Positions 1-64,000 of a stretch of DNA of 64,000 bases are shown piece after piece; within the stretch, counting starts at the first letter, position 1; every line of letters starts with the position of its first letter. The notes under the pieces were generated by a model. The model searched no databases and had not been told where the DNA came from. It saw nothing but the letters and a program-made list of their open reading frames with translations. The translations under genes were made by a program, and so were the position numbers. Origin of the DNA: Kineosporia sp. NBRC 101731 (GTDB lineage: Bacteria > Actinomycetota > Actinomycetes > Actinomycetales > Kineosporiaceae); NCBI RefSeq assembly GCF_030269305.1, contig NZ_BSTC01000002.1, forward strand, positions 310,001-374,000, read 5' to 3'.

Positions 1-1
1 T

Positions 2-40
2 CGGCCCCACCGCGCTGTACAACTCTACAGCCTCGGGCCG
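2..40. terminator. Nested inverted repeat downstream of smpB
   Basis: Outer arms CGGCCC (2-7) and GGGCCG (35-40) enclose an inner hairpin GCTGTA (14-19) / TACAGC (26-31) with a 6-nt loop. It lies 27 bases past the smpB stop on the minus strand and could end that operon. There is no U-run, so it may instead be part of a structured element that begins outside the window. Confidence 0.35.
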
Positions 41-66
41 TGTTCCCGCCTCTTCAATTGACCCGG

Positions 67-537
67 CTAGCGGTTGGCCCGCAGCGACATGGCGCGATCG
101 GACTCGCGCTTGTCCTGACGCTCACGCAGGGTCTGCCGCTTGTCCCAGTGCTTCTTACCGCGGGCCAGGGCGATCTCCACCTTGGCCTTGCCGTCCTTGA
201 AGTAGAGCTGCAGCGGCACCAGCGTGTAACCACCCTCACGGGTACTACCCGCCAGCTTGTCGATCTCGGCGCGGTGCAGCAGCAGCTTGCGGCGCCGGCG
301 CGGGGAGTGGTTGTTCCACGTGCCCTGGAAGTACTCCGGGATGTGCACGTGCTCCAGCCAGGCCTCACCACGATCGATCTGGGCGAAGCCGTCGGCCAGG
401 GAAGCCCTTCCCTGGCGCAGGGCCTTGACCTCGGTACCGGTGAGCACGATGCCCGCCTCGTACGTGTCGTCGATGTGATAGTCGTGCCGTGCCTTGCGGT
501 TGGACGCAACCACCTTCTTGCCAGTTTCCCTGGGCAC
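67..537 (-). CDS. smpB: SsrA-binding protein SmpB
   Basis: SmpB binds tmRNA and delivers it to stalled ribosomes for trans-translation. The 156-residue length is normal. The protein shows the family's N-terminal '[22 protein letters not shown]' type segment (read here as NRKARHDY then [15 protein letters not shown]), the [11 protein letters not shown] block, and a basic tail with [13 protein letters not shown], which inserts into the empty mRNA channel. It is the last gene of a minus-strand run prfB / ftsE / ftsX / M23 hydrolase / smpB, as in many actinobacteria, where smpB sits behind ftsX. The ssrA gene itself was not found in the window. Confidence 0.97.
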
Positions 538-647
538 GCCTACCTCACCTCTTCCGCCGAATGCCGAAGAGCAAGTCTATGAGGTGGCGCAGCCCCTGCC
601 CACTTCATTACCCCGGGTTACGCGGTGAGCGTCGTACGGGGAGAGCA

Positions 648-1946
648 TCAGAGCCAGCCCATCGGATCGGTGGTGCCGCCGTTCACCCACACCTCGAAGT
701 GGAGGTGGCAGCCGGTCGACAGGCCCGTGGTGCCGGAGTATCCGATCAGCTGGCCCCGGCTGACCTGGCCGGAGTGAACGCTGATGCGGCTGAGGTGGTT
801 GTACGACGTGGCCACGCCGGCTCCCCGGAGCCGTCCGTGGTCGACCACGATCTGGTTGCCGTAACCGCCCGACCAGCCCGCCCGCACGATCGACCCGGAG
901 GCCGCCGCCCTCACCGGAGTACCGCAGGGAGCACCGAAATCGGTGCCCGTGTGCAGCTTCCGGTAGTTCAGGATCGGGTGGTAGCGCCAGCCGTAGCTCG
1001 AGGTGATCGGGGCGCCGACCGGGTAGGACAGGGTCGACCCGCCCGGCGCCGCTTCCGGCTCCGCGTCGTCGGCGGCCCGGGCCCGGGCGGCCGCGGCCCG
1101 CTCCCGCAGGATCCGGGCGAGCTTCTCCTGCTCGGCCTCGGCCGCGTCGATCCGCTTCTGCTCGGCGGCCTTCCTCGCGGAGATGACCCGGACCGCCGCG
1201 CCGCGCACGTCGACGAGCTTCTTGATCTCCTGTGTGGCCGACCGGGCCTGGGTGGTCGCGGCCTCGCGCTGCACCACGACCTGCGCGGCCTGTTCCTTGA
1301 GGTCGGCCACCTGCTTCCGGCCGGCGTCGAGTTTCGCCTTGCGGGCCCGAATCTCAGCCTGCTCGACGGCGAGCCGGTCGATGGCACCACCCTGGGCCCG
1401 CAGCACGTTCCCGGCCAGACCCAGCCGATCGGTGAACTGTTCGGGGGTCTGCGCGTTCAGGGCGATCGACAGCCCGGTCAGACCGGAACTGACATAGGCC
1501 TCACGGGCGATCCGGCCCAGCCGGTCCCGGGTCTCCTGTTCCTGCTCAGCACGCGACGCGAGGGCCCGTTGCGCCTTGTCGACCGCGGCGACCGCGAGCT
1601 CCAGCTCGTCGGCCAGCTGCTCGTCCCGCTGATCGGCCCGCCGCAGGGCTGCCTCGGCGACCTTCAGGCGGGAGTTGGCATCCGCGAGCCGCGCCTGGGC
1701 CGTCCGCAACCGGACCGCGGCCTCGACCAGATCGTCCGATGTTCCCTCGAGATCGTCGCGCAGCTGCTTGATCTCGTCGGCGAGCTTCGCCTGCTTGTCC
1801 CTGACCTCGTCCGCCGCCGCCGGGGTCGCGGTCTGCGCCACCTGCGTGACGCCGACCGCGAGAGCTGACCCGGCCACCATCAAGGCCGCGAAAAACCGGG
1901 TAGGACGGCCCGTCCTACCGGGTGCACCAGTGGTCCACCGCTTCAT
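648..1946 (-). CDS. Secreted M23 peptidase with long coiled coil (EnvC-like murein hydrolase)
   Basis: The 432-residue protein has a basic N-terminus and a hydrophobic signal segment (about residues 18-45), then about 230 residues of Lys/Ala/Glu-rich coiled coil, then a C-terminal M23/LytM domain. The zinc ligands are visible as HTGTDFG (about residue 338) and the terminal HLHFEV. This architecture resembles EnvC and the actinobacterial NlpC/M23 hydrolases whose coiled coil is engaged by the FtsEX complex. The gene lies 70 bases downstream of ftsX, which supports an FtsEX-controlled role in septal peptidoglycan cleavage (inference). The start is well supported: AGGAGG lies 7 bases before the ATG. 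All metal-binding motifs look intact, so the enzyme should be active. Confidence 0.92.
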   Translation of the reverse strand: MKRWTTGAPGRTGRPTRFFAALMVAGSALAVGVTQVAQTATPAAADEVRDKQAKLADEIKQLRDDLEGTSDDLVEAAVRLRTAQARLADANSRLKVAEAALRRADQRDEQLADELELAVAAVDKAQRALASRAEQEQETRDRLGRIAREAYVSSGLTGLSIALNAQTPEQFTDRLGLAGNVLRAQGGAIDRLAVEQAEIRARKAKLDAGRKQVADLKEQAAQVVVQREAATTQARSATQEIKKLVDVRGAAVRVISARKAAEQKRIDAAEAEQEKLARILRERAAAARARAADDAEPEAAPGGSTLSYPVGAPITSSYGWRYHPILNYRKLHTGTDFGAPCGTPVRAAASGSIVRAGWSGGYGNQIVVDHGRLRGAGVATSYNHLSRISVHSGQVSRGQLIGYSGTTGLSTGCHLHFEVWVNGGTTDPMGWL

Positions 1947-2017
1947 CCGCGTGCCTCCTGTCGCTGATCACCCCCATGAGCGGGTGGCAACATTGGTCAC
2001 ACACGGTACAGGGGTGA

Positions 2018-2932
2018 CTACACCTTGAGGTATCGCTGCAGCGCCAGGAAGGCTGACACGCCAGCGATCCCCAGACCGATGATGAACAGCCACGGCACGA
2101 CCGTCAGGGCATCGCCCACGTCCACGTAGTTCGTGAAGGTCAGCTGCTTGGCCAGCCGGCCCTGGATCTGGAACTTGGTCACGCCCACCAGCGCCACCGA
2201 GGCCAGGGTGGCGCCGACCGCCGCCGCGATCATGCTCTCCAGGATGAACGGGAGCTGGATGAAGAAGTTCGAGGCCCCGACCAGGCGCATGATGCCGGTC
2301 TCGCGACGGCGGGTGAAGGCCGTCAGCCGGATCGTGGTCGCGACCAGCAGCACCGAACACAGCAGGGTGATCACGGCGAGCAGCCAGGATCCCAGCTTGA
2401 GCTGATTCAGCAGCGCGAACAACCGGTCCAGTACCTCGTTCTGGTTCTGGACCGACTCCACGCCCTGGGTGTTCTTGAAGTAGTCCGAGACCACCTTGTA
2501 CTGCTCGGGATCCTTCAGGTCGACCCGGTACGACTCCGGCATCTGGTCAGCGGTCACGTTGTCGGCGAGAGCGCTGTCCTTGCTCTGTTCCTTGAAGTGC
2601 TCGAAGGCCTGCTCCCGCGACTCGAAGAAGACCTCCTTCACGTAACCCTGGAGCTGCGGCGACTTGAGGTTGGCCTCGATCTGTTCCTTCTGCGCGTCGG
2701 TGGCCACCCCGTCGGCACAGCTGGCCGCGATCGAGTCCTTACCGCACAGGAAGATCGACACCTGGACCCGGTCGTACCAGTAGTCCTTCATGGTGTCGAC
2801 CTGGCGCTGGGCGAGGAAACCGAGCCCGACGAGGAAGAGGGAGACGACGGTGACGAGGACGACCGAGATGGCCATGGCCAGGTTGCGGCGCAGGCCGATG
2901 ACGATCTCATCGAGAATGAACTGGAAACGCAT
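2018..2932 (-). CDS. ftsX: Cell division protein FtsX, permease-like
   Basis: FtsX is the membrane subunit of the FtsEX complex, which transmits ATP hydrolysis across the membrane to peptidoglycan hydrolases. The 304-residue protein has one N-terminal membrane helix (about 20-42), a large extracellular loop (about 45-165) and three C-terminal helices, including the region around SWLLAVITLLCSVLLV and the C-terminal FIIGLGIAGVSAFLAL. The extracellular loop contains two cysteines (IFLCG and AASCADG), which may form a disulfide. The start lies 17 bases after the ftsE stop, so the two genes are almost certainly co-transcribed. The next gene is the probable hydrolase partner. Confidence 0.97.
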   Translation of the reverse strand: MRFQFILDEIVIGLRRNLAMAISVVLVTVVSLFLVGLGFLAQRQVDTMKDYWYDRVQVSIFLCGKDSIAASCADGVATDAQKEQIEANLKSPQLQGYVKEVFFESREQAFEHFKEQSKDSALADNVTADQMPESYRVDLKDPEQYKVVSDYFKNTQGVESVQNQNEVLDRLFALLNQLKLGSWLLAVITLLCSVLLVATTIRLTAFTRRRETGIMRLVGASNFFIQLPFILESMIAAAVGATLASVALVGVTKFQIQGRLAKQLTFTNYVDVGDALTVVPWLFIIGLGIAGVSAFLALQRYLKV

Positions 2933-2949
2933 GTTTTTTCAGTTGCTTT

Positions 2950-3639
2950 CTACCGGGAGTATCCGTAGACGCCGCTGACTTCGTCGCGCAGCATGTTGCC
3001 GTTCTCAAGTTCGATGACGCGCTTGCGCATCTGGTTCACGATCTCGTGGTCGTGGGTGGCCATCACGATCGTGGTGCCGGTCTTGTTGATCCGGTCCAGC
3101 AGCCGCATGATGCCGACGCTGGTGTTCGGGTCGAGGTTTCCGGTCGGCTCGTCGGCCAGCAGGATCGCCGGCCGGTTCACGAACGCCCGGGCGATCGCTA
3201 CACGCTGCTGCTCACCACCGGAGAGCTCGTGCGGGAACCGCTGTTCCTTGCCCGCCAGGCCGACCAGCTCGAGCACCTCAGGAACGGTGTGCGCGATGGC
3301 GTGCCGCGGCTTGCCGATGACCTGCAGGGCGAACGCGACGTTCTCGAAGACCGTCTTGTTCGGCAGCAGGCGGAAGTCCTGGAAGACCGCGCCGATGGTG
3401 CGGCGCAGGTGCGGCACCTTCCAGCTGGACAGCTTCGCCACGTCCTTGCCGGAGACCCGGACCACACCCTTGGTGGCCTTCTCCTCACGCAGCGCAAGGC
3501 GCAGGAACGTGGACTTACCCGAGCCGGAAGCTCCCACGAGGAAGAGGAACTCGCCCTTGCCCACCTCGATGCTGATCGAGTTGAGCGCTGGGTGCTTGCT
3601 GCCGGGGTAGACCTTGGTGACGTCGTCGAATCGGATCAC
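2950..3639 (-). CDS. ftsE: Cell division ATP-binding protein FtsE
   Basis: This is the 229-residue ABC ATPase of the FtsEX division complex. It shows Walker [10 protein letters not shown] (about residues 36-44), the Q-loop FQDFRLL, the signature LSGGEQQR, Walker [14 protein letters not shown] and the H-loop THDHE. These are complete and in the right order. The first residues [13 protein letters not shown] are the standard FtsE N-terminus, so the start is secure. It is transcribed together with ftsX. A 200-base gap separates it from prfB upstream, which contains a strong terminator, so ftsE probably has its own promoter between about 3640 and 3790. Confidence 0.97.
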
Positions 3640-3796
3640 GGCTGAGACCTCGGCCGCCGTCGGGGACTGGGAACGTGCTCGCGGCCGGTCCGAAGTCTAG
3701 GGGGCTTCACGAGTGCGGAGGGGGACTCATCGGGCCCAGGTGCGTTGTAAATGTGAACCTGTGCAGGTCCTGTGGCCCTAGAGGCGCCAAAAACTA

Positions 3797-3832
3797 CGGA
3801 CGGCGAAGAGTCGGTTACCTCTTCGCCGTCCG
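3797..3832 (-). terminator. Intrinsic terminator of prfB
   Basis: A perfect 14-bp inverted repeat (arms 3797-3810 and 3819-3832, 8-nt loop) lies just past the prfB stop. Read on the minus strand, the stem is followed within a few bases by a run of five U residues (3789-3793). This is a classic rho-independent terminator, and it separates prfB from ftsEX. Confidence 0.9.
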
Positions 3833-3844
3833 GGGGTCACGTGC

Positions 3845-4954
3845 TTACGCCGGCTGCTCCTGCGACTTGCGCCAGCGGATGCCCGACTCCAGGAACTCGT
3901 CGATGGCACCGTCGAACACGGCCGAGGGGTTACCCGACTCGTACTCCGTGCGCAGGTCCTTCACCATCTGGTACGGGTGCAGCACGTAGGAGCGCATCTG
4001 GTTGCCCCAGCTCGAACCGCCGTCGCCCTTCAGCCCGTCCAGCTCGGCCTGACGATCCTGGCGAGCCTTCTCCAGCAGCTTGGCCTGCAGCACCCGCATC
4101 GCCGACACCTTGTTCTGCAGCTGCGACTTCTCGTTCTGACAGGTCACCACGATGCCGGTGGGGAGGTGCGTGAGGCGGACCGCCGAGTCGGTGGTGTTGA
4201 CCGACTGCCCACCCGGGCCGGAGGAACGGTAGACATCGACACGGATGTCGTTCTCCGGGATCTCGATGTGGTCGGCCTCCGCCACCACCGGCAGCACCTC
4301 GACGCCGGCGAAGGACGTCTGACGGCGGCCCTGGTTGTCGAACGGGCTGATCCGCACCAGCCGGTGCGTGCCCTGCTCGACCGAGAGCGTGCCGTAGGCG
4401 TAGGGCGCGTCCACGCGGAACGTCGCCGACTTGAGGCCGGCCTCTTCCGCATAGGAGGTGTCGTAGACCTCGGTCTTGTAGGAGTGCCGTTCGGCCCAGC
4501 GCAGGTACATCCGCAGAAGCATCTCGGCGAAGTCGGCGGCGTCAACGCCTCCGGCCTCCGACCGGATCGTGACCACGGCCTCACGGGCGTCGTACTCACC
4601 CGACAGCAGCGTGCGGACCTCGAGCTCGCCCAGCGCCGTGCGGGTCGCGGCCAGCTCGGTCTCCGCCTCGGCCAGGGTGTCCGCGTCGTCCTCACCCTGG
4701 GCCAGCTCGACCAGCACCTCGAGGTCGTCCACGCGGGCCGACATCTTTTCCAGGCGCTCGAGCTCGGACTGCAGGTGGGAGAGCTTCGACGTGACGACCT
4801 GGGCCTTGTCCGGGCTGTCCCACAGGTCGGGGGCCACGGCCTGCTCGGAGAGCTCGGCGATCTCGGAGCGGAGCTGGTCCAGGTCACTCACCTTGAGGAT
4901 GGACTCCAGGGTGCTGCGCAGTGCGCGGATCTCGCTGGGAAAGTCGGTGGCCAC
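3845..4954 (-). CDS. prfB: Peptide chain release factor 2 (RF2)
   Basis: RF2 recognises UGA and UAA stop codons and triggers peptidyl-tRNA hydrolysis. The 369-residue protein carries the SPF anticodon-like motif (in [12 protein letters not shown], about residue 203) and the catalytic GGQ motif (in [16 protein letters not shown], about residue 248). The serine-proline-phenylalanine tripeptide distinguishes it from RF1. The frame is open from the start codon, with no internal in-frame stop, so the autoregulatory +1 frameshift known from E. coli prfB is absent. It is followed by a strong hairpin terminator. In M. tuberculosis prfB also lies just upstream of ftsE. Confidence 0.97.
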
Positions 4955-5367
4955 GTTGATCGAGGTTACGCGTTATCGGGCCCAAACACAGAGTCGGCAT
5001 GTCGGTCGGCACCGGTGAGCAGGGCCGGAACACTCTCGCGCACACACAGGAGCCGCACTGCACCGATGTTGCAGGGGTCACACAAAAAGACCTTTGGTCC
5101 GCTTATGACCGATTTACAGTGACTAGTGGCGCTCGGAGATACGCGCAGCACCACTGGATATTCCCGGTCGGTGCTCCAGCTGCGTCACGGCGTCGGTACG
5201 AGCTCCCGGCCGCGCGTCCTGGATGAATCCGGACGCGCGGCTGGGCTCCAACTCCCACAGGGGCTCCCATTCCCCGATCCCCGAGTCGCTCTCACGCTTC
5301 CCGGTTCACGGCGAAGAGCCTGCCCCCGTCCTACGGGTTCCGCATCTCGAGCCGTGCCGGCGAACGG
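4955..5367. other. 413-base intergenic region upstream of prfB
   Basis: I see no convincing gene here. It lies between the end of the Xre-type regulator and the start of prfB, both on the minus strand, and should hold the prfB promoter. The part around 5070-5130 is less GC-rich than the surroundings. Short open frames in it lack family resemblance and ribosome-binding sites. Confidence 0.5.
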
Positions 5368-5679
5368 CTACAGCCCGAGCGAGTCGAGGTCGTCCGGTTC
5401 GGCGCCCCGGCACAGGTCGGCGAAAGTGACCTGGAGAGCACGGCAGATCATCGGGATCTCCTGGACCAGGATCCGCCGGTTGCCCTTCTCGGCGTCGTGC
5501 GCCTGGCTGAGCGACCAGCCGACCAGCGCGCCGAATTCCTCCTGGGTCAGCCCCAGGCGCGACCGCTCGCCGCGGATGTTCCGCGCCACGATCCGCCCCA
5601 GGTCCGCCACGCGCCCGACCGTAAATGGCCCGCCAGGTGAGGGAGTAGCAGAAAGCGGCTTGATTTGGTGTTTCCCCAA
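5368..5679 (-). CDS. Small Xre/Cro-type helix-turn-helix regulator
   Basis: This is a DNA-binding protein of at most 103 residues. A five-helix HTH_3 domain is visible from RNIRGERSRLGLTQEEFG through SLSQAHDAEKGNRRI to ICRALQVTFADLC, close to the Cro/CI fold. There is no other domain. The start is uncertain: the longest frame begins with TTG at 5679 without a ribosome-binding site, and a GTG at 5610 would give an 80-residue protein starting just before the HTH. A short inverted repeat TTTGG-N7-CCAAA at 5664-5680 overlaps the upstream start and could be its own operator (inference). It is divergent from the small gene at 5876. Confidence 0.78.
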   Translation of the reverse strand: MGKHQIKPLSATPSPGGPFTVGRVADLGRIVARNIRGERSRLGLTQEEFGALVGWSLSQAHDAEKGNRRILVQEIPMICRALQVTFADLCRGAEPDDLDSLGL

Positions 5680-5875
5680 ACGGTACGGTGAATCACCAAG
5701 CCAGTTCGGTCAATGGCAAATGGCTCCAGACCGGTTCCGGCCCGCCGGTTGACCTCCCTCCGTCCTGGCGGGTCGGAACCACACCATCCGAAGTTCTGTG
5801 TGCCGATCGCCCGTGATGGCTGTCAGCACTGACTACCCGTACTGATGTCCGTACTGATTTCCCAAGAGGAGTTGC

Positions 5876-6181
5876 ATGCAGGCCGGCGAAACCGCCCATC
5901 AGATCCAGGCCCATCTCCGGAGCTGCGGGGTCGTGGTCCATCTGGCCACATCCGTTCCCCGTGAGCCAGGTCGGCCGTTCGGCATCGTCGTGTTCCTCGA
6001 AGAGGTGCTGGCCCAGCACGAGCTGGCGCGCGACTGTGTGATGCGGCTCCCTGGGGTGCTGGAGGTGACTTTCTCGTCCCTGAGTCGAGCGATCATGTAC
6101 GTGGTCGTGGGACCCCTGGGGTTGGTGCGGTCGTCGGCGGTGTTGCAGGTAGCCCCTCCCGTTGAGGCGCGCGTGGCGTGA
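5876..6181 (+). CDS. Small hypothetical protein
   Basis: The protein has 101 residues and I do not recognise a family. Coding status is supported by an AAGAGGAG ribosome-binding site 5 bases before the ATG and by strongly GC-biased third codon positions. It is mainly hydrophobic and beta/alpha-like (IVVFLEEVLAQHELARD, then LPGVLEVTFSSLSRAIMYVVVGP), but has no clear transmembrane helix or signal peptide. It is divergent from the Xre regulator and is followed by the heptanucleotide repeat. A role linked to either neighbour cannot be claimed. Confidence 0.6.
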   Translation: MQAGETAHQIQAHLRSCGVVVHLATSVPREPGRPFGIVVFLEEVLAQHELARDCVMRLPGVLEVTFSSLSRAIMYVVVGPLGLVRSSAVLQVAPPVEARVA

Positions 6182-6237
6182 GTTTCCAATGGGGGACGCA
6201 CAAACTGGCCATCGTTGTCGTCGCACCTTGGTGCAGT

Positions 6238-6461
6238 CCCGGCTCCCGGCCACTGGCTCCCGGCCACTGGCTCCCGGCTCCCGGCTCCCGGCTCCCGGCT
6301 CCCGGCTCCCGGCTCCCGGCCACTGGCTCCCCGCTCCTGGCTCCTGGCTCCCCGCTCCTGGCTCCCAGTTCCTGACCCCCGGCGCCCGGCGCCCGGCCAC
6401 TGGATCCTGACCACTGGCTTTCGGCTTTCGGCTTTCGGCTTTCGCCTTTCGCCTTTCGCCA
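6238..6461. repeat. Heptanucleotide tandem repeat array
   Basis: About 220 bases made of 7-mers related to GGCTCCC, with interspersed GGCCACT and CTCCTGG variants, followed by a second block of GGCTTTC and then GCCTTTC units. The longest pure run is about six GGCTCCC copies (6272-6318). It lies between the small gene at 5876 and the end of the tadG-like gene, so no recognised coding sequence runs through it. Such arrays can vary in copy number by slippage. Confidence 0.9.
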
Positions 6462-6546
6462 GTGACCTCTATCCGGCTTTGGGTATCAGTCAACCCCCGC
6501 GTATCACTTTGCCCCCGAAGGCTTCTGGCCACAGCTCGGCAGGCGG

Positions 6547-7218
6547 CTACGGCTCGGGCTCACGGGCCGAGGCTCGGCTCGTTGCCTGCAGTGGTACGCC
6601 GTCCGCCCATCGACGTACCACGAGCCCCACCAGAGGTATACGGGCACGACCGACGAGGGTGACCTGTGCAGTGGTTTCCTCCCAGACGCCTGTCGGACTA
6701 CCGAGCCCCACGTCAAGGTCGGCGGCGGTCTCCGGCTTCTCGCCCAGATAGCTGCGCACGCTGGCATGCACGGTCTCGTCGGAGATCGGCACGAAAGACT
6801 CCCTCATTCCCTGTCGGTAGAACGACTCCTCATCGAGGGCATCCGCGGCGTCCAGCGCTGCGGCATCGGCCAGATCCTGCAGTTCCTGGCGTTGCAGATG
6901 CAGCGCGGTGATGTCGGTGGTGACGAGGGTCAGAAGCAGCGCCAGAGCAACGAAGCCAGCTATCAACGGCACCATCTGACCAGAATCTCCACTGACGACG
7001 GATGCTCTGCACCGAATTGATGACCATCGCCGACAAGACTTCGAGCCCTGGGCGAAAATCTCCCCGGAGTCGGCGATCCCACCCGCGGCGGACGGCTCAG
7101 GCCAATCACGATCCTTGACTCTGCCCAAAATCCTCCTTCCGCCACACCTCACCCAGAACAAGCTCCCACCGCTCAAAGTTCGTGACTCCAGATGGTTTTC
7201 ACCCATCAACACCATCAT
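6547..7218 (-). CDS. TadG-like pilus assembly protein (start uncertain, possible frameshift)
   Basis: The C-terminal 142 residues start with a TadE/TadG-type N-terminus: short polar GDSGQ, then the hydrophobic helix MVPLIAGFVALALLLTLVT, then HLQRQELQDLADAAALDAADAL, typical of the secreted/pilus-associated TadG relatives in actinobacteria. The 81 residues before this helix look unlike the family. Possible starts are the ATG at 7218, which lies one base after the upstream tadE stop, or the ATG at 6975. In the alternative frame an ATG at about 7022 gives MVINSVQSIRRQ, and dropping one T near 6987 would join it directly to GDSGQ. The gene is the last of the tad operon. Confidence 0.72.
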   Translation of the reverse strand: MMVLMGENHLESRTLSGGSLFWVRCGGRRILGRVKDRDWPEPSAAGGIADSGEIFAQGSKSCRRWSSIRCRASVVSGDSGQMVPLIAGFVALALLLTLVTTDITALHLQRQELQDLADAAALDAADALDEESFYRQGMRESFVPISDETVHASVRSYLGEKPETAADLDVGLGSPTGVWEETTAQVTLVGRARIPLVGLVVRRWADGVPLQATSRASAREPEP

Positions 7219-7219
7219 C

Positions 7220-7726
7220 TCAACTCTCTCGGACGTGCTCCGGTGGATGCCCTTGATGACCGAGCTCCCTGAATTCGTCTACCGTCTCAACCTGACTGGC
7301 GCTCACCACCACTTGGGCGCGCAGGGCGTCCGCCAATCCCACCGGAAGCCAGGGGAAACGTGCCGCGACCTCCACCTGAGCCGTCACGCGTTCGCCCGGC
7401 AGTAAGCAGGACGCCCGGCTGCAGCTGATGTGAAGTGTTCCGTCGCTCGGTGGGAACCCCTGGTCCTTGAGCGCCAACTCGGCCGACATAGCTGCTCTTT
7501 CTTGACCCTCCGCATCATTCGAAGCTGTGACGAAGGACCGTGCTGCTTCTCTTGCCGCACCGTCCGCAGCGAACGAGGCCGCTTGCACCCGTCCGAGAAT
7601 GAGCACCAGGTAGGCGACAGGAATCATCAGAAGAAGCCCCAGGGCAACGAATTCAATCGCCGCCGATCCCACTTCACGGGAATCGCAGAATCCTCCCCCG
7701 GACCTGGCCGAGCCCCGACGTTTCAC
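7220..7726 (-). CDS. TadE-family pseudopilin (second copy)
   Basis: This is a 168-residue protein with a type III (prepilin-like) signal: a short basic leader ending in REVGSAAIEF, then the hydrophobic helix VALGLLLMIPVAYLVLIL, then RVQAASFAADGAAREAARSFV, the standard TadE pattern. A cysteine pair (SCSRASC) follows at about residues 107-111. TadE-like proteins are processed by a TadV-type peptidase and are needed to assemble Flp pili. Its start overlaps the stop of the upstream tadE gene by four bases (ATGA), so the two are translationally coupled. Confidence 0.85.
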   Translation of the reverse strand: MKRRGSARSGGGFCDSREVGSAAIEFVALGLLLMIPVAYLVLILGRVQAASFAADGAAREAARSFVTASNDAEGQERAAMSAELALKDQGFPPSDGTLHISCSRASCLLPGERVTAQVEVAARFPWLPVGLADALRAQVVVSASQVETVDEFRELGHQGHPPEHVRES

Positions 7727-8112
7727 GGCCCGGCCTCGGCGAGAGCGTGCCCGGTGACGTCTACGCTCCGCCCGACGCCGATCAACCCGGCGACAGGCAG
7801 CGGCGCGATCACCCGCACCTCGATGATCGCCGCCCCGCCCAGATCGACACGACGGGCAGAGACATACCGCGCGTATCCCGACGAGAGTTCTTCCCTGATG
7901 AGGCTACGGGTACGGTCGGCACCGGCAGCGGGATCTCGATCGGACAGGGCACCGAACCTTGCCCCCTGAGCGGCGCAATCGATGAGAACGTTCCGCACGT
8001 ATACGGTCAGGGCGAGCTGAACGAGGGCCAGGAACAGGAACACGAGCAACGATCCGACCAGGACGAAATCGACAACCGCAGAGCCCGTATCACGCCGACG
8101 TAAGGACTGCAC
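7723..8112 (-). CDS. TadE-family pseudopilin (first copy)
   Basis: The 129-residue protein has a basic leader (MQSLRRRDTG), the cleavage-type motif GSAVVDF and a hydrophobic helix FVLVGSLLVFLFLALVQLAL, as in TadE. The conserved glutamate at position 5 after the glycine is aspartate here. The rest (about 90 residues) is a soluble periplasm-facing domain without cysteines. It lies three bases after the flp-like gene and overlaps the next tadE gene by four bases, fixing it inside the tad operon. Confidence 0.85.
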   Translation of the reverse strand: MQSLRRRDTGSAVVDFVLVGSLLVFLFLALVQLALTVYVRNVLIDCAAQGARFGALSDRDPAAGADRTRSLIREELSSGYARYVSARRVDLGGAAIIEVRVIAPLPVAGLIGVGRSVDVTGHALAEAGP

Positions 8113-8115
8113 CGC

Positions 8116-8385
8116 TCAGGGCCCGCCGACGACGTTGTCCACGGCGTCGTTGAAAACCTGAACCAGCCGCGGACCGGCTGCGCCCCAGAGAGCAACCACC
8201 AGGCCCGCTGTCATGAGGGTGACCAGCACCCAGCCAGGAACGTCGCCCCGGTCACCTCCGCGACCACGCACCAGATACATCCGGGTCATCACGAATGCCG
8301 CGAGATGTTGAGCCAGGACACGGCCGATAGGCACCCGCCGTCGCTTCGCCGTGCTGGACGGCATCGCCGAGTAAAGCATGTGCAT
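8116..8385 (-). CDS. Flp pilin-like small protein
   Basis: The protein has 89 residues. Its C-terminal half contains GDRGDVPGWVLVTLMTAGLVVALWG, a glycine-preceded hydrophobic helix typical of actinobacterial Flp-type major pilin candidates, followed by a short amphipathic tail ending in FNDAVDNVVGGP. The N-terminal 45 residues are basic and would be removed by a prepilin peptidase. Position between tadC and tadE is the usual position of flp in actinobacterial tad clusters. No prepilin peptidase (tadV) gene is in the window, so maturation must use an enzyme encoded elsewhere. Confidence 0.78.
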   Translation of the reverse strand: MHMLYSAMPSSTAKRRRVPIGRVLAQHLAAFVMTRMYLVRGRGGDRGDVPGWVLVTLMTAGLVVALWGAAGPRLVQVFNDAVDNVVGGP

Positions 8386-8409
8386 CCCCGTTCTTCGTTG
8401 GATCTGTAG

Positions 8410-9336
8410 CTAGACCGTGAGCTCGAGTACCGCCAAGCCGGGATACAGCGCGAAAAGCACTGTGACCGGTAAAATCAGGAAGACCACGGGCACCATGGCA
8501 CCGATCTCCCGACGCCCACTGGACTCCATCAACCGACGCCTGGTCACTTCCCGGACGTCTTGGGCCTGAGCTCGCAGAACATCGGCCAGAGGAGTGCCCC
8601 GTTCGATCGCGACCACGATTCCGTCGACGAACCGGGCGAGGCTCGGGATCGCACTGCGCTCCGAGAGATCGTTGAGAGCGTCGATCAGAGATCGGCCGGT
8701 CCGGGCTTCCGCCAGGGTGCGACCGATCTCGGTCGGCAACTCACCGCGGCAGGTGCGGGCCACCCGGTCGAGAGCACCGAGCGGACCCTCGCCGGCGCCC
8801 ACAGCCAGGGCGAGAATCTCCGCCACCGCTGGGAACTCTGCCAGGATGTGCCGCTCACGCCGCCGAACCTGCCAGTCCAGCGCCTGGTCACGACCCAGCA
8901 CCCCGAGCAGCGTTCCGATCAGGACCAGGCCCACGAGCGAGACCACGCTCAGACCGCTCCCGACGGCGATCGCTGCCGCCACGCCGGCTCCTGCCCCTGT
9001 TCCCAGTGCTCCGGCCATCACCTGCTGGGCCCTGAACTGCTCGATGGAGACGCTCGTACCCGCCTGGCGAAGGCGTCTTTCCACCGAGGCGTTCCCACCA
9101 CTGACCCGAGCGGCCCCCCGCGCGGCCCGGAGCATGAACGGTTGGATCAACTCACGGATTGCCGATCCCTTGCCTGGCTGCCGCAGCTGCGACTCATCCA
9201 TGACAAGCCGGGCACCGCGCAGGTACGGCGCGAGACGTTCGTCCAGCGTGGGACGCCGGTTCCACGGGACGCCCAGGACCACGAGCCACCCGCCGATTCC
9301 GGTCAGGGCCCCTAGCAGAGCACCCAGTGCAGACAT
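8410..9336 (-). CDS. tadC: Type II secretion F-domain protein TadC
   Basis: This inner-membrane platform protein of the Tad pilus has 308 residues. It has an N-terminal membrane helix, a two-helix segment near residues 105-145 (GAGAGVAAAIAVGS and VVSLVGLVLIGTLLGVLG), a T2SSF cytoplasmic domain with ILALAVGAGEGPLGALDRVA and SLARFVDGIVVAIERGTPLADVL, and a C-terminal helix around PVVFLILPVTVLFALYPG. It starts within the last codon of tadB (one-base overlap), so the two are coupled. TadB and TadC together form the platform that couples the ATPase TadA to pilin polymerisation. Confidence 0.93.
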   Translation of the reverse strand: MSALGALLGALTGIGGWLVVLGVPWNRRPTLDERLAPYLRGARLVMDESQLRQPGKGSAIRELIQPFMLRAARGAARVSGGNASVERRLRQAGTSVSIEQFRAQQVMAGALGTGAGAGVAAAIAVGSGLSVVSLVGLVLIGTLLGVLGRDQALDWQVRRRERHILAEFPAVAEILALAVGAGEGPLGALDRVARTCRGELPTEIGRTLAEARTGRSLIDALNDLSERSAIPSLARFVDGIVVAIERGTPLADVLRAQAQDVREVTRRRLMESSGRREIGAMVPVVFLILPVTVLFALYPGLAVLELTV

Positions 9337-10199
9337 CAGCGCAACACCCGCTGCTCTTCAGGGAGCCGGCCGATCACTGTCATCAGGCGGTAAGCGAACA
9401 CGGAGGCGCCGGCGCCGACCGCCAGGACAACGGTGCCGGTGGAACTCTCATAGGCCTGTACGGACTCGGGTTTCGAGGCGAGAAGGGCCAGTACCAGCCA
9501 GGGCGCCGACACCGCCAGCCGGGCAGCGGAAACCGTCCAGCTCTGCCGGGCCTCCAGCTCCGACCGAACTCTCGCATCATCACGCAGGAACATGGAGAGG
9601 TTACGAAGGAGACGCCCGAGATCGGAGCCACCGACCTCACGCGTGATGCGCAGCGCCTCGCAGAGCCGGTCGCCAACGGGATCGGCCAGCCGGGACTTGA
9701 GGGCTTCCAGCGAGTCCCCGAAGCTGCCGGTGAGCCGATAGTCGCGGGCGAAGGCCCGGAACGGTGGACGCAGAGGTTCCGGGCCTCGTTCACCGAGGGC
9801 ACCCAGAGCCTCTGGAAGGGAGAGACCGGCGCGGACTCCCGAGGCCAGATTGTCGACGACATCGGGCCAGAGTTCACGGAAGCGCTGACGCCGTCGCCGC
9901 GCACGACCACGAGCCGCGGCGTAGGGCGCCCAACCCGCGATCGCAGCAAAGCATCCGGTGACCGGGAGAACGCCGGTGAAGGCGAGTACCACCAGTCCTA
10001 CTCCAGAGCCGGTCCCGGCGCATACAGCCAGGAAAGCGGTCGGAGACACAGACGGTAGATCTGCTTCGTCGAGCAGGGCTCTCAGACGACCCACCGGTGA
10101 CCGGCCGGCCAGACCCAGCAGACGGGGTGCCGGTTCCCAGCACGCCCACCAGATCAGGAACAGGCCCACACCCGCGGTCAGCCCGATCAGTGCACCCAC
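9336..10199 (-). CDS. tadB: Type II secretion F-domain protein TadB
   Basis: The 287-residue membrane protein has an N-terminal helix, a second pair of helices near residues 55-90, the T2SSF cytoplasmic domain (ELWPDVVDNLASGVRAGLSLPEAL, then ALRITREVGGSDLGRLLRNLS) and two C-terminal helices. The RAG(L/M)SLPEAL motif is diagnostic for TadB. The gene begins 4 bases after the tadA stop and overlaps tadC by one base. Confidence 0.93.
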   Translation of the reverse strand: MGALIGLTAGVGLFLIWWACWEPAPRLLGLAGRSPVGRLRALLDEADLPSVSPTAFLAVCAGTGSGVGLVVLAFTGVLPVTGCFAAIAGWAPYAAARGRARRRRQRFRELWPDVVDNLASGVRAGLSLPEALGALGERGPEPLRPPFRAFARDYRLTGSFGDSLEALKSRLADPVGDRLCEALRITREVGGSDLGRLLRNLSMFLRDDARVRSELEARQSWTVSAARLAVSAPWLVLALLASKPESVQAYESSTGTVVLAVGAGASVFAYRLMTVIGRLPEEQRVLR

Positions 10200-10203
10200 G
10201 CCG

Positions 10204-11433
10204 TCACCTCCAGCCGCCCCGCAGCACTGCCGCGACGTCGATCCCCGCGCGCTCGTACCGGTCCGGGTGCGGCGGGAATCCCTCGCTCCTCACCAGCCGG
10301 TCACCGCGCCGCCCGAAGATCTCGGTCGTCTCGATCACGTCTCCCTCGACCCGGCCCGGCACACCGACGATCTCGGTCACCCGGCGCCGCCCGTCACCGT
10401 CCAGGCGCACCTGCACCACGAGGTCGATCGAGCTGGCCACGGTCGGGACGATGAAGCGGCCGCTGACATTCTCACCCGCCAGCAGCGGAAGCGTGCACAT
10501 CTTGATCACCGCTTCCCGTGCGGAATTGGCATGCACGGTTGCCATTCCGGGGAGACCGCTATTGAGTGCGAGAAGCAGATCCAGACTTTCGGCCTGGCGC
10601 ACCTCACCGATCACGAGCCGGTTCGGGCGCATCCTCAGGGCTTCCTTCACCAGTCTGCGCAACGGGATCTCACCCGTTCCTTCCAGACTGGCCTGACGAC
10701 ACTGCATCGGAACGGTGTCCCGGAGGGTAGCCCTCAGTTCGAAAACCTCTTCACAGGTGATGACCCGCTCGTGAGCGGGTACCGAACCCAGCAGGCAGTT
10801 GAGCATCGTGGTCTTACCGGCCTGAGTTCCCCCGGACACCAGAATGTTGAGCCCGGCAACGACCGAAGCAGTGAGAAAATCCGCAGCCTGTGGGGTCAGT
10901 GTTCCCAGCGTGACAAGATCATCGATCCGGGACGAGACCACCGTGAACTTACGGATGTTCACGGCATAGGAGTGCCGGGTGATGTCCGGGATGACCACGT
11001 GGAGCCGGGAGCCGTCAGGCAACATCGCGTCCACGAAAGGACTCGCCAGATCGACCCGGCGTCCCGAGTGCTTCAGCATGCGCTCGACCAGGTCACGCAC
11101 CTCCTGATCCGTGAAAATGGTGGTGGTGAGCTCACTGACACCGGAACGAGCAATGAAGACGCGGCCTGGATCATTGATCCAGATCTCCTCGATCGACGGA
11201 TCGTCGAGGTACGCCTGGAGCGCGCCGAACCCGGACACTTCGTCGATCACCCGCTTCACCGCATGCCCGACGTCCGCGAGCGGCGGCAACGACCGCAGCA
11301 GTGAGCGTTCGTCGTACGCGGCCACCTCAGACTCGACGAGGCGACGCAGTCCGGCTGAATCACGACCGGGATCAATGCCTTCCCGGCGTATCCGCTCCCG
11401 TACCCCGTCGGAAACGATCGAGACAGCATCCAC
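10204..11433 (-). CDS. tadA: Tad/CpaF-type secretion ATPase
   Basis: This is the hexameric ATPase that powers Flp pilus extension. The 409-residue protein has the CpaF N-terminal helical domain, Walker A SGGTQAGKTT (about residue 200), the Asp box around RVITCEEVFEL, Walker B MRPNRLVIGEVR and the His box MATVHANSAREA. All catalytic motifs are intact. A GGGGG ribosome-binding site lies about 9 bases before the ATG. It is the first gene of the tad operon and is divergent from the FHA-FtsK gene. The shared 194-base promoter region contains two TT(A/G)TCCACAGG boxes. Confidence 0.95.
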   Translation of the reverse strand: MDAVSIVSDGVRERIRREGIDPGRDSAGLRRLVESEVAAYDERSLLRSLPPLADVGHAVKRVIDEVSGFGALQAYLDDPSIEEIWINDPGRVFIARSGVSELTTTIFTDQEVRDLVERMLKHSGRRVDLASPFVDAMLPDGSRLHVVIPDITRHSYAVNIRKFTVVSSRIDDLVTLGTLTPQAADFLTASVVAGLNILVSGGTQAGKTTMLNCLLGSVPAHERVITCEEVFELRATLRDTVPMQCRQASLEGTGEIPLRRLVKEALRMRPNRLVIGEVRQAESLDLLLALNSGLPGMATVHANSAREAVIKMCTLPLLAGENVSGRFIVPTVASSIDLVVQVRLDGDGRRRVTEIVGVPGRVEGDVIETTEIFGRRGDRLVRSEGFPPHPDRYERAGIDVAAVLRGGWR

Positions 11434-11536
11434 CGGATCCCCCTACTCATCCCCGTGGGGCCGCAAGCCCCGTGGCGGCCTGGCCGCCCGCCCCCCGTGA
11501 CCACAGCATAGGAAACCCGGACAGACCCTGCGCAAG

Positions 11537-11587
11537 TTATCCACAGGAATGGTGAAATTCGACGGCCCGGAGAAGGTTGTCCACAGG
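11537..11587. promoter_or_regulatory. Paired TT(A/G)TCCACAGG boxes between tadA and the FHA-FtsK gene
   Basis: TTATCCACAGG at 11537-11547 and TTGTCCACAGG at 11577-11587 lie in the same orientation, 40 bases apart (start to start), in the divergent intergenic region. They lie 104 and 144 bases upstream of the tadA start and 41-81 bases upstream of the FHA-FtsK start. Both match the actinobacterial DnaA-box consensus. The same pair recurs upstream of cpaB, and one copy lies upstream of comF. Confidence 0.7.
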
Positions 11588-11627
11588 TGGCCGTCGCTCC
11601 CGCCGCGAGGGGCGCACAATCGATGGC

Positions 11628-14600
11628 ATGAGAGTCCGCGTCACTGTTGTTCTTTCCGAGATTGAATTGACTGCAGTTAATGTCGAGATCCAAGTGCAGC
11701 CGGGAACGCTACTGGGGTCTGTGAGCGATCAGCTCTCAGCTGTTCTTCCTGAGCCAAATAATCTGAAGAAGAGATATTTTCACTGCGGCGGCCAATCCGT
11801 ACCACTGACCCATCCGATCGGCCTCCCACCGCTCGTCCAGGGGGCAACACTGGTACTCAGAGCCCAGGAGGACGTTCCGGCAACCACCTCCGGGGTCCTG
11901 GAGGTCCACACGGTGGCCGGACCGGATGCCGGTCTCACCCACGCCCTAACGGTGGGGCACCCGGTCCTCATCGGCAGACACCGTTCCTCCGGTATCTCGC
12001 TGGCCGACCCCGACATCTCCCGTCACCACGCCGAGATATCAGCTTCGGACGATGGTCTGACCGTCAGGGATCTCGGTTCCGCGAACGGAACCCGAGTAGC
12101 GGATCAGCTCATCGGAAATGCTGTGTTCGAGTTGCGGCCCGGCGACCTGGTACGGCTGGGCAACAGCACCCTGGCCGTACGGACGCCGACCCGACCGGCC
12201 GCTGCCGTCACCCCGGACGCCGAAGGCCATCTCATGGTCAATCGGCGTGCGTCCCAGGAGCCACTGAAGCCTTTTGCACTGATCACCTTCCCGCAGCCAC
12301 TGTCCACTCCGCCCCGCCCGCAACTGCCCTGGCTCATGATGCTGGCGCCCCTGCTGCTCGCAGTGCCCCTGGCACTGCTGTGGAGGCAACCCGCCTATCT
12401 CCTCATCGCTGCGATGAGCCCGCTCCTGATGCTCGGGCAGTACGCCACCGACCGCCGCCGGGGTGGCCGCGAGAGCCGATGGCTGGCCAAGGCACACCGG
12501 AAGCAGACGCTCGAGGCGGAAGAGGCCCTGGAGATGGCTCTTTCCCGAGATGCCGAATATCTGGAGACCGTCTACCCCGATCTGGCCCGTCTCGCAGTCA
12601 CGGCCCGGGTCCCCACCGACGACCTCTGGCTCCGGACACCGCGACAGCACGTGGCCCTGGCCGTACGAATCGGCCGGGGCGAGGAGCCCTCATGTGTGAT
12701 CAAGCGCGATCCGGGCCGGAGCGGCCCTGAGGACACCGGTGAAACCCATCCCGTGCTCCCTGACGTCCCCGTCGGGCTGGAGCTCAGGGATTTCTCCGTC
12801 GTCGGCATCTGTGGGCCTCGCCGAGCTGTTCTCGGTACGGCCCGGGCCGTCATCGGTCAACTGGCAGTACTCCACTCGCCGCGTGACATCTCCATCGGTC
12901 TCCTGCAGTCACAGCCGACCGGCTCCGGAGAGGCAGAGGCCGACCAGAGCGTGCCCGAGTGGGAGTGGCTGACCTGGCTCCCTCACCATTCACCCGACCC
13001 GTCCGCATCGCCGGGCGCGATTCGGGTGCTGGTGCTCGACGGGGCCAGGCGCCTGCGACGGCGACCGGACGTCGCGGAGACGCTGTCCCGGGCCGGGGTC
13101 ACAGACCCGGGTGACACCCGGGAGACCAGGCATGTCCTTCGTGCTGACCCTCTGCGAACCACCCATGCCGCCGGAACCGTCGTCTTCTGCCTGGAGCAGG
13201 ACGAAGCGTCGTTGCCCCTGGAATGCACTGCCACCATCGTTCACACCGACGGTGCCGACGACGCTGTACTGCACCGAGCTGGGCAGGTCCCGAGATCGTT
13301 CCTGCCCGACCTGGCCGGAGCACGGTGGGCCGACCGGTTGGCTCGCGACCTCGCCCCCCTGCGTGATGCCACTCCCGACGCACGCACCGACATCCCCCGT
13401 CAGGTCCGGCTGGTCGATCTTCTGCGTCAGGTGCAGAAGATCGATCCCCTGGACGGAGGATCGCTCGCGCAGGCCTGGCGATCGGGTCCGGCGAGAGAGG
13501 AGAGAGGATCGACTGTCGCCGTCCTCGGGCAGTCCGCGGCCGGCCCGGTGACCGTCGACCTCCGCGCGGACGGGCCCCACGCGCTGATCGGCGGCACCAC
13601 CGGATCGGGCAAGTCGGAGTTGCTCCAGACGCTGATCTCGTCGCTGGCCGCCGGAACCGGTCCGGACCAGCTCATCCTGTTGTTGGTCGACTACAAGGGT
13701 GGGGCTGCCTTCCAGGCCTGCACCGGGCTTCCCCACGTGGGCGCGGTACTCACCGACCTCGATCTTCCGTCGGCGCGCCGGGCCCTCTCATCCTTCACCG
13801 CAGAGCTGCGACGCCGTGAAAGGTTGCTCCTGCAGGCCGGGGCCACCGATGTCGATGCTTACGCCACCGCCCGGGCGCATCGTCCCGAGCTGGAGCCGAT
13901 GCCGCGGCTCGTGGTCGTCGTCGACGAGTTCCGGGTACTGGCCGAGGAACTTCCGGAGTTCGTCACCGGTCTGGTCCGTATCGCCACGGTAGGCCGCTCG
14001 CTGGGGGTTCACCTGGTGCTCGCCACCCAACGCCCGGCCGGAGTGGTCTCCCCGGACATCGCGGCCAACGTGAATCTGCGGATCGCCCTCCGGGTCCGGG
14101 ACGCTGCCGACTCGCAGGACCTGATTGCCGGTCCTGCGGCCGCGTGGCTACCCGCGATTCCGGGGCGCGCGCTCCTGAGGGTCGGGGCGGCAGCACCGGT
14201 GGAATTCCAGGCCGCGCGGGTGAACGCGCACCTGCCTGCGGACCAGGGCATCGGTACTCCGGTCGTCCGGCTGCTTCGATCATCCTCCCCTGCTGTACTT
14301 CGCGCCGAACCAACTGATGAACCGGCCTCGGACGACCGGGAAGACCGTCCCGGCGATCTGGAGCGACTGGTCGACTCGACCCGGTCGGCAGCCGCCGCGC
14401 TGGGTCTCGTACAGGCCCGGGCCCCGTGGCTGCCGGAACTTCCGTCCGAGCTGGAACTCGGCCGACTGCGTCGGGGTTCCCGCCCTGAACACGTGATTTT
14501 CGGGTTGAGCGACCTACCCCACGAGCAACGGCAGGAAGAAGCAGGCTGGGATCTCACCGCCGGTCACCTGGCGATCGTGGGCGGTGCTCGTTCCGGACGT

Positions 14601-15887
14601 TCCGGTGTCCTGCGCACGCTGAGCGTCAGCGCCACGAAAGCCGAAGATCCACGCGTCCACACATATGTGCTGGACTCGTCCGGAGGGCTCGTCGATCTGG
14701 AGACGCGCGGAGTGGCACGGGCTGTCGTGCGGCTCGACGACCATGAACGCGCGGGACGCCTGTTGCGTCGGCTGGGCAAAGAACTGTACGAGCGGCAGAG
14801 ACCGGTGTCCGGATCGGGATCACGAGTGCTTCTGCTCGTGGACGGGTGGGATGCTCTGATCACGGCCCGGTCAGAACCCGGTGGTGCCGCGCTGCTGGAC
14901 TGTCTGCTGGCGGTACTGCGGGACGGACCGGCCGCAGCGATGAACGTCGCCGTCACCGGCGCCCTTCCTCTGCTGACCGGACCGCATTCGTCGTTGTTCA
15001 CCCAGCGACTCGTCCTGAGTCTGCCCGATCCGGTGGACGCCATGATGGCTGGAGTACCGGCGGAACTCGCGCGCAGCCCAGGCCGGCCCGGGCGAGGTGC
15101 GTGGCTTTCCTCGGGACATTCTGAATTCCATGTGGTCCAGGTCGCCCGATCGGTGAGTGAGCCCGTCGGATCGGCTGCCGGAGAACCTGGGACGACGGAC
15201 GACGGCTGGGCTGTTCCCGCCCTTCCGACAAGGGTTTCCCGCTCCGCTCTGTCTCCGGCGGAAGCTCCCGGCAAGGGCTCGGGGATCGTCGTGCCGATCG
15301 GGATCGGTGGCGATCAGGCCCGGACAGTCGGTCTCGATGTGACCGCTGCCCCGGTGACGCTGATCCTCGGGAGCCGCGGCAGCGGTCGGACGACAGCCCT
15401 GTTCAGCCTGGCCGAGGGATTGGAGGAGCTGGGCGTCCCCACGTTCATTCTCGATCATCGCACCGCCCGGCGGACAACCACCGCCGCCGACCTCACAGCT
15501 CGTCTGACGCTGCTGCCGAGCACGGTGGTGCTGATGGACCTTCCCCCGGTACCTGGTGCCGCAGTTCCCGACGACGGCGATCTGGCCGAGGCTCTGTCAG
15601 CGCATCTGGCCGGTGCTCACGGCGAAGAGGGACACCTCGTCCTGACCGCCTCCGGCCATGACGTCGTCGGAGCGTACCGAGGGCCGCTGCTCCTGGCTCG
15701 CGGCGCCCGGCAGGGACTCGTCCTGGGAGTGCCCACGCTCACGGATGGGGAGGCGTTCGGGCTCCGGCTCGATCGTCACCCGGCCGGGCCGCCGGGTCGT
15801 GGCGTACTCGTCGCTGCCGGGACAATGATCTCTGTGCAGGTCGCTCACCCGGCATCAGCGGGCGCCCCCGGTCCCGGAGACGCGTGA
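11628..15887 (+). CDS. Orphan FHA-FtsK/SpoIIIE protein, EssC/EccC-like
   Basis: The protein has about 1419 residues. An N-terminal ubiquitin-like/FHA-like domain (1-85, as in EssC) is followed by a textbook FHA domain (about 95-185: GRH, SRHH, SANGTR), two membrane helices (about 230-270) and three FtsK/SpoIIIE ATPase domains. The first has an intact Walker A (GGTTGSGKSE, about 654), Walker B LLVDYKGG and VVVVDEF. The second (GGARSGRSG, about 983) and third (GSRGSGRTT, about 1247) have arginine in place of the Walker A lysine. This is the architecture of type VII secretion ATPases, but no WXG100 or other ecc/ess gene is near. An upstream TTG at 11577 is unlikely as start because it is inside a regulatory box. 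Divergent from tadA. Confidence 0.88.
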   Translation: MRVRVTVVLSEIELTAVNVEIQVQPGTLLGSVSDQLSAVLPEPNNLKKRYFHCGGQSVPLTHPIGLPPLVQGATLVLRAQEDVPATTSGVLEVHTVAGPDAGLTHALTVGHPVLIGRHRSSGISLADPDISRHHAEISASDDGLTVRDLGSANGTRVADQLIGNAVFELRPGDLVRLGNSTLAVRTPTRPAAAVTPDAEGHLMVNRRASQEPLKPFALITFPQPLSTPPRPQLPWLMMLAPLLLAVPLALLWRQPAYLLIAAMSPLLMLGQYATDRRRGGRESRWLAKAHRKQTLEAEEALEMALSRDAEYLETVYPDLARLAVTARVPTDDLWLRTPRQHVALAVRIGRGEEPSCVIKRDPGRSGPEDTGETHPVLPDVPVGLELRDFSVVGICGPRRAVLGTARAVIGQLAVLHSPRDISIGLLQSQPTGSGEAEADQSVPEWEWLTWLPHHSPDPSASPGAIRVLVLDGARRLRRRPDVAETLSRAGVTDPGDTRETRHVLRADPLRTTHAAGTVVFCLEQDEASLPLECTATIVHTDGADDAVLHRAGQVPRSFLPDLAGARWADRLARDLAPLRDATPDARTDIPRQVRLVDLLRQVQKIDPLDGGSLAQAWRSGPAREERGSTVAVLGQSAAGPVTVDLRADGPHALIGGTTGSGKSELLQTLISSLAAGTGPDQLILLLVDYKGGAAFQACTGLPHVGAVLTDLDLPSARRALSSFTAELRRRERLLLQAGATDVDAYATARAHRPELEPMPRLVVVVDEFRVLAEELPEFVTGLVRIATVGRSLGVHLVLATQRPAGVVSPDIAANVNLRIALRVRDAADSQDLIAGPAAAWLPAIPGRALLRVGAAAPVEFQAARVNAHLPADQGIGTPVVRLLRSSSPAVLRAEPTDEPASDDREDRPGDLERLVDSTRSAAAALGLVQARAPWLPELPSELELGRLRRGSRPEHVIFGLSDLPHEQRQEEAGWDLTAGHLAIVGGARSGRSGVLRTLSVSATKAEDPRVHTYVLDSSGGLVDLETRGVARAVVRLDDHERAGRLLRRLGKELYERQRPVSGSGSRVLLLVDGWDALITARSEPGGAALLDCLLAVLRDGPAAAMNVAVTGALPLLTGPHSSLFTQRLVLSLPDPVDAMMAGVPAELARSPGRPGRGAWLSSGHSEFHVVQVARSVSEPVGSAAGEPGTTDDGWAVPALPTRVSRSALSPAEAPGKGSGIVVPIGIGGDQARTVGLDVTAAPVTLILGSRGSGRTTALFSLAEGLEELGVPTFILDHRTARRTTTAADLTARLTLLPSTVVLMDLPPVPGAAVPDDGDLAEALSAHLAGAHGEEGHLVLTASGHDVVGAYRGPLLLARGARQGLVLGVPTLTDGEAFGLRLDRHPAGPPGRGVLVAAGTMISVQVAHPASAGAPGPGDA

Positions 15888-16275
15888 CAGGAGCGCCGCC
15901 CCCGGAACGGGCGCCTCTCCAGGCCCCGCGGGGCGACCCGAGCTCGGGCGAGCCGTGATGCACGGGAAGACGTCGGGCCACGGATCTGCGGAATCCTGCG
16001 TGGTTCCGCACAGCGACAGGGTGACGCGACGAGCCCCTCACCCATCACTCTCGGAGCTCGGCATGAGGCTCCCGTGACACTGGGCAACCAACTTCCAGCA
16101 GCTTGTGACATACAGCTACTGGAGCTCAAAATCGCCGGACCCAGTGCTTCAGTTACGGCGCCGAGCACAACTCAGTGTGTTCTATCCTTGCCACATGGTG
16201 ACATCGGTTTCGTTCGGTAACGAACGAACCCCGCACCGCTACAACACAGCTCGTGCTGTGGGGTCCAGGAAGGGT
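15888..16275. other. Intergenic region upstream of the RsbW-type gene
   Basis: No gene is supported here. It should contain the end of the FHA-FtsK transcript and the promoter of the rsbW-sigF operon. An in-frame upstream ATG exists at 16195 but the better ribosome-binding site belongs to the GTG at 16276. The region contains the hairpin described at 16209-16228. Confidence 0.5.
16209..16228. promoter_or_regulatory. Perfect 8-bp palindromic hairpin upstream of rsbW
   Basis: Arms TTCGTTCG and CGAACGAA enclose a GTAA loop, which in RNA would be a GNRA-type tetraloop. It lies about 48 bases upstream of the probable GTG start of the anti-sigma gene. It could be an operator for a dimeric regulator or a structured leader; the sequence alone does not decide. 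Confidence 0.5.
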
Positions 16276-16698
16276 GTGGGCACGATTTCGCTCGGCAGCC
16301 GCTCCGAGACCGTCCGGAGTACGGACACCGTCGATCTGCGGGTTCCGGCCGATCCCGCCTATCTGGCGATGATCCGCACGGCAACCGCCGGGTTGGCGAC
16401 ACGGCTCGATCTGACGCTGGACGAGATCGAGGACCTGCGCATCGCAGTCGATGAGGCGTGCTCCCTGCTTCTTCAGGGCCGCGCTCATCCCGACCGGGCG
16501 ATCCACGCCGAATTCGAGGTGGGGCCGCCGGGGAGCGGCACGCTGTCCATCCTCATCACCGGCCCGGTCAGCCAGCTCCCCGAGGGGCGCGGCTATGCCT
16601 GGGCAGTGCTGCAGGCGCTCGCGGGTGACGTCATCACCGGCATCGGGGAGAACGGCGCATGGATCAAGCTGACGTACGTCGGACGGGGAGACCAGTGA
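16276..16698 (+). CDS. rsbW: RsbW/UsfX-type anti-sigma factor
   Basis: This is a GHKL-fold anti-sigma factor of about 140 residues that should bind and inhibit the sigma factor encoded next. Visible are VDLRVPADPAYLAMIRTATAGLA at the N-terminus, the N-box region DLRIAVDEACSLLLQ and the terminal GRGYAWAVLQALAGDV. The N-box asparagine found in active RsbW kinases is missing (VDEACSLL), as in M. tuberculosis UsfX (AVDEVC), and the DxGxG box is not recognisable. It may therefore sequester sigma without strong kinase activity. The GTG start is chosen for the AGGA 5 bases upstream; an ATG at 16195 is possible. The stop overlaps the sigF start (GTGA). Confidence 0.85.
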   Translation: MGTISLGSRSETVRSTDTVDLRVPADPAYLAMIRTATAGLATRLDLTLDEIEDLRIAVDEACSLLLQGRAHPDRAIHAEFEVGPPGSGTLSILITGPVSQLPEGRGYAWAVLQALAGDVITGIGENGAWIKLTYVGRGDQ

Positions 16699-17747
16699 TC
16701 CAGCAGCAGGAGTCGACGCTCAGTGTGCTGCAGCGCACACCCCGGCGGGATGGTTCCCCGGACGCACAGGCCGCCGAGGCCCACGCCGACCCCGTGGAGG
16801 ACGGAGTAGACGACGTTCCCGTCGTCGCGCCGACCCCCGAGGGCTCACCGGAGGTCGGCCCGGCCCAAGCGCCCGCTTCGGCTCCACACCGCCGCGCGGT
16901 CGCACCGCCGGCCGAATCGCCCCAGATGGTCGCGGCGCGCCTGAGGGAGAACACGGACGACGACCCGGCTACCCTTCGACGCCGAGGTCGGCACGTCCGG
17001 GATGACGACGAAGAGCCCGCCCCGCCCGACCCGGACCTGTTACGACTGTCGACCCTGTCCAAGGGCGACCCGCAGTACCAGCAGTTGCGACGCATCATCA
17101 TCGAGACGCACCTGCCCCTCGTCCACCACCTCGCACAACGATTCAAAGGCCGCGGCGAACCCTACGACGACCTCGTCCAGGTCGGCACCATCGGCCTCCT
17201 GCACGCCGTCGACCGCTTCGACCCCCAACGCGGAGCCTTCGCCGCCTTCGCCGTCCCCACCATCGTCGGAGAAATCCGCCGCCACTTCCGCGACCGCGGC
17301 TGGGCCATGCGCATCCCCCGCCGCATCCAAGACCTCGGCCGCCGCGTCTCCGAAGCCCGCGAAACCCTCACCCACACCCACGACCGCTCCCCCACCGTCC
17401 AGGAGATCGCCCAATACCTCGACGTGGACGCCGACCTGGTGATCGAGGCGCTCGACACGGCCAGTGCTTACATCACCGTGCCCCTGCCCACGACCGCCGA
17501 CGAGTCGGACCGGATGGGTAAGGCCTTCGAAGACGCCGGCCTGGAACTGGTGGAGCAGCGGGAGACCCTGCGGCCCCTTCTGGCCCGCCTGCCGGAACGC
17601 GAGCAGCGCATTCTTGAACTGCGGTTCGGCAAGGGACTGTCCCAGGCACAGATCGCGGCCGAGGTGGGCGTCTCGCAGATGCACGTCTCCCGGCTACTCA
17701 CCAAGAGCCTCAACATCCTGCGCAGCGGACTCACACAAGAGTTCTAG
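16695..17747 (+). CDS. sigF: SigB/SigF-family RNA polymerase sigma factor with long N-terminal extension
   Basis: This is a stress/development-type group 3 sigma factor of about 350 residues. Conserved region 2 begins near residue 139 (LPLVHHLAQRFKGRGEPYDDLVQVG), region 3 contains RIPRRIQDLGRRV and region 4 the helix-turn-helix LSQAQIAAEVGVSQMHVSRLL. It is unusual in carrying about 115 residues of acidic, Pro/Ala-rich sequence before region 2; SigF proteins are commonly about 260 residues. Translation probably starts at the GTG overlapping the rsbW stop by four bases, giving coupling and balanced expression. Codon use changes sharply between about 17112 and 17420 (see findings). A strong hairpin follows. 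Confidence 0.92.
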   Translation: MIQQQESTLSVLQRTPRRDGSPDAQAAEAHADPVEDGVDDVPVVAPTPEGSPEVGPAQAPASAPHRRAVAPPAESPQMVAARLRENTDDDPATLRRRGRHVRDDDEEPAPPDPDLLRLSTLSKGDPQYQQLRRIIIETHLPLVHHLAQRFKGRGEPYDDLVQVGTIGLLHAVDRFDPQRGAFAAFAVPTIVGEIRRHFRDRGWAMRIPRRIQDLGRRVSEARETLTHTHDRSPTVQEIAQYLDVDADLVIEALDTASAYITVPLPTTADESDRMGKAFEDAGLELVEQRETLRPLLARLPEREQRILELRFGKGLSQAQIAAEVGVSQMHVSRLLTKSLNILRSGLTQEF

Positions 17748-17779
17748 AGCCTGTCCGGGGCCGGTAAGCCCCAGAACCC

Positions 17780-17819
17780 CGCTATCGCACCCGTGCACCC
17801 CTGCACGGGTGCGATAGCG
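17780..17819. terminator. Bidirectional terminator between sigF and a membrane-protein gene
   Basis: A perfect 18-bp inverted repeat (arms 17780-17797 and 17802-17819) with a CCCC loop lies between two convergent genes. Its symmetry and position fit a shared terminator, although neither side has a long U-run. Confidence 0.85.
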
Positions 17820-17821
17820 CG

Positions 17822-18268
17822 TTAGGCGGCCTGTTCTTCGTCCTCCCGCACGATCACGTGGCGGCCGGCAACGAGGACCCCGACGACGACCGCGAGCGCC
17901 AGGATCGGGATCCCGACGTACCAGAGGCTGCTGGCGGACACCGGCATGCCCACGCCCGCCTGAAGCAACTGCCAGGTGAGAACCGGGCCCCGCGTCCATC
18001 GAGCACCCTGACGGATCGCCCGGGCACAGCCCGCCAGAGCCAGGCCGACAACGGACGCCACGACCGCGAGACCGATGTCGTTCATCGGGCGTTCGGCCCC
18101 GGCACTCTCGATCGCCAAGGCCGTGGCCCCCGCCAGCAGGGCGAGCGCCTCGATGCCGACCAGGGCCGCCACCAGGAGCCGCAGCCTCTCACTCGCCGCG
18201 GCACCGGTCCCGGTCCGATCCGCCGGGCTTTCCTGGCTTGCCATCCGACCCATCCTCTCCCTCATCAT
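17822..18268 (-). CDS. Small integral membrane protein
   Basis: The 148-residue protein has four predicted membrane helices: LLVAALVGIEALALLAGATALAI, DIGLAVVASVVGLALAGC, a weaker one around VLTWQLLQAGVGMPV, and YVGIPILALAVVVGVLVAG. The tail is acidic (REDEEQAA). It resembles the small four-helix membrane proteins common in actinobacteria but I cannot name a family. The start may be the M at residue 10 rather than residue 1. It is convergent with sigF. Confidence 0.75.
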   Translation of the reverse strand: MMRERMGRMASQESPADRTGTGAAASERLRLLVAALVGIEALALLAGATALAIESAGAERPMNDIGLAVVASVVGLALAGCARAIRQGARWTRGPVLTWQLLQAGVGMPVSASSLWYVGIPILALAVVVGVLVAGRHVIVREDEEQAA

Positions 18269-18998
18269 CCATTTACCCGATAGCGATTAAACCCGTTACC
18301 CTAAAACCGAACTCGACACGGTTCCGCAGACGCGAGGTTCGTTCTGCGACAACGACTGTCAGAAGTACATCAGCCCAGACTTAAGGCTTTGAAAGCTATT
18401 CTTGCGGCGATGCACTCAGTCGGCCCCATTGGGGTCTTTTGGGCACTTCGGCCTGCGGAGTCGGCGCGCGTGCGTCAATATAAGAGTCGGAACAAGGCAC
18501 GGCTCACTCTGCGTTGAACACCCGGAAGAATCCTGGCACCACTCTTCCGGCTCTTTCACGGCGTGCACTCAGGAATGTACGCGCCGTACTAGAGCGTTCA
18601 CCAAACGCGTTCTTTGCCCCACACCCTGGGTCACAGAACGGACACGACCGATGCGAACCAGCGTTCGACCAGGCAGATTCTGTCAAGAGCAATGACCAGC
18701 AATGTATATACGCAGCGTGTTCGAACGACTACAGTCCTGCATCGTGACCGTGGGCAACGAGACATCGCGCAGATCACTCGGGGAAAACCCTTGTGAAAGC
18801 GGGCACAAGCGTGTGAGGCTGGATGCCGAATCCGGTGCAAGCACGTGAAACACAAACACCGATGACTGGGTCAGCCCGGTCACCCCGGCCACATCCCGCA
18901 AACCGGGTGAAGGCCAAACATCCACGAGCAACGGCGTCTGCAGCCGTGTCTCGAACCGTATACAACCGCCCGTTCGGGCGTGAGGAGTGGACGATCCC
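18269..18998. other. Long lower-GC intergenic region upstream of whiB1
   Basis: About 730 bases without a supported gene and visibly less GC-rich than the rest of the window. It should contain the whiB1 promoter. Two structures stand out: a hairpin with 8-bp arms (18522-18529 / 18543-18550) followed by CTCTTTC, and a CRP-like palindrome at 18790-18809. Short open frames here have no ribosome-binding sites and non-actinobacterial codon use. Confidence 0.5.
18790..18809. promoter_or_regulatory. Candidate CRP-family binding site upstream of whiB1
   Basis: CTTGTG-N8-CACAAG is a perfect palindrome, and it contains TGTGA-N6-GCACA, one base from the CRP consensus TGTGA-N6-TCACA. In M. tuberculosis whiB1 is known to be controlled by the cAMP receptor protein Rv3676. 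The site is about 190 bases before the whiB1 start, so it would belong to a promoter with a long leader. Confidence 0.5.
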
Positions 18999-19247
18999 AT
19001 GGATTGGCGCCATGAGGCTGCTTGCCTCGAGGAGGACCCGGAGCTGTTCTTCCCGATCGGGAACACCGGCCCTGCGATCCTTCAGATCGAGGAAGCCAAA
19101 GCTGTTTGCCGTCGATGCGAGGTCGTCGAGACGTGCCTTCGCTGGGCCATCGATTCCGGGCAGGACGCCGGAGTCTGGGGTGGCCTGTCGGAGGACGAGC
19201 GTCGTGCGCTGAAGCGCCGCAACGCTCGTGCCCGTCGCGCCAGCTGA
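18999..19247 (+). CDS. whiB1: WhiB1-type iron-sulfur transcriptional regulator
   Basis: The 82-residue Wbl protein coordinates a 4Fe-4S cluster and acts with the primary sigma factor. The four cysteine ligands are in EAACLEEDPE, AKAVCRRCEVVETC, followed by the turn GVWGG and the basic tail EDERRALKRRNARARR. The pattern matches WhiB1 (MDWRHxAxC, ELFFPxGNxGPA) rather than other Wbl classes. I chose the ATG giving MDWRHEAAC, as in the family; a GTG at 18987 would add four residues. AGGAG lies 11 bases before the ATG. Adjacent to pdtaS, as in M. tuberculosis. Confidence 0.95.
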   Translation: MDWRHEAACLEEDPELFFPIGNTGPAILQIEEAKAVCRRCEVVETCLRWAIDSGQDAGVWGGLSEDERRALKRRNARARRAS

Positions 19248-19736
19248 CCTTTTCGTCAGCCAACCGTAGACCAGGCCGGCGCGGGTACTGCGGTCACTCA
19301 AGTGCGTTCGATCGATTCGCCCGACACAATCGGCGGTCGGCAATCAGAACGTCAGCAGTCGATGGATCGCAGTACCCGTCGCTGATTCTCGGCGACACCG
19401 AAGCATCCCGCACGATCTGCCAGACCCGGCACCTACCGCGGTTGACTCATTCAGTCTGCGGTAGAGGCGCTTAGGCAAGGCAAACCAGAGCAACGTTCGG
19501 CGACAGGCCGATTACGGTGCGAAAGTTCCCTCCTGATACAGGAACTGCGCACCGGTTCGGTGATCGAGCACTGGCACTGATGGCACGACCACGTACGTTG
19601 CTGATTCGTCACAGGTTTCCCGCTGTCTCACCGGAACCATTTGCGGGTCCACTTCGTACACACCGGCCTTCCGGCCACTGCGTGTCCCGGAGCATCACCG
19701 TATGGATGCCCGGGACATCGTGTGTTTTGGGGCCTT
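19248..19736. other. Intergenic region between convergent whiB1 and pdtaS
   Basis: About 490 bases with no supported gene. It contains a small GCTGAC/GTCAGC hairpin overlapping the whiB1 stop (19243-19260) and a 7-bp stem (19433-19439 / 19458-19464), either of which may end the whiB1 transcript. An open frame from 19517 lacks family resemblance. Confidence 0.45.
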
Positions 19737-21236
19737 TCAGAACTCGGGCTGGTCTTCGGGGGAAACGCTGGCGATCGCCTTGCGCAGGGTTACCTCGACG
19801 ATGACGTCTGTTCCCCCCTCCGGCCCTTTCTCCCAGGTGATGCGCCCCCGCATCTCTCCACTCACCAGGGCCTGGACGATTTGTGTCCCGAGACCCGAAG
19901 CGCCGGCACGGAACTCCTCGGGGAGGCCGCTGCCGTCGTCGCGGATCGTCGTCCGCAGTTCGGCTCCGTTCCGTTCCGCGATCAGCGTGACCGTTCCGCC
20001 ACGGTCCCGGAAGCCGTGCTCCACCGCATTGGTCACCAACTCGGTCAGGACCAGGGCGAGCGGTGTCGCGTTCTCGGCCCGGAGCTCACCGAACCGGCCC
20101 TCCCGCCGGATCTTCACCGAGTTGGACGGCGACGCCAGCTCGACCGCCAGCGACAGCGTGCGTCCCACCACGTCGTCGAAGTCCACCTTCTCGCCGAATC
20201 CCTCCGAGAGGGTCTCGTGCACGAGCGCGATGGTGGAGACGCGGCGCATAGCCTCCTGCAGGGCGCCCCGGCCCTCTGCCGACTTGATCCGGCGGGCCTG
20301 CAGGCGCAACAACGCAGCGACCGTTTGCAGGTTGTTCTTGACCCGGTGGTGCACCTCGCGGATCGTCGCGTCCTTGGTGAGTAGTTCCTGCTCACGCCGG
20401 CGGAGTTCGGAGATCTCCCGGACCAGGAGCAGGGCGCCGGACCGTTGGCCCGCCGCCTTCAGCGGAACCGCCCGCATCGACAGAGTGGCGCCGTGGTTCT
20501 CGATGTGGCTCCGCCAGGGGGCCCGGCCCATGAGGACCAGCGGCAGCGACTCGTCCACCAACCCCGGCTGGTCGAGCAACGAGGTGACGATCTCGGACAG
20601 GCTCTGGTCGACGACCTCACCGAAGTGTCCCAGCCGGTGCAGGGCGGACACGGCGTTCGGGCTGGCGTAGGTGACCTTGCCCTCCTTGTCCATCCGGATC
20701 AGGCCGTCACCCACGCGTGGGGCACCACGACGCGGACCGCTCGGGGAACCCGGGGCAGGAAACTCGCCCTCGCAGATCATCCGGGTCAGCTCGTCCGCGC
20801 ACTGCAGATAGGTCAGTTCCAGTCGGCTCGGGGTGCGGGCGGCCGAGAGGTTCGTGTGCCGGGCGAGGACGGCTATGGCCCGGCCGGCTCGGAGCACGGG
20901 CACCGTCTCCTCGCGGACCGTCACGTCCTCCTGGTAATCCGTGCCCCGTTCCCGGCAGATCCGCAGCTGCTCGTAGGCCCGGTCCAGCAGTGGGCGCCGG
21001 CCGGCGTCCACCACCATGCCCACGACGTCGTCGTAGTAGACGGTGACGCCGGTGCTGGGACGGCAATGGGCCACGGCGACCCAGCCACCGTCACCCTTGC
21101 GGGGCACCCAGAGCACCAGGTCTGCGAACGACAGGTCGGAGAGCAGCTGCCAGTCACCGGTGAGTAGTTGCAGCCACTCGAGGTCGGCCTGGTTGAGTTC
21201 GGTTTGCTTCGCGACCAGGTCTTTCATCGTGGGCAT
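19737..21236 (-). CDS. pdtaS: Sensor histidine kinase PdtaS-like
   Basis: This is a cytosolic histidine kinase of 499 residues, with no membrane helices. The N-terminal 150 residues form a GAF-like domain. A PAS domain follows (about 185-285, around GLIRMDKEGKVTYASPNAVSALHRLG). The HisKA_2 H-box is EVHHRVKNNLQTVAALLRL (phospho-accepting His about residue 297), and the HATPase has the N-box ELVTNAVEHGF and G-box DDGSGLP. In M. tuberculosis PdtaS (Rv3220c) phosphorylates the RNA-binding antiterminator PdtaR and lies next to whiB1, as here. The pdtaR partner is not in the window. Confidence 0.94.
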   Translation of the reverse strand: MPTMKDLVAKQTELNQADLEWLQLLTGDWQLLSDLSFADLVLWVPRKGDGGWVAVAHCRPSTGVTVYYDDVVGMVVDAGRRPLLDRAYEQLRICRERGTDYQEDVTVREETVPVLRAGRAIAVLARHTNLSAARTPSRLELTYLQCADELTRMICEGEFPAPGSPSGPRRGAPRVGDGLIRMDKEGKVTYASPNAVSALHRLGHFGEVVDQSLSEIVTSLLDQPGLVDESLPLVLMGRAPWRSHIENHGATLSMRAVPLKAAGQRSGALLLVREISELRRREQELLTKDATIREVHHRVKNNLQTVAALLRLQARRIKSAEGRGALQEAMRRVSTIALVHETLSEGFGEKVDFDDVVGRTLSLAVELASPSNSVKIRREGRFGELRAENATPLALVLTELVTNAVEHGFRDRGGTVTLIAERNGAELRTTIRDDGSGLPEEFRAGASGLGTQIVQALVSGEMRGRITWEKGPEGGTDVIVEVTLRKAIASVSPEDQPEF

Positions 21237-21281
21237 GCGGCCACTCTAACGAGGGCTGCAGGTCGTCACCGGCGGTAGAGG

Positions 21282-21309
21282 CCGCGACGGGAAAGTCGTA
21301 CCGTCGCGG
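21282..21309. terminator. Hairpin between gdh and pdtaS
   Basis: Perfect 9-bp arms CCGCGACGG (21282-21290) and CCGTCGCGG (21301-21309), extended by GAGG/CCTC with bulges, 46 bases past the gdh stop on the minus strand. A terminator is likely although there is no U-run. Confidence 0.55.
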
Positions 21310-21354
21310 ACCTCACATCCGGAGGTTCAGCCGCGTTTGCTCAGCATGGGCCGG

Positions 21355-24300
21355 TCACACAATGCTCCGCAGCGAGCGCAGCACCACGGACAGCGCGGCC
21401 ACGTCGGCTGCCTGCAGCCGTTCCACGTCCTCCAGCGTCATGCGAACCCGGGTCACCCTCTCCGAGTTCGCCGCCTCGAACTCGGAGATCCGGTCGGCCG
21501 GCTCCCCCGGGCCCGTCTTCGTGAGCACGGCCACGGTCAGCGACTCCAGCGCCGCGTACAGATCGGCCCGCAGAGAGGCCCGCGCCTGCAGCTTCCAGCG
21601 GTCGCTGCGGGGCAGACCAGAGATCCGGCGCAAGAGTCCCTGACCGCCGTAGCGTTCCGACAAAGTCAGGTAGACCCGCGCCACCTCCGCCGGGTCGGCG
21701 CCCAGACGGCCGGCGATCTGGGTGATGTCGAGCAGCATGTAGCGGGTGAGCAGGCCCGCCGCCTGCCGGGCCAGTGGCTCCGGAACGCCCCGCCGCTTCC
21801 ACTCCTCGATCTCCGCCGCCAGCACCGTGCGCTGCTCGGGTGCGACGAGCTCGGGGATCTGTGGAGCCAACTCGGAGATCGCCGGGCCGAACCGGGCCAC
21901 CTGCTCGGCGATGTCGATCGTGCCGGGCACGGCCTGGATGAACCAGCGCACCGCACGGTCCAGCAGCCGACGGAAGCCCAGGTACAACGCTGCCTGATCG
22001 TTGGTGGAGAGCAGACCGTCGAGGGCCTCCACACTCCGGGCGAAGCTCTCGAAACCGAAGATCTCCCGGGCCACGATATAGGCGCGGGCGATCTGCTCGG
22101 GCTCGGCGCCGGTCTCCTCCTGGCAGCGATGGGCGAATGTGATGCCACCCCGGTTGACCATGTCATTGACCAGGCAGGTGGTGACGATCTGCCGGCGCAG
22201 CGGATGCGCGGCCAAGGCGTCGCCGTACGCCTTGCCGATCTGCGGCGGGAAGTAGCCCGTCAGCACACGGTCCAGCCAGGGGTCGTCCGGCAGCTCGGTG
22301 TCCACGATGTCGTCGGTGAGGGTGAGTTTGGCGTAGGCCACCAGCACGGAGAACTCGGGCGAGGTAAGACCCAGCTCGGCAGTTTTCCGGTCAGCGATCG
22401 TCGTATCGTCCGGCAGGTGCTCCAGGGCACGGTTCAGGGCGCCGCGGGCCTCCAACGCCTGGATGAATCGCTGGTGCACCGGCAGCATGCCGCGGGACTG
22501 CTGACGAGCATTACCGAGCAGCACGTTCTGCTCGTAGTTGTCCCGCAGCACCAGCCGCGCCACGTCATCGGTCATCGACGCCAGCAGTTCGGTGCGCTCA
22601 CCGGCGTCCAGGCGACCGGCGGTGACCAGTGCGTCCAGAAGGATCTTGATGTTGACTTCGTGGTCGGAGCAGTCCACCCCAGCCGAGTTGTCGATCGCGT
22701 CGGTGTTGACCCGTACCCCGCAGAGCGCTGCCTCCACGCGGCCGAGCTGGGTCAGACCGAGGTTGCCGCCCTCACCCACGACACGCGCCCGAAGATCGCG
22801 GCCGTTCAGCCGGATCGCGTCGTTGGCCTTGTCTCCCGCATCACCGTGACTCTCGCTGGAGGCCTTGACGTAGGTGCCGATGCCTCCGTTCCAGAGCAGG
22901 TCGACCGGCGCGCCAAGGATGATCTTCATCAGCTCGTTCGGGGGCATCGCGGTGCGCGATGCCGGGATGCCCAGCCGCTGGGCGACCTCGGGCGTGATCG
23001 GGATCGACTTGGCACTGCGCGGGTGAACACCGCCGCCCTTGCTGATCACATCGGTGTCGTAGTCGGCCCAGCTCGAGCGGGGCAGGCGGAACATCCGTGC
23101 ACGCTCGTCGTAGGACTTCTGCGGATCGGGATCGGGGTCGAGGAAGATGTGCCGGTGGTCGAAGGCGGCCACGAGTTGCAGGGCCTTCGACAGCAACATG
23201 CCGTTGCCGAACACATCGCCGCTCATGTCACCGATGCCGACCGCCGTGGTGCGCATCGTGGAGACGTCGTGGCCGAGCTCGCGGAAGTGCCGGTCGACGC
23301 TCTCCCATGCACCCCGGGCCGTGATGCCCATGACCTTGTGGTCGTAACCGACCGAGCCGCCCGAGGCGAACGCGTCCCCGAGCCAGAATCCGTAGCAGGC
23401 AGCCACCTCGTTGGCCAGGTCGGAGAACGCGGCCGTGCCCTTGTCCGCCGCGACGACCAGGTAGCTGTCGTCACCGTCGTGCCGGAAGACCCGGGGTGGA
23501 GGCACGATCCGCTGGGTGTTGTCCTCCATCACCCGGTTGTCGGTCACGTCGAGCAACGAGCCGATGAAGCTGCGGTAGCAGGCGATGCCCTCGGCCAGCC
23601 AGGCATCACGGTCGACCGCCGGGTCAGGGAGTTGCTTGGCAACGAAACCGCCCTTGGCACCGGTCGGCACGATCACGGCGTTCTTCACCATCTGGGCCTT
23701 CACCAGGCCGAGGATCTCGGTGCGGAAGTCCTCCCGGCGGTCGCTCCAGCGCAGACCGCCCCGGGCCACAGCGCCGAACCGCAGGTGCACGCCCTCGACC
23801 CACGGCGAGTACACGAAGATCTCGTGGGCGGGCCGTGGTGCGGGAAGGTCCGGCACCACGTGCGGATCCAGCTTGAAGGCCAGCGCCCTGCGAATGCCGG
23901 TCGCCGGCTCGGCATCGTCCTCGAGCAGGTACCGGTTGGTGCGAGTGGTGGCCTGCACCAATGCCAGGAACGACCGCAGAATCCGGTCCTGGTCGAGGCT
24001 CGAGACGTTGTCGAGGGCCGTGGAGATCCGGGTCACCAGGTCGCCGACGGCTTTGGCCCGGCCTCCGGCATCCGTCCCGTCGACGAACTGGTCCGGGTCG
24101 AAGCGTGCCTCGAACAGCTCGACCAGCATCACGGCGATCTCGGAGTTGGCGACCAGGCAATCACCGATGTAGTCCTGCCCGAAGGTGGATCCGGTCTGGC
24201 GCAGGTAGCGGGCGTAGCCGCGCAGCACCGAGACCTGTCGCCAGTCGAGGCCCGCCGTCAGGACGAGCCGCTCGAAGCCGTCACTTTCCGCCTCACCCCA

Positions 24301-26322
24301 CCAAGCCGATTCGAAGGCCTCGCAGAAGAGCCGGTGCAGTCGCTCGTACGTAGGCACGCCGGACACCGAGGGCCGGTGGGCGCCTCGGAGGCCGAAGTCG
24401 TAGATGTAACCCTTGCGGCCGGAGGACGAATTGAAGGCGTACGGGCGCTCGTCCACCACCTCGACGCCGAGGTTGCTGAGGTAAGGCAACACCGCCGACA
24501 GGGACAGCGGCTCGCGGCGGTAGAGCACGAACCGGTGCTCCCCGGGGGCGGCGCCCGGCAGCTCGTACAACTTCACGGCGAGAACGGCGGAGCGTCCCTG
24601 GGCCGAGTCCATGGAGTCCAGGCGGCAGAGGTCCTCAACCGCGGTGCGAGGATCGACGTCCACACGGTAGGCCTGACCGATCCCGGCCCCCCACTCCCGC
24701 ACCAGACGAGCTCCGGCGGTGTCGCCGACCTCCTGGGCTGCGGCCTCGGCGAAGTCGTCGTCCCAACTACGTGTCAACTTCACCAGCTGCTGCTCGAGGG
24801 CAGCCAGGTCGAGATCGGGCACCGCTGCGCCGGGCTCCACACGCACCACGAAGTGCAGCCGGGCGAGCACCGATTCGGTGACGCGCGCGGTGTAGTCGGC
24901 CGTCCGCGCACCGATTGCTTCCCGCAGCACCCGCTCGATGCCCAACCGCACCGAGGTGACGTAGCGGTCACGAGGCAGGAACACCAGGCAGGAGACATAA
25001 CGGCCGTAGTCCTCCACCCGCAGGAAGAGCCGGGTACGACGCCGTTCCTGCAGTTGCATCACCGTCATCGTGACCCAGGCCAGCATCTCGGCGTCGATCT
25101 CGAACAGCTCGTCGCGCGGATAGACCTGAAGGATTTCCAGCAGGTCCTTGCCGGAATGGCTGTCCGGGGTGAACCCGCCGGTGGCCAGTACCGCTTCAGC
25201 CTTGCGGCTGATGACCGGCACGTCCCGCACGTCGGCCGTGTAAGCGGTAGACGCGTACAGGCCGAGGAATCGACGTTCCCCGGTCACCCGCCCCTGCGCG
25301 TCGAACACCTTCACACCGATGTAGTCGAGATACCCGGCCCGGTGCACGGTGGAGCGCGAGTTGGCCTTGGTCAGCACGAGCAGCGACTGTTCCCGCGCCT
25401 TCACCCGGGCCTTGGGCGTCAGACGCCCGGCGGTGCGCGGGTCCTGATCGTGGCGCAGCACTCCCAGACCGGTTCCGGTGCGAGCGATCAGGAGGCCCTC
25501 ACCGTCCCGTTCGACCAGGTCGTACTCGCGGTAGCCGATGAAGGTGAAGTGACCGGCCGCCAGCCAGCGCAGCAGTTCGGCCCCCTCCTCCACCTCGGCG
25601 CGCGCCGGGCCGATGGGCGGAACGTGGAGCAGTTCGCCGGCGATCCGATCGGCGGTGGCTCGCATCTTGGGCCAGTCCTCAACCGCCACCCGTACGTCGT
25701 CGAGCACCCGGCGGAGACCACGCTCCATGGCCACGACCCGTTCGGGATCGGTCTCACGGCCTACCTCGACGTGGATCCACGACTCGGCGTGAGCGTCCCG
25801 CGGCAGTGGCTGCCCCGCCGCACCGGCTGCGCGGGAGGCTGCCAGATGCGGTTCCATCCGAAGGACCTCGAGCATCGAACCGGTGATGTCACGGCGCACG
25901 ACGAACTGCGGATGGATCGTCATCTGGAGCTCGCAGCCCAGACGGGCGAGCTCTGCATTCACCGAGTCGACGAGAAACGGCATGTCTTCGACGACAATCT
26001 CGATGACGGTGTGCCCGCACGACCACCCGTCGGTCTCGGTCGTCGGCGTGAGCACCCGTACCAGGGCCTTGCCCTGGGGCCGGACAGCTGCCAGCTGACG
26101 GTGCGAGAGGGCCAGCCCGGCAAGATCGAGAGAGGTGCGCTCGCGCAGATCGTCGAGAGCGACGTTGCGGTAGTACCGGTGCAGGAACTCACCCGGGTCC
26201 GGTGGTGGCTCGCCCGGTGGCTCGTGGGAGATCAGCTCCCGGCCGGCCTCCTGGGCGCCTGCGAGAAGCGCCTGCCTGTCCCCTTCTATTGTCGGCAGCG
26301 TCGTAGCTCCACCCGACATCAC
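21355..26322 (-). CDS. gdh: NAD-specific glutamate dehydrogenase, large 180-kDa class
   Basis: It catalyses oxidative deamination of glutamate to 2-oxoglutarate. At 1655 residues it is the normal size for the GDH-180 class (M. tuberculosis Rv2476c, Streptomyces GdhA-type). The long N-terminal regulatory part contains ACT-like segments (about 85-200). The catalytic domain includes DRREDFRTEILGLVKAQMVKN, PTGAKGGFV (substrate-binding lysine, about residue 886) and the NAD-binding region around GIGDMSGDVFGNGML. The C-terminal helical domain is complete, ending SVVLRSLRSIV. The start ATG is followed by MSGGATTLPT. It is monocistronic, divergent from the DUF2505 gene. Confidence 0.96.
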   Translation of the reverse strand: MMSGGATTLPTIEGDRQALLAGAQEAGRELISHEPPGEPPPDPGEFLHRYYRNVALDDLRERTSLDLAGLALSHRQLAAVRPQGKALVRVLTPTTETDGWSCGHTVIEIVVEDMPFLVDSVNAELARLGCELQMTIHPQFVVRRDITGSMLEVLRMEPHLAASRAAGAAGQPLPRDAHAESWIHVEVGRETDPERVVAMERGLRRVLDDVRVAVEDWPKMRATADRIAGELLHVPPIGPARAEVEEGAELLRWLAAGHFTFIGYREYDLVERDGEGLLIARTGTGLGVLRHDQDPRTAGRLTPKARVKAREQSLLVLTKANSRSTVHRAGYLDYIGVKVFDAQGRVTGERRFLGLYASTAYTADVRDVPVISRKAEAVLATGGFTPDSHSGKDLLEILQVYPRDELFEIDAEMLAWVTMTVMQLQERRRTRLFLRVEDYGRYVSCLVFLPRDRYVTSVRLGIERVLREAIGARTADYTARVTESVLARLHFVVRVEPGAAVPDLDLAALEQQLVKLTRSWDDDFAEAAAQEVGDTAGARLVREWGAGIGQAYRVDVDPRTAVEDLCRLDSMDSAQGRSAVLAVKLYELPGAAPGEHRFVLYRREPLSLSAVLPYLSNLGVEVVDERPYAFNSSSGRKGYIYDFGLRGAHRPSVSGVPTYERLHRLFCEAFESAWWGEAESDGFERLVLTAGLDWRQVSVLRGYARYLRQTGSTFGQDYIGDCLVANSEIAVMLVELFEARFDPDQFVDGTDAGGRAKAVGDLVTRISTALDNVSSLDQDRILRSFLALVQATTRTNRYLLEDDAEPATGIRRALAFKLDPHVVPDLPAPRPAHEIFVYSPWVEGVHLRFGAVARGGLRWSDRREDFRTEILGLVKAQMVKNAVIVPTGAKGGFVAKQLPDPAVDRDAWLAEGIACYRSFIGSLLDVTDNRVMEDNTQRIVPPPRVFRHDGDDSYLVVAADKGTAAFSDLANEVAACYGFWLGDAFASGGSVGYDHKVMGITARGAWESVDRHFRELGHDVSTMRTTAVGIGDMSGDVFGNGMLLSKALQLVAAFDHRHIFLDPDPDPQKSYDERARMFRLPRSSWADYDTDVISKGGGVHPRSAKSIPITPEVAQRLGIPASRTAMPPNELMKIILGAPVDLLWNGGIGTYVKASSESHGDAGDKANDAIRLNGRDLRARVVGEGGNLGLTQLGRVEAALCGVRVNTDAIDNSAGVDCSDHEVNIKILLDALVTAGRLDAGERTELLASMTDDVARLVLRDNYEQNVLLGNARQQSRGMLPVHQRFIQALEARGALNRALEHLPDDTTIADRKTAELGLTSPEFSVLVAYAKLTLTDDIVDTELPDDPWLDRVLTGYFPPQIGKAYGDALAAHPLRRQIVTTCLVNDMVNRGGITFAHRCQEETGAEPEQIARAYIVAREIFGFESFARSVEALDGLLSTNDQAALYLGFRRLLDRAVRWFIQAVPGTIDIAEQVARFGPAISELAPQIPELVAPEQRTVLAAEIEEWKRRGVPEPLARQAAGLLTRYMLLDITQIAGRLGADPAEVARVYLTLSERYGGQGLLRRISGLPRSDRWKLQARASLRADLYAALESLTVAVLTKTGPGEPADRISEFEAANSERVTRVRMTLEDVERLQAADVAALSVVLRSLRSIV

Positions 26323-26504
26323 GCGGCACCCCAGAACTGTGAGAGAGAACCCTGTGCGCGGGAGCCACGCCGTCAGCGCGACTCCCGGACCGTGACCCTA
26401 CCCTTGCCTCCGACAGCGACCAGCCGACAACGCGGTCCGCTCGTCTCCGGAGTGTTGTCGATTCGATCTGGCCATCTTCTGTATGAGCCGAAAGGGTGTC
26501 ATCC

Positions 26505-27005
26505 GTGCGCGTGACCGCTGACATGCACTATCCAGCCGACCCGGGCAGCATTTTCGCGATGCTCACGGACCAAGCCTTCCAGGAACGGAAGACCGGCGAA
26601 ATTTCCAAGGGCCCGTGGGACGTCCGGGTGCACCGCGAAGGCGATTCAGCCGTGATCGTGAGCCGGCGCACGCTGCCGCCCGACGTGATCCCGGAGGCGT
26701 TCCGGGGAATGGTCGGTTCCAGCATCACCGTCACCCAGACCGAGAAGTGGGGTCCGGCCGGGCCTGACGGTATTCGCAGCGGCAGCATCGACGTGGAGAT
26801 CGGCGGAGCTCCGGTGCGGCTCACAGGTCTGCTCACCCTGAGCCCGGCGGCCGACGGCGGCTGCACCGAGCGCGTCGAGGGTGATCTCAAGGCCAAGGTG
26901 CCCCTGTTCGGGGGAAAGATCGAGAGGGCCGCGGAACCGGCGGTGCGGGCTGCCATCGACGCCGAGGGACGCATCGGCCTGGCGTGGCTGGCGGAGCACC
27001 CCTGA
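26505..27005 (+). CDS. DUF2505 family protein
   Basis: About 166 residues with the DUF2505 pattern: VRVTADMHYPADPGSIFAMLTD at the N-terminus, VIVSRRTLPPDVIPEAFR in the middle, and GDLKAKVPLFGGKIERAAEPAV near the end. The fold is START/SRPBCC-like, suggesting a hydrophobic ligand-binding pocket; the ligand is unknown. The GTG start at 26505 is chosen for AAAGGG 8 bases upstream; a GTG at 26496 lacks spacing. It is divergent from gdh. Confidence 0.88.
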   Translation: MRVTADMHYPADPGSIFAMLTDQAFQERKTGEISKGPWDVRVHREGDSAVIVSRRTLPPDVIPEAFRGMVGSSITVTQTEKWGPAGPDGIRSGSIDVEIGGAPVRLTGLLTLSPAADGGCTERVEGDLKAKVPLFGGKIERAAEPAVRAAIDAEGRIGLAWLAEHP

Positions 27006-27011
27006 TGAGCC

Positions 27012-27058
27012 GAGGACGGTGGCGCCGGACCTGTCACTGGCCGGGCACCACCGTCCTC
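27012..27058. terminator. Bidirectional terminator
   Basis: Perfect 11-bp arms GAGGACGGTGG (27012-27022) and CCACCGTCCTC (27048-27058) enclose a 25-base loop with its own CCGG pairings, exactly in the 60-base gap between two convergent genes. Confidence 0.75.
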
Positions 27059-27065
27059 CACACAG

Positions 27066-27572
27066 TCAGTCGGAGATCAAGTCGTCGATCTCGCTGATGT
27101 CGTACCAGAGCAGGTCGCAGGCGCCGGCTTCCTCCACGACGAACATGGCGTCCTCGTCACCGCCGTCGGCGGCGGTCAGGGCCGCGATCCCGGCCAGGAT
27201 GATGTCTTCTGCTTCGGACTCGTCGATGTGCAGGCTGACGACGTCGGCCAGGGGTACCTCGACCTCGAGTGTCACCGAGGAACGGTAGGGACCTCCCGTT
27301 CGCACAGCCGTCGGTGGCACATCAAGAGCCAGCACGACGCGCCGCGGCTTGGCCGGGTCTTCGGCAAGCATCCGCAGCGAGGCCTCAGCGGCCTCGGTCA
27401 GAGCGGCGAACTCCAGACTCTCGACGTCGTCGTCGGTGTACCACTCACGGATCGCGGCGGTTACGGCGTGCGCGGGAAGCGGAGCACTGTCGGCCGCATC
27501 CGGGTTGAGCACACCACGCTTCGCCGTCTCCGCCAGCACGGCCAGCGTGGTCGGGACGTACACCCTCGTCAT
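27066..27572 (-). CDS. DUF6912 family protein
   Basis: The conserved actinobacterial protein of 168 residues starts MTRVYVPTTLAVLAE, the family signature, and has an acidic C-terminus (DLLWYDISEIDDLISD). No catalytic motif is visible and the function is unknown. It is the third gene of a minus-strand series after the HAD hydrolase and cpaE-like gene; gaps of about 87 and 22 bases make co-transcription with the HAD gene plausible. Confidence 0.85.
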   Translation of the reverse strand: MTRVYVPTTLAVLAETAKRGVLNPDAADSAPLPAHAVTAAIREWYTDDDVESLEFAALTEAAEASLRMLAEDPAKPRRVVLALDVPPTAVRTGGPYRSSVTLEVEVPLADVVSLHIDESEAEDIILAGIAALTAADGGDEDAMFVVEEAGACDLLWYDISEIDDLISD

Positions 27573-27659
27573 CGCTCCACTTTCGTCTCACTCGTCCAGG
27601 TCGCCCAGGTCGGCGGAGCCGTCGGGGCCGGGACCCAGAACCGTAACCGGTGACGACGC

Positions 27660-28292
27660 TCAGCGTAGATCGAGACCGAACAGGATCTCGAGTTCGTCGA
27701 CCGTCTCCTGATAAGCGGTGAAGTGAACCCCGACCATGCCGACCCGGGCCGCACCGACGACATTCGGGCGCAGGTCGTCGACGAACACGCATTGCTCCGG
27801 CTCCAGTTCCAGGAGTCGCGCGGTGTGCCGGAAGATCTCCGGCTCGGGTTTGCGCATACCGACCCGCCCGGAGATCACCACCTGGTCGAACGCCCCGATC
27901 CAGAGGTGCTCGGGATAGTGCTCACCCCACGAGTTCGAGAGCAGCGCCGTTCGCAGTCCGGCTGCCCGTGTCCGGCGCAGCAGGCCGACCATGTCTTCGG
28001 ACAGTGCCTGCAGCCCTTCGAGCATGCGGGCCAGGATGCCGTCGGCAGCGATCGTTCGCCCTTGCTGACGGAACCGATCCGCGAGCACCTGCTCGAACTC
28101 TGCCGCGCCGAGTTCCCCCCGCTCCAACGAGTGGATCGGGGACTTGTCCTCCCGGACGAGTCCCGTCATGACCGCACTGTAGGTCTCCATGTCGATGCCC
28201 TCGGCGCCCACCCAGCGCGTGATCGCCTCGTCCAGGGGGGCTGTCAGTACCCCGCCCCAGTCGACGATCAGGCCGCGCAGTTCGGTACTCAT
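27660..28292 (-). CDS. HAD-superfamily hydrolase, IA type
   Basis: About 210 residues with the Rossmann-like HAD core. Motif I is IVDWGGVLT (nucleophile Asp near residue 8), the second motif SNSW and the third motif region KPEPEIFRHT with FVDDLRPNV. The second acid of motif I is replaced by glycine (DWG rather than DxD), which is common in the epoxide-hydrolase-N-like HAD branch and leaves the substrate uncertain. I chose the ATG giving MSTELRGLIVDWGG; a longer frame adds 17 residues of poor quality. The gene begins 22 bases after the cpaE-like stop, so it may be expressed with it. Confidence 0.88.
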   Translation of the reverse strand: MSTELRGLIVDWGGVLTAPLDEAITRWVGAEGIDMETYSAVMTGLVREDKSPIHSLERGELGAAEFEQVLADRFRQQGRTIAADGILARMLEGLQALSEDMVGLLRRTRAAGLRTALLSNSWGEHYPEHLWIGAFDQVVISGRVGMRKPEPEIFRHTARLLELEPEQCVFVDDLRPNVVGAARVGMVGVHFTAYQETVDELEILFGLDLR

Positions 28293-28314
28293 CACGGCAT
28301 CGTAGGAGCCCAGC

Positions 28315-29640
28315 TCATGCGCTGCGCCTTCCCCACCGGGCACGGCGACGCGGACGGCCGGAGAACCCCGGGGTGTACTGCTCGATCAAGGACGCCGCCA
28401 GCGCCTCGAACGGACGGCAGGCCGGTGACGTGGGTGCCTGCTCCGTGAGCGAACGCCCCAGCAGCATGGCGGCGTCCAGCGCGGGACGATCGTCAGGAAT
28501 CAGCAAGGGTTCGCGCACCCCGGCGTAGCGCCGCAGTGCATCGGCGATCATCTGTTCGGGGTGATGACCGACCGCCCCGTCGCGGACCCGGGTCACGATC
28601 ACGCGGATCGCTGCCGTACCGGCCAGGTCGGTCACCTCCGGCAGCCCGGCGATGAGCCGTTGCAGTCCCAGAGGCTCGGCGCTGCCGACGGCAAGCACCA
28701 CGTCTGCCGCGGCAATGGCGGAGAGTGTGGCGGCGTTGCGACGAGGAGCAGTGGTGTCGAACATCAGTTCCTCATCGGCCTCCAGACCGAAGCCTGCGTC
28801 CACCACGGTCCATCCCGCCAGTGACCGGGCCTTCTCCCAGACCACGTCGAGGGCGGACGCGCGCAGTTCGGGCCAGCGGCGGGACTGCGGCAGCCCGGTC
28901 AGCACCCGCAGCCCGGACTCCAGGGGTGGAGCGAGTTCAGCCAGCTTCGGTAGGTCGAGCGTGCCCTGGTTCGCGGCGCGGGCGGCCGCTGCGATACCCG
29001 CTGTCTCGTCGAGCAACCCCAGGGACTGAGCGATAGCGGCACCATGCGTGTCAGCGTCGACGAGCAGGGTGTCCTGCCCAGCGAGCGCGAGATGCGACGC
29101 GAGAGTGAGTGCGACGGTCGTGCGGCCCGGCGCCCCGGTCGGTCCCCAGACCGTGACGATCCTTCCCGGCGGTGACGATGGGAGGGTCGGCATCTCCGGG
29201 AAGGACGGCCCGGGTGGGCAGGGTAGTGCCGCACTCGGGTCGCCGAACGCAGGACTTCCGAGAAGGGGTTGCTGGCCTGCAAGTTCAGCTACCGCCGCGG
29301 CCACCGCGGCGGCGATGTCCTCCACCGGGGTGTCGGCGGCCAGGACGGGGTCGACGCCGAGCCGGGCCAGCCGCTCGGCGGCTGCCCGGTCGCCCGGTGC
29401 GGCGAGACCGACAACCGCCAGCCCGGCAAGTCGCAGCCGCGTGACGGCATCGCGGTCCAGGCGCTGGAGTTCGGCCGAGAGCACGACAGCCCTCGCCAGG
29501 CCGGCGCCCGCGGCGGAGAGCAGGTCGAGCACGTCGACGCAGCGTCGCACCACGGTGACGCCCGCGGACGACCGTTCGAGTCCCGAGACCAGCGGTGCCT
29601 CGCGGTCACCGACGACGGCAGTGAGAACGGTGAGGGTCAC
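28315..29640 (-). CDS. CpaE/TadZ-like MinD-type ATPase of the Tad system
   Basis: The 441-residue protein combines an N-terminal receiver-like domain (1-130) with a MinD/ParA-type ATPase domain. Tad systems use CpaE/TadZ to place the pilus machine at a cell pole. The ATPase has VWGPTGAPGRTTVALTLA (about residue 162), in which the Walker A lysine is arginine, followed by LLVDADTHG, which keeps the Asp of motif A'. It may bind nucleotide weakly or not hydrolyse it. The ATG overlaps the cpaB-like stop by four bases (ATGA). It is separated by 17 kb from the main tad operon. Confidence 0.87.
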   Translation of the reverse strand: MTLTVLTAVVGDREAPLVSGLERSSAGVTVVRRCVDVLDLLSAAGAGLARAVVLSAELQRLDRDAVTRLRLAGLAVVGLAAPGDRAAAERLARLGVDPVLAADTPVEDIAAAVAAAVAELAGQQPLLGSPAFGDPSAALPCPPGPSFPEMPTLPSSPPGRIVTVWGPTGAPGRTTVALTLASHLALAGQDTLLVDADTHGAAIAQSLGLLDETAGIAAAARAANQGTLDLPKLAELAPPLESGLRVLTGLPQSRRWPELRASALDVVWEKARSLAGWTVVDAGFGLEADEELMFDTTAPRRNAATLSAIAAADVVLAVGSAEPLGLQRLIAGLPEVTDLAGTAAIRVIVTRVRDGAVGHHPEQMIADALRRYAGVREPLLIPDDRPALDAAMLLGRSLTEQAPTSPACRPFEALAASLIEQYTPGFSGRPRRRARWGRRSA

Positions 29641-30311
29641 GAGCGGGAGACCGGTCGGGGTGTGCCGAGCACCGGCAGGATGCTGAGCCGGGCCTCACCG
29701 GACACCGCCTCCAGTACATCGGTCAGTTTCTGCTCGGGCACGAGCACCTGCAGCGAACCGGACCGGCTCGAGTTGAGGCCGGTACCCGGACCGGTGACCG
29801 CGAACACCTCGACGTCGGAAGCAATCTGGCGAGGCACCTGATATCCGGCGCGCCCTTCCTCACGCGGGAGGGCGGCCCAGATGTCAGCCCGCCCGCCGGC
29901 CGCGAGGCCCCCCGGCGGCGGGCCGTCGAAGGGAATGACGACCGGCCGAACCGACAGGCTGGCGGCAGAGCCGATCGCCGCCATCGGAATCAGCTCACCG
30001 TCGCCGACCGTGCGGACGAGCACGGCGCCCACGGGAAGAGGACTGTCCGCGTCGAGATAGCCGGCCCCCGTGCCGTCTACCCTGACCCGGACCACGCGCA
30101 GCACCTCCGCGGTCAACGCGGTCCCGGGCGGCAGCGCACCGCGCGCAGCATAGACCGCGCGTGTCTGCCCGGCCTCGGCCACCAGCCGGGCCCCGGCCGC
30201 GATCGAACCGAACAACAGCACCAGCCCGACGATGAGTCGAGGGTCGCGCCAGCCCGGCCGTCTCAGCCTCGCGGGCGCCGTCCTCGTCGACACCAGCTCG
30301 GACACCACCAT
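29637..30311 (-). CDS. CpaB/RcpC-like SAF-domain protein
   Basis: About 224 residues: a basic cytoplasmic N-terminus (RLRRPGWRDPR), one membrane helix (LIVGLVLLFGSIAAGARLV), then an SAF domain (ARGALPPGTALTAEVLRVVRV, GAVLVRTVGDGELIPMAAIGS) and a C-terminal RcpC/CpaB domain. CpaB-type proteins belong to Flp pilus assembly; in Gram-positives the secretin partner is absent. The ATG at 30311 is preceded by GGGGG at good spacing. It is divergent from the BldC-like gene and shares a promoter region with paired TGTGG(A/G)(T/C)AA boxes. Confidence 0.86.
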   Translation of the reverse strand: MVVSELVSTRTAPARLRRPGWRDPRLIVGLVLLFGSIAAGARLVAEAGQTRAVYAARGALPPGTALTAEVLRVVRVRVDGTGAGYLDADSPLPVGAVLVRTVGDGELIPMAAIGSAASLSVRPVVIPFDGPPPGGLAAGGRADIWAALPREEGRAGYQVPRQIASDVEVFAVTGPGTGLNSSRSGSLQVLVPEQKLTDVLEAVSGEARLSILPVLGTPRPVSRS

Positions 30312-30441
30312 GACGCCCCCTTCAATCTCCCCCGGGAAAACAGCCGCAGAAACTCCAGCAACCCCGGAGAGCAACTACATGGTCACTGTGTGCGGTTCAT
30401 CGTGGCAGAAAGCAGGACAATCGGGCGCCCGATTCGCGCAA

Positions 30442-30480
30442 CCTGTGGATAAGGCCGGCTTCGTGGCGGCCTGTGGACAA
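30442..30480. promoter_or_regulatory. Paired TT(A/G)TCCACAGG boxes between cpaB-like and BldC-like genes
   Basis: Read on the minus strand, TTGTCCACAGG (30480-30470) and TTATCCACAGG (30452-30442) are repeated in the same orientation, 28 bases apart. They sit 133 and 161 bases upstream of the cpaB-like start and about 89 bases upstream of the BldC-like start. The pair repeats the two exact boxes found upstream of tadA. Both match the actinobacterial DnaA-box consensus. Confidence 0.7.
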
Positions 30481-30568
30481 CTCATCGGGAACAGCTCGGC
30501 GACATGACAGACTGTCCGCACAGCCGGCCTGCTCCGAAGGTTGGCCGCGACCGCCGCAGGAGGGCTGC

Positions 30569-30790
30569 GTGACTCCCCGCTTCCTGGAACTCGCCGACGT
30601 CGCCGAGGAGCTCAGCATCTCCGTGCGACAGGCCTACACACTGGTGCGCTCCGGCGAGCTGCCGGCGATCCAGGTCGGTGGCCGCGGCCAGTGGCGCGTC
30701 GAGACGTCCGTCCTGGAGGAGTACATCCAGAACAAGTACGCCGAGACCCGCGAGATGGTACGTAACCGCCCGGCCTCCGAGACGGACTGA
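30569..30790 (+). CDS. Excisionase/BldC-like MerR-type helix-turn-helix protein
   Basis: The 73-residue protein is a single winged-helix DNA-binding domain: LELADVAEELSISVRQAYTLVRSGELPAIQVGGRGQWRV, the HTH_17/excisionase pattern also seen in BldC. A short acidic-basic tail follows (YIQNKYAETREMVRN). The GTG start has AGGAGGG 4-5 bases upstream; a longer open frame upstream lacks one. It is divergent from cpaB-cpaE and has no adjacent integrase or phage gene, so a transcriptional role is more likely than excision. It is the only regulator adjacent to either Tad locus besides the Xre protein. Confidence 0.88.
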   Translation: MTPRFLELADVAEELSISVRQAYTLVRSGELPAIQVGGRGQWRVETSVLEEYIQNKYAETREMVRNRPASETD

Positions 30791-30844
30791 TCGACGCCAC
30801 CCCACCCGCACGGGCAGGCCGATGGACCAGTCACAGCTGCGGCC

Positions 30845-31387
30845 CTACCGCGTCCGGATCGCTGCCATCGCCTGAAACGGCACGGTCCTCACCTGCCGCA
30901 CCTCGCCCACGCGGCGAGCCACATCGGGTGGATGGACGGCGAGGTCCAGATGATCGGAACCGACACGGTCGATCGTGCCGTCGAGACGGCCCGTCGGCCA
31001 GAAATCGATGCCCACCCCGGCCCGATCCCGGGCCAGGCCCCGCAGCACCGTCCCCAGCCGTAGCCTGCGCCCCACCTTTCCTTCCTCCGGCAGTGCCTGC
31101 TGAGAGAGACCGCCCGCGGACACCACGGCGTCGACGGGGATCAGGAGACCGGTCCGGTCGGACAGCAGCACCCAGTCCCGCCCGACCTCGAGAACCGTTC
31201 CCCGTCGATTACTTCCGTCGCGCAGATCGAGTGCGACGACACCGCCCACATGCGCCCGCAACCGGTCGGTGAAGGTGACGCGATCGCGTTCACCACGCAC
31301 CAGATCGACGAGATCAGCCTCGGCCTCCGCCCGCCCCTGCTCATCGAACCGGGCCTCAAGGTCATCGAAGAGCTCCTCCCAGCGCAT
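30845..31387 (-). CDS. Conserved actinobacterial hypothetical protein
   Basis: The 180-residue protein begins MRWEELFDDLEARFDEQGRAE, with a charged helix, followed by an Sm-like beta-rich part (GGVVALDLRDGSNRRGTVLEVGRDWVLLSDRTGLLIPVDAV). No membrane helix or enzyme motif is visible. Similar proteins with the same N-terminus are common in actinobacteria, but I know of no function. It is divergent from the LysM gene. Confidence 0.75.
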   Translation of the reverse strand: MRWEELFDDLEARFDEQGRAEAEADLVDLVRGERDRVTFTDRLRAHVGGVVALDLRDGSNRRGTVLEVGRDWVLLSDRTGLLIPVDAVVSAGGLSQQALPEEGKVGRRLRLGTVLRGLARDRAGVGIDFWPTGRLDGTIDRVGSDHLDLAVHPPDVARRVGEVRQVRTVPFQAMAAIRTR

Positions 31388-31550
31388 CTTTCGACGCTAC
31401 CCGGATACCGGCACCCAGAGGCACGAAAACGGATTTTCCGTACCCGCTGGACTCCTCGCTCGGTTCTGGGTGACACTCATCGTCATCAAACGACATCAAA
31501 CGTCGTTCGGAGTTATTACACGTTCAGATGGTCGACCACGGGGGGTCTTC

Positions 31551-32573
31551 ATGTCGCAGACGTATCTTTCGGTGTCCAATCCGCCGTCCCGGGGTGCTGC
31601 GCTCCTACTGGCAGCCTTGGCGCTGGTCACCGGCCTGACCCTGCAACTGGGTCACCTGGCACTCGGCTCGTGGGCCGAGCTCACCGCACCCGGACCTGCC
31701 ACGCCGGACCAGGCATTCGGTTTCATAGCGAGCGCTGCCGGGACAGCGCTGACGGCCTGGCTACTGGTGGCGCTGGCGGCAAGCACCTTGGCAGCGGCAG
31801 CTTCTCGCTCCCGTATGGCTGCGCCGACTGCACGCACCGCACGACGCATCGCACCCGCCGCCGTCCGGAATGCGGTCGCCGCTCTGCTCGGGGTGGCGCT
31901 GGTGGCAACACCGACGGTTGCACAGGCCGCGACCTACCGCCCCATGCTGGCGGCCTCGGCCAGTGCGGCAGCTACCGAAACCAGCGCAAACAACTCTGTC
32001 GCCATGACTGTCGAGTCGACGACCGGGGCCCTCACCACTGGGTCCGCCACCGCCGACGCGACGGACGGCGCCATACTGACGCTCGTCCGATCGACCCCGA
32101 CGTCCAGGAGAACCACCGTCGCTTCGGCCACCGGCGAGGCGACAGATTCAGCATCGCCCAGGGAGAAGCTCTTGGAGCTTCTTTCACCAGGATGGACTCC
32201 AGAGCGCCCACGCCCCACAGCCACCTCCCGTTCTCAAGCCGAGGTCGGGGTCCTCACCTCCTCTCCGAGGAGGGCAGTGCGCGAACCCATGGGCCACCAC
32301 GTGGTCGTGAAACGGGGCGACACCCTGTGGTCGATCGCGGCGCAGCACCTCGGTCCCGGTGCGAATGACGTGGATATAGCTCACGAGTGGCCACGGTGGT
32401 ATCAGGTGAACCGGCATCTCATCGGTGCCGACCCGCACAAACTCCTACCCGGCGAGCGCTTGCGGTCACCGGATCTGGTCAGCAGACCAGCGACACCGGA
32501 ACAACGGACGCGTGCCGAGGCACCGGTTCCGTCACAGACCAAACAGCACAGCCAGAGGGAGGCCGGTCGATGA
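31551..32573 (+). CDS. LysM-domain membrane-anchored protein
   Basis: About 340 residues. Two hydrophobic helices near residues 15-35 and 65-80, and a third around ALLGVALVATPTVAQA, precede a Ser/Thr/Ala-rich linker of about 130 residues. A C-terminal LysM domain follows (HHVVVKRGDTLWSIAAQHLG, then WPRWYQVNRHLIGADPHKLLPGERL). LysM binds peptidoglycan. The ATG at 31551 follows GGGGGG at good spacing; in-frame sequence upstream is not needed. The stop overlaps the next start (ATGA), so the Rv3235-like protein is coupled to it. It lies in the Rv3235-secA syntenic block. Confidence 0.85.
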   Translation: MSQTYLSVSNPPSRGAALLLAALALVTGLTLQLGHLALGSWAELTAPGPATPDQAFGFIASAAGTALTAWLLVALAASTLAAAASRSRMAAPTARTARRIAPAAVRNAVAALLGVALVATPTVAQAATYRPMLAASASAAATETSANNSVAMTVESTTGALTTGSATADATDGAILTLVRSTPTSRRTTVASATGEATDSASPREKLLELLSPGWTPERPRPTATSRSQAEVGVLTSSPRRAVREPMGHHVVVKRGDTLWSIAAQHLGPGANDVDIAHEWPRWYQVNRHLIGADPHKLLPGERLRSPDLVSRPATPEQRTRAEAPVPSQTKQHSQREAGR

Positions 32574-33547
32574 CGTCACCGAAAGGCTCAGCCGTCAAAG
32601 ATGGTTCAGGCGGATGGGACAACCGACCCCATCGCCCCAGCTCTGCTCCCGACATCGGCCCTGCCTCCAGCACCATCGCGGCCCCGATCCATGGCACTGC
32701 CCCGGACACCGGCACCCACATCCCCGGCGGCATCAAGACCCTTACCCGAAAAGCCAGCGCAGACGTCGAAGTCCGCACCGGCGACAGGGAACGCGGCGAC
32801 GGAAAGCGACGGACCGCCCGAAGGCCGGAGACCTCACGGGCGAAGATGGCGGCATCCACGCCTCCGCCGCTCCGGTGCACGCCGATCCCGCGCAACGAGC
32901 CCCGGCCCGCGATCAGGGTCCACCCGCATGAGAACTGGCGTGACGTGTCTCCGGCCCAGGGCACGCTGACCCTGATCATGCCGTCACCCGAGCTGGGTAC
33001 GACCTCGTCCGGGGCCGGCTCCTCAGACACCGACCCGTCGCAGATCCGGCCGCCGGAAGCCGGCATTTCAGCGGTCAGGCCTCCGGCGAGCGAGACAGTT
33101 GCCACCGCCCGGACACCAGCGGCCGGACCCACAGCGGCAGAACTTCCGGCGGCGAGGTCGGATTCCGCGCCGGTCGCACTGCCGGGAAGTTCCGGGCTGC
33201 TTCCCGAACCGCGCCCCTGGGCGGCAGCTTTCATTCAGGCAGCGATGGAGGTGGCATCGGGATTGAGGCCTCCGACCCAGTTGATCCGCTGGACCACCCC
33301 CGAAGTGCACGGAACACTCGTCCGCCGGGGAACTCTCACGGCCCGGGCCCTGCGTAACGGCAACGGGATGGGGACGAAGCCGCGGCTGCGAGCACTGCGG
33401 GTCTGCGTCCCCAAGACCGGGGTGTGCGAGGTGAGCGCGGTCATTGCGGAACCGGAACGGGTTCGAGCCGTGGCCTTTCGCATGGAAGGTCTCCACGGAC
33501 GCTGGCGCGTCACGGAATTCGAGATGCAGGGCCGCTACGAGAACTAG
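32570..33547 (+). CDS. Rv3235 family protein (DUF6459)
   Basis: About 325 residues. The first 215 are low-complexity, Pro/Ser/Ala/Thr-rich and probably disordered. The C-terminal 110 residues carry the conserved domain: PRPWAAAFIQAAMEVASGLRP, QLIRWTTPEVHGTLVRRG and AVAFRMEGLHGRWRVTEFE, the pattern of M. tuberculosis Rv3235 and its relatives upstream of secA. The function is unknown. It starts inside the stop of the LysM gene, which suggests the two work at the same place at the cell envelope (inference). Confidence 0.83.
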   Translation: MTSPKGSAVKDGSGGWDNRPHRPSSAPDIGPASSTIAAPIHGTAPDTGTHIPGGIKTLTRKASADVEVRTGDRERGDGKRRTARRPETSRAKMAASTPPPLRCTPIPRNEPRPAIRVHPHENWRDVSPAQGTLTLIMPSPELGTTSSGAGSSDTDPSQIRPPEAGISAVRPPASETVATARTPAAGPTAAELPAARSDSAPVALPGSSGLLPEPRPWAAAFIQAAMEVASGLRPPTQLIRWTTPEVHGTLVRRGTLTARALRNGNGMGTKPRLRALRVCVPKTGVCEVSAVIAEPERVRAVAFRMEGLHGRWRVTEFEMQGRYEN

Positions 33548-33889
33548 GGCGCGAACCGTTCCCAGTGCTACCCATCCTCAGCGTTCCGCGGACACGACGG
33601 GGATGTCACGTCGAGAAAGGATCTCCGCCTTGGGATTTCAGGGTCCGTGAGTCTGACGGATCGTGAGTCACGGGAGGAATGACCATCTCGACAGGCTGTT
33701 CGCGGACATCGGCCGGCAGAACGGCCGCGGCCCGCCACCGGAGAGTACCGGTGGCGGGCCGCACGTGGTCCTGGAGAAGACCGAGCCTCTGTGCCATCTG
33801 CTGAGGCCACGAGGACCACCGGGCGAACCGCGCCCGACCCTCCTCCTCGGCCGTTCAGCTGTCAGGGCAGAAGGCCCGAAGGCCCTTCG
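33548..33889. other. Intergenic region between convergent Rv3235-like gene and secA
   Basis: About 340 bases without a supported gene. It contains the strong terminator at 33727-33762 and a second, weaker GGCCC/GGGCC-rich fold near 33868-33890 next to the secA stop. Confidence 0.5.
33727..33762. terminator. Bidirectional terminator upstream of the secA stop
   Basis: A perfect 15-bp stem (33727-33741 / 33748-33762) with a 6-nt loop, very GC-rich, in the gap between two convergent genes. It can end transcripts from either side. Confidence 0.8.
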
Positions 33890-36619
<2,730 letters not shown>

Positions 36620-36792
36620 GGGGCGCTCTCCCAGATCCTTCAACCGTGCTTGTGTCCGGCGGCGCGACCTGTGATCACGCTGCCGCTTCTAGGCATGACG
36701 AACGGCAGTGCCGTGCCGTGCCCTCCATCGTAGACAGGCTTGGGACCAAACGTGTTTGCTCCACCGGCGCTTCATCGGTCAGGCTCGCAGGT

Positions 36793-37950
36793 GTGTCGGG
36801 TGAGTGGTCTTCCTCCAGCAGCCTTGTCCCCCAGCTCACCGACGGTTTGGTGACGCTGCGCGAGCTTCGTGAAGCAGACGTCGACACCATCGTCGCGTAC
36901 TGCAACGACCCGGCCATGGAGCGCTGGACCACGGTTCCGTGGCCCTACCGGCGTGAACACGCCCTCGAGTACGTCGCCGCCGGGCGACGGTCGTGGGCCG
37001 AGGGATCACGTTTCGACTTCGGCATCGAGTACGAGGGCCGGCTGGTGGGGGCGGTCGACCTGCGCCGGCCGGTCCTGCCCGCACTGGCCGAGGTCGGCTT
37101 CGCCCTGGCCCCGCAGGCGCGGGGCCGGGGCCTCATGACCCGGGTGTTGCGCCTGGTGCTGCCCTGGGGCGCCCGTCAGGGCATCCAGGTGGTGCAGTGG
37201 CGGGCCAACGCCGGCAACTGGGCCAGCCGGCGGGCTGCCTGGTCGGTGGGCTTCACCGTGGAGGGCCCGCTGCCCGGTCTGCTGGAACACCGGGGAGCGA
37301 TCGTCGACGGCTGGCTGGGATCGATGCGCGTGACCCCGGACACGGCCTTGGTGCCGGCCCATCCCTGGTTCGACCCGGTGACGATCACCGGTCGCTCGGT
37401 GAAGCTGCGCGCGGCCCGGGAGAGCGATGTCCCCCGCTTCGTGCAGGGCCACGCCGACCCGGCGAACAAGCGCTGGATCCCGGGCATCAAGGAGACCTAC
37501 ACCGAGGCTGATGCCCGGGCCCATCTGGAACGGGACGCCGAGAGCGCGGCCGCCGGGCGAGTGCTGTCCTGGGTGGTGGTCGATCCGGAGCTGGACGTGA
37601 TGCTCGGTGAGGTACAGGTCTTTGTGCAGAACCTCCGCGACGGTCAGGGCGAGATCGGCTACTGGCTGCATCCCGAGGGGCGCGGGCGGGGCCTCGCGAC
37701 CGAGGCGACGTTCCTGGCCGCACGGCACGCCCTGCTCCCGGTCGAGGAGGGCGGTCTGGGCTGGAACAACCTGGGCCTGCGGGCGAGCGCCGACAACCTG
37801 GCCTCGCAACGCGTCGCCGAGCGGGCCGGGTTCCGGCGGGTCGGCATCGAGCGCAACATCCACCAGCCACCGTCGGGCGGTGCCCGCACCGGCCTGGTGA
37901 AGTACGACATGGTGCCCGCCGATCTGGCCACCCTCGAGTACCCGGCATGA
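36793..37950 (+). CDS. Tandem-domain GNAT acetyltransferase
   Basis: About 385 residues with two complete GNAT folds. Domain 1 (about 20-190) has LTDGLVTLRELREADVDTIVAY and GFALAPQARGRGLMTRVLRLVLPWG; the acetyl-CoA loop is QARGRG. Domain 2 (about 200-380) has VTITGRSVKLRAARESDVPRFV and GYWLHPEGRGRGLATEATFLAARHAL. The substrate is unknown; RimJ/RimL-type N-terminal or small-molecule acetylation is possible. The GTG at 36793 is the most plausible start; open sequence upstream is poor. It overlaps the next GNAT gene by four bases (ATGA). Confidence 0.9.
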   Translation: MSGEWSSSSSLVPQLTDGLVTLRELREADVDTIVAYCNDPAMERWTTVPWPYRREHALEYVAAGRRSWAEGSRFDFGIEYEGRLVGAVDLRRPVLPALAEVGFALAPQARGRGLMTRVLRLVLPWGARQGIQVVQWRANAGNWASRRAAWSVGFTVEGPLPGLLEHRGAIVDGWLGSMRVTPDTALVPAHPWFDPVTITGRSVKLRAARESDVPRFVQGHADPANKRWIPGIKETYTEADARAHLERDAESAAAGRVLSWVVVDPELDVMLGEVQVFVQNLRDGQGEIGYWLHPEGRGRGLATEATFLAARHALLPVEEGGLGWNNLGLRASADNLASQRVAERAGFRRVGIERNIHQPPSGGARTGLVKYDMVPADLATLEYPA

Positions 37951-38510
37951 GCCGGCCCCGCCGCCAGCCGGAGTCAGCCCTGGCGGACGGCTACCGACTG
38001 CGCCCCTGGAGTACCTCCGACGCCCCCATGATCCAGATGGCCATGCGCGACGTGCTGGTCCGGCAGTACGCGTCGCAGCTCCTCGACGACCGCGACGCCG
38101 TGCTCGGGGCCGTCCACACCTGGAACGGCCAGTGGCACGACGGGGCCGGTGCGGCCTGGGCCATCACCGAGCCGGGCGGGGAGGCCATCGGGCAGGTGCG
38201 CTTCGGGTTGCTCGACGAGGAACTCGGCACCGGCTCGGTGGGGTACTGGCTGATGCCCGAGGCTCGGGGCCGGGGCCTGGCGGCCCAGGCCCTCACACGC
38301 TCGAGCACCGTGGTCTTCGCCCGGCTGGGGTGGCACCGCATCGAGCTCTACCACGCGGTCGAGAACGCCCGGTCCTGCGGCGTGGCCCGGCGGGGCGGGT
38401 ACCCGATGGAGGGCGTCATGCGTGAGGCCATGCGCTACCCCGTCGACGGCCGGCTCTCCGACGAGCACCTGCACGCCCGGCTCACCTCCGACGAGCAGAA
38501 CCAGCATTGA
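37947..38510 (+). CDS. GNAT family acetyltransferase
   Basis: The 187-residue single-domain GNAT protein is of RimJ/RimL type: DGYRLRPWSTSDAPMIQ, then GYWLMPEARGRGLAAQALTRSSTVVFARLGWHRIELYHAVEN. The acetyl-CoA loop EARGRGLA is intact. It starts inside the stop of the tandem GNAT gene, so both are one transcription unit. The two proteins may act on related substrates. Convergent with the YcaQ-like gene 41 bases away. Confidence 0.92.
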   Translation: MSRPRRQPESALADGYRLRPWSTSDAPMIQMAMRDVLVRQYASQLLDDRDAVLGAVHTWNGQWHDGAGAAWAITEPGGEAIGQVRFGLLDEELGTGSVGYWLMPEARGRGLAAQALTRSSTVVFARLGWHRIELYHAVENARSCGVARRGGYPMEGVMREAMRYPVDGRLSDEHLHARLTSDEQNQH

Positions 38511-38551
38511 GGACGAGGCACCTCACCTGACGGGACCCGTCACGCCCCTCC

Positions 38552-39904
38552 TCACCGCCCGAACAGCTGGGCGAGCGCCGGGCCGAGATCTCCCTTCGGC
38601 TCGGCGACCACCCCGTCCAGCTCCAGCCACCGGGCCATCAGCCGCAGCTCGTCGGCCAGTTCCCCGAGAACGGCCGGCGCCGGCACCCCGGGCTCGGAGT
38701 AGGCCGCCTTCACCAGCAGCCGCCCTCCCCCGCCGGGCGCCCGGTCGGCCTTCAGGTCGACCCGGCCCACCAGCTGCTCGCCGAGCAGGAAAGGCAGCAC
38801 GTAGTAGCCGAATTCACGCTTGGCGGCCGGGGTGTAGATCTCCAGCCGCAGGCGGAAGTCCCAGAGCACCTCCGTGCGCGGACGTTCCCAGACCAGGGAG
38901 TCGAAGGGGCTCAGCAGGGCCCGGGCAGTGATCCGGCGCGGCACCCGGGCCCCCGGGTTCAGATAGGCCTGGCGCCCCCAGCCCTCGACGGTCACCGGCA
39001 GCAGCTCACCGGCCTCGACCAGGTCCCGGACGGCGGCCTGGGACTCGGCCGGTTTCAGCCGGAAGTAGTCGCGCAGACAGCGCTCTGTCGCGACCCCCAG
39101 AGCCCGGGAGGCGATCCGTACCAGCTCCCGCCGGGCATCTTCGGGGTCGGGGTCGGCAGCCGCGGTCACGGCTTTCGGCAGCACCCGCCCGGGTAGGGCG
39201 TAGCGGCGCTCGAACTGCTGGGTGCGGCCGACGGAGGTGATCCGCCCGGCCCAGAACTGGAACTCGATGGCCCGTTTGACGTCGCTCCAGTTCCAGCCCC
39301 ATTCACCGGTTCGCTCGCGCGGTGTTCCGTCGCCCACGATCTTCTCGGCGGCGGAGGCGGTCAGCGGCCCGTGCCGGTCGATCACCTCGAGCACCTCGTC
39401 GAGCAGCTCGGCGCGATCACGGGCGATGCGCTGCATACCGCCCCAGGCCTCGTGCGCGGCACGGTCCATGCGCCAGCGCAGCAGCCGGTGGGTCTCGGGC
39501 GCGATGAACGACGCCTCGTGGGCCCAGTACTCCACCATCCGCCGCGGCGCGGTGTTCGCGGCCTTCTCCAGCAGCGCCCGTGGGTAGTCACCGAGCCGGC
39601 TGAAGACGGGCAGGTAGTGGCTGCGCGACAGCACGTTCACCGAGTCGATCTGCAGCACGCCGACGGTGTCGATCACCTTCTGGACGTGCCGCGAACTGAT
39701 CGGCCCGCTGGGCCGCTCCACCCCGAAACCTTGTGCGGCCAGGGCAATACGGCGGGCCTGGGGCAGACTCAGCCGTTCCCGGGAGGATCTCCTCCCGGGA
39801 ACGGCCGGGTCGGGTAAAGGTGCTTCGGGGGCAGAGGGTCTCAGGCCGGCGCGCCGGCCGTGGCCTCCGCGTCGACTGCCAGTCGAATCACTCCGTAGTT
39901 CCAC
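38552..39904 (-). CDS. YcaQ/AlkX-type winged-helix DNA glycosylase
   Basis: This family (HTH_42) removes bulky alkyl adducts and unhooks interstrand crosslinks. Visible are [49 protein letters not shown] (a hallmark region), and [23 protein letters not shown] with [10 protein letters not shown] near the C-terminus. The start is problematic: no ATG, GTG or TTG lies in frame between the hpf stop and the conserved N-terminus. The GTG at 39904 would overlap hpf by 64 bases and run through the hpf terminator hairpin; a GTG at 39721 would remove conserved residues. I chose the longer start provisionally. Confidence 0.85.
39773..39804 (-). terminator. Terminator-like hairpin downstream of hpf
   Basis: A perfect 15-bp inverted repeat (39773-39787 / 39790-39804) with a 2-base gap, 37 bases past the hpf stop. 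The tight loop means a slightly shorter stem in RNA. It falls inside the region that must be translated if the YcaQ-like gene starts upstream of it. Confidence 0.75.
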
Positions 39905-40605
39905 CCGCGCCGACGATAGACCACAGAGGGCCGGTTGCACGCGGCGTCGACGAAGAGGAAGAAGTCGTGACCCACGAGCTCCATCTCGTAGAGCGCCTGG
40001 TCGATGGTCATCGGCCGGGCCTCGTGGTCTTTCGTGCGGATCACCACCGGGCTGTCCGCGAGCGCCTCGGCCCCTTCGGGCAGGTTGGCCCAGTCCATGC
40101 TCTCGGCGAAGCCGTCGATCTCGTCCGCGGCGTCCTCGAGAGGGTCGCGGGTCTTCGTGGGGGCACCGTTCCGGGTGCCGGCTGTGTCTTCGATCGGGCG
40201 CTCGGCCAGCGCGATGCCGGCCTGGGTCACTGCGGCACCGGTCCGGCCGCCTTCACCGGGGGCCCCGAGGCCGCGCACCGTGGCGGGGGCGTGCCGGCCG
40301 TGATGGACCTTCTTCCGGTCGGCCACGCGCCGGAGCCGCTCGAGCAGCTTGCCGAAGGCGATGTCCAGCGCGGACAGTTCGTCCTGGCCGCAGGCTTCGG
40401 CGCGGATGACCGGACCGCGGTCGCGCACGGTTATCTCGATCCGCTCGCAGTTGCTGCTTTGCCGCGGATTCCGCTCGTGGGACAGCTCGACGTCGATACG
40501 GAAGGCCGTCGGGCTGAGCTGGGACACCTTCTCCAGCTTCTCCTCGGCGATCCGCCGGAACCGGTCTGTAACCTCAACGTGCCGACCAGTAATCACGATG
40601 TCCAC
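39841..40605 (-). CDS. hpf: Ribosome hibernation promoting factor, long form
   Basis: About 254 residues. The N-terminal domain ([27 protein letters not shown]) binds the 30S subunit; the C-terminal domain (about 195-254: [31 protein letters not shown]) mediates dimerisation of two ribosomes into 100S particles. A long linker of about 80 residues lies between them. The GTG start has AGGAGG at 7-base spacing, which is decisive against the longer frame. In M. tuberculosis the orthologue Rv3241c lies between secA1 and comF, the same order as here apart from intervening GNAT and YcaQ genes. Confidence 0.95.
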
Positions 40606-40751
40606 GAAGAATCCTCCTGTAGCGTTGCTACGCCTCATGTGCCAGGCCGAACGGGCCGCGATCTCGGAAGGTTCCGAATCGAACCGGAATCGGCCCGGAA
40701 ATGGCACGGGCGCCAGTGCAATGACGGGGAAATCGCTGGGCGAGAAGCCAG

Positions 40752-41603
40752 CTACTTCTTGACATCCTCCTTCCTGCTTTCCGCGCCGAAATCAGCGTGG
40801 AGGGCGGAAGTGGCGACCCGACGGCCGCCGTGCGTCGAGATTAGAGCAGGCGTTCCGATGTGGATACCCCCTGTCCGACGTAATGTCACCGACAAACCGC
40901 TGACACCGACCACGCGGGCCCCCTGAGAGGTCAGCGCGCGCGCCGCTTCTGCCGCGGTCGCGCCGGTCGTGACAACGTCATCGACGATGACGCATCCGCG
41001 TTGCCGGAGAGGAAAGCGCAGTCCCTCCCGGACGGCAAGCGCACCCGCCAGATTGTCGCGCCGGGCCCGGGCGGACAGTTCCCCCTGATCGCGGACACCA
41101 CGGCGGTGCGTGAGCACCGGCGCGACCTGTGGCGGCGGGCCGAAACCGGCGGCCGACCAGGCCGGGCCGGCCTGCCGGACGGCCTGGCGGGCCAGGTCGG
41201 CGACCAGGTCGCCACCCCGCCGGCGACGGGCCGGGCCGGACGAGGGGACCGGCACCACCAGCCAGCGACCACCCGGCCCACGAGTAGACGCCCGGCAGGC
41301 CAGGAGCGCCCTGGCCAGAGCTGCGCCGAACGGTCCGGTGAGGTCATGGCGCCCGCGCTCCTTCCAGGCCACCACCAGCCGGGCCGCTACGCCGCCGTAG
41401 GTCGTGGCACCCCAGACGCCCCAGCCGGGTGGCCAGCCCACCATCGGCCGGAAGAACGCCGGAGCGTCCAGCAGACCGCCGCAGGCGGCGCACAACGGCA
41501 CGTCCGGAGCACCGCACCCGGCACACTCCGGGGGCCAGACCAGCCCTCCGCCCAGTCGCCAGAACATGCCTGCCGAATTCATTGCTTTCGCTGTGAAAAG
41601 CAT
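40752..41603 (-). CDS. comF: ComF family protein (phosphoribosyltransferase-like)
   Basis: About 283 residues. The N-terminus has a zinc-type cysteine pattern (PPECAGCGAPDVPLCAACGG) and the C-terminal part the PRPP-binding loop CVIVDDVVTTGATAAEAA. ComF is needed for transformation in several bacteria but is also kept in non-competent ones; its exact reaction is unknown. I chose the ATG at 41603; another in-frame start is at 41639. Upstream lies a TTATCCACAG box (41653-41663) of the kind seen at both Tad loci. It is one gene upstream of hpf, with a 146-base gap, in the Rv3242c position. Confidence 0.92.
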   Translation of the reverse strand: MLFTAKAMNSAGMFWRLGGGLVWPPECAGCGAPDVPLCAACGGLLDAPAFFRPMVGWPPGWGVWGATTYGGVAARLVVAWKERGRHDLTGPFGAALARALLACRASTRGPGGRWLVVPVPSSGPARRRRGGDLVADLARQAVRQAGPAWSAAGFGPPPQVAPVLTHRRGVRDQGELSARARRDNLAGALAVREGLRFPLRQRGCVIVDDVVTTGATAAEAARALTSQGARVVGVSGLSVTLRRTGGIHIGTPALISTHGGRRVATSALHADFGAESRKEDVKK

Positions 41604-42001
41604 GATTCCACCCTGGCCTGTCCGGTATCGGCCCGCCATCTCCGGCCGCCGTACTGTGGATAAGGACTTCGTTGTGCCTACCTGTGAATGTACGACGCCG
41701 GACGGTGATGTTCCCGGGTCCTACGTCCGCAACACACCGGCCTTGCGGCCCGGGTGGAAGAACTCATCACCCGAATGACGCAATAATTCGGAGCACCCTC
41801 CGAAAGGGAACTTCCCGGAACTGCTTGAGCGAGCACTGAGCGCCCGTTCACATCGGCCCATCACGAACGCATCACGGCCGATCGGCAACCGCCGGACGTT
41901 CGGCCCGAACGCGCCTATCACAGACAGATCACGACGGTGCGCAGGACAACGAACGAAAACCGACAGACCGAAATACCGGGCGATCCGGGCAGGTGATCGG
42001 G
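41604..42001. other. Intergenic region between comF and lpqB
   Basis: About 400 bases. It carries the TGTGGATAA box at 41655-41663 and a weak CCTGTGAATG half-site 28 bases further out. An open frame at 41721-42023 has no family signature and lacks a ribosome-binding site. No clear lpqB terminator was seen. Confidence 0.5.
41653..41691. promoter_or_regulatory. TTATCCACA box upstream of comF
   Basis: TGTGGATAA at 41655-41663 (TTATCCACA on the comF strand) is an exact copy of the motif at the Tad loci. CCTGTGAATG starting at 41681 shares CCTGTG with the Tad boxes, and its TGTG (41683) lies 28 bases from the first, the same spacing as at cpaB. The second half is otherwise degenerate. Confidence 0.55.
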
Positions 42002-43864
42002 TCAGCCGGGGAAGGCGGGCCACCGCGCGCTGGAGATCTTCGCCCAGGACGGCCGGGACCGTCCTTGGGTGCCCTCCTCGGTGCCCACGATCAAGGTGGA
42101 GGCGCCATCACCCACAGTGATGGTCTCGGCTCCGGCGACCGCGTCGATCGGCTGGATCGTGCCGCCGATCTCCACGATCCACGGCCGATCGACACCGGCG
42201 GAGACCGTCTCGTCATTGGCGTTCGCCGCCGACGGCAGCCTCCGGCCGAGCACCGCGAGGTGCTTCTCGTCCACCCAGGCCACGTCACGCACCGAGACCA
42301 GGTCGGGAACGATGCCCTCGGGCTGCGTCAGGCGCACCGGCCGGCCGCTCTCGTCCCGCACGATGCCGGTGAGGAAGACGTGCGGCTCGCCGTTGTCCGT
42401 GATGGCCAGTACCGCCCGGGTGCCGTCCCGCGAGACGCGCAGCGCCTCCACCTGGTAATCCTTCAGCCAGTCGGCCTCCACGAGCACCCGGTCGTCGTCC
42501 GAGGCCGCCTGGGCGATGTCCACCGCCCGGACACCCGACGCGTCCGCCGTCCACAGCCAGCCGCGGGTGTCGAACGACGGTGCGGTGAAACCGGAGCCGG
42601 GCAACTGCGTGGTCTTGCCGGAGCCGGCCTCGGAAAGCAGCAGGCGCGACCGGTCGGCGGAGAGTGCGGCGAACCAGCCCCCGTCGTAGGACACCCCCGG
42701 CGAGGCCAGCCCGTAGACCGCGTTCAGGGAGTCGAGATCCTCGAGCCCCTTGACCACCTCGTTGCCGTCGACACCGATCCGCACCATCCGGCCCTTGGTA
42801 TCGATGCCGACGGCGGCACCGCCGACCGCCGGGTCCACCACCGGGCGTGGGCCGGACTCCGAGGGAATGTTGTACGACACCCGCTCGACCGTGATCCGCA
42901 CCGACGAGATGGTGCGCAGCTGACCCAGAGTGGTCTGCAGTTGGGCCAGCATCAACTGTCGCTGGCGGTCATCGGCCAGCCGGGCGTTACGGGTCAGGTC
43001 GACCGTCGCGATGCCGTTCGAGACCACCACCGCCGACACCGCCATCTCGGTGCCCGGCGGCACACTCGTCGCCACCGCGTCGGCCAGCCAGTCCGGCGGC
43101 CCCTCCAGCAGCGCGCGCACCAGGGCGGTGGGCAGCTCCGGCGAGCCCGGTGCGCTGGCGAACCAGTGGGTGTCCGGCACCAGGTAGTCGCCACCGGCAT
43201 CGGGGAAGTACACCGAGTACGGCTTGAACGTCACGTTGAAGTCGTTGCGGGTGATGAGGATTCCGTCGTTCAGCGTGTTGATGCGCCACTGGCCGCCGCT
43301 CTTCACCAGCCCGAAGTAGCGAGGCTCGGCCTTCGATCCGGGCGGGATCACCCGGTACCGGCCGCTGCTGTCGATGTGGGCGATCGACGGAGCCCGGACG
43401 ACCACCTCGGCGACCTCACGCCCCGGGGCGGCCCCCGCCGCACCGGCGGCGCCGGCGTCGGCGCCCGCCGTCGCGGAAGGCGTGACCGAGGCGGTGGCCT
43501 GCGAGTCGTCATCGTCCTCGGGCAGCTGTCGCGTGCTCAGGGTGTCCAGCGAACGGAACACGGTCACCGAGGTGTCGGGACGCCAGGCCAGGCGACGCTC
43601 CGGGCTCAGGAAGCTGCGGGCGACCGCGTGGTCGTCGCTGTAACCAGCGCTGGCGGCCAGGAAACCCCGCACCACCTCGACCGGGCTCTGCCCCGTCTTC
43701 GGGCCCTCCGGCGCCAGCTGGAAGACGCCCTCGAGCGGGTCGTCGTTGATGACGTCCCCGCTGATCACCGGGCCGGTGCGGGGAATGGTCGCGCAACCCG
43801 GCAACCCGACCACGGCGACCATGGCGAGAACCAGGGCGGGTACGCGTCCCCAAGCACGACTCAC
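42002..43864 (-). CDS. lpqB: Lipoprotein LpqB
   Basis: The 620-residue lipoprotein modulates the MtrAB system. A signal peptide ends in the lipobox LPGCATIP (Cys about residue 24). A GerMN domain follows (about 160-290, including STRQLPEDDD and FASAPGSPELPTALVRALLEGPPDWLADA), then a beta-propeller-like LpqB domain to the end. The start overlaps the mtrB stop by four bases (ATGA), giving the conserved actinobacterial order mtrA-mtrB-lpqB. In mycobacteria LpqB interacts with the extracellular part of MtrB. Confidence 0.96.
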   Translation of the reverse strand: MSRAWGRVPALVLAMVAVVGLPGCATIPRTGPVISGDVINDDPLEGVFQLAPEGPKTGQSPVEVVRGFLAASAGYSDDHAVARSFLSPERRLAWRPDTSVTVFRSLDTLSTRQLPEDDDDSQATASVTPSATAGADAGAAGAAGAAPGREVAEVVVRAPSIAHIDSSGRYRVIPPGSKAEPRYFGLVKSGGQWRINTLNDGILITRNDFNVTFKPYSVYFPDAGGDYLVPDTHWFASAPGSPELPTALVRALLEGPPDWLADAVATSVPPGTEMAVSAVVVSNGIATVDLTRNARLADDRQRQLMLAQLQTTLGQLRTISSVRITVERVSYNIPSESGPRPVVDPAVGGAAVGIDTKGRMVRIGVDGNEVVKGLEDLDSLNAVYGLASPGVSYDGGWFAALSADRSRLLLSEAGSGKTTQLPGSGFTAPSFDTRGWLWTADASGVRAVDIAQAASDDDRVLVEADWLKDYQVEALRVSRDGTRAVLAITDNGEPHVFLTGIVRDESGRPVRLTQPEGIVPDLVSVRDVAWVDEKHLAVLGRRLPSAANANDETVSAGVDRPWIVEIGGTIQPIDAVAGAETITVGDGASTLIVGTEEGTQGRSRPSWAKISSARWPAFPG

Positions 43865-45732
43865 AGCTGACCCGCCTCCAGTCCCGGCTCCTCGAGCTGC
43901 CCCTCCATCTCGGGCCCCGGCGCGAGCATCAGCAGTGAACCGGTGTCGGTGCCCAGATGAGGTACCAGCGGTAGCGGGGACCCGACCAGCAGCGCCCCGA
44001 CCTGCTTGGGCAGGGTCAGACGGAACACCGCCCCGACCCCCGGCTCGCCCCAGACCTGCAACCAGCCCCCGTGCAGGTGGGCGTCTTCCTGCGAGATGGA
44101 CAGTCCCAGACCGGTGCCCCCGGTGGTGCGTGCCCGCGCCGGATCAGCGCGCCAGAACCGGTTGAAGACCATGCTCAGCTCTTCCGAGCTGAGCCCCACC
44201 CCGTGGTCGCGCACGGCGATGGCCACAGCGTCGGTCGACTCGGCCACCTGCACCTCGATCGGCCGGCCCTCACCGTGCTCGATCGCGTTGCCGACCAGGT
44301 TGCGCACCACCCGCTCGACCCGGCGGGAATCCACCTGGGCCACACAGGGGTGCAAGGAGAGCTGCAGCACGATCGTGCTGCCCTTGCGCTCGGCGAGCGG
44401 CACCAGGTTGTCGACGACCCGCTCGGCGAGCTCACGCACGTCCACCGACTCGACGTCCAGCACCGCGGCCCCGGCGTCGAACCGGCTGATCTCCAGCAGG
44501 TCGCCGAGCAGGGACTCGAACCGGTCGAGCTGGGTCTGCAGCAGCTCGGCGCTGCGCCTCAGCACCGGGTCGCCGAGTTCGTCCCGGCTCTCGTGGATGA
44601 CCTCGCTGGCCATCCGGATCGTGGTGAGAGGGGTCCGCAGTTCGTGCGAGACGTCGGAGACGAAGCGCCGCTGCACACGGGAAAGCTCTTCGAGCTGGTG
44701 GATCTGCCGTTCCAGGCCTGCCGCCATGCCGTTGAACGCCCGCCCCAGCCGGGCGATGTCGTCCTGTCCACGCACCTTCATGCGCATGTCCAGGCGGCCG
44801 GAGGCCAGTTGCTCGGCGGTCTTCGCGGCCTGCCGGATCGGCGTCACCACCTGCCGGGTGATCACGTAGGCCACACCGCCGACCAGCAGCACCAGGCCCA
44901 GCCCGGAGGGCAGCAGTGTGCGCCGCACCAGGTCGAGGATCTGCGTCTCCCGCTCCAGCGGGAAGACGAAGTACAGCTCGTAGTCGCCGGACAGCGGCAC
45001 GTCGATGATGGTGCCGACGGCCAGCGCCGGCACCTCCTCACCGTTCAGCGGCATGGTGGTGATCTGCGACTGCTGACGGCCACGGGAGTTCACCGCGTCG
45101 CGCAGCGTCTGCGGGATCACGTTCAGCGGGACGCCGGGAGTGGCCCGGTCTTTCAGTTCGGTCGGCTGGGTGGATCGCTGCGCCCGGCGCAGGATCACCT
45201 CGCGGCTGTCGGTGCCCTCCGGCCCCTGCAACTGGGCCAGGAGGTCGTTGATGTCGCTCTCCTGGCGTGTGCTGTCCGGGTAGTCGGTGGCCGCCAGGAC
45301 GGTGTTGGCCTCATCGGTCAGGCTGGCCGCCTCCGCCGTGGCGGTCTCGGTGCGGGAGTCGATCAGACCGTCCCGGATCCGCATCAGGAGGAAGTTGCCG
45401 ACCACCAGCACCACGCCCAGGCCGAGCAGCATGGTGGTGGCGACCACGCGCAGCCGCATCGACCGGCTCCACCGCCGCCGGATCTTCTTGAGCAGTTTCT
45501 TCGCGCGCCACATCACCCCGTGCCGAACACGGCCGAAGAACCGCCTCGCCCGACCGACCGGACCCCGGGAAGCCGGCCGCGCCGGAGCAGGTGCCCCGGC
45601 CGCGGGCCGGCGGACGGCCCGGGCCGGACCCGTCGGTTTCTTGGCCTGACCGCTGGCCCCGGTGGACTTGGCCCCAGCGGACTTGGCCCCGGTGGACTTG
45701 GCCCCGCCGGACTTCGGTGACCCCCCCGCCAC
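43861..45732 (-). CDS. mtrB: Sensor histidine kinase MtrB
   Basis: The 623-residue kinase of the essential MtrAB system coordinates cell-wall growth and division. It has membrane helices near residues 95-115 and 285-305 around the extracellular sensor, then a HAMP domain (TRQVVTPIRQAAKTAEQLASG), the H-box FVSDVSHELRTPLTTIRMA (His about 367), the N-box RNLVGNAIEHGE and G-box DHGVGL. It also has an unusual N-terminal cytoplasmic extension of about 85 residues with GAKST/GAKSA repeats (DNA repeat 45655-45714) and a very basic end. It lies 3 bases after mtrA. Confidence 0.96.
   Translation of the reverse strand: MAGGSPKSGGAKSTGAKSAGAKSTGASGQAKKPTGPARAVRRPAAGAPAPARPASRGPVGRARRFFGRVRHGVMWRAKKLLKKIRRRWSRSMRLRVVATTMLLGLGVVLVVGNFLLMRIRDGLIDSRTETATAEAASLTDEANTVLAATDYPDSTRQESDINDLLAQLQGPEGTDSREVILRRAQRSTQPTELKDRATPGVPLNVIPQTLRDAVNSRGRQQSQITTMPLNGEEVPALAVGTIIDVPLSGDYELYFVFPLERETQILDLVRRTLLPSGLGLVLLVGGVAYVITRQVVTPIRQAAKTAEQLASGRLDMRMKVRGQDDIARLGRAFNGMAAGLERQIHQLEELSRVQRRFVSDVSHELRTPLTTIRMASEVIHESRDELGDPVLRRSAELLQTQLDRFESLLGDLLEISRFDAGAAVLDVESVDVRELAERVVDNLVPLAERKGSTIVLQLSLHPCVAQVDSRRVERVVRNLVGNAIEHGEGRPIEVQVAESTDAVAIAVRDHGVGLSSEELSMVFNRFWRADPARARTTGGTGLGLSISQEDAHLHGGWLQVWGEPGVGAVFRLTLPKQVGALLVGSPLPLVPHLGTDTGSLLMLAPGPEMEGQLEEPGLEAGQL
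45655..45714. repeat. 15-bp tandem repeat in mtrB
   Basis: About four imperfect copies of a 15-bp unit (GGCCCCGGTGGACTT type) encode the repeated pentapeptide GAKST/GAKSA near the MtrB N-terminus. The repeat keeps frame, so copy number changes would alter the length of the cytoplasmic extension without breaking the protein. Confidence 0.85.
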
Positions 45733-45735
45733 CGG

Positions 45736-46422
45736 CTAGGCCGGCCCGGCCTTGTACCCGACGCCGCGCACGGTGACCACGATCTCCGGCCGCTCGGGGT
45801 CTTTCTCGATCTTCGACCGCAACCGCTGCACGTGAACGTTCACCAGACGGGTGTCCGCCGCGTGCCGGTATCCCCAGACCTGCTCCAGCAGCACCTCACG
45901 GGTGAACACCTGCCAGGGCTTGCGGGCGAGTGCGACCAGCAGGTCGAACTCCAGCGGGGTCAGCGAGATCACCTCACCGCCGCGCCGGACCACGTGCCCG
46001 GCGACGTCGATGGAGACCTCACCGATCTCCAGGGCCTCCGGCGCCGGCTCGTCGGTGCGCCGCAGCCGCGCCCGAACGCGCGCGACCAGCTCTTTCGGCT
46101 TGAAGGGCTTGACCATGTAGTCGTCGGCACCCGACTCCAGCCCCAGTACGACGTCGACCGTGTCGGTCTTCGCCGTCAGCATCACGATCGGGACGCCCGA
46201 CTCCGCCCGGATCAGGCGGCAGACCTCGATGCCGTCTTTGCCCGGCAGCATCAGGTCGAGCAACACCAGATCAGGACGGGTGGCACGGAACGCCTCCAGT
46301 GCCCCTGCGCCGTCCGCGCAGAAAACTGGCTCGAACCCCTCGCCCCGCAGGACGATCCCGAGCATCTCCGACAGTGCATTGTCGTCATCGACGACGAGAA
46401 CCCGGCCTCTCATGGGGGACAT
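45736..46422 (-). CDS. mtrA: Response regulator MtrA
   Basis: The 228-residue OmpR/PhoB-type regulator has a receiver domain (about 8-120) with the acidic pocket VLVVDDD, phospho-accepting Asp in LVLLDLMLPGKDG and Lys in MVKPFKPKEL. The winged-helix domain (about 130-228) ends PEIVVTVRGVGYKAG. The start MSPMRGRVLVVDDD matches the family; the much longer frame upstream is a shadow. In mycobacteria and Streptomyces MtrA controls cell-wall and developmental genes. It is divergent from the DUF7847/MoxR operon. Confidence 0.96.
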   Translation of the reverse strand: MSPMRGRVLVVDDDNALSEMLGIVLRGEGFEPVFCADGAGALEAFRATRPDLVLLDLMLPGKDGIEVCRLIRAESGVPIVMLTAKTDTVDVVLGLESGADDYMVKPFKPKELVARVRARLRRTDEPAPEALEIGEVSIDVAGHVVRRGGEVISLTPLEFDLLVALARKPWQVFTREVLLEQVWGYRHAADTRLVNVHVQRLRSKIEKDPERPEIVVTVRGVGYKAGPA

Positions 46423-46544
46423 CGTGTCAAAGACCGGGGACAAAAAACGAAACGGGCCCGACATGCCAGGATGAACCTCCGGGGCAAGATGGTCATCAGC
46501 CCCGTTCGACGCGGTGGGGAAGAACGAGCGGGAGGGGTTGCCGG

Positions 46545-47981
46545 GTGTCCGAACAACCAGGTGGCTGGTCGGTACCCGGTGGTGAACCGGAGAAGCGTCC
46601 CGGCTCGTCCTCCGACGATCAATCCGCAGGTCAGCAGGCAGATCAACAGCAACCACAAGAGACGCCGACGGGCTCCGCGCCCGGGTCGCCCCCTTCGGGT
46701 TGGGGCTGGGGCGGAAGTCAGCCGCCCTCTCATCCGCAGCAGACACAGCAGCCGCAGTACCCACAGCAACAACCGCCCCATTCCCAGCAGTCTCCGTACC
46801 CCCCGCAGCCGGGATGGAACGGTCAGGGCCACGGACAGCCCGGCTACGCACCCCCTCCGGGTCCCGATCAGCCGCCGGGCTGGGGTGCGCCTCCCTCCGG
46901 CTGGAACGCGGCACCACCCCAGAACAACGGGTGGGGTGCTCCTCCTCCGCAGGGCGGCTGGAACTCCCCCTCCCCGGGACAGCCCGGCTGGCAGCGGGGT
47001 GCGGGCCGGGGTGCGGGCATCATCCCGATGCGTCCGCTGAGCATCGGCGAGATCTACGACGGCTCGATCCGCGCGATCCGCGCCAACCCGCGCACCATGG
47101 TCGGGTTCTCCGCGATCATCGGCGCGATCATCATCGCGCTGGGCACCGTGCCGCAGCTGCTGGCCCTCAACGACCTCTTCTCCAACCCGCTGCTCACCAG
47201 CGACGCCGAGACGCTGGACACGATGGACTGGGACTCCTTCTACGACCTGTTCGGCGTCCTCGGGGTGACGCTGCTCGTCTCCCTGGTCCAGTCGGTGCTC
47301 TCCACCACGATCATCACCGGCATGCTCATCGTCGCCGTCGGCGGTGCCGTGCGGGGCGAGACGCTCTCCCCGGGGCAGCTGTGGCAGCGGGCCCGCCACC
47401 GCCTCTGGTCCGTGCTCGGCCTGGCGCTGCTCATGGTTCTCGTCGCACCGCTGTTCATCGGCCTCTGCCTGGTCCCGGGCGGCCTGCTGACCTGGGCCGG
47501 CATCTCCGGCGACAGCGACGGCCTGCTGATCGCCGGGGTCATCGCGCTGCTGGCCGGCGGGCTCGCCGGAGCCCTCACCTACGCCGTGTTCTACCTGGGC
47601 TTCTGGTCGGTGGCCGCACCCGCCCTGCTGCTCGAGAACCTCGGCGTCGTCGCCGCGCTGCGCCGCTCGGCCCGCCTGGTGCGCGGCTCGTTCTGGCGGG
47701 TGTTCGGCATCAGCCTGCTGACCATGGTGATCGCGTCCGTGATCACCCAGATCTTCGGGGTGCCGTTCCAGCTCATCGGCAACGTGGTCTCGCTCTCGGG
47801 CGACCTCGACCTGGGCACCTCCCTGTTCGTGCAGCAGATATTCACCGACGTCGGCACGATCCTGGCGGGCGCCGTGGTCTACCCGTTCTCCGCCGGCGCC
47901 ATCGCCCTGCTCTACCTCGACCTGCGGATGCGGCGCGAGGGCATGGATGTGGAGATGCTGCGCTCGGAGCAGCCCCGGTGA
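46545..47981 (+). CDS. Multi-pass membrane protein, DUF7847-like, with disordered N-terminus
   Basis: About 478 residues. The first 165 are Gln/Pro/Gly-rich (QQPQYPQQQPPHSQQ type) and probably disordered and cytoplasmic. A polytopic membrane part follows with about six helices, beginning at IIPMRPLSIGEIYDGSIRAIRANPRTMVG, the signature of the glycerophosphodiester-phosphodiesterase-membrane-domain-like family. The start GTG has GGAGGGG 7 bases upstream. The stop overlaps the next start (GTGA). It heads a five-gene operon with DUF4129, DUF4350, MoxR and DUF58 proteins. Confidence 0.85.
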   Translation: MSEQPGGWSVPGGEPEKRPGSSSDDQSAGQQADQQQPQETPTGSAPGSPPSGWGWGGSQPPSHPQQTQQPQYPQQQPPHSQQSPYPPQPGWNGQGHGQPGYAPPPGPDQPPGWGAPPSGWNAAPPQNNGWGAPPPQGGWNSPSPGQPGWQRGAGRGAGIIPMRPLSIGEIYDGSIRAIRANPRTMVGFSAIIGAIIIALGTVPQLLALNDLFSNPLLTSDAETLDTMDWDSFYDLFGVLGVTLLVSLVQSVLSTTIITGMLIVAVGGAVRGETLSPGQLWQRARHRLWSVLGLALLMVLVAPLFIGLCLVPGGLLTWAGISGDSDGLLIAGVIALLAGGLAGALTYAVFYLGFWSVAAPALLLENLGVVAALRRSARLVRGSFWRVFGISLLTMVIASVITQIFGVPFQLIGNVVSLSGDLDLGTSLFVQQIFTDVGTILAGAVVYPFSAGAIALLYLDLRMRREGMDVEMLRSEQPR

Positions 47982-48658
47982 AGTTCGCAGCACCGCCGGC
48001 CGAGGTCCCCGTCGAGCCGGACCGTGGGCAGGCCCGGGAGTGGGTCGTCTCCGAGCTGAGCCGCCGGGAGTACCAGGAGGCGCGGCCCGGGCTCATCCAG
48101 CGGGCGGTCGACTGGATCCAGGAGAAGTTCCAGGGTGTCCATCCCGGCTTCGATTCACCGGTCCAGATCACCGTCACGATCCTCGCCGTGCTGCTGGTGG
48201 TCGCGGTCGGTCTGGCGCTCTGGCGCTCCGGCGGTATCCGCCGGGGCCACCGGCGGCGTCCGGCGGCGGTGCTGCCGGCCCACGTCACCACCGCCGCCGA
48301 CCATCGCGCCGCCGCGGACCGGCTCGCCGCCGCCGGCCAGTGGGGCGACGCCGTGCTGGAACGCTTCCGGGCCGTCGCCCGGGAACTCGGCGAGCGCGCG
48401 CTGGTACCGGTCTTCCCCGGCGCGACCGCCGTCGAGGTGGCCCGTGAGGGTGGCACGGCCCTGCCCGCACTGGCCGGTGACCTGCGCACGGCCGCCCGGC
48501 ATTTCGACGACATCTGTTACGGCCACCTGGAACTGACCGATGAGCGGGGACGCGAGGCGGACGGGTTCCTGCGCCGGCTGGACGAGCAGGTGCGGGCCGC
48601 CCGGGCGACCGCCGGTCTGCCCCGGGACAACAACACTGAACAGGTGACTTCGCGATGA
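47978..48658 (+). CDS. DUF4129 domain protein
   Basis: About 226 residues with one membrane helix (VQITVTILAVLLVVAVGLALW) and a C-terminal DUF4129 domain (AADRLAAAGQWGDAVLERFRAVARELGER, then TAVEVAREGGTALPALAGDLRTAARHFDDICYG). Such proteins recur with MoxR ATPases and DUF58 proteins. It starts with GTG inside the stop of the previous gene and its stop overlaps the next start (ATGA). Confidence 0.88.
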   Translation: MKFAAPPAEVPVEPDRGQAREWVVSELSRREYQEARPGLIQRAVDWIQEKFQGVHPGFDSPVQITVTILAVLLVVAVGLALWRSGGIRRGHRRRPAAVLPAHVTTAADHRAAADRLAAAGQWGDAVLERFRAVARELGERALVPVFPGATAVEVAREGGTALPALAGDLRTAARHFDDICYGHLELTDERGREADGFLRRLDEQVRAARATAGLPRDNNTEQVTSR

Positions 48659-49911
48659 GCACGGCCGCCGAGGCCCCGATCGCCGCCCCCGCACCTCCGA
48701 GCCTGCGTCAGGACTCGACGGCAGCCTGGCGGCGCTGGCGCTGGCCGCTGTGTGTGCTCGTGGTCATCGTCCTCGCAGGCACCGTGATCGCACTGACCGT
48801 TCCGGCCGGCGATGACGGCCGGCGGCTGAGTCCCGCCAACGCCGCTCCCGAGGGCGGCCGGGCCCTGGCCCAGGTTCTGGGCCGCCAGGGGGTCGACGTG
48901 GTGCGGGCCGACCGCACGGACGAGGCCACGGGTGCCACGACCCTGGCCAGCACCCTGGTGGTCGCCGACACCATGCTGCTCGCACCCGAGCAGCTCGACC
49001 GGCTGGCCCGGGACGACGCGAGCCGGCTGGTCCTGATCGAGCCGGACGAGGTCACCCTGAGCGTGCTGGCCCCCCAGGTGCGGGCCGCCGGCTACAGCAA
49101 CCGCACCGATCCGGAGTACGCCGACTGCTCGGTCGGGGCTGCGGTCACCGCCGGAGACATCCGGGGCGGTGGCCATCTCTACGCCCGTTCCGGCAGGGCC
49201 ACGGACGGCGGGGTGGCCGTCTGCTACCCGCAGTCCGACTCCGACGACACCTCGGGGGTAGACAGCAGTACCGAGCGCGGCAGCTATGTGGTGACGACGG
49301 CGAACGGCCGGCAGGTCATCGTGATCGGCCAGTCCGACCTCCTCACCAACGAGCACCTCGCCGAGAACGGCAACGCGGCCCTGGCCCTGAACACGTTCGG
49401 CGCGCAGTCGTCGCTGGTCTGGTACATGCCCGACCCGCTGGAGGTGGTCGGCGCCGACCAGCGGCCCGCGTTGACCGACCTGATGCCCGGCTGGGTGCTC
49501 TGGTCGCTGGCCCAGCTGGCCCTCGTGACCCTGCTGGCGATGGCCTGGCGCGCGCGGCGCTTCGGCCGGCTGGTCGGCGAACCGCTGCCGGTGGTCGTGC
49601 GGGCCGCCGAGACCCAGGAGGGCCGGGCGCGGCTGTACCGCCAGGCCGGGGCCCGGGGCCGGGCCGCGGCCACGCTCCGCACCACCAGCCTGCGCCGCCT
49701 GGCCACCCGGGTCGCCGCCCCGGGCGGCACCACCCCACAACAGCTGGTGGTCCTGGTGGCCGCCGCGACCGGCCGGAACCTCTTCGAGGTCGAGCAGACC
49801 CTGCTCGGCCCGGCGCCGGCGTCCGACGGTGCCCTGGTCGAACTGGCCGACCGGCTGGACGCACTCGAACGGGCCGCCGGCATCCACAGCACCCCCACCC
49901 GTCCCCGCTGA
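48655..49911 (+). CDS. DUF4350 domain protein
   Basis: The 418-residue membrane protein has a membrane helix near residue 30 (LCVLVVIVLAGTVIALTV), a large extracellular GATase-like DUF4350 domain (NAAPEGGRALAQVLGRQGVDVVRAD, then LVVADTMLLAPEQLDRLA) and a second helix near residue 280 (WVLWSLAQLALVTLLAMAW). The typical Cys-His nucleophile pair of glutamine amidotransferases is not visible, so it is likely non-enzymatic. It is translationally coupled to the DUF4129 gene. Confidence 0.87.
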   Translation: MSTAAEAPIAAPAPPSLRQDSTAAWRRWRWPLCVLVVIVLAGTVIALTVPAGDDGRRLSPANAAPEGGRALAQVLGRQGVDVVRADRTDEATGATTLASTLVVADTMLLAPEQLDRLARDDASRLVLIEPDEVTLSVLAPQVRAAGYSNRTDPEYADCSVGAAVTAGDIRGGGHLYARSGRATDGGVAVCYPQSDSDDTSGVDSSTERGSYVVTTANGRQVIVIGQSDLLTNEHLAENGNAALALNTFGAQSSLVWYMPDPLEVVGADQRPALTDLMPGWVLWSLAQLALVTLLAMAWRARRFGRLVGEPLPVVVRAAETQEGRARLYRQAGARGRAAATLRTTSLRRLATRVAAPGGTTPQQLVVLVAAATGRNLFEVEQTLLGPAPASDGALVELADRLDALERAAGIHSTPTRPR

Positions 49912-49939
49912 CACCGCACGATCTGAGAGGCTCGCCTTC

Positions 49940-50959
<1,020 letters not shown>

Positions 50960-50964
50960 CCGGC

Positions 50965-52257
50965 ATGACCATCAGCGGGCGCGCCGTCGTCCTGGCCGCG
51001 ATCGGCCTGGTGCCGGTCGTACTGTGGCCGGGCTGGGGATCGCTACTGGGCTGGGCTGCCCTGTTCGCCGTGGCGGTGCTGATCGACCTGCTCCTGGCCG
51101 GGTCGGCCCGTGCCCTGCGGGTGCACCGGGAGCCGATCGCCACGATCCGGATGGGCACCTCCACCCCGGGTTCGTTCGTGCTGACCAACCCGGGCCGGCG
51201 CACCGTGCGGGGGTCCCTGCGCGATGCGTGGCAGCCCTCAGCGGGCGCCACCGGTGAACGGCACCGGGTGAAGCTGCCCGCGGGCCAGAGCCGCCGCATC
51301 GTGACCACGCTCACGCCCACCCGGCGAGGTGACCGGCAGGCCGGTGACGTGACCGTGCGCAGCTTCGGACCACTCGGTATCGCCGCCCGCCAGTACTCCC
51401 TGCCCGCCCCCGGGCACCTGCGGGTGTTGCCGCCCTTCACCTCCCGCAAGCACCTGCCCAGCAAGCTGGCCCGGCTGCGGGAACTGGACGGCCGTACCTC
51501 GCTGCGGATCCGCGGGCAGGGTACGGAATTCGACTCGCTGCGCGACTACGTCGGCGGTGACGACGTGCGCTCGATCGACTGGCGTGCCACGGCCCGGCGC
51601 GGCGGGGTGGTCGTGCGCACCTGGCGCCCCGAGCGCGACCGCCGGGTGCTACTCGTGCTCGACACCTCCCGCACCTCTGCGGCCCGGGTCGGCGACGAGC
51701 CTCGCCTCGATGCCGCCATGGACGCGGCGCTGCTGCTGGCCGCCCTGGCCTCGCGGGCCGGTGACCGAGTGGACCTGCTGGCCATGGACCGCCGGGTGCG
51801 GGCCCGCGTCGAGGGTGCCGGCCGTAGCGACTTACTGCCCCAGCTGGTCTCGGCCATGGCGCCGGTCGAGGCCGACCTGGTGGAGGCCGACTGGGCCGCG
51901 ATCGTGGCGACAGTGCTGGGCCGGATGTCGCAGCGGGCCCTCGTGGTGCTGCTGACCCCGCTGGAGGGCGCGGCGATCGAGGAGGGCCTGATGCCGGTGA
52001 TCGCCCGGCTCTGTTCCCGGCACCGGGTGGTCGTCGCGTCGGTCGCCGATCCGCAGGTGGCCGCGATGGCCGACGGACGCGGCGACGCCTACGCCGTCTA
52101 CGGTGCGGCCGCCGCCGGGCGCGCGGCCCTGGACCGGGCAGCGACCACGGCCGAGCTGCGCCGGATGGGCGTCGACGTGGTTGACGCCTCGCCCGAGGAC
52201 CTGCCTCCGCAACTGGCCGACCGCTACCTGGCGCTCAAAGCAGCTGGCCTGCTGTAG
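50965..52257 (+). CDS. DUF58 (VWA-like) domain protein
   Basis: The 430-residue protein has two N-terminal membrane helices (about 5-45) and the DUF58 block: [33 protein letters not shown] and [13 protein letters not shown], a MIDAS-like VWA start. DUF58 proteins are the usual partner of MoxR ATPases. It closes the operon begun at 46545. The whole operon (polytopic protein, DUF4129, DUF4350, MoxR, DUF58) is a recurring actinobacterial cassette, still without an assigned function. Confidence 0.93.
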
Positions 52258-52313
52258 CACCCGACGGGCGGGCTCTTCCCCCGCCACCTTGGTGACGTGG
52301 CTGTGAGCTGCTC

Positions 52314-52883
52314 TCAGAGCCCGGCGAGGAACTCCAGCACCCGCCCCGTCAGCAGCCCAGCCGCGACCGGGTCGTACTCACTGAAGCTCGAATCGGCGAA
52401 AAGGTGCGCGGAACCGGGATAGACGAACAGATCAATGCCGCTCTCGGCCGAGGCGAAGACCTCGGCCGCTGCCAGGTCGCCGGAGTCGGCGAACTCCGGA
52501 TCGGCAGCCATACCGTGGATCTGCGCCCGAACGCCCGGCCAGGAGCCGAACTCCGACGGCGGGACGAAACCACTCAGGAACAGGGCCCCCTTCGCGCCGG
52601 ATCGGGTGGCGACGAGCTGCGCTGCCGGCATCACCCCGAGCGAGAAGCCGGCGTAAACGAGCTCTGCAGGCAGCTCCTGGACCGCCTGCACCCCACGGTC
52701 GACCACCGTGTCGAAGCCCAGCGAGCGCGCATGGGCCACCCCCACGTCCACCGATGCGAAGGTCTTACCCTCGAAAAGATCTGGGGTGTGCACGATGTGC
52801 CCGGCCGCCCGCAGATCTCCGGCGAACTCCCGCACCCCGGCAGTCAACCCCAGGGCATGGTGGAACAGCACAACCTCGGCCAT
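52314..52883 (-). CDS. Dienelactone hydrolase family protein
   Basis: The 189-residue alpha/beta-hydrolase shows VVLFHHALGLTAGVREFAGDLRAAGH at the start, the nucleophile elbow AGFSLGVMPA, and DLFVYPGSAHLFAD, which provides the His. Typical dienelactone hydrolases use cysteine as nucleophile; this one has serine, so it is more likely a carboxylesterase-type member. Substrate unknown. It is convergent with the DUF58 gene. Confidence 0.88.
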   Translation of the reverse strand: MAEVVLFHHALGLTAGVREFAGDLRAAGHIVHTPDLFEGKTFASVDVGVAHARSLGFDTVVDRGVQAVQELPAELVYAGFSLGVMPAAQLVATRSGAKGALFLSGFVPPSEFGSWPGVRAQIHGMAADPEFADSGDLAAAEVFASAESGIDLFVYPGSAHLFADSSFSEYDPVAAGLLTGRVLEFLAGL

Positions 52884-52918
52884 CGTCCGCTCCCCTCGAA
52901 CAGGTGTCCTATCCCGGC

Positions 52919-53914
52919 TCAGCCTGCCACAGGCCGGACGTCACCGGCCAGTTCGGCGGCCAGGTCGCCGGTTTCACCGGCGAGTGCTGCCGTCCGGCCG
53001 TAGCGCCAGACGTATCCCAGGAAGACCAGCCAGACCACCGCGCCGATCGTGATGCGCGCCCAGGTCGGCAGCGGTGAGGGAGTCACGAAGGCCTCGACCA
53101 CGCCGGACACCAGCAGCACCACGACCAGCCCGATCGCGATCGTCACCATGGCCCGGCCCTCTTCCCCGACAGCCCGACCACGGCTGCGGGGCCCGGGATC
53201 GACCCAGGCCCAGAACACCTTGAGCCCGGCTCCCGCCGCGACGAACACGCAGGTCAGCTCGAGCAGACCGTGCGGCAGGATCAGACCGAAGAAAAGGTCG
53301 AGCCGGTCGTTCGCGGCCATCAGGCCGCCCACCAGCCCGAGGTTGAGTGCGTTCTGCGCCAGCACGTAGACCACACCGACCCCGGTGATGCCGAGCACGA
53401 AGCAGAGCGCGGCCACCCAGGCATTGTTCGTCCAGACCTGCACGGCGAAGCCGGAGGCCGCGTTCTCCGAGTAGTAGCTCTCGAAGTCGTTCTGCACCAG
53501 CTGCTGGATCTGCTGCTCGCTGCCGACCGAGGCCTGCACCCGCGGGGTCACCGCCACCCACCAGCCGAGCGCCAGGGCGACCAGGGCCGAGCCGGCCGCC
53601 GCGCCCAGGCTCCACCAGCGCGACCGGTACACCGCCGCGGGGAAGGACACCGTGAACATCCGGGCGAACTCGCGGGCCGGCGGCTCGTTGCCGCCGGAGA
53701 TGCGGGTGCGGGCCCGGCCCACGGTGCCGGAGAGGCGGGCCACCAGGGCGGGATCATGCGACGAGGAACGGACGACGGACAGGTGCGTCGCGGCGCGCTG
53801 GTACAGCAGCACCATCTCGTCCACCTCGGCACCGGTCAGCCGGCGCCGCTTCGTCAGCCGGTCGAGGCTGTTCCAGTCGGCCGAGTGCACGGCGACGAAT
53901 GCGTCCAGATCCAC
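52919..53914 (-). CDS. Stage II sporulation protein M-like membrane protein
   Basis: The 331-residue SpoIIM-domain protein has about five membrane helices. The N-terminus (MDLDAFVAVHSADWNSLDRLTKRRR) and ATHLSVVRSSSHDP are standard for the actinobacterial branch. The SpoIIM core includes GLLELTCVFVAAGAGLKVFWAWV. SpoIIM is a cell-wall-hydrolysis factor in Bacillus; the role in non-endospore-forming actinobacteria is unknown. It is divergent from the RDD gene, as in many actinobacteria. Confidence 0.9.
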   Translation of the reverse strand: MDLDAFVAVHSADWNSLDRLTKRRRLTGAEVDEMVLLYQRAATHLSVVRSSSHDPALVARLSGTVGRARTRISGGNEPPAREFARMFTVSFPAAVYRSRWWSLGAAAGSALVALALGWWVAVTPRVQASVGSEQQIQQLVQNDFESYYSENAASGFAVQVWTNNAWVAALCFVLGITGVGVVYVLAQNALNLGLVGGLMAANDRLDLFFGLILPHGLLELTCVFVAAGAGLKVFWAWVDPGPRSRGRAVGEEGRAMVTIAIGLVVVLLVSGVVEAFVTPSPLPTWARITIGAVVWLVFLGYVWRYGRTAALAGETGDLAAELAGDVRPVAG

Positions 53915-53959
53915 GGAGCGAGCCTAACCTTGTCGGTGGCACCACGTAGCCTGGCAGTT

Positions 53960-54880
53960 GTGATCACGGACCCGCTCGCCCCGTTGCCTCCCGGCCAGGA
54001 CCGGTCGGTCGGTGTCACCGGCCTGGTCGGCGTCGACGAGCTGGATTTCTCGGACGAGCTGATCACCGGTGAGGCGGTGGTGCTGGAGCTGCGCCCCGCC
54101 TCGTTCATCACCCGGGCCCTGGCCCTGGTCGCCGATCTCGTGCTCACGGTCACGGTGTTCTTGCTGCTCTACTGGCTGCTCTACGCCACCAGCGGCTCCG
54201 TCGACGAGGCCGCCGGCAGCGCGCTCGTGCTGGTCACCGTGCTCGGTGTGGGCGTCGGCATGCCGATCCTGATCGAGACCCTCACCCGAGGTCGTTCGCT
54301 GGGCAAGTGGCTGGCCGGTCTGCGGGTGGTGCGCGACGACGGTGGGCCGATCCGCGCCCGGCACGCCCTGATCCGCGGGCTTCTCGCCGTACTGGAGATC
54401 TACTGGTCGGCCGGGTCCATCGCCCTGCTCACCTCACTGGTGAACAAACGCGGCAAGCGTCTGGGCGACCTGGTGGCCGGCACCTATGTGATCCGCGAAC
54501 GCCAGCCCCGTAACCTGCCCCCGCAGGTCGCCATGCCACCGCATCTGGCCCCCTGGGTGCGCAACGCCGACCTGGGCCGCCTGCCCGATCCGCTCGCCCG
54601 GGCCAGCCGTCAGTTCCTGGCCCGCGCGCCGCGTCTGGCGCCCGACGCCCGGCACCGTCTGGGGTATTCACTGGCCGCCCAGGTGGGTGATCTGGTGGCG
54701 CCGCCGCCCCCGCCGGGCACCCACCCCGAAGACTTCCTGGCCGCGGTCCTGGCCGAGCGGCGCGACCGTGACTACGCCCGCCTCTGGCGCGAGATGGAGC
54801 AGCGCCGGGCCCGGAGCAACTCCCGGGCCGCCGCAAGCCCGCTGTCCGCAACCGGTTTCGGGCTGCCAGACGGCGACTGA
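53960..54880 (+). CDS. RDD family membrane protein
   Basis: About 306 residues. The RDD domain (about 30-175) has ASFITRALALVADLVLTVTVFLLL, a second helix LVLVTVLGVGVGMPILIETLTRGRSLGKW, and LLTSLVNKRGKRLGDLVAGTYV. A soluble C-terminal region of about 120 residues follows, ending in a basic stretch. The start GTG is at 53960. Function unknown; RDD proteins have been linked to membrane stress and ion transport. The gene is divergent from spoIIM and is followed by the repeat at 54881-55090. Confidence 0.9.
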   Translation: MITDPLAPLPPGQDRSVGVTGLVGVDELDFSDELITGEAVVLELRPASFITRALALVADLVLTVTVFLLLYWLLYATSGSVDEAAGSALVLVTVLGVGVGMPILIETLTRGRSLGKWLAGLRVVRDDGGPIRARHALIRGLLAVLEIYWSAGSIALLTSLVNKRGKRLGDLVAGTYVIRERQPRNLPPQVAMPPHLAPWVRNADLGRLPDPLARASRQFLARAPRLAPDARHRLGYSLAAQVGDLVAPPPPPGTHPEDFLAAVLAERRDRDYARLWREMEQRRARSNSRAAASPLSATGFGLPDGD

Positions 54881-54883
54881 CCC

Positions 54884-55090
54884 GAGCGAGACCAGACCAG
54901 GCGAGACCAGATCGGGCGTAGACCAGACCAGATCGGGCGTAGACCAGACCAGATGGGCCCGAACACGACCTGACCGAACGAGACCAGGCAAGACCCGACG
55001 GAACGAGACCGACCCGAACCGAAACCGACCGGACCCGAAGGCGACCGGAACTGAAGTGACCGGACCCGGGGCGGAAGTGCACCCGCGTCC
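54884..55090. repeat. GACC-rich degenerate repeat with a 21-bp period
   Basis: Immediately after the RDD stop, a 16-base unit GACCAGATCGGGCGTA occurs at 54905 and 54926, with a partial copy at 54947, giving a 21-bp period. It continues as a degenerate run of GACC/GACG/GAACC units up to about 55080. No gene is supported in it. Confidence 0.8.
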
Positions 55091-55120
55091 TCCATCAGTG
55101 CCGGTGAACCAAAAGCGCAA

Positions 55121-55153
55121 GGCGCGCCCTCCCCGGCGAGGGGAGGACGCGCC
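55121..55153 (-). terminator. Terminator of sahH
   Basis: Arms of 14 bp (55121-55134 and 55140-55153) with one mismatch and a 5-nt loop lie about 15 bases past the sahH stop. On the minus strand the stem is followed by TTGCGCTTTT, a short U-rich tail. Confidence 0.75.
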
Positions 55154-55167
55154 CGGCACTCAGCACA

Positions 55168-56604
<1,437 letters not shown>

Positions 56605-56790
56605 TATCGTCCTTCGGCATCGTCGGATGCGGCTGTAGACAGAGAAAGTCCACAGCGCGGTGAGCGGGTCAATGGCATGGCGAAGCAGACCTGGAAAAAA
56701 CCCGATCAACCTGAAAACCTTGCCAGACCCCGGCGCGGCCCATCTTGGCCGTCGGCATCACCTACGCCGGAACACTCACCACGATAGCAA

Positions 56791-57150
56791 TCAGGTCACG
56801 GAATGGGATCCGCCGGTCCGGTGCATTCGGCCTCGTTCGGTGAATGGCACGACCAGGTCGAGGAGACCGGGGAAATGCTCGTCGAACTCCTCACGCCGCA
56901 GGCGGATCGTGCGGCGGGCACCCTCGTCGCGCTGTTCCAGCAGGCCGGTCTCGCGCAACACGGAGAAGTGATGGCTGAGTGTCGCCTTGCTCACGCCGAC
57001 GTCGAGCGAGCCGCAGGGCAGCTCCCAGTCTCTCGCCTGGGCGACACACCGCACGATGGACAGGCGGACCGGGTCGGCCAGGGCGGTGAGCACGGCCTCG
57101 ATCGTCACGTCACGCGGATGCGTGTGCTGGGGTGGGCGGCGACCGGACAT
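56791..57150 (-). CDS. ArsR family transcriptional regulator
   Basis: The 119-residue winged-helix protein shows ALADPVRLSIVRCVAQ in helix 2-3, VSKATLSHHFSVLRETGLL as the recognition helix and the beta-wing RDEGARRTIRLRREEF. No metal-binding ELCVCDL-type motif is present; the cysteines RCVA and LPCGS are isolated. It is therefore likely to sense something other than arsenic. Same strand as sahH (186 bases apart) but a shared role is not clear. Confidence 0.9.
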   Translation of the reverse strand: MSGRRPPQHTHPRDVTIEAVLTALADPVRLSIVRCVAQARDWELPCGSLDVGVSKATLSHHFSVLRETGLLEQRDEGARRTIRLRREEFDEHFPGLLDLVVPFTERGRMHRTGGSHSVT

Positions 57151-57160
57151 CGCCCCGATC

Positions 57161-57580
57161 TTAGGGCGTGTATCCCGGCAGGTAACCCGGCTCGGCCGTA
57201 GTGGTGGGCAGGAGTGGGGCCAGATCGGCCGACCGGCCGTACCGGGCCCCGTCGTTCGTGCTCGCCACGGCCTGCACGGCCTGGGCCGAGCTGATCACCA
57301 GGGCCCCGACCAGGGCCAGCGAGACGATGACGACGGCCGCGGCGGTCATCCGGGACCGGCGCGACCACCGGCCGAACCAGCCGAACCTCTCGGGCCGGGA
57401 GGGCATGGCGGGCGACCGATCGTGGCTCCTGGCCTGGTGGGGCAGGACAGGTCGCAGCGTGCGGGGTGCGGGGTCAGCGCGCACGACGGCCTCCGGGCGT
57501 GAGTGGACAGCGAGCAGGTTCTGGGTGGAGCGGGGTGGAACGAGACTGACGCTACCCACCGAAACCGAATCGACGGTCAA
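57161..57580 (-). CDS. Possible small membrane-anchored protein
   Basis: Up to 139 residues, with a membrane helix (MTAAAVVIVSLALVGALVISSAQAV) and a short extracellular tail rich in Pro/Thr. The 60 residues before the helix are basic and low in conserved features, and the start may be the M at about 57409 (MPSRPERFGWFGRW), giving a protein of about 82 residues. The neighbourhood (ArsR gene 10 bases downstream) makes co-transcription possible. No family is recognised. Confidence 0.5.
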   Translation of the reverse strand: MTVDSVSVGSVSLVPPRSTQNLLAVHSRPEAVVRADPAPRTLRPVLPHQARSHDRSPAMPSRPERFGWFGRWSRRSRMTAAAVVIVSLALVGALVISSAQAVQAVASTNDGARYGRSADLAPLLPTTTAEPGYLPGYTP

Positions 57581-57712
57581 GTGCCTGCTAGGTCAGCGTT
57601 ATCGCCGTCCACAGAGTTAACGCACTCCTATGTCAGCAGCTACGGAGCGACAAAAGCAGACGCGACGGGTCTATTGATCGATCAAGAGACCCGCCGCGGC
57701 GTGGCTGATACC

Positions 57713-58654
57713 TCAGGTGGCGGGAACCCCGTGCGGCCCCCCGGACCCGTGGGCGATGTCCGGCTCCAGGAAGATCAGCTTGGCCTCGGGCATCGCGGCA
57801 CGCACCCGGACCTCGGCCTCGTTGATCGCCGCCGCGACCTCGACCGCGGACTCGGTCGGGACCACCGCGATCTTGGCCGCCACCATCAGCTCTTCCGGGC
57901 CGACGTACAGCGTGCGGATGTGGATGACGCTGTTGACGCCGTCCCCGACCAGCGCCGTCTTGATCCGCTCCAGGTCGGCCGGGTCGGCGCCCTCACCCAC
58001 CAGCAGCGAGGACGTCTCCATGGCCAGGATCCCGGCGACGACGATGAGGAGTAGACCGATCATGGCGGTGCCGACCGCGTCCCAGCGACCGTCCCCGGTG
58101 ATCAGCGTCATCGACACACCGAACAGGGCGAAGACCAGACCGGTCAGAGCCGCCGTGTCTTCCAGCAGGACCACCGGTAGTTCCGGGGACTTGGTCTCAC
58201 GGATGAACCGCCACCAGTTACGCCCGTCCCGTGTCGGGTTGGCCTCCTGAATGGCCGTGCGCAGGCTGAATCCCTCCATCCCGATCGCGACCAGCAGCAC
58301 CGCGACGGGCACCCACTGCCAGTTCTCGATCGGCTCCGGGTGGGACCACTTGTGGTACGCCTCGTAGAGCGCGAAGAGCCCGCCGACGCTGAACAGGATC
58401 ACCGAGACGATGAAGGCGTAGAGGAAGCGTGAACGGCCGTAGCCGAAGGGGTGCTCCTCGTTGGCCTTGCGTTCTGCCCGCCGGCCGCCGACCAGGAGCA
58501 GCACCTGGTTACCGGAGTCGGCCAGTGAATGGATGCCCTCGGCCAGCATCGAGCTGGACTGGGTCAACCCGAAGGCGACGAACTTGGTGACAGCGATGCC
58601 CAGGTTGGCACTGAGCGCGGCGATGATCGCCTTGGAACCACCCTCGGTGGACAT
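57713..58654 (-). CDS. Cation diffusion facilitator family transporter
   Basis: The 313-residue CDF protein has about six membrane helices and exchanges divalent metal for protons. Helix 2 contains SSMLAEGIHSLADSGNQ, with the metal-site histidine and aspartate (HxxxD) of the family; helix 5 contains LLEDTAALTGLVFALFG, with the second pair. The C-terminal metal-binding domain is short (about 65 residues) and ends in HGSGGPHGV. The expected substrate is Zn, Fe or Mn; the residues do not decide. Confidence 0.93.
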   Translation of the reverse strand: MSTEGGSKAIIAALSANLGIAVTKFVAFGLTQSSSMLAEGIHSLADSGNQVLLLVGGRRAERKANEEHPFGYGRSRFLYAFIVSVILFSVGGLFALYEAYHKWSHPEPIENWQWVPVAVLLVAIGMEGFSLRTAIQEANPTRDGRNWWRFIRETKSPELPVVLLEDTAALTGLVFALFGVSMTLITGDGRWDAVGTAMIGLLLIVVAGILAMETSSLLVGEGADPADLERIKTALVGDGVNSVIHIRTLYVGPEELMVAAKIAVVPTESAVEVAAAINEAEVRVRAAMPEAKLIFLEPDIAHGSGGPHGVPAT

Positions 58655-58739
58655 ACGTTGACTTCTCTCCCAGTTGTTTCAGACCTTGAGGCGGGAGCAA
58701 CCTACTACTTGCCTGGGAAAACCGATCTTCGAGCCGTCC

Positions 58740-59912
58740 TCAGTGAGTGCGATCACGCAGGTCAGCCACGTGCGGCGAGGTCAGCGGGTCGATACCGCCG
58801 GCCAGCGCCATGTACACGGACGCGAAGTCGGTGATGGACACCAGGTCGGCGAGTCGTTCCAGAGGGTGACCGGGGTCGGCACCGATCTCGGTCACCCGCA
58901 CCCCCGCGTCTTCCGCGGTGGCCCGCACGGCGTCGGCGGTGCGGCTGGTCTCCAGCCACGACCCGTCGGGCCGGTCGAGCGTGGGCGCGGCGTCGCGCAG
59001 GAGCAGCAGGCGCATCTGGGGTGAGGCCGCAGGTACGTCGTCGAACTCGGGGTCGGCGAAGAGGTCGGCCGCCGGGCGCTTGGCCAGCGGGCCGTCGAAG
59101 GTCGCGACCACGTCACCGGCGTCGTCGGGCAGGGCACCCCGCATGGCCGGGACCCGGGCGGTGCGGGCCAGCATGGAGACGGCCCGCAGCGCGGCCACAC
59201 CGGTCACGTCACCGTCGCCCAGCACCACCGGCACGACCCCGGACAGCTCCAGGGCCAGCGACTTCGCCGGGTTGACGAACGCGTCTGAGGAAGGGCGGTA
59301 CTTGTCGGCCTGGGCGTCCAGCCGGTCGGCGACGCGCTCCAGCACCTCGCGGGAGGCGTCGGTGAGACCGAGCTCGTGCGCCACCGTGATCACCGGCACG
59401 GCCAGCGACCACAGGCCCATACGGGACGCCCGGGCGGCCGCGGTCTCGCTGCGCTGCACGGCGACGTGCACGCCACCGGTGCGCTCCGAGACCTCGGCGA
59501 GCGGGGACCTCGGCGCGCCGACGGTGAGCAGACGACACCCACGACGGGCTGCCTCGGCGGCGAGCCCGAGCGGCCCCGGGGCCCGGCCGGACATCGACAC
59601 CGCGACGACCAGGTCGAGCGGGCCGACCCAGCCCGGCAGCGGGAGACCCCGCCGCACCGACACCGGCACCGGGGCACCACTGCCGGCCAGCAGGATCAGG
59701 ACGTCACCGACGACGGCCGAGCCGCCGAGGCTGGCCACGACCACCGCACGCGGACGACCGTCGGAGACGATCTTCTGGATACCGGCCTCGGCCGTGGCCG
59801 ACAGGGCCATCCGGACCTGGGCCCCGGCCATCGCCAGCGCCCGCAGGCTGCCGGAAGGGTCTGCCGAGGCCAGGCCGTCGGGGTCGTCGAGCAACTGTTC
59901 GTCGAGTGCCAT
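58740..59912 (-). CDS. SIS-domain phosphosugar isomerase (phosphoglucose/phosphomannose type)
   Basis: About 390 residues. The N-terminal SIS domain has SDGRPRAVVVASLGGSAVVGDVL and LDLVVAVSMSGRAPGPL; the C-terminal bact-PGI_C part includes AFVNPAKSLALELSGVVPVVLGDGD. It is the orthologue of M. tuberculosis Rv3256c next to manB. The ATG at 59912 (MALDEQLLDDPDG) is preferred to an upstream frame. It is the last gene of the manB-Trm112-SIS operon on the minus strand. Confidence 0.87.
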   Translation of the reverse strand: MALDEQLLDDPDGLASADPSGSLRALAMAGAQVRMALSATAEAGIQKIVSDGRPRAVVVASLGGSAVVGDVLILLAGSGAPVPVSVRRGLPLPGWVGPLDLVVAVSMSGRAPGPLGLAAEAARRGCRLLTVGAPRSPLAEVSERTGGVHVAVQRSETAAARASRMGLWSLAVPVITVAHELGLTDASREVLERVADRLDAQADKYRPSSDAFVNPAKSLALELSGVVPVVLGDGDVTGVAALRAVSMLARTARVPAMRGALPDDAGDVVATFDGPLAKRPAADLFADPEFDDVPAASPQMRLLLLRDAAPTLDRPDGSWLETSRTADAVRATAEDAGVRVTEIGADPGHPLERLADLVSITDFASVYMALAGGIDPLTSPHVADLRDRTH

Positions 59913-59971
59913 CGTGCCGTTTCTTCGTAGCGGACGAAACAACAGAGTTTCGGAGCGGACGAAAGGAGCTG

Positions 59972-60172
59972 TCAGGAGCGGGTTCGCGCCTCGTCGACCA
60001 GCAGCACCGGAATGCCGTCGTCGATGCGGTAGGCCAGTGAGCAGCCCGTGCACTGCAGCTCGGGGGTGGATTCGGGCCCCTGGCCGTCGGCCAGGGCCGA
60101 ACGGCAGCTCGGGCAGCGGAGGATCTCCCGCAGCCAGGATTCGATAGCGGTCACCGGGTCATCCTCGCGCAT
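59972..60172 (-). CDS. Trm112 family zinc-ribbon protein
   Basis: The 66-residue protein has two CxxC pairs (RCPSC and QCTGC) forming a zinc ribbon, then AYRIDDGIPVLLVDEA. It resembles the eukaryotic Trm112 methyltransferase activator, though the bacterial role is unknown. Start at 60172 (ATG) or at 60154 (GTG). It begins 7 bases after the manB stop, so it is in one operon with manB and the SIS isomerase. Confidence 0.9.
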   Translation of the reverse strand: MREDDPVTAIESWLREILRCPSCRSALADGQGPESTPELQCTGCSLAYRIDDGIPVLLVDEARTRS

Positions 60173-60179
60173 CCCCGCC

Positions 60180-61655
60180 TCAACTGGCGAGCTCGGCGAC
60201 CCGGACCAGGCCGAGCACCTCGTCCCGCAGGCTCTCCATCACCGCCGGGTCAGCGGCCTCGGAGTTCAGTCGCAGCAGCGGCTCGGTGTTGCTGGGGCGC
60301 AGGTTGAACCACCACAGACCGGCCGGACTGCCGTCACCGCTGGGCGCGTCGGCCTCGTGGCTGACGGTGAGACCGTCCTGCCGGTCGATCTGCACGCCCG
60401 GACGGCCCTCGAAGGCCTTCACGACGCGGTCGGTGGCGAGCTCCACGTCGGACACCACCGAGTTGATCTCGCCACTCGGCGTGTACCGCTCGTACTGCGC
60501 GACCAGGCCGGAGAGCGGGCCGTCCTGCTCGCCCAGGGCCGCCAGCACGTGCAGCGCCGCGAGCATGCCGGTGTCGGCGAACCAGAAGTCGCGGAAGTAG
60601 TAGTGCGCCGAGTGCTCACCGCCGAACACCGCGTCGTGCTTGGCCATCTCGACCTTGATGAAGGCGTGGCCGACCCGGGTGCGCACGGCGGTGGCGTCGT
60701 TCTCGGCGATCACCTCCGGCACCGCCCGGGAGGTGATGAGGTTGTGGATGACGGTGGCCTTGCGGCCGGCCGCGCGCTCCTTGGCGATCTCCCGGGCCGC
60801 CACCAGCGCGGTGATGGCGCTCGGGCTGACTGGCTCGCCCCGCTCGTCGATGACGAAGCAGCGGTCGGCGTCGCCGTCGAAGGCCAGTCCCAGGTCGGCG
60901 CCGTGTGCGGGCACGGCCTTCTGCAGGTCCCGCAGATTGGCCGGGTCGAGCGGGTTGGCCTCGTGGTTGGGGAACGTGCCGTCGAGCTCGAAATACATCG
61001 GCACGATCTCGAGCGGCAGGTCGGGCAGGCCGATCGCGGCACCGAGCACAGCGGGCACGGTCAGGCCGGCCATGCCGTTGCCGGCGTCGACCACGATCTT
61101 CAGTGTGCGGCGGGACGGCAGCGGCACCAGGCCGCGCAGGTGCTCGGCGTAACCGCGCAACGTGTCCTGCTCCGAGACGGAACCGCGCAGCGCCGGCTCC
61201 GGTGCTTCCTCGCTGCCCCAGGTCGGGTGGTCGAGCAGCGCCTGCGCCAGGTCGCGGATCTCGGCCAGACCACTGTCCAGACCGATCGGGCGGGCGCCGG
61301 CGCGGCACATCTTCATGCCGTTGTAGCTGGCCGGGTTGTGACTGGCGGTGAACATCACCCCGGGCGCGTCGAGGGCGCCGCTGGCGTAGTAGAGCCCGTC
61401 GGTGCTGCACAGGCCGATCAGGACGACCTCGGCCCCCTCGCCGGTGACGCCGTCGGAGAAGGCCTGGACGAGGGCCTCACCCGTGTCGCGCATGTCGCGA
61501 CCGAGCAGCACCCGACCGGGCGGGCCGTCGGGGTTGGAGGTGAGCACCGCGCGGGCGAAGGCCGAGCCCAGGGCCCGAGCGATGCGCTCGGTCAGCTGGG
61601 TGCCGACGAGGCCACGGATGTCATTGGCTTTGACGATTTCGGTGAGCTGGGCCAC
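60180..61655 (-). CDS. manB: Phosphomannomutase/phosphoglucomutase ManB
   Basis: The 491-residue alpha-D-phosphohexomutase interconverts hexose-6-phosphate and hexose-1-phosphate, feeding GDP-mannose synthesis for cell-wall glycans. The catalytic phosphoserine loop is TASHNPASYNGMK (Ser about 105), the metal-binding loop DGDADRCF (about 250-257), the sugar-binding loop GGEHSAHYYFRD and the phosphate-binding RPSNTEP. All four are intact. Start MAQLTEIVKANDIRG is standard. It is followed by the Trm112 gene. Confidence 0.96.
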   Translation of the reverse strand: MAQLTEIVKANDIRGLVGTQLTERIARALGSAFARAVLTSNPDGPPGRVLLGRDMRDTGEALVQAFSDGVTGEGAEVVLIGLCSTDGLYYASGALDAPGVMFTASHNPASYNGMKMCRAGARPIGLDSGLAEIRDLAQALLDHPTWGSEEAPEPALRGSVSEQDTLRGYAEHLRGLVPLPSRRTLKIVVDAGNGMAGLTVPAVLGAAIGLPDLPLEIVPMYFELDGTFPNHEANPLDPANLRDLQKAVPAHGADLGLAFDGDADRCFVIDERGEPVSPSAITALVAAREIAKERAAGRKATVIHNLITSRAVPEVIAENDATAVRTRVGHAFIKVEMAKHDAVFGGEHSAHYYFRDFWFADTGMLAALHVLAALGEQDGPLSGLVAQYERYTPSGEINSVVSDVELATDRVVKAFEGRPGVQIDRQDGLTVSHEADAPSGDGSPAGLWWFNLRPSNTEPLLRLNSEAADPAVMESLRDEVLGLVRVAELAS

Positions 61656-61715
61656 CTGCGCAGATTAGCCGAGGCACTGCCCGTGACGTGCCCGGATCCT
61701 GGGCGTCGCGACGTG

Positions 61716-61758
61716 GATAACGCGTTTTGGCTCGTTCGGCGGACCCAAACGCGCTATC
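61716..61758 (-). terminator. Hairpin upstream of manB
   Basis: Imperfect 15-bp arms (61716-61730 and 61744-61758, two mismatches) with a 13-base loop lie between the zinc-ribbon gene stop and the manB start. It probably ends the DUF3499 / zinc-ribbon transcript. Confidence 0.6.
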
Positions 61759-61781
61759 CCGTCGCTGCGTGTCGCCGGGTT

Positions 61782-62084
61782 TCAGTTCTTCCGGGCCTTG
61801 TCGAGCACCGTGGAGACGCTCATGGCGTCACCGCCGTGCTCCCAGGTCTTGTGCTCGCAACGGTGGCACGAGGTGAACTCCACCGGGGTGCCGTCGGTCA
61901 GGTTCATCGACAACCGGGTCACCCGGGTGCTGCCGCAGGCCTGGCACTGGATCTCGGCACGGTGCTCGCGCTGGGTGAGAGAACCCAGCGGGATGGACGG
62001 GCCGGCCACGCGCCCGCGACGGCGGCCACGCGCCGGTGCACCGCTCGTCGAGTCCGCCGTGGAGGTCCGGGACTGAGGAGTCAT
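61782..62084 (-). CDS. Small zinc-ribbon protein
   Basis: About 100 residues. A disordered Arg/Gly-rich N-terminus precedes a zinc ribbon with two CxxC pairs (IQCQACGSTRV and TSCHRCEHKTW), then GGDAMSVSTVLDKARKN. The pattern is well conserved in actinobacteria next to DUF3499 and manB, but has no assigned function. Two ATGs are possible (62084 or 62174); the former has AAGGA 11 bases upstream. Confidence 0.78.
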   Translation of the reverse strand: MTPQSRTSTADSTSGAPARGRRRGRVAGPSIPLGSLTQREHRAEIQCQACGSTRVTRLSMNLTDGTPVEFTSCHRCEHKTWEHGGDAMSVSTVLDKARKN

Positions 62085-62277
62085 AGGAGGGGAGATCCTT
62101 GCTTCGGACGACAGGGGAAGTGACCCACGGTGAGTTGTCACTCGAACGTGGGCTGCTGCGATGCTCCCTGTCATTCGGCGAGTCACACCGGCACCTTTAG
62201 TCACCGGAGCGTCGCGGCATCCGGGCTCTACCAGAGCGATCCGGACAGAATTCCTACCACCTACGACCACCTACGAC

Positions 62278-62667
62278 TCAGGTGAGGGGCTCGCCGAGGA
62301 TCGGGTCGCGCAGGACGCGCAGGTGCCCACGACGGCCGACCTCGACGGTGGAGAGCTCGGCGTCCACATCCGGCGGGAGTTCCGCGGGAGCGGGGCGCGC
62401 GGCCTCACGGACGGCATCAGCCAGCGCCAGGAGATCGTCGTGCGAGGGCGGCGGGGGCGCGAACTCACCCGGCGAGAGCCGCACGACCTCCCAGCCGCGG
62501 GGAGCTGTCAGGCGCTCGGCGTGCACGGCGCAGAGGTCGTAGCAATGCGGCTCGGCATAGGTGGCCAGGGGCCCCAGCACCGCTGTCGAGTCGGAATAGA
62601 CATAGGTGAGGGTGGCGACCGCTACCCGCTGGCAAGCGGTCCGGGAACAACGGCGCACTCCACTCAC
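62278..62667 (-). CDS. DUF3499 family protein
   Basis: About 129 residues, the actinobacteria-specific family of M. tuberculosis Rv3258c. It shows RRCSRTACQRVAVATLTYVYSDSTAVLGPLATYAEPHCYDLCAVHAERLTAPRGWEVVRL; two cysteine pairs (CSRTAC and CYDLC) suggest metal binding. The GTG at 62667 or at 62658 is the start. Function unknown. It is divergent from the metallopeptidase-like gene. Confidence 0.93.
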   Translation of the reverse strand: MSGVRRCSRTACQRVAVATLTYVYSDSTAVLGPLATYAEPHCYDLCAVHAERLTAPRGWEVVRLSPGEFAPPPPSHDDLLALADAVREAARPAPAELPPDVDAELSTVEVGRRGHLRVLRDPILGEPLT

Positions 62668-62879
62668 GATTGAGAAGTTACTCCCTCATCAGGCGTACCG
62701 GCTGCACCGGCACGCCAACCCAATGCGCGTCGTCACCGGTACCGGCCCGGAACTGTCGACCGGGGTGACGTCTCACATCTTGCCCGATCCGTCCCCGGAC
62801 GTCACGGATGACGGGCATCCCGTCGCAGGCCGGGGCGAATTTCGCAGCCGTCCGGCCCGCCTCCAGTAGGCTCGGATCT

Positions 62880-63350
62880 GTGGCCCGACCTCGCGCGATC
62901 CCGGATCCGGTGCCCCTTCCCGGCAGCGGCGGTCACCGCCCGAAACGCCGGGACCGGCGTGGGCGCGGCATGCGCGGGCAACTCCTTCCCCGCACTGTCC
63001 CGGCCTGGCGCAGCCGGGCCGACCGCTTCGACGACCTGGTGCTCGACGCCGTCGAGCGCCTGGAGGCCCGCTGGGCCCGCGAACTGGACGGCGTGGAGTT
63101 CGCCGTGGAAGACGTGCCCCCGAGCGATCCCTCCCCGTGGGAGCACGGCGAGGTGCCGTTGGGGCGGTTCTTCCCCGCCGACGGCGCCCTGCCGCCACGC
63201 ATCGTGGTCTACCGGCGCCCGGTCGAGACCCGGGCCGCCGACTCCCAGGACATCGGCGAGCTGGCCCAGAGCGTGGTGGTCGAGCAGGTGGCCCACCTGC
63301 TCAACCTGACCCCCGAAGAGGTCGACCCGCGTTACAACCGGGACAGCTGA
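62880..63350 (+). CDS. Metallopeptidase family protein with degenerate HExxH motif
   Basis: About 156 residues of the Zincin_1-like family (Rv3259 position). It has DDLVLDAVERLEARWARELDGVEFAVEDVPP at the start, RIVVYRRPVETRA and, near the end, VVVEQVAHLLNLTPEEVD. Here the canonical HExxH zinc site reads EQVAH: the first His is Glu and the catalytic Glu is Gln, so peptidase activity is unlikely. The GTG at 62880 is chosen (ARPRAIPDPV). Confidence 0.85.
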   Translation: MARPRAIPDPVPLPGSGGHRPKRRDRRGRGMRGQLLPRTVPAWRSRADRFDDLVLDAVERLEARWARELDGVEFAVEDVPPSDPSPWEHGEVPLGRFFPADGALPPRIVVYRRPVETRAADSQDIGELAQSVVVEQVAHLLNLTPEEVDPRYNRDS

Positions 63351-63373
63351 CCCCGGCGACTGTCAGCCGACCG

Positions 63374-64000
63374 TCAATGCAGTCCCAGCCGGGCGTCGGC
63401 CACGGCCGTGGACGGCGCCCGGTCGGCCCGGGGTGGCTCGACCCCGAGCACCGTGATCACCGGGCCGTAGTCGTCGGCGGCGGTGGAGACCACCGAGGCC
63501 GCGACCGGCCCACCCCCGAACGCCGACACGTAGAACGCCGCAGCCTGCTCGTCCAGCGCGAACGCCGCGGCGGTACCGGCCCTCATCTCCACGTCGATCG
63601 GGTCGAGCCGCGACCCCCCGGCGTCGTACGGCGTGATCGTCAGCGAAGCGGCCTTGCCCGGGGCGGCCAGCGAGACCGTGGAGCGGGTGCCCGGCGGAAG
63701 CATCGTGTAACCGTTCCCCGTCAGGATCTTCGTGGCCGGCGCCGAGCCGAACTCGGTGGCGTGGTGTCCGGCCGCCGACGGACGACCGATCTGCGCACCC
63801 GCCACCACCGGCACGTCCGAGTCGATCACCGCCGTGTAGGTGCCGGAGGCGATGCCGTACACCGGAATGTCGGCCACTCCCCCTGCCGGCACGTTCACCA
63901 CACCGGCCGTGGGCATCTCGACCGCCCCGGTAGAGCCGAGCAGCCGCAGGCGCACCACGGCCTCCTCGCTGCCGGGCACGGCCACCCGGATCGACGTGGA
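63374..64000 (-). CDS. DUF5719 family protein (3' part)
   Basis: The last 200 or so residues of a secreted or membrane-anchored protein whose start lies beyond the window end. It has beta-rich repeats (VVRLRLLGSTGAVEMPTAGVVNVPAGGVADIPV, TYTAVIDSDVPVVAGAQIGRP, RAGTAAAFALDEQAAAFYVSAFGG). This is the DUF5719 pattern, found next to the metallopeptidase-like gene in actinobacteria. Function unknown. Confidence 0.85.
   Translation of the reverse strand, partial: STSIRVAVPGSEEAVVRLRLLGSTGAVEMPTAGVVNVPAGGVADIPVYGIASGTYTAVIDSDVPVVAGAQIGRPSAAGHHATEFGSAPATKILTGNGYTMLPPGTRSTVSLAAPGKAASLTITPYDAGGSRLDPIDVEMRAGTAAAFALDEQAAAFYVSAFGGGPVAASVVSTAADDYGPVITVLGVEPPRADRAPSTAVADARLGLH

Follow-up and report, generated by a model that had tools for sequence, protein, structure and literature searches.

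A short motif recurs at three loci of the 64-kb window (the whole stretch of Kineosporia DNA analysed here): between a tadA ATPase gene and a divergent gene for an FHA-FtsK protein, between a cpaB/RcpC-like gene and a divergent HTH_17 gene, and upstream of comF (Table 1). The FHA-FtsK, tadA and comF products match NCBIfam TIGR03928 (4e-121, under the curated cut-off), TIGR03819 (3.7e-76, under cut-off) and TIGR00201 (9.1e-11, below cut-off), respectively, and the FHA-FtsK start was picked by eye, by likeness to the N-terminus of L436. The HTH_17 protein is a relative of Mlut_14660 of Micrococcus luteus, and a similar divergent cpaB/HTH_17 arrangement is seen in many genera.

Table 1. Boxes, promoter-like elements and genes at the three loci of the window
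Feature	Position	Strand	Basis
tad T2SSF membrane protein gene	8410..9336	-	Pfam T2SSF
tadA ATPase gene, divergent from FHA-FtsK; start uncertain (11433 or 11325)	10204..11433	-	Pfam T2SSE
Distal box TTATCCACAGG, upstream of FHA-FtsK (EssC-like) gene	11537..11547	+	pattern scan
Proximal box TTGTCCACAGG of FHA-FtsK gene	11577..11587	+	pattern scan
FHA-FtsK protein, EssC/EccC-like type VII secretion ATPase	11628..15887	+	Pfam FHA, FtsK_SpoIIIE
ParA/CpaE-like ATPase gene, cpaB operon	28315..29640	-	Pfam CbiA
cpaB/RcpC-like SAF-domain gene; start uncertain	29637..30374	-	Pfam SAF
Proximal box TTATCCACAGG of cpaB composite, 28 bp from distal	30442..30452	-	R1 E 9.8e-8 (R1 seed)
Distal box TTGTCCACAGG of cpaB composite element	30470..30480	-	pattern scan
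HTH_17 (BldC-like) DNA-binding protein gene, divergent from cpaB	30569..30790	+	Pfam HTH_17
comF; start moved to ATG 57 nt downstream of TCCACA	40752..41603	-	weak ComF/Pribosyltran matches, below cut-offs
-10-like CAGGGT, 45 nt downstream of comF TCCACA	41610..41615	-	sequence inspection
comF composite: degenerate distal half TTCACAGG, GGCACA centre, proximal box TTATCCACAGT	41653..41689	-	R1 E 7.4e-6 (R1 seed)

A pattern scan of both strands found exactly five TTRTCCACA sites in the window, at 11537-11545 and 11577-11585 on the plus strand and at 30444-30452, 30472-30480 and 41655-41663 on the minus strand, as an earlier note on this DNA had claimed. Dinucleotide shuffling, repeated 100 times, puts the chance expectation at 0.23 (maximum three sites, none reaching five), close to the note's estimate of about 0.2, and the repeated occurrence is confirmed as real. 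Its other readings of the sites also held: four lengthen to TTRTCCACAGG, the comF site reads TTATCCACAGT, the two cpaB boxes lie 28 bp apart, and a weak half-site lies 28 bp from the comF box. Only the near matches placed at 61715, 57610 and 56648 could not be recovered among 11-mer matches with up to two mismatches. The tadA/FHA-FtsK boxes are 40 bp apart, not 28; 48 nt separate TCCACA of the proximal one from the ATG at 11628, a box-to-start distance about one helical turn shorter than at most com promoters, and CACAAT lies 35 nt downstream of this box. Downstream of the proximal cpaB box, CACGAT follows at 45 nt, and the usual distance of 57 nt does not fall on a start codon.

Across the Kineosporia genome, TTRTCCACA occurs at 65 sites, against 32 for a reversed-pattern control, and 11 of the 65 cluster near the DnaA gene (PF08299 match, C1:251577), within C1:244-277 kb. 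Outside C1:240-340 kb, sites followed by G are intergenic in 28 of 31 cases, compared with 8 of 20 for sites followed by another base (Fisher p 0.0003); intergenic calls and gene boundaries come from a purpose-made simple gene caller, and some genes were left uncalled. The bare 9-mer is not specific, being found also at oriC and before dnaB-, valS- and recQ-like genes.

Around a subset of these sites we recognized a composite element, in which two CCACAG repeats, spaced about 28 bp, flank GGCACGA and the proximal repeat is part of TTRTCCACAGG. This element lies about 45 bp upstream of a -10-like TANNNT or CANNNT, with a start codon usually about 57 bp downstream. Genes preceded by it include comEA, yraN-comM, comF, ssb, priA and cpaB, as well as a DUF4192 gene and a second tad operon. 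A profile of 43 positions (R1) was made from 11 seeds, comF among them, chosen after the composite and the start distance had been noticed, though R1 itself covers neither the -10 nor the start. With 150 of 9372 first-look candidates scored, R1 gave at least 15 genomic matches at E <= 3.1e-4, the 11 seeds included. Among the 16 best, 12 have [T/C]ANNNT 44-45 nt after TCCACA (three TANNNT, nine CANNNT) and 12 have ATG or GTG at 55-60 nt. Family searches identified the downstream products as YraN, ComM, ComEA, SSB, SAF/RcpC, PriA (3' DNA-binding domain), tadA-type T2SSE and the CpaE homologue Ssd. At ssb, as at cpaB, the start codon is not at about 57 nt, and several boxes precede genes without a clear link to transformation (valS-like, DUF4192).

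To this extent the pilus/competence regulon proposed in the earlier note is supported: one cis-element stands before DNA-uptake and recombination genes, including comEA, which the note had singled out as a place to look. Occurrence before unrelated genes, which it had named as evidence to the contrary, is partly seen for the bare 9-mer and much less for the composite.

Conservation in relatives carrying the same genes points the same way. At E <= 0.001, with up to 150 first-look candidates scored per genome, R1 found at least 6-15 matches each in the home genome and all five congeners, and one weak match among seven other genomes of the same family. Because R1 reached so little beyond the genus, a class-level model (R2) was trained on 22 comEA promoters. 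In a survey of 58 comEA loci, TCCACA lies 56-60 nt before an in-frame ATG or GTG in 24, from 16 other families; this 56-60 nt span was set after an earlier look at the data. Counted in 5-nt bins, 22 site-start pairs fall at 55-59 nt and five at 60-64 nt; each remaining bin holds 0-10, and each bin of the reverse strand 0-2. TANNNT follows at 44-48 nt in 22 of the 24 box-bearing loci, at exactly 45 nt in 13, and outside Kineosporia the TTR part of the box is weakly kept. The other 34 loci, including all seven from one family (f5), fail this strict test; some failures are start-codon errors (G081 and G036, both matched by R2) and one reflects a contig cut short (L271). The box-plus-promoter architecture spans many families of the class Actinomycetes.

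R2, likewise run with up to 150 first-look candidates scored per genome, leads to recA in at least four genomes, and also to cpaB-type genes and an FHA gene, while 19 of 32 R2 loci examined lack a competence, pilus, secretion or DNA-processing gene. The names dnaB, valS, recQ, comEC, AbiEi (L439), endonuclease IV, HNH, DapD and phosphorylase, three of the recA and M. luteus tadA were assigned by eye.

M. luteus offers genetic data on the same gene pairs. The Mlut_14660/14650 and Mlut_07490 loci described in the available text of PMC8467076 correspond to HTH_17/cpaB and tadA/EssC-like FtsK, and boxes lie in both intergenic regions; that text proposes transcriptional interference and, in the sections available, describes no shared motif. 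At the tadA/EssC-like locus, a TTGTCCACAGT box stands 45 nt before TATCTT, and a mutation in the EssC-like gene (Mlut_07490 locus) impairs transformation (PMC8467076, available text). M. luteus comEA has degenerate boxes only (TGCACA, TCCCCAGG), and among up to 150 first-look candidates scored in its genome (G331) R2 gave no full-length match at E <= 0.2, except a weak 57-position one at C1:448994. In the family of M. luteus, the box faces away from HTH_17, on the cpaB side, in 29 of 30 HTH_17 upstream regions examined.

Collectively, these data indicate that the motif is very probably the activator-binding part of a promoter for competence (natural transformation), with an architecture common to many Actinomycetes families. 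In the mechanism we propose, a protein common to these promoters would bind one or two YYRTCCACAG boxes, the proximal one placed four helical turns or so (about 45 bp) ahead of a TANNNT-like -10 element. The protein would turn on transcripts beginning at or near the start codon, that is, leaderless transcripts. In Kineosporia, the composite (CCACAG, GGCACGA, TTRTCCACAGG; repeat of about 28 bp) is predicted to drive comEA, yraN-comM, comF, ssb, priA, cpaB and a tad operon, and a shorter-spaced form may serve the FHA-FtsK gene.

Which protein reads the box is less certain. The earlier note had suggested the BldC-like protein or DnaA; the first is weakened and the second is plausible but unproven. 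DnaA boxes are 9-mers of the form TTWTNCACA, in actinobacteria TTRTCCACA, to which the window sites conform, and actinobacterial DnaA boxes share with the com boxes a TCCACA core, mostly T or C at positions 1-2, mostly a purine at position 3 and mostly G at position 10. This resemblance to oriC boxes places DnaA first among the candidates, and a PF08299 match is present in 36 of 36 genomes searched. We therefore hold DnaA to be the reader as a leading though tentative choice, more likely than a dedicated regulator or HTH_17. A second DnaA-domain protein was set aside as a dedicated reader, as PF08299 matches once in 34 of the 36 genomes, the exceptions being G149, with two matches, and G040, whose additional match is partial.

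A dedicated competence activator that shares the TCCACAG core with DnaA by chance is a real but less favoured possibility. Unlike oriC DnaA boxes, the com boxes keep one orientation and a distance of about 45 bp to a -10, and they occur alone or repeated at 28 bp or 17 bp; neither the geometry of roughly 28 bp and 45 bp nor the GGCACGA centre in Kineosporia is oriC-like. Moreover, E. coli DnaA favours boxes 2-3 bp apart (PMC11317965, available part), a rule that repeats about 28 bp apart, start to start, do not follow. In a genome of the M. luteus family (G014), four of five box-including R2 matches read TCCACAT, compared with none of 11 intergenic boxes around dnaA; yet the fifth match and the HTH_17/cpaB box of that genome read TCCACAG, so the T is not general. 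Against such an activator, our searches found no candidate protein, and the class-wide box profiles resemble oriC boxes.

That the BldC-like HTH_17 protein encoded beside cpaB binds direct repeats and controls the com genes and its own locus appears unlikely, despite genetic evidence. Nearly all M. luteus mutants with raised comEA expression are mutated in the HTH_17/cpaB region, and HTH_17 R64W alone, reintroduced, restored the effect (PMC8467076, available text); we located the mutated codons in the genome sequence. TCCACAG or its complement also lies within 420 bp upstream in 35 of 47 HTH_17 loci with a cpaB-like neighbour. However, the box tracks cpaB rather than HTH_17, as only three of 25 loci with a DUF6912 neighbour have it (counts that ignore kinship), and a search at E <= 1e-7 gave no HTH_17 match in 7 of 24 genomes with a comEA box. 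In M. luteus, the leader mutation at -44, which we had considered as a hit on a TCCACA box, falls outside any such box; it lowers transformability and leaves comEA expression unaltered (PMC8467076, available text). Similarly to BldC/MerR-type regulators, an HTH_17 family protein is here found beside direct repeats. BldC binds AT-rich direct repeats, which differ from the com repeats in sequence and spacing.

If the sites were ordinary DnaA boxes with a role in DnaA titration or replication timing, lying near competence genes incidentally, this would explain the 9-mer near oriC and before the dnaB-like gene and its roughly twofold excess over the control genome-wide. Such boxes would not be expected to face one way, to prefer a certain distance to the -10 and the start codon, or to recur at comEA across 16 other families, and we consider this reading very improbable. 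A reading of TTRTCC as the -35 hexamer of an alternative sigma factor fits a promoter-linked, directional box but can hardly be right, as 45 bp to TANNNT far exceeds the usual -35/-10 spacer of 16-19 bp and the TTR part is weakly kept outside Kineosporia. A PafBC-type motif was also considered but dropped, as its box and -10 lie much closer together.

The model competence boxes (ComK boxes, the sigma-X cin box and CRP-S sites) likewise place one cis-element before DNA-uptake, recombination and pilus genes, but differ from the com element in sequence and architecture. Of the B. subtilis ComK cascade, no homologues except ComA were found in M. luteus, according to the available part of PMC4322843. 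Our literature search, of limited reach, found no earlier description of an actinobacterial com box. Competence regulation in Actinomycetota has been described as little understood, and the upstream signals or regulatory cascade of M. luteus competence were still to be identified in January 2026 (PMC12849477, available part).

Returning to DnaA, we offer as a tentative extension, somewhat less likely than not, that it could serve as transcriptional activator of natural competence throughout the class Actinomycetes. It would act on leaderless-type promoters from a box some 45 bp upstream and would couple DNA uptake to replication state; its regulon would take in WXG100 proteins and an EssC-like type VII secretion ATPase, both as components of the uptake apparatus. 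With its strict geometry, the promoter element gives the competence field a reporter-ready target, reduces the identity of the regulator to a question of direct binding, and allows members of the regulon to be predicted from sequence, including recA, an EssC-like ATPase, DUF4192 and WXG100 proteins. More speculatively, transformation may be commoner in actinobacteria than the few tested species suggest.

All five TTRTCCACA sites from which the earlier note drew a motif common to the Tad pilus loci and comF are present in the window where it placed them, and their number is well above chance expectation. Across the home genome (8.26 Mb, 88 contigs; probably a Kineosporia, since its BldC-like protein HTH_17 has its nearest named relatives at 97% in Kineosporia mesophila and at 89% in K. 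rhizophila), this 9-mer occurs 65 times vs 32 for a reversed-pattern control, with 11 of the 65 sites clustered at C1:244-277 kb, surrounding dnaA. Outside C1:240-340 kb, 28/31 sites followed by G and 8/20 sites with another next base were intergenic, as called by a simple gene caller written for this analysis. Alignment of the G-extended sites revealed a longer, composite element, CCACAGG, GGCACGA and TTRTCCACAGG in that order, of which many of these sites form the second half; its CCACAG repeats are spaced ~28 bp apart (11 seeds). A sequence-only profile of this element (R1) yielded 15 matches at E <= 3.1e-4 among the 150 of 9372 first-look candidates scored, 11 of them its own seeds. The motif of the earlier note is not specific as a bare 9-mer, whereas the composite element is largely specific. 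No published description of such an element was found in a literature search judged on titles, abstracts and passages, and the word "competence" is absent from the text of a review of DnaA in transcription.

The element keeps a regular distance to the promoter and start codon. Among the 16 best R1 matches, 12 have [T/C]ANNNT 44-45 nt 3' of the proximal TCCACA (3 TANNNT, 9 CANNNT) and 12 have ATG/GTG 55-60 nt 3' of it; the R1 columns stop short of both features, and the start distance had already been noticed when the seeds were chosen. Based on this distance, the comF start is re-assigned to 41603. A start codon at ~57 nt after the box (the TCCACA-cored site) is absent for ssb and cpaB, and at a valS-like gene and FHA-FtsK the box lies ~10 bp, or one helical turn, nearer the -10 and start. 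The genes behind the elements include comEA, one of those that the earlier note had proposed to test for the motif.

Genes 3' of composite elements in the home genome
Gene	Position	Basis of assignment
yraN (UPF0102), then comM		family search
comEA		HHH_3, SLBB domains
large open frame at comEA, in comEC position		placement only
ssb		family search
DUF4192 gene (L067)	C19:35256 region	family search
SAF/RcpC gene		family search
priA		3' DNA-binding domain matched
CpaE homologue Ssd, then T2SSE (tadA) gene		family search
comF		
cpaB		
helicase-like frame		weak DEAD match
two proteins sharing KRPGPIYDRV	L052, C7:96296; L063, C15:161179	one tested against Pfam, no match
WXG100 protein, less clear member (start 186 nt after box)	C8:134662	

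The composite element also occurs in relatives: at E <= 0.001, R1 matched 6-15 times each in the home genome and all five congeners, where by eye the element precedes comEA (G002, G003, G005), yraN (G003) and recA (G001). In other genera of the family, a single weak match was found in one of seven genomes.

Class-wide, ComEA (TIGR00426) was matched at E <= 1e-6 in 192/196 genomes of the Actinomycetes, in 105 above the curated cut-off. Comparison of promoter regions from 58 of these comEA loci in 30 families, hand-picked for diversity, placed TCCACA 56-60 nt ahead of an in-frame ATG/GTG in 24 loci from 16 families, a distance window fixed after a first look at the data; none of the seven loci of family f5 had a box there. 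The 55-59 nt bin held 22 TCCACA-start pairs and the 60-64 nt bin held 5, with 0-10 pairs in each remaining forward 5-nt bin (peaking at 85-89 nt, the position of the upstream box copy) and 0-2 per bin on the reverse strand. After removal of two loci without TANNNT at the expected place (L243, L274), the TCCACA-to-TANNNT distance in the remaining 22 (14 families) was 45 (13 loci), 46 (5), 44 (2), 47 (1) or 48 (1). Within the stretch searched for a -10, 12-22 nt ahead of the start codon, the element always began at 12-14 nt. The first three DnaA-box letters are weakly conserved in the comEA boxes.

A class-level model built from these 22 promoters (R2) was scanned against 25 genomes, 19 of them seed donors, scoring no more than 150 candidates in each. 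Of the 32 loci inspected, which include every non-comEA match found down to E 0.0107, 13 lie ahead of genes for competence, pili, secretion or DNA processing. These comprise a comEA missed by the strict distance test, four recA genes (starts 58, 59, 59 and 91 nt after the box; one Pfam-confirmed, the others by eye), three cpaB-type genes (one in the home genome), an FHA gene similar to FHA-FtsK of the window, a PD-(D/E)XK nuclease, a WXG100 gene, and endonuclease IV and HNH-type genes, both named by eye. Pfam supports one RecA, the FHA domain, both new SAF genes, the nuclease and WXG100. The other 19 loci had no such gene (AbiEi-like, phosphorylase, DapD-like, and 16 with nothing convincing, several of these 16 lacking a box). 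Boxed recA genes occur in one congener (L129) and, outside the family, in four genomes that represent three families (L412, L424, L429, L438). AbiEi-type genes follow boxes in two families (L073, G000:C1:1543722; L439, named by eye).

Of the candidate proteins that may read the box, DnaA is ahead. It is universal among the genomes searched for its domain, and 117 TCCACA boxes within 1.5 kb of the DnaA C-domain (20 genomes, 19 with any box) resemble com boxes in their preferences at positions 1-3 and 10, somewhat more weakly, as expected for a set including chance sites. However, the com geometry is unlike the E. coli rule of paired boxes 2-3 bp apart, as given in PMC11317965, and in G014 four of five box-bearing R2 matches read TCCACAT vs none of 11 boxes around dnaA; the fifth, and the cpaB box, read TCCACAG, so the T is not general. 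In one genome, an additional protein matches the DnaA C-terminal domain (G149:C11:326733-326921; 2.4e-16). Recognition by HTH_17 would be harder to sustain, as 7/24 box-bearing genomes have no match to it.

On one strand or the other, TCCACAG occurs in the 420 bp upstream of HTH_17 in 35/47 loci with a cpaB-like neighbor, 3/25 with a DUF6912-type neighbor (mostly Micromonospora) and 4/8 others (80 named homologue loci, counted irrespective of kinship, cpaB-like being told by sequence pattern). In the M. luteus family, a box points away from HTH_17 in 29/30 loci, taken from 289 genomes with a match. One actinobacterial HTH_17/cpaB locus sits on contig WNZI01000011.1 (L196), whose title names Vibrio cholerae strain 35D; the record is therefore probably contaminated or mislabelled.

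In an EMS study (PMC8467076), nearly all mutants with raised comEA expression are mutated in the HTH_17/cpaB region, R64W of HTH_17 alone brought the phenotype back, a -44 change left comEA expression unaltered, and mutation of Mlut_07490 lowered transformability at least 1000-fold. The M. luteus genome G331 has the positions that the study mutated (HTH_17 codons S27, S46 and R64, and G at -8 and -44), with -44 outside any box. Mlut_07490 was located through two published motifs, GTTGSGKS and AAAAPAVAPWE. Its matches, below curated cut-offs, make it an EssC/EccC-like ATPase, with no FHA found by Pfam search. As in the window, it is divergent from a tadA-like gene; boxes face both genes, that of tadA exactly 45 nt before TATCTT. 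The comEA of M. luteus has degenerate boxes only. Six Micrococcus-genus comEA promoters (L449, L450, L452, L455, L444, L447) share a distal TCCTGCACA and a degenerate proximal box, and the motif has therefore drifted in this genus.

An EssC/EccC-like FtsK ATPase adjoins tadA in the window (11628-15887) and at L469:1836-4835, and WXG100 genes follow com boxes in the home genome and G014 (L091, L408). Together, these arrangements hint that type VII secretion may be linked to DNA uptake.
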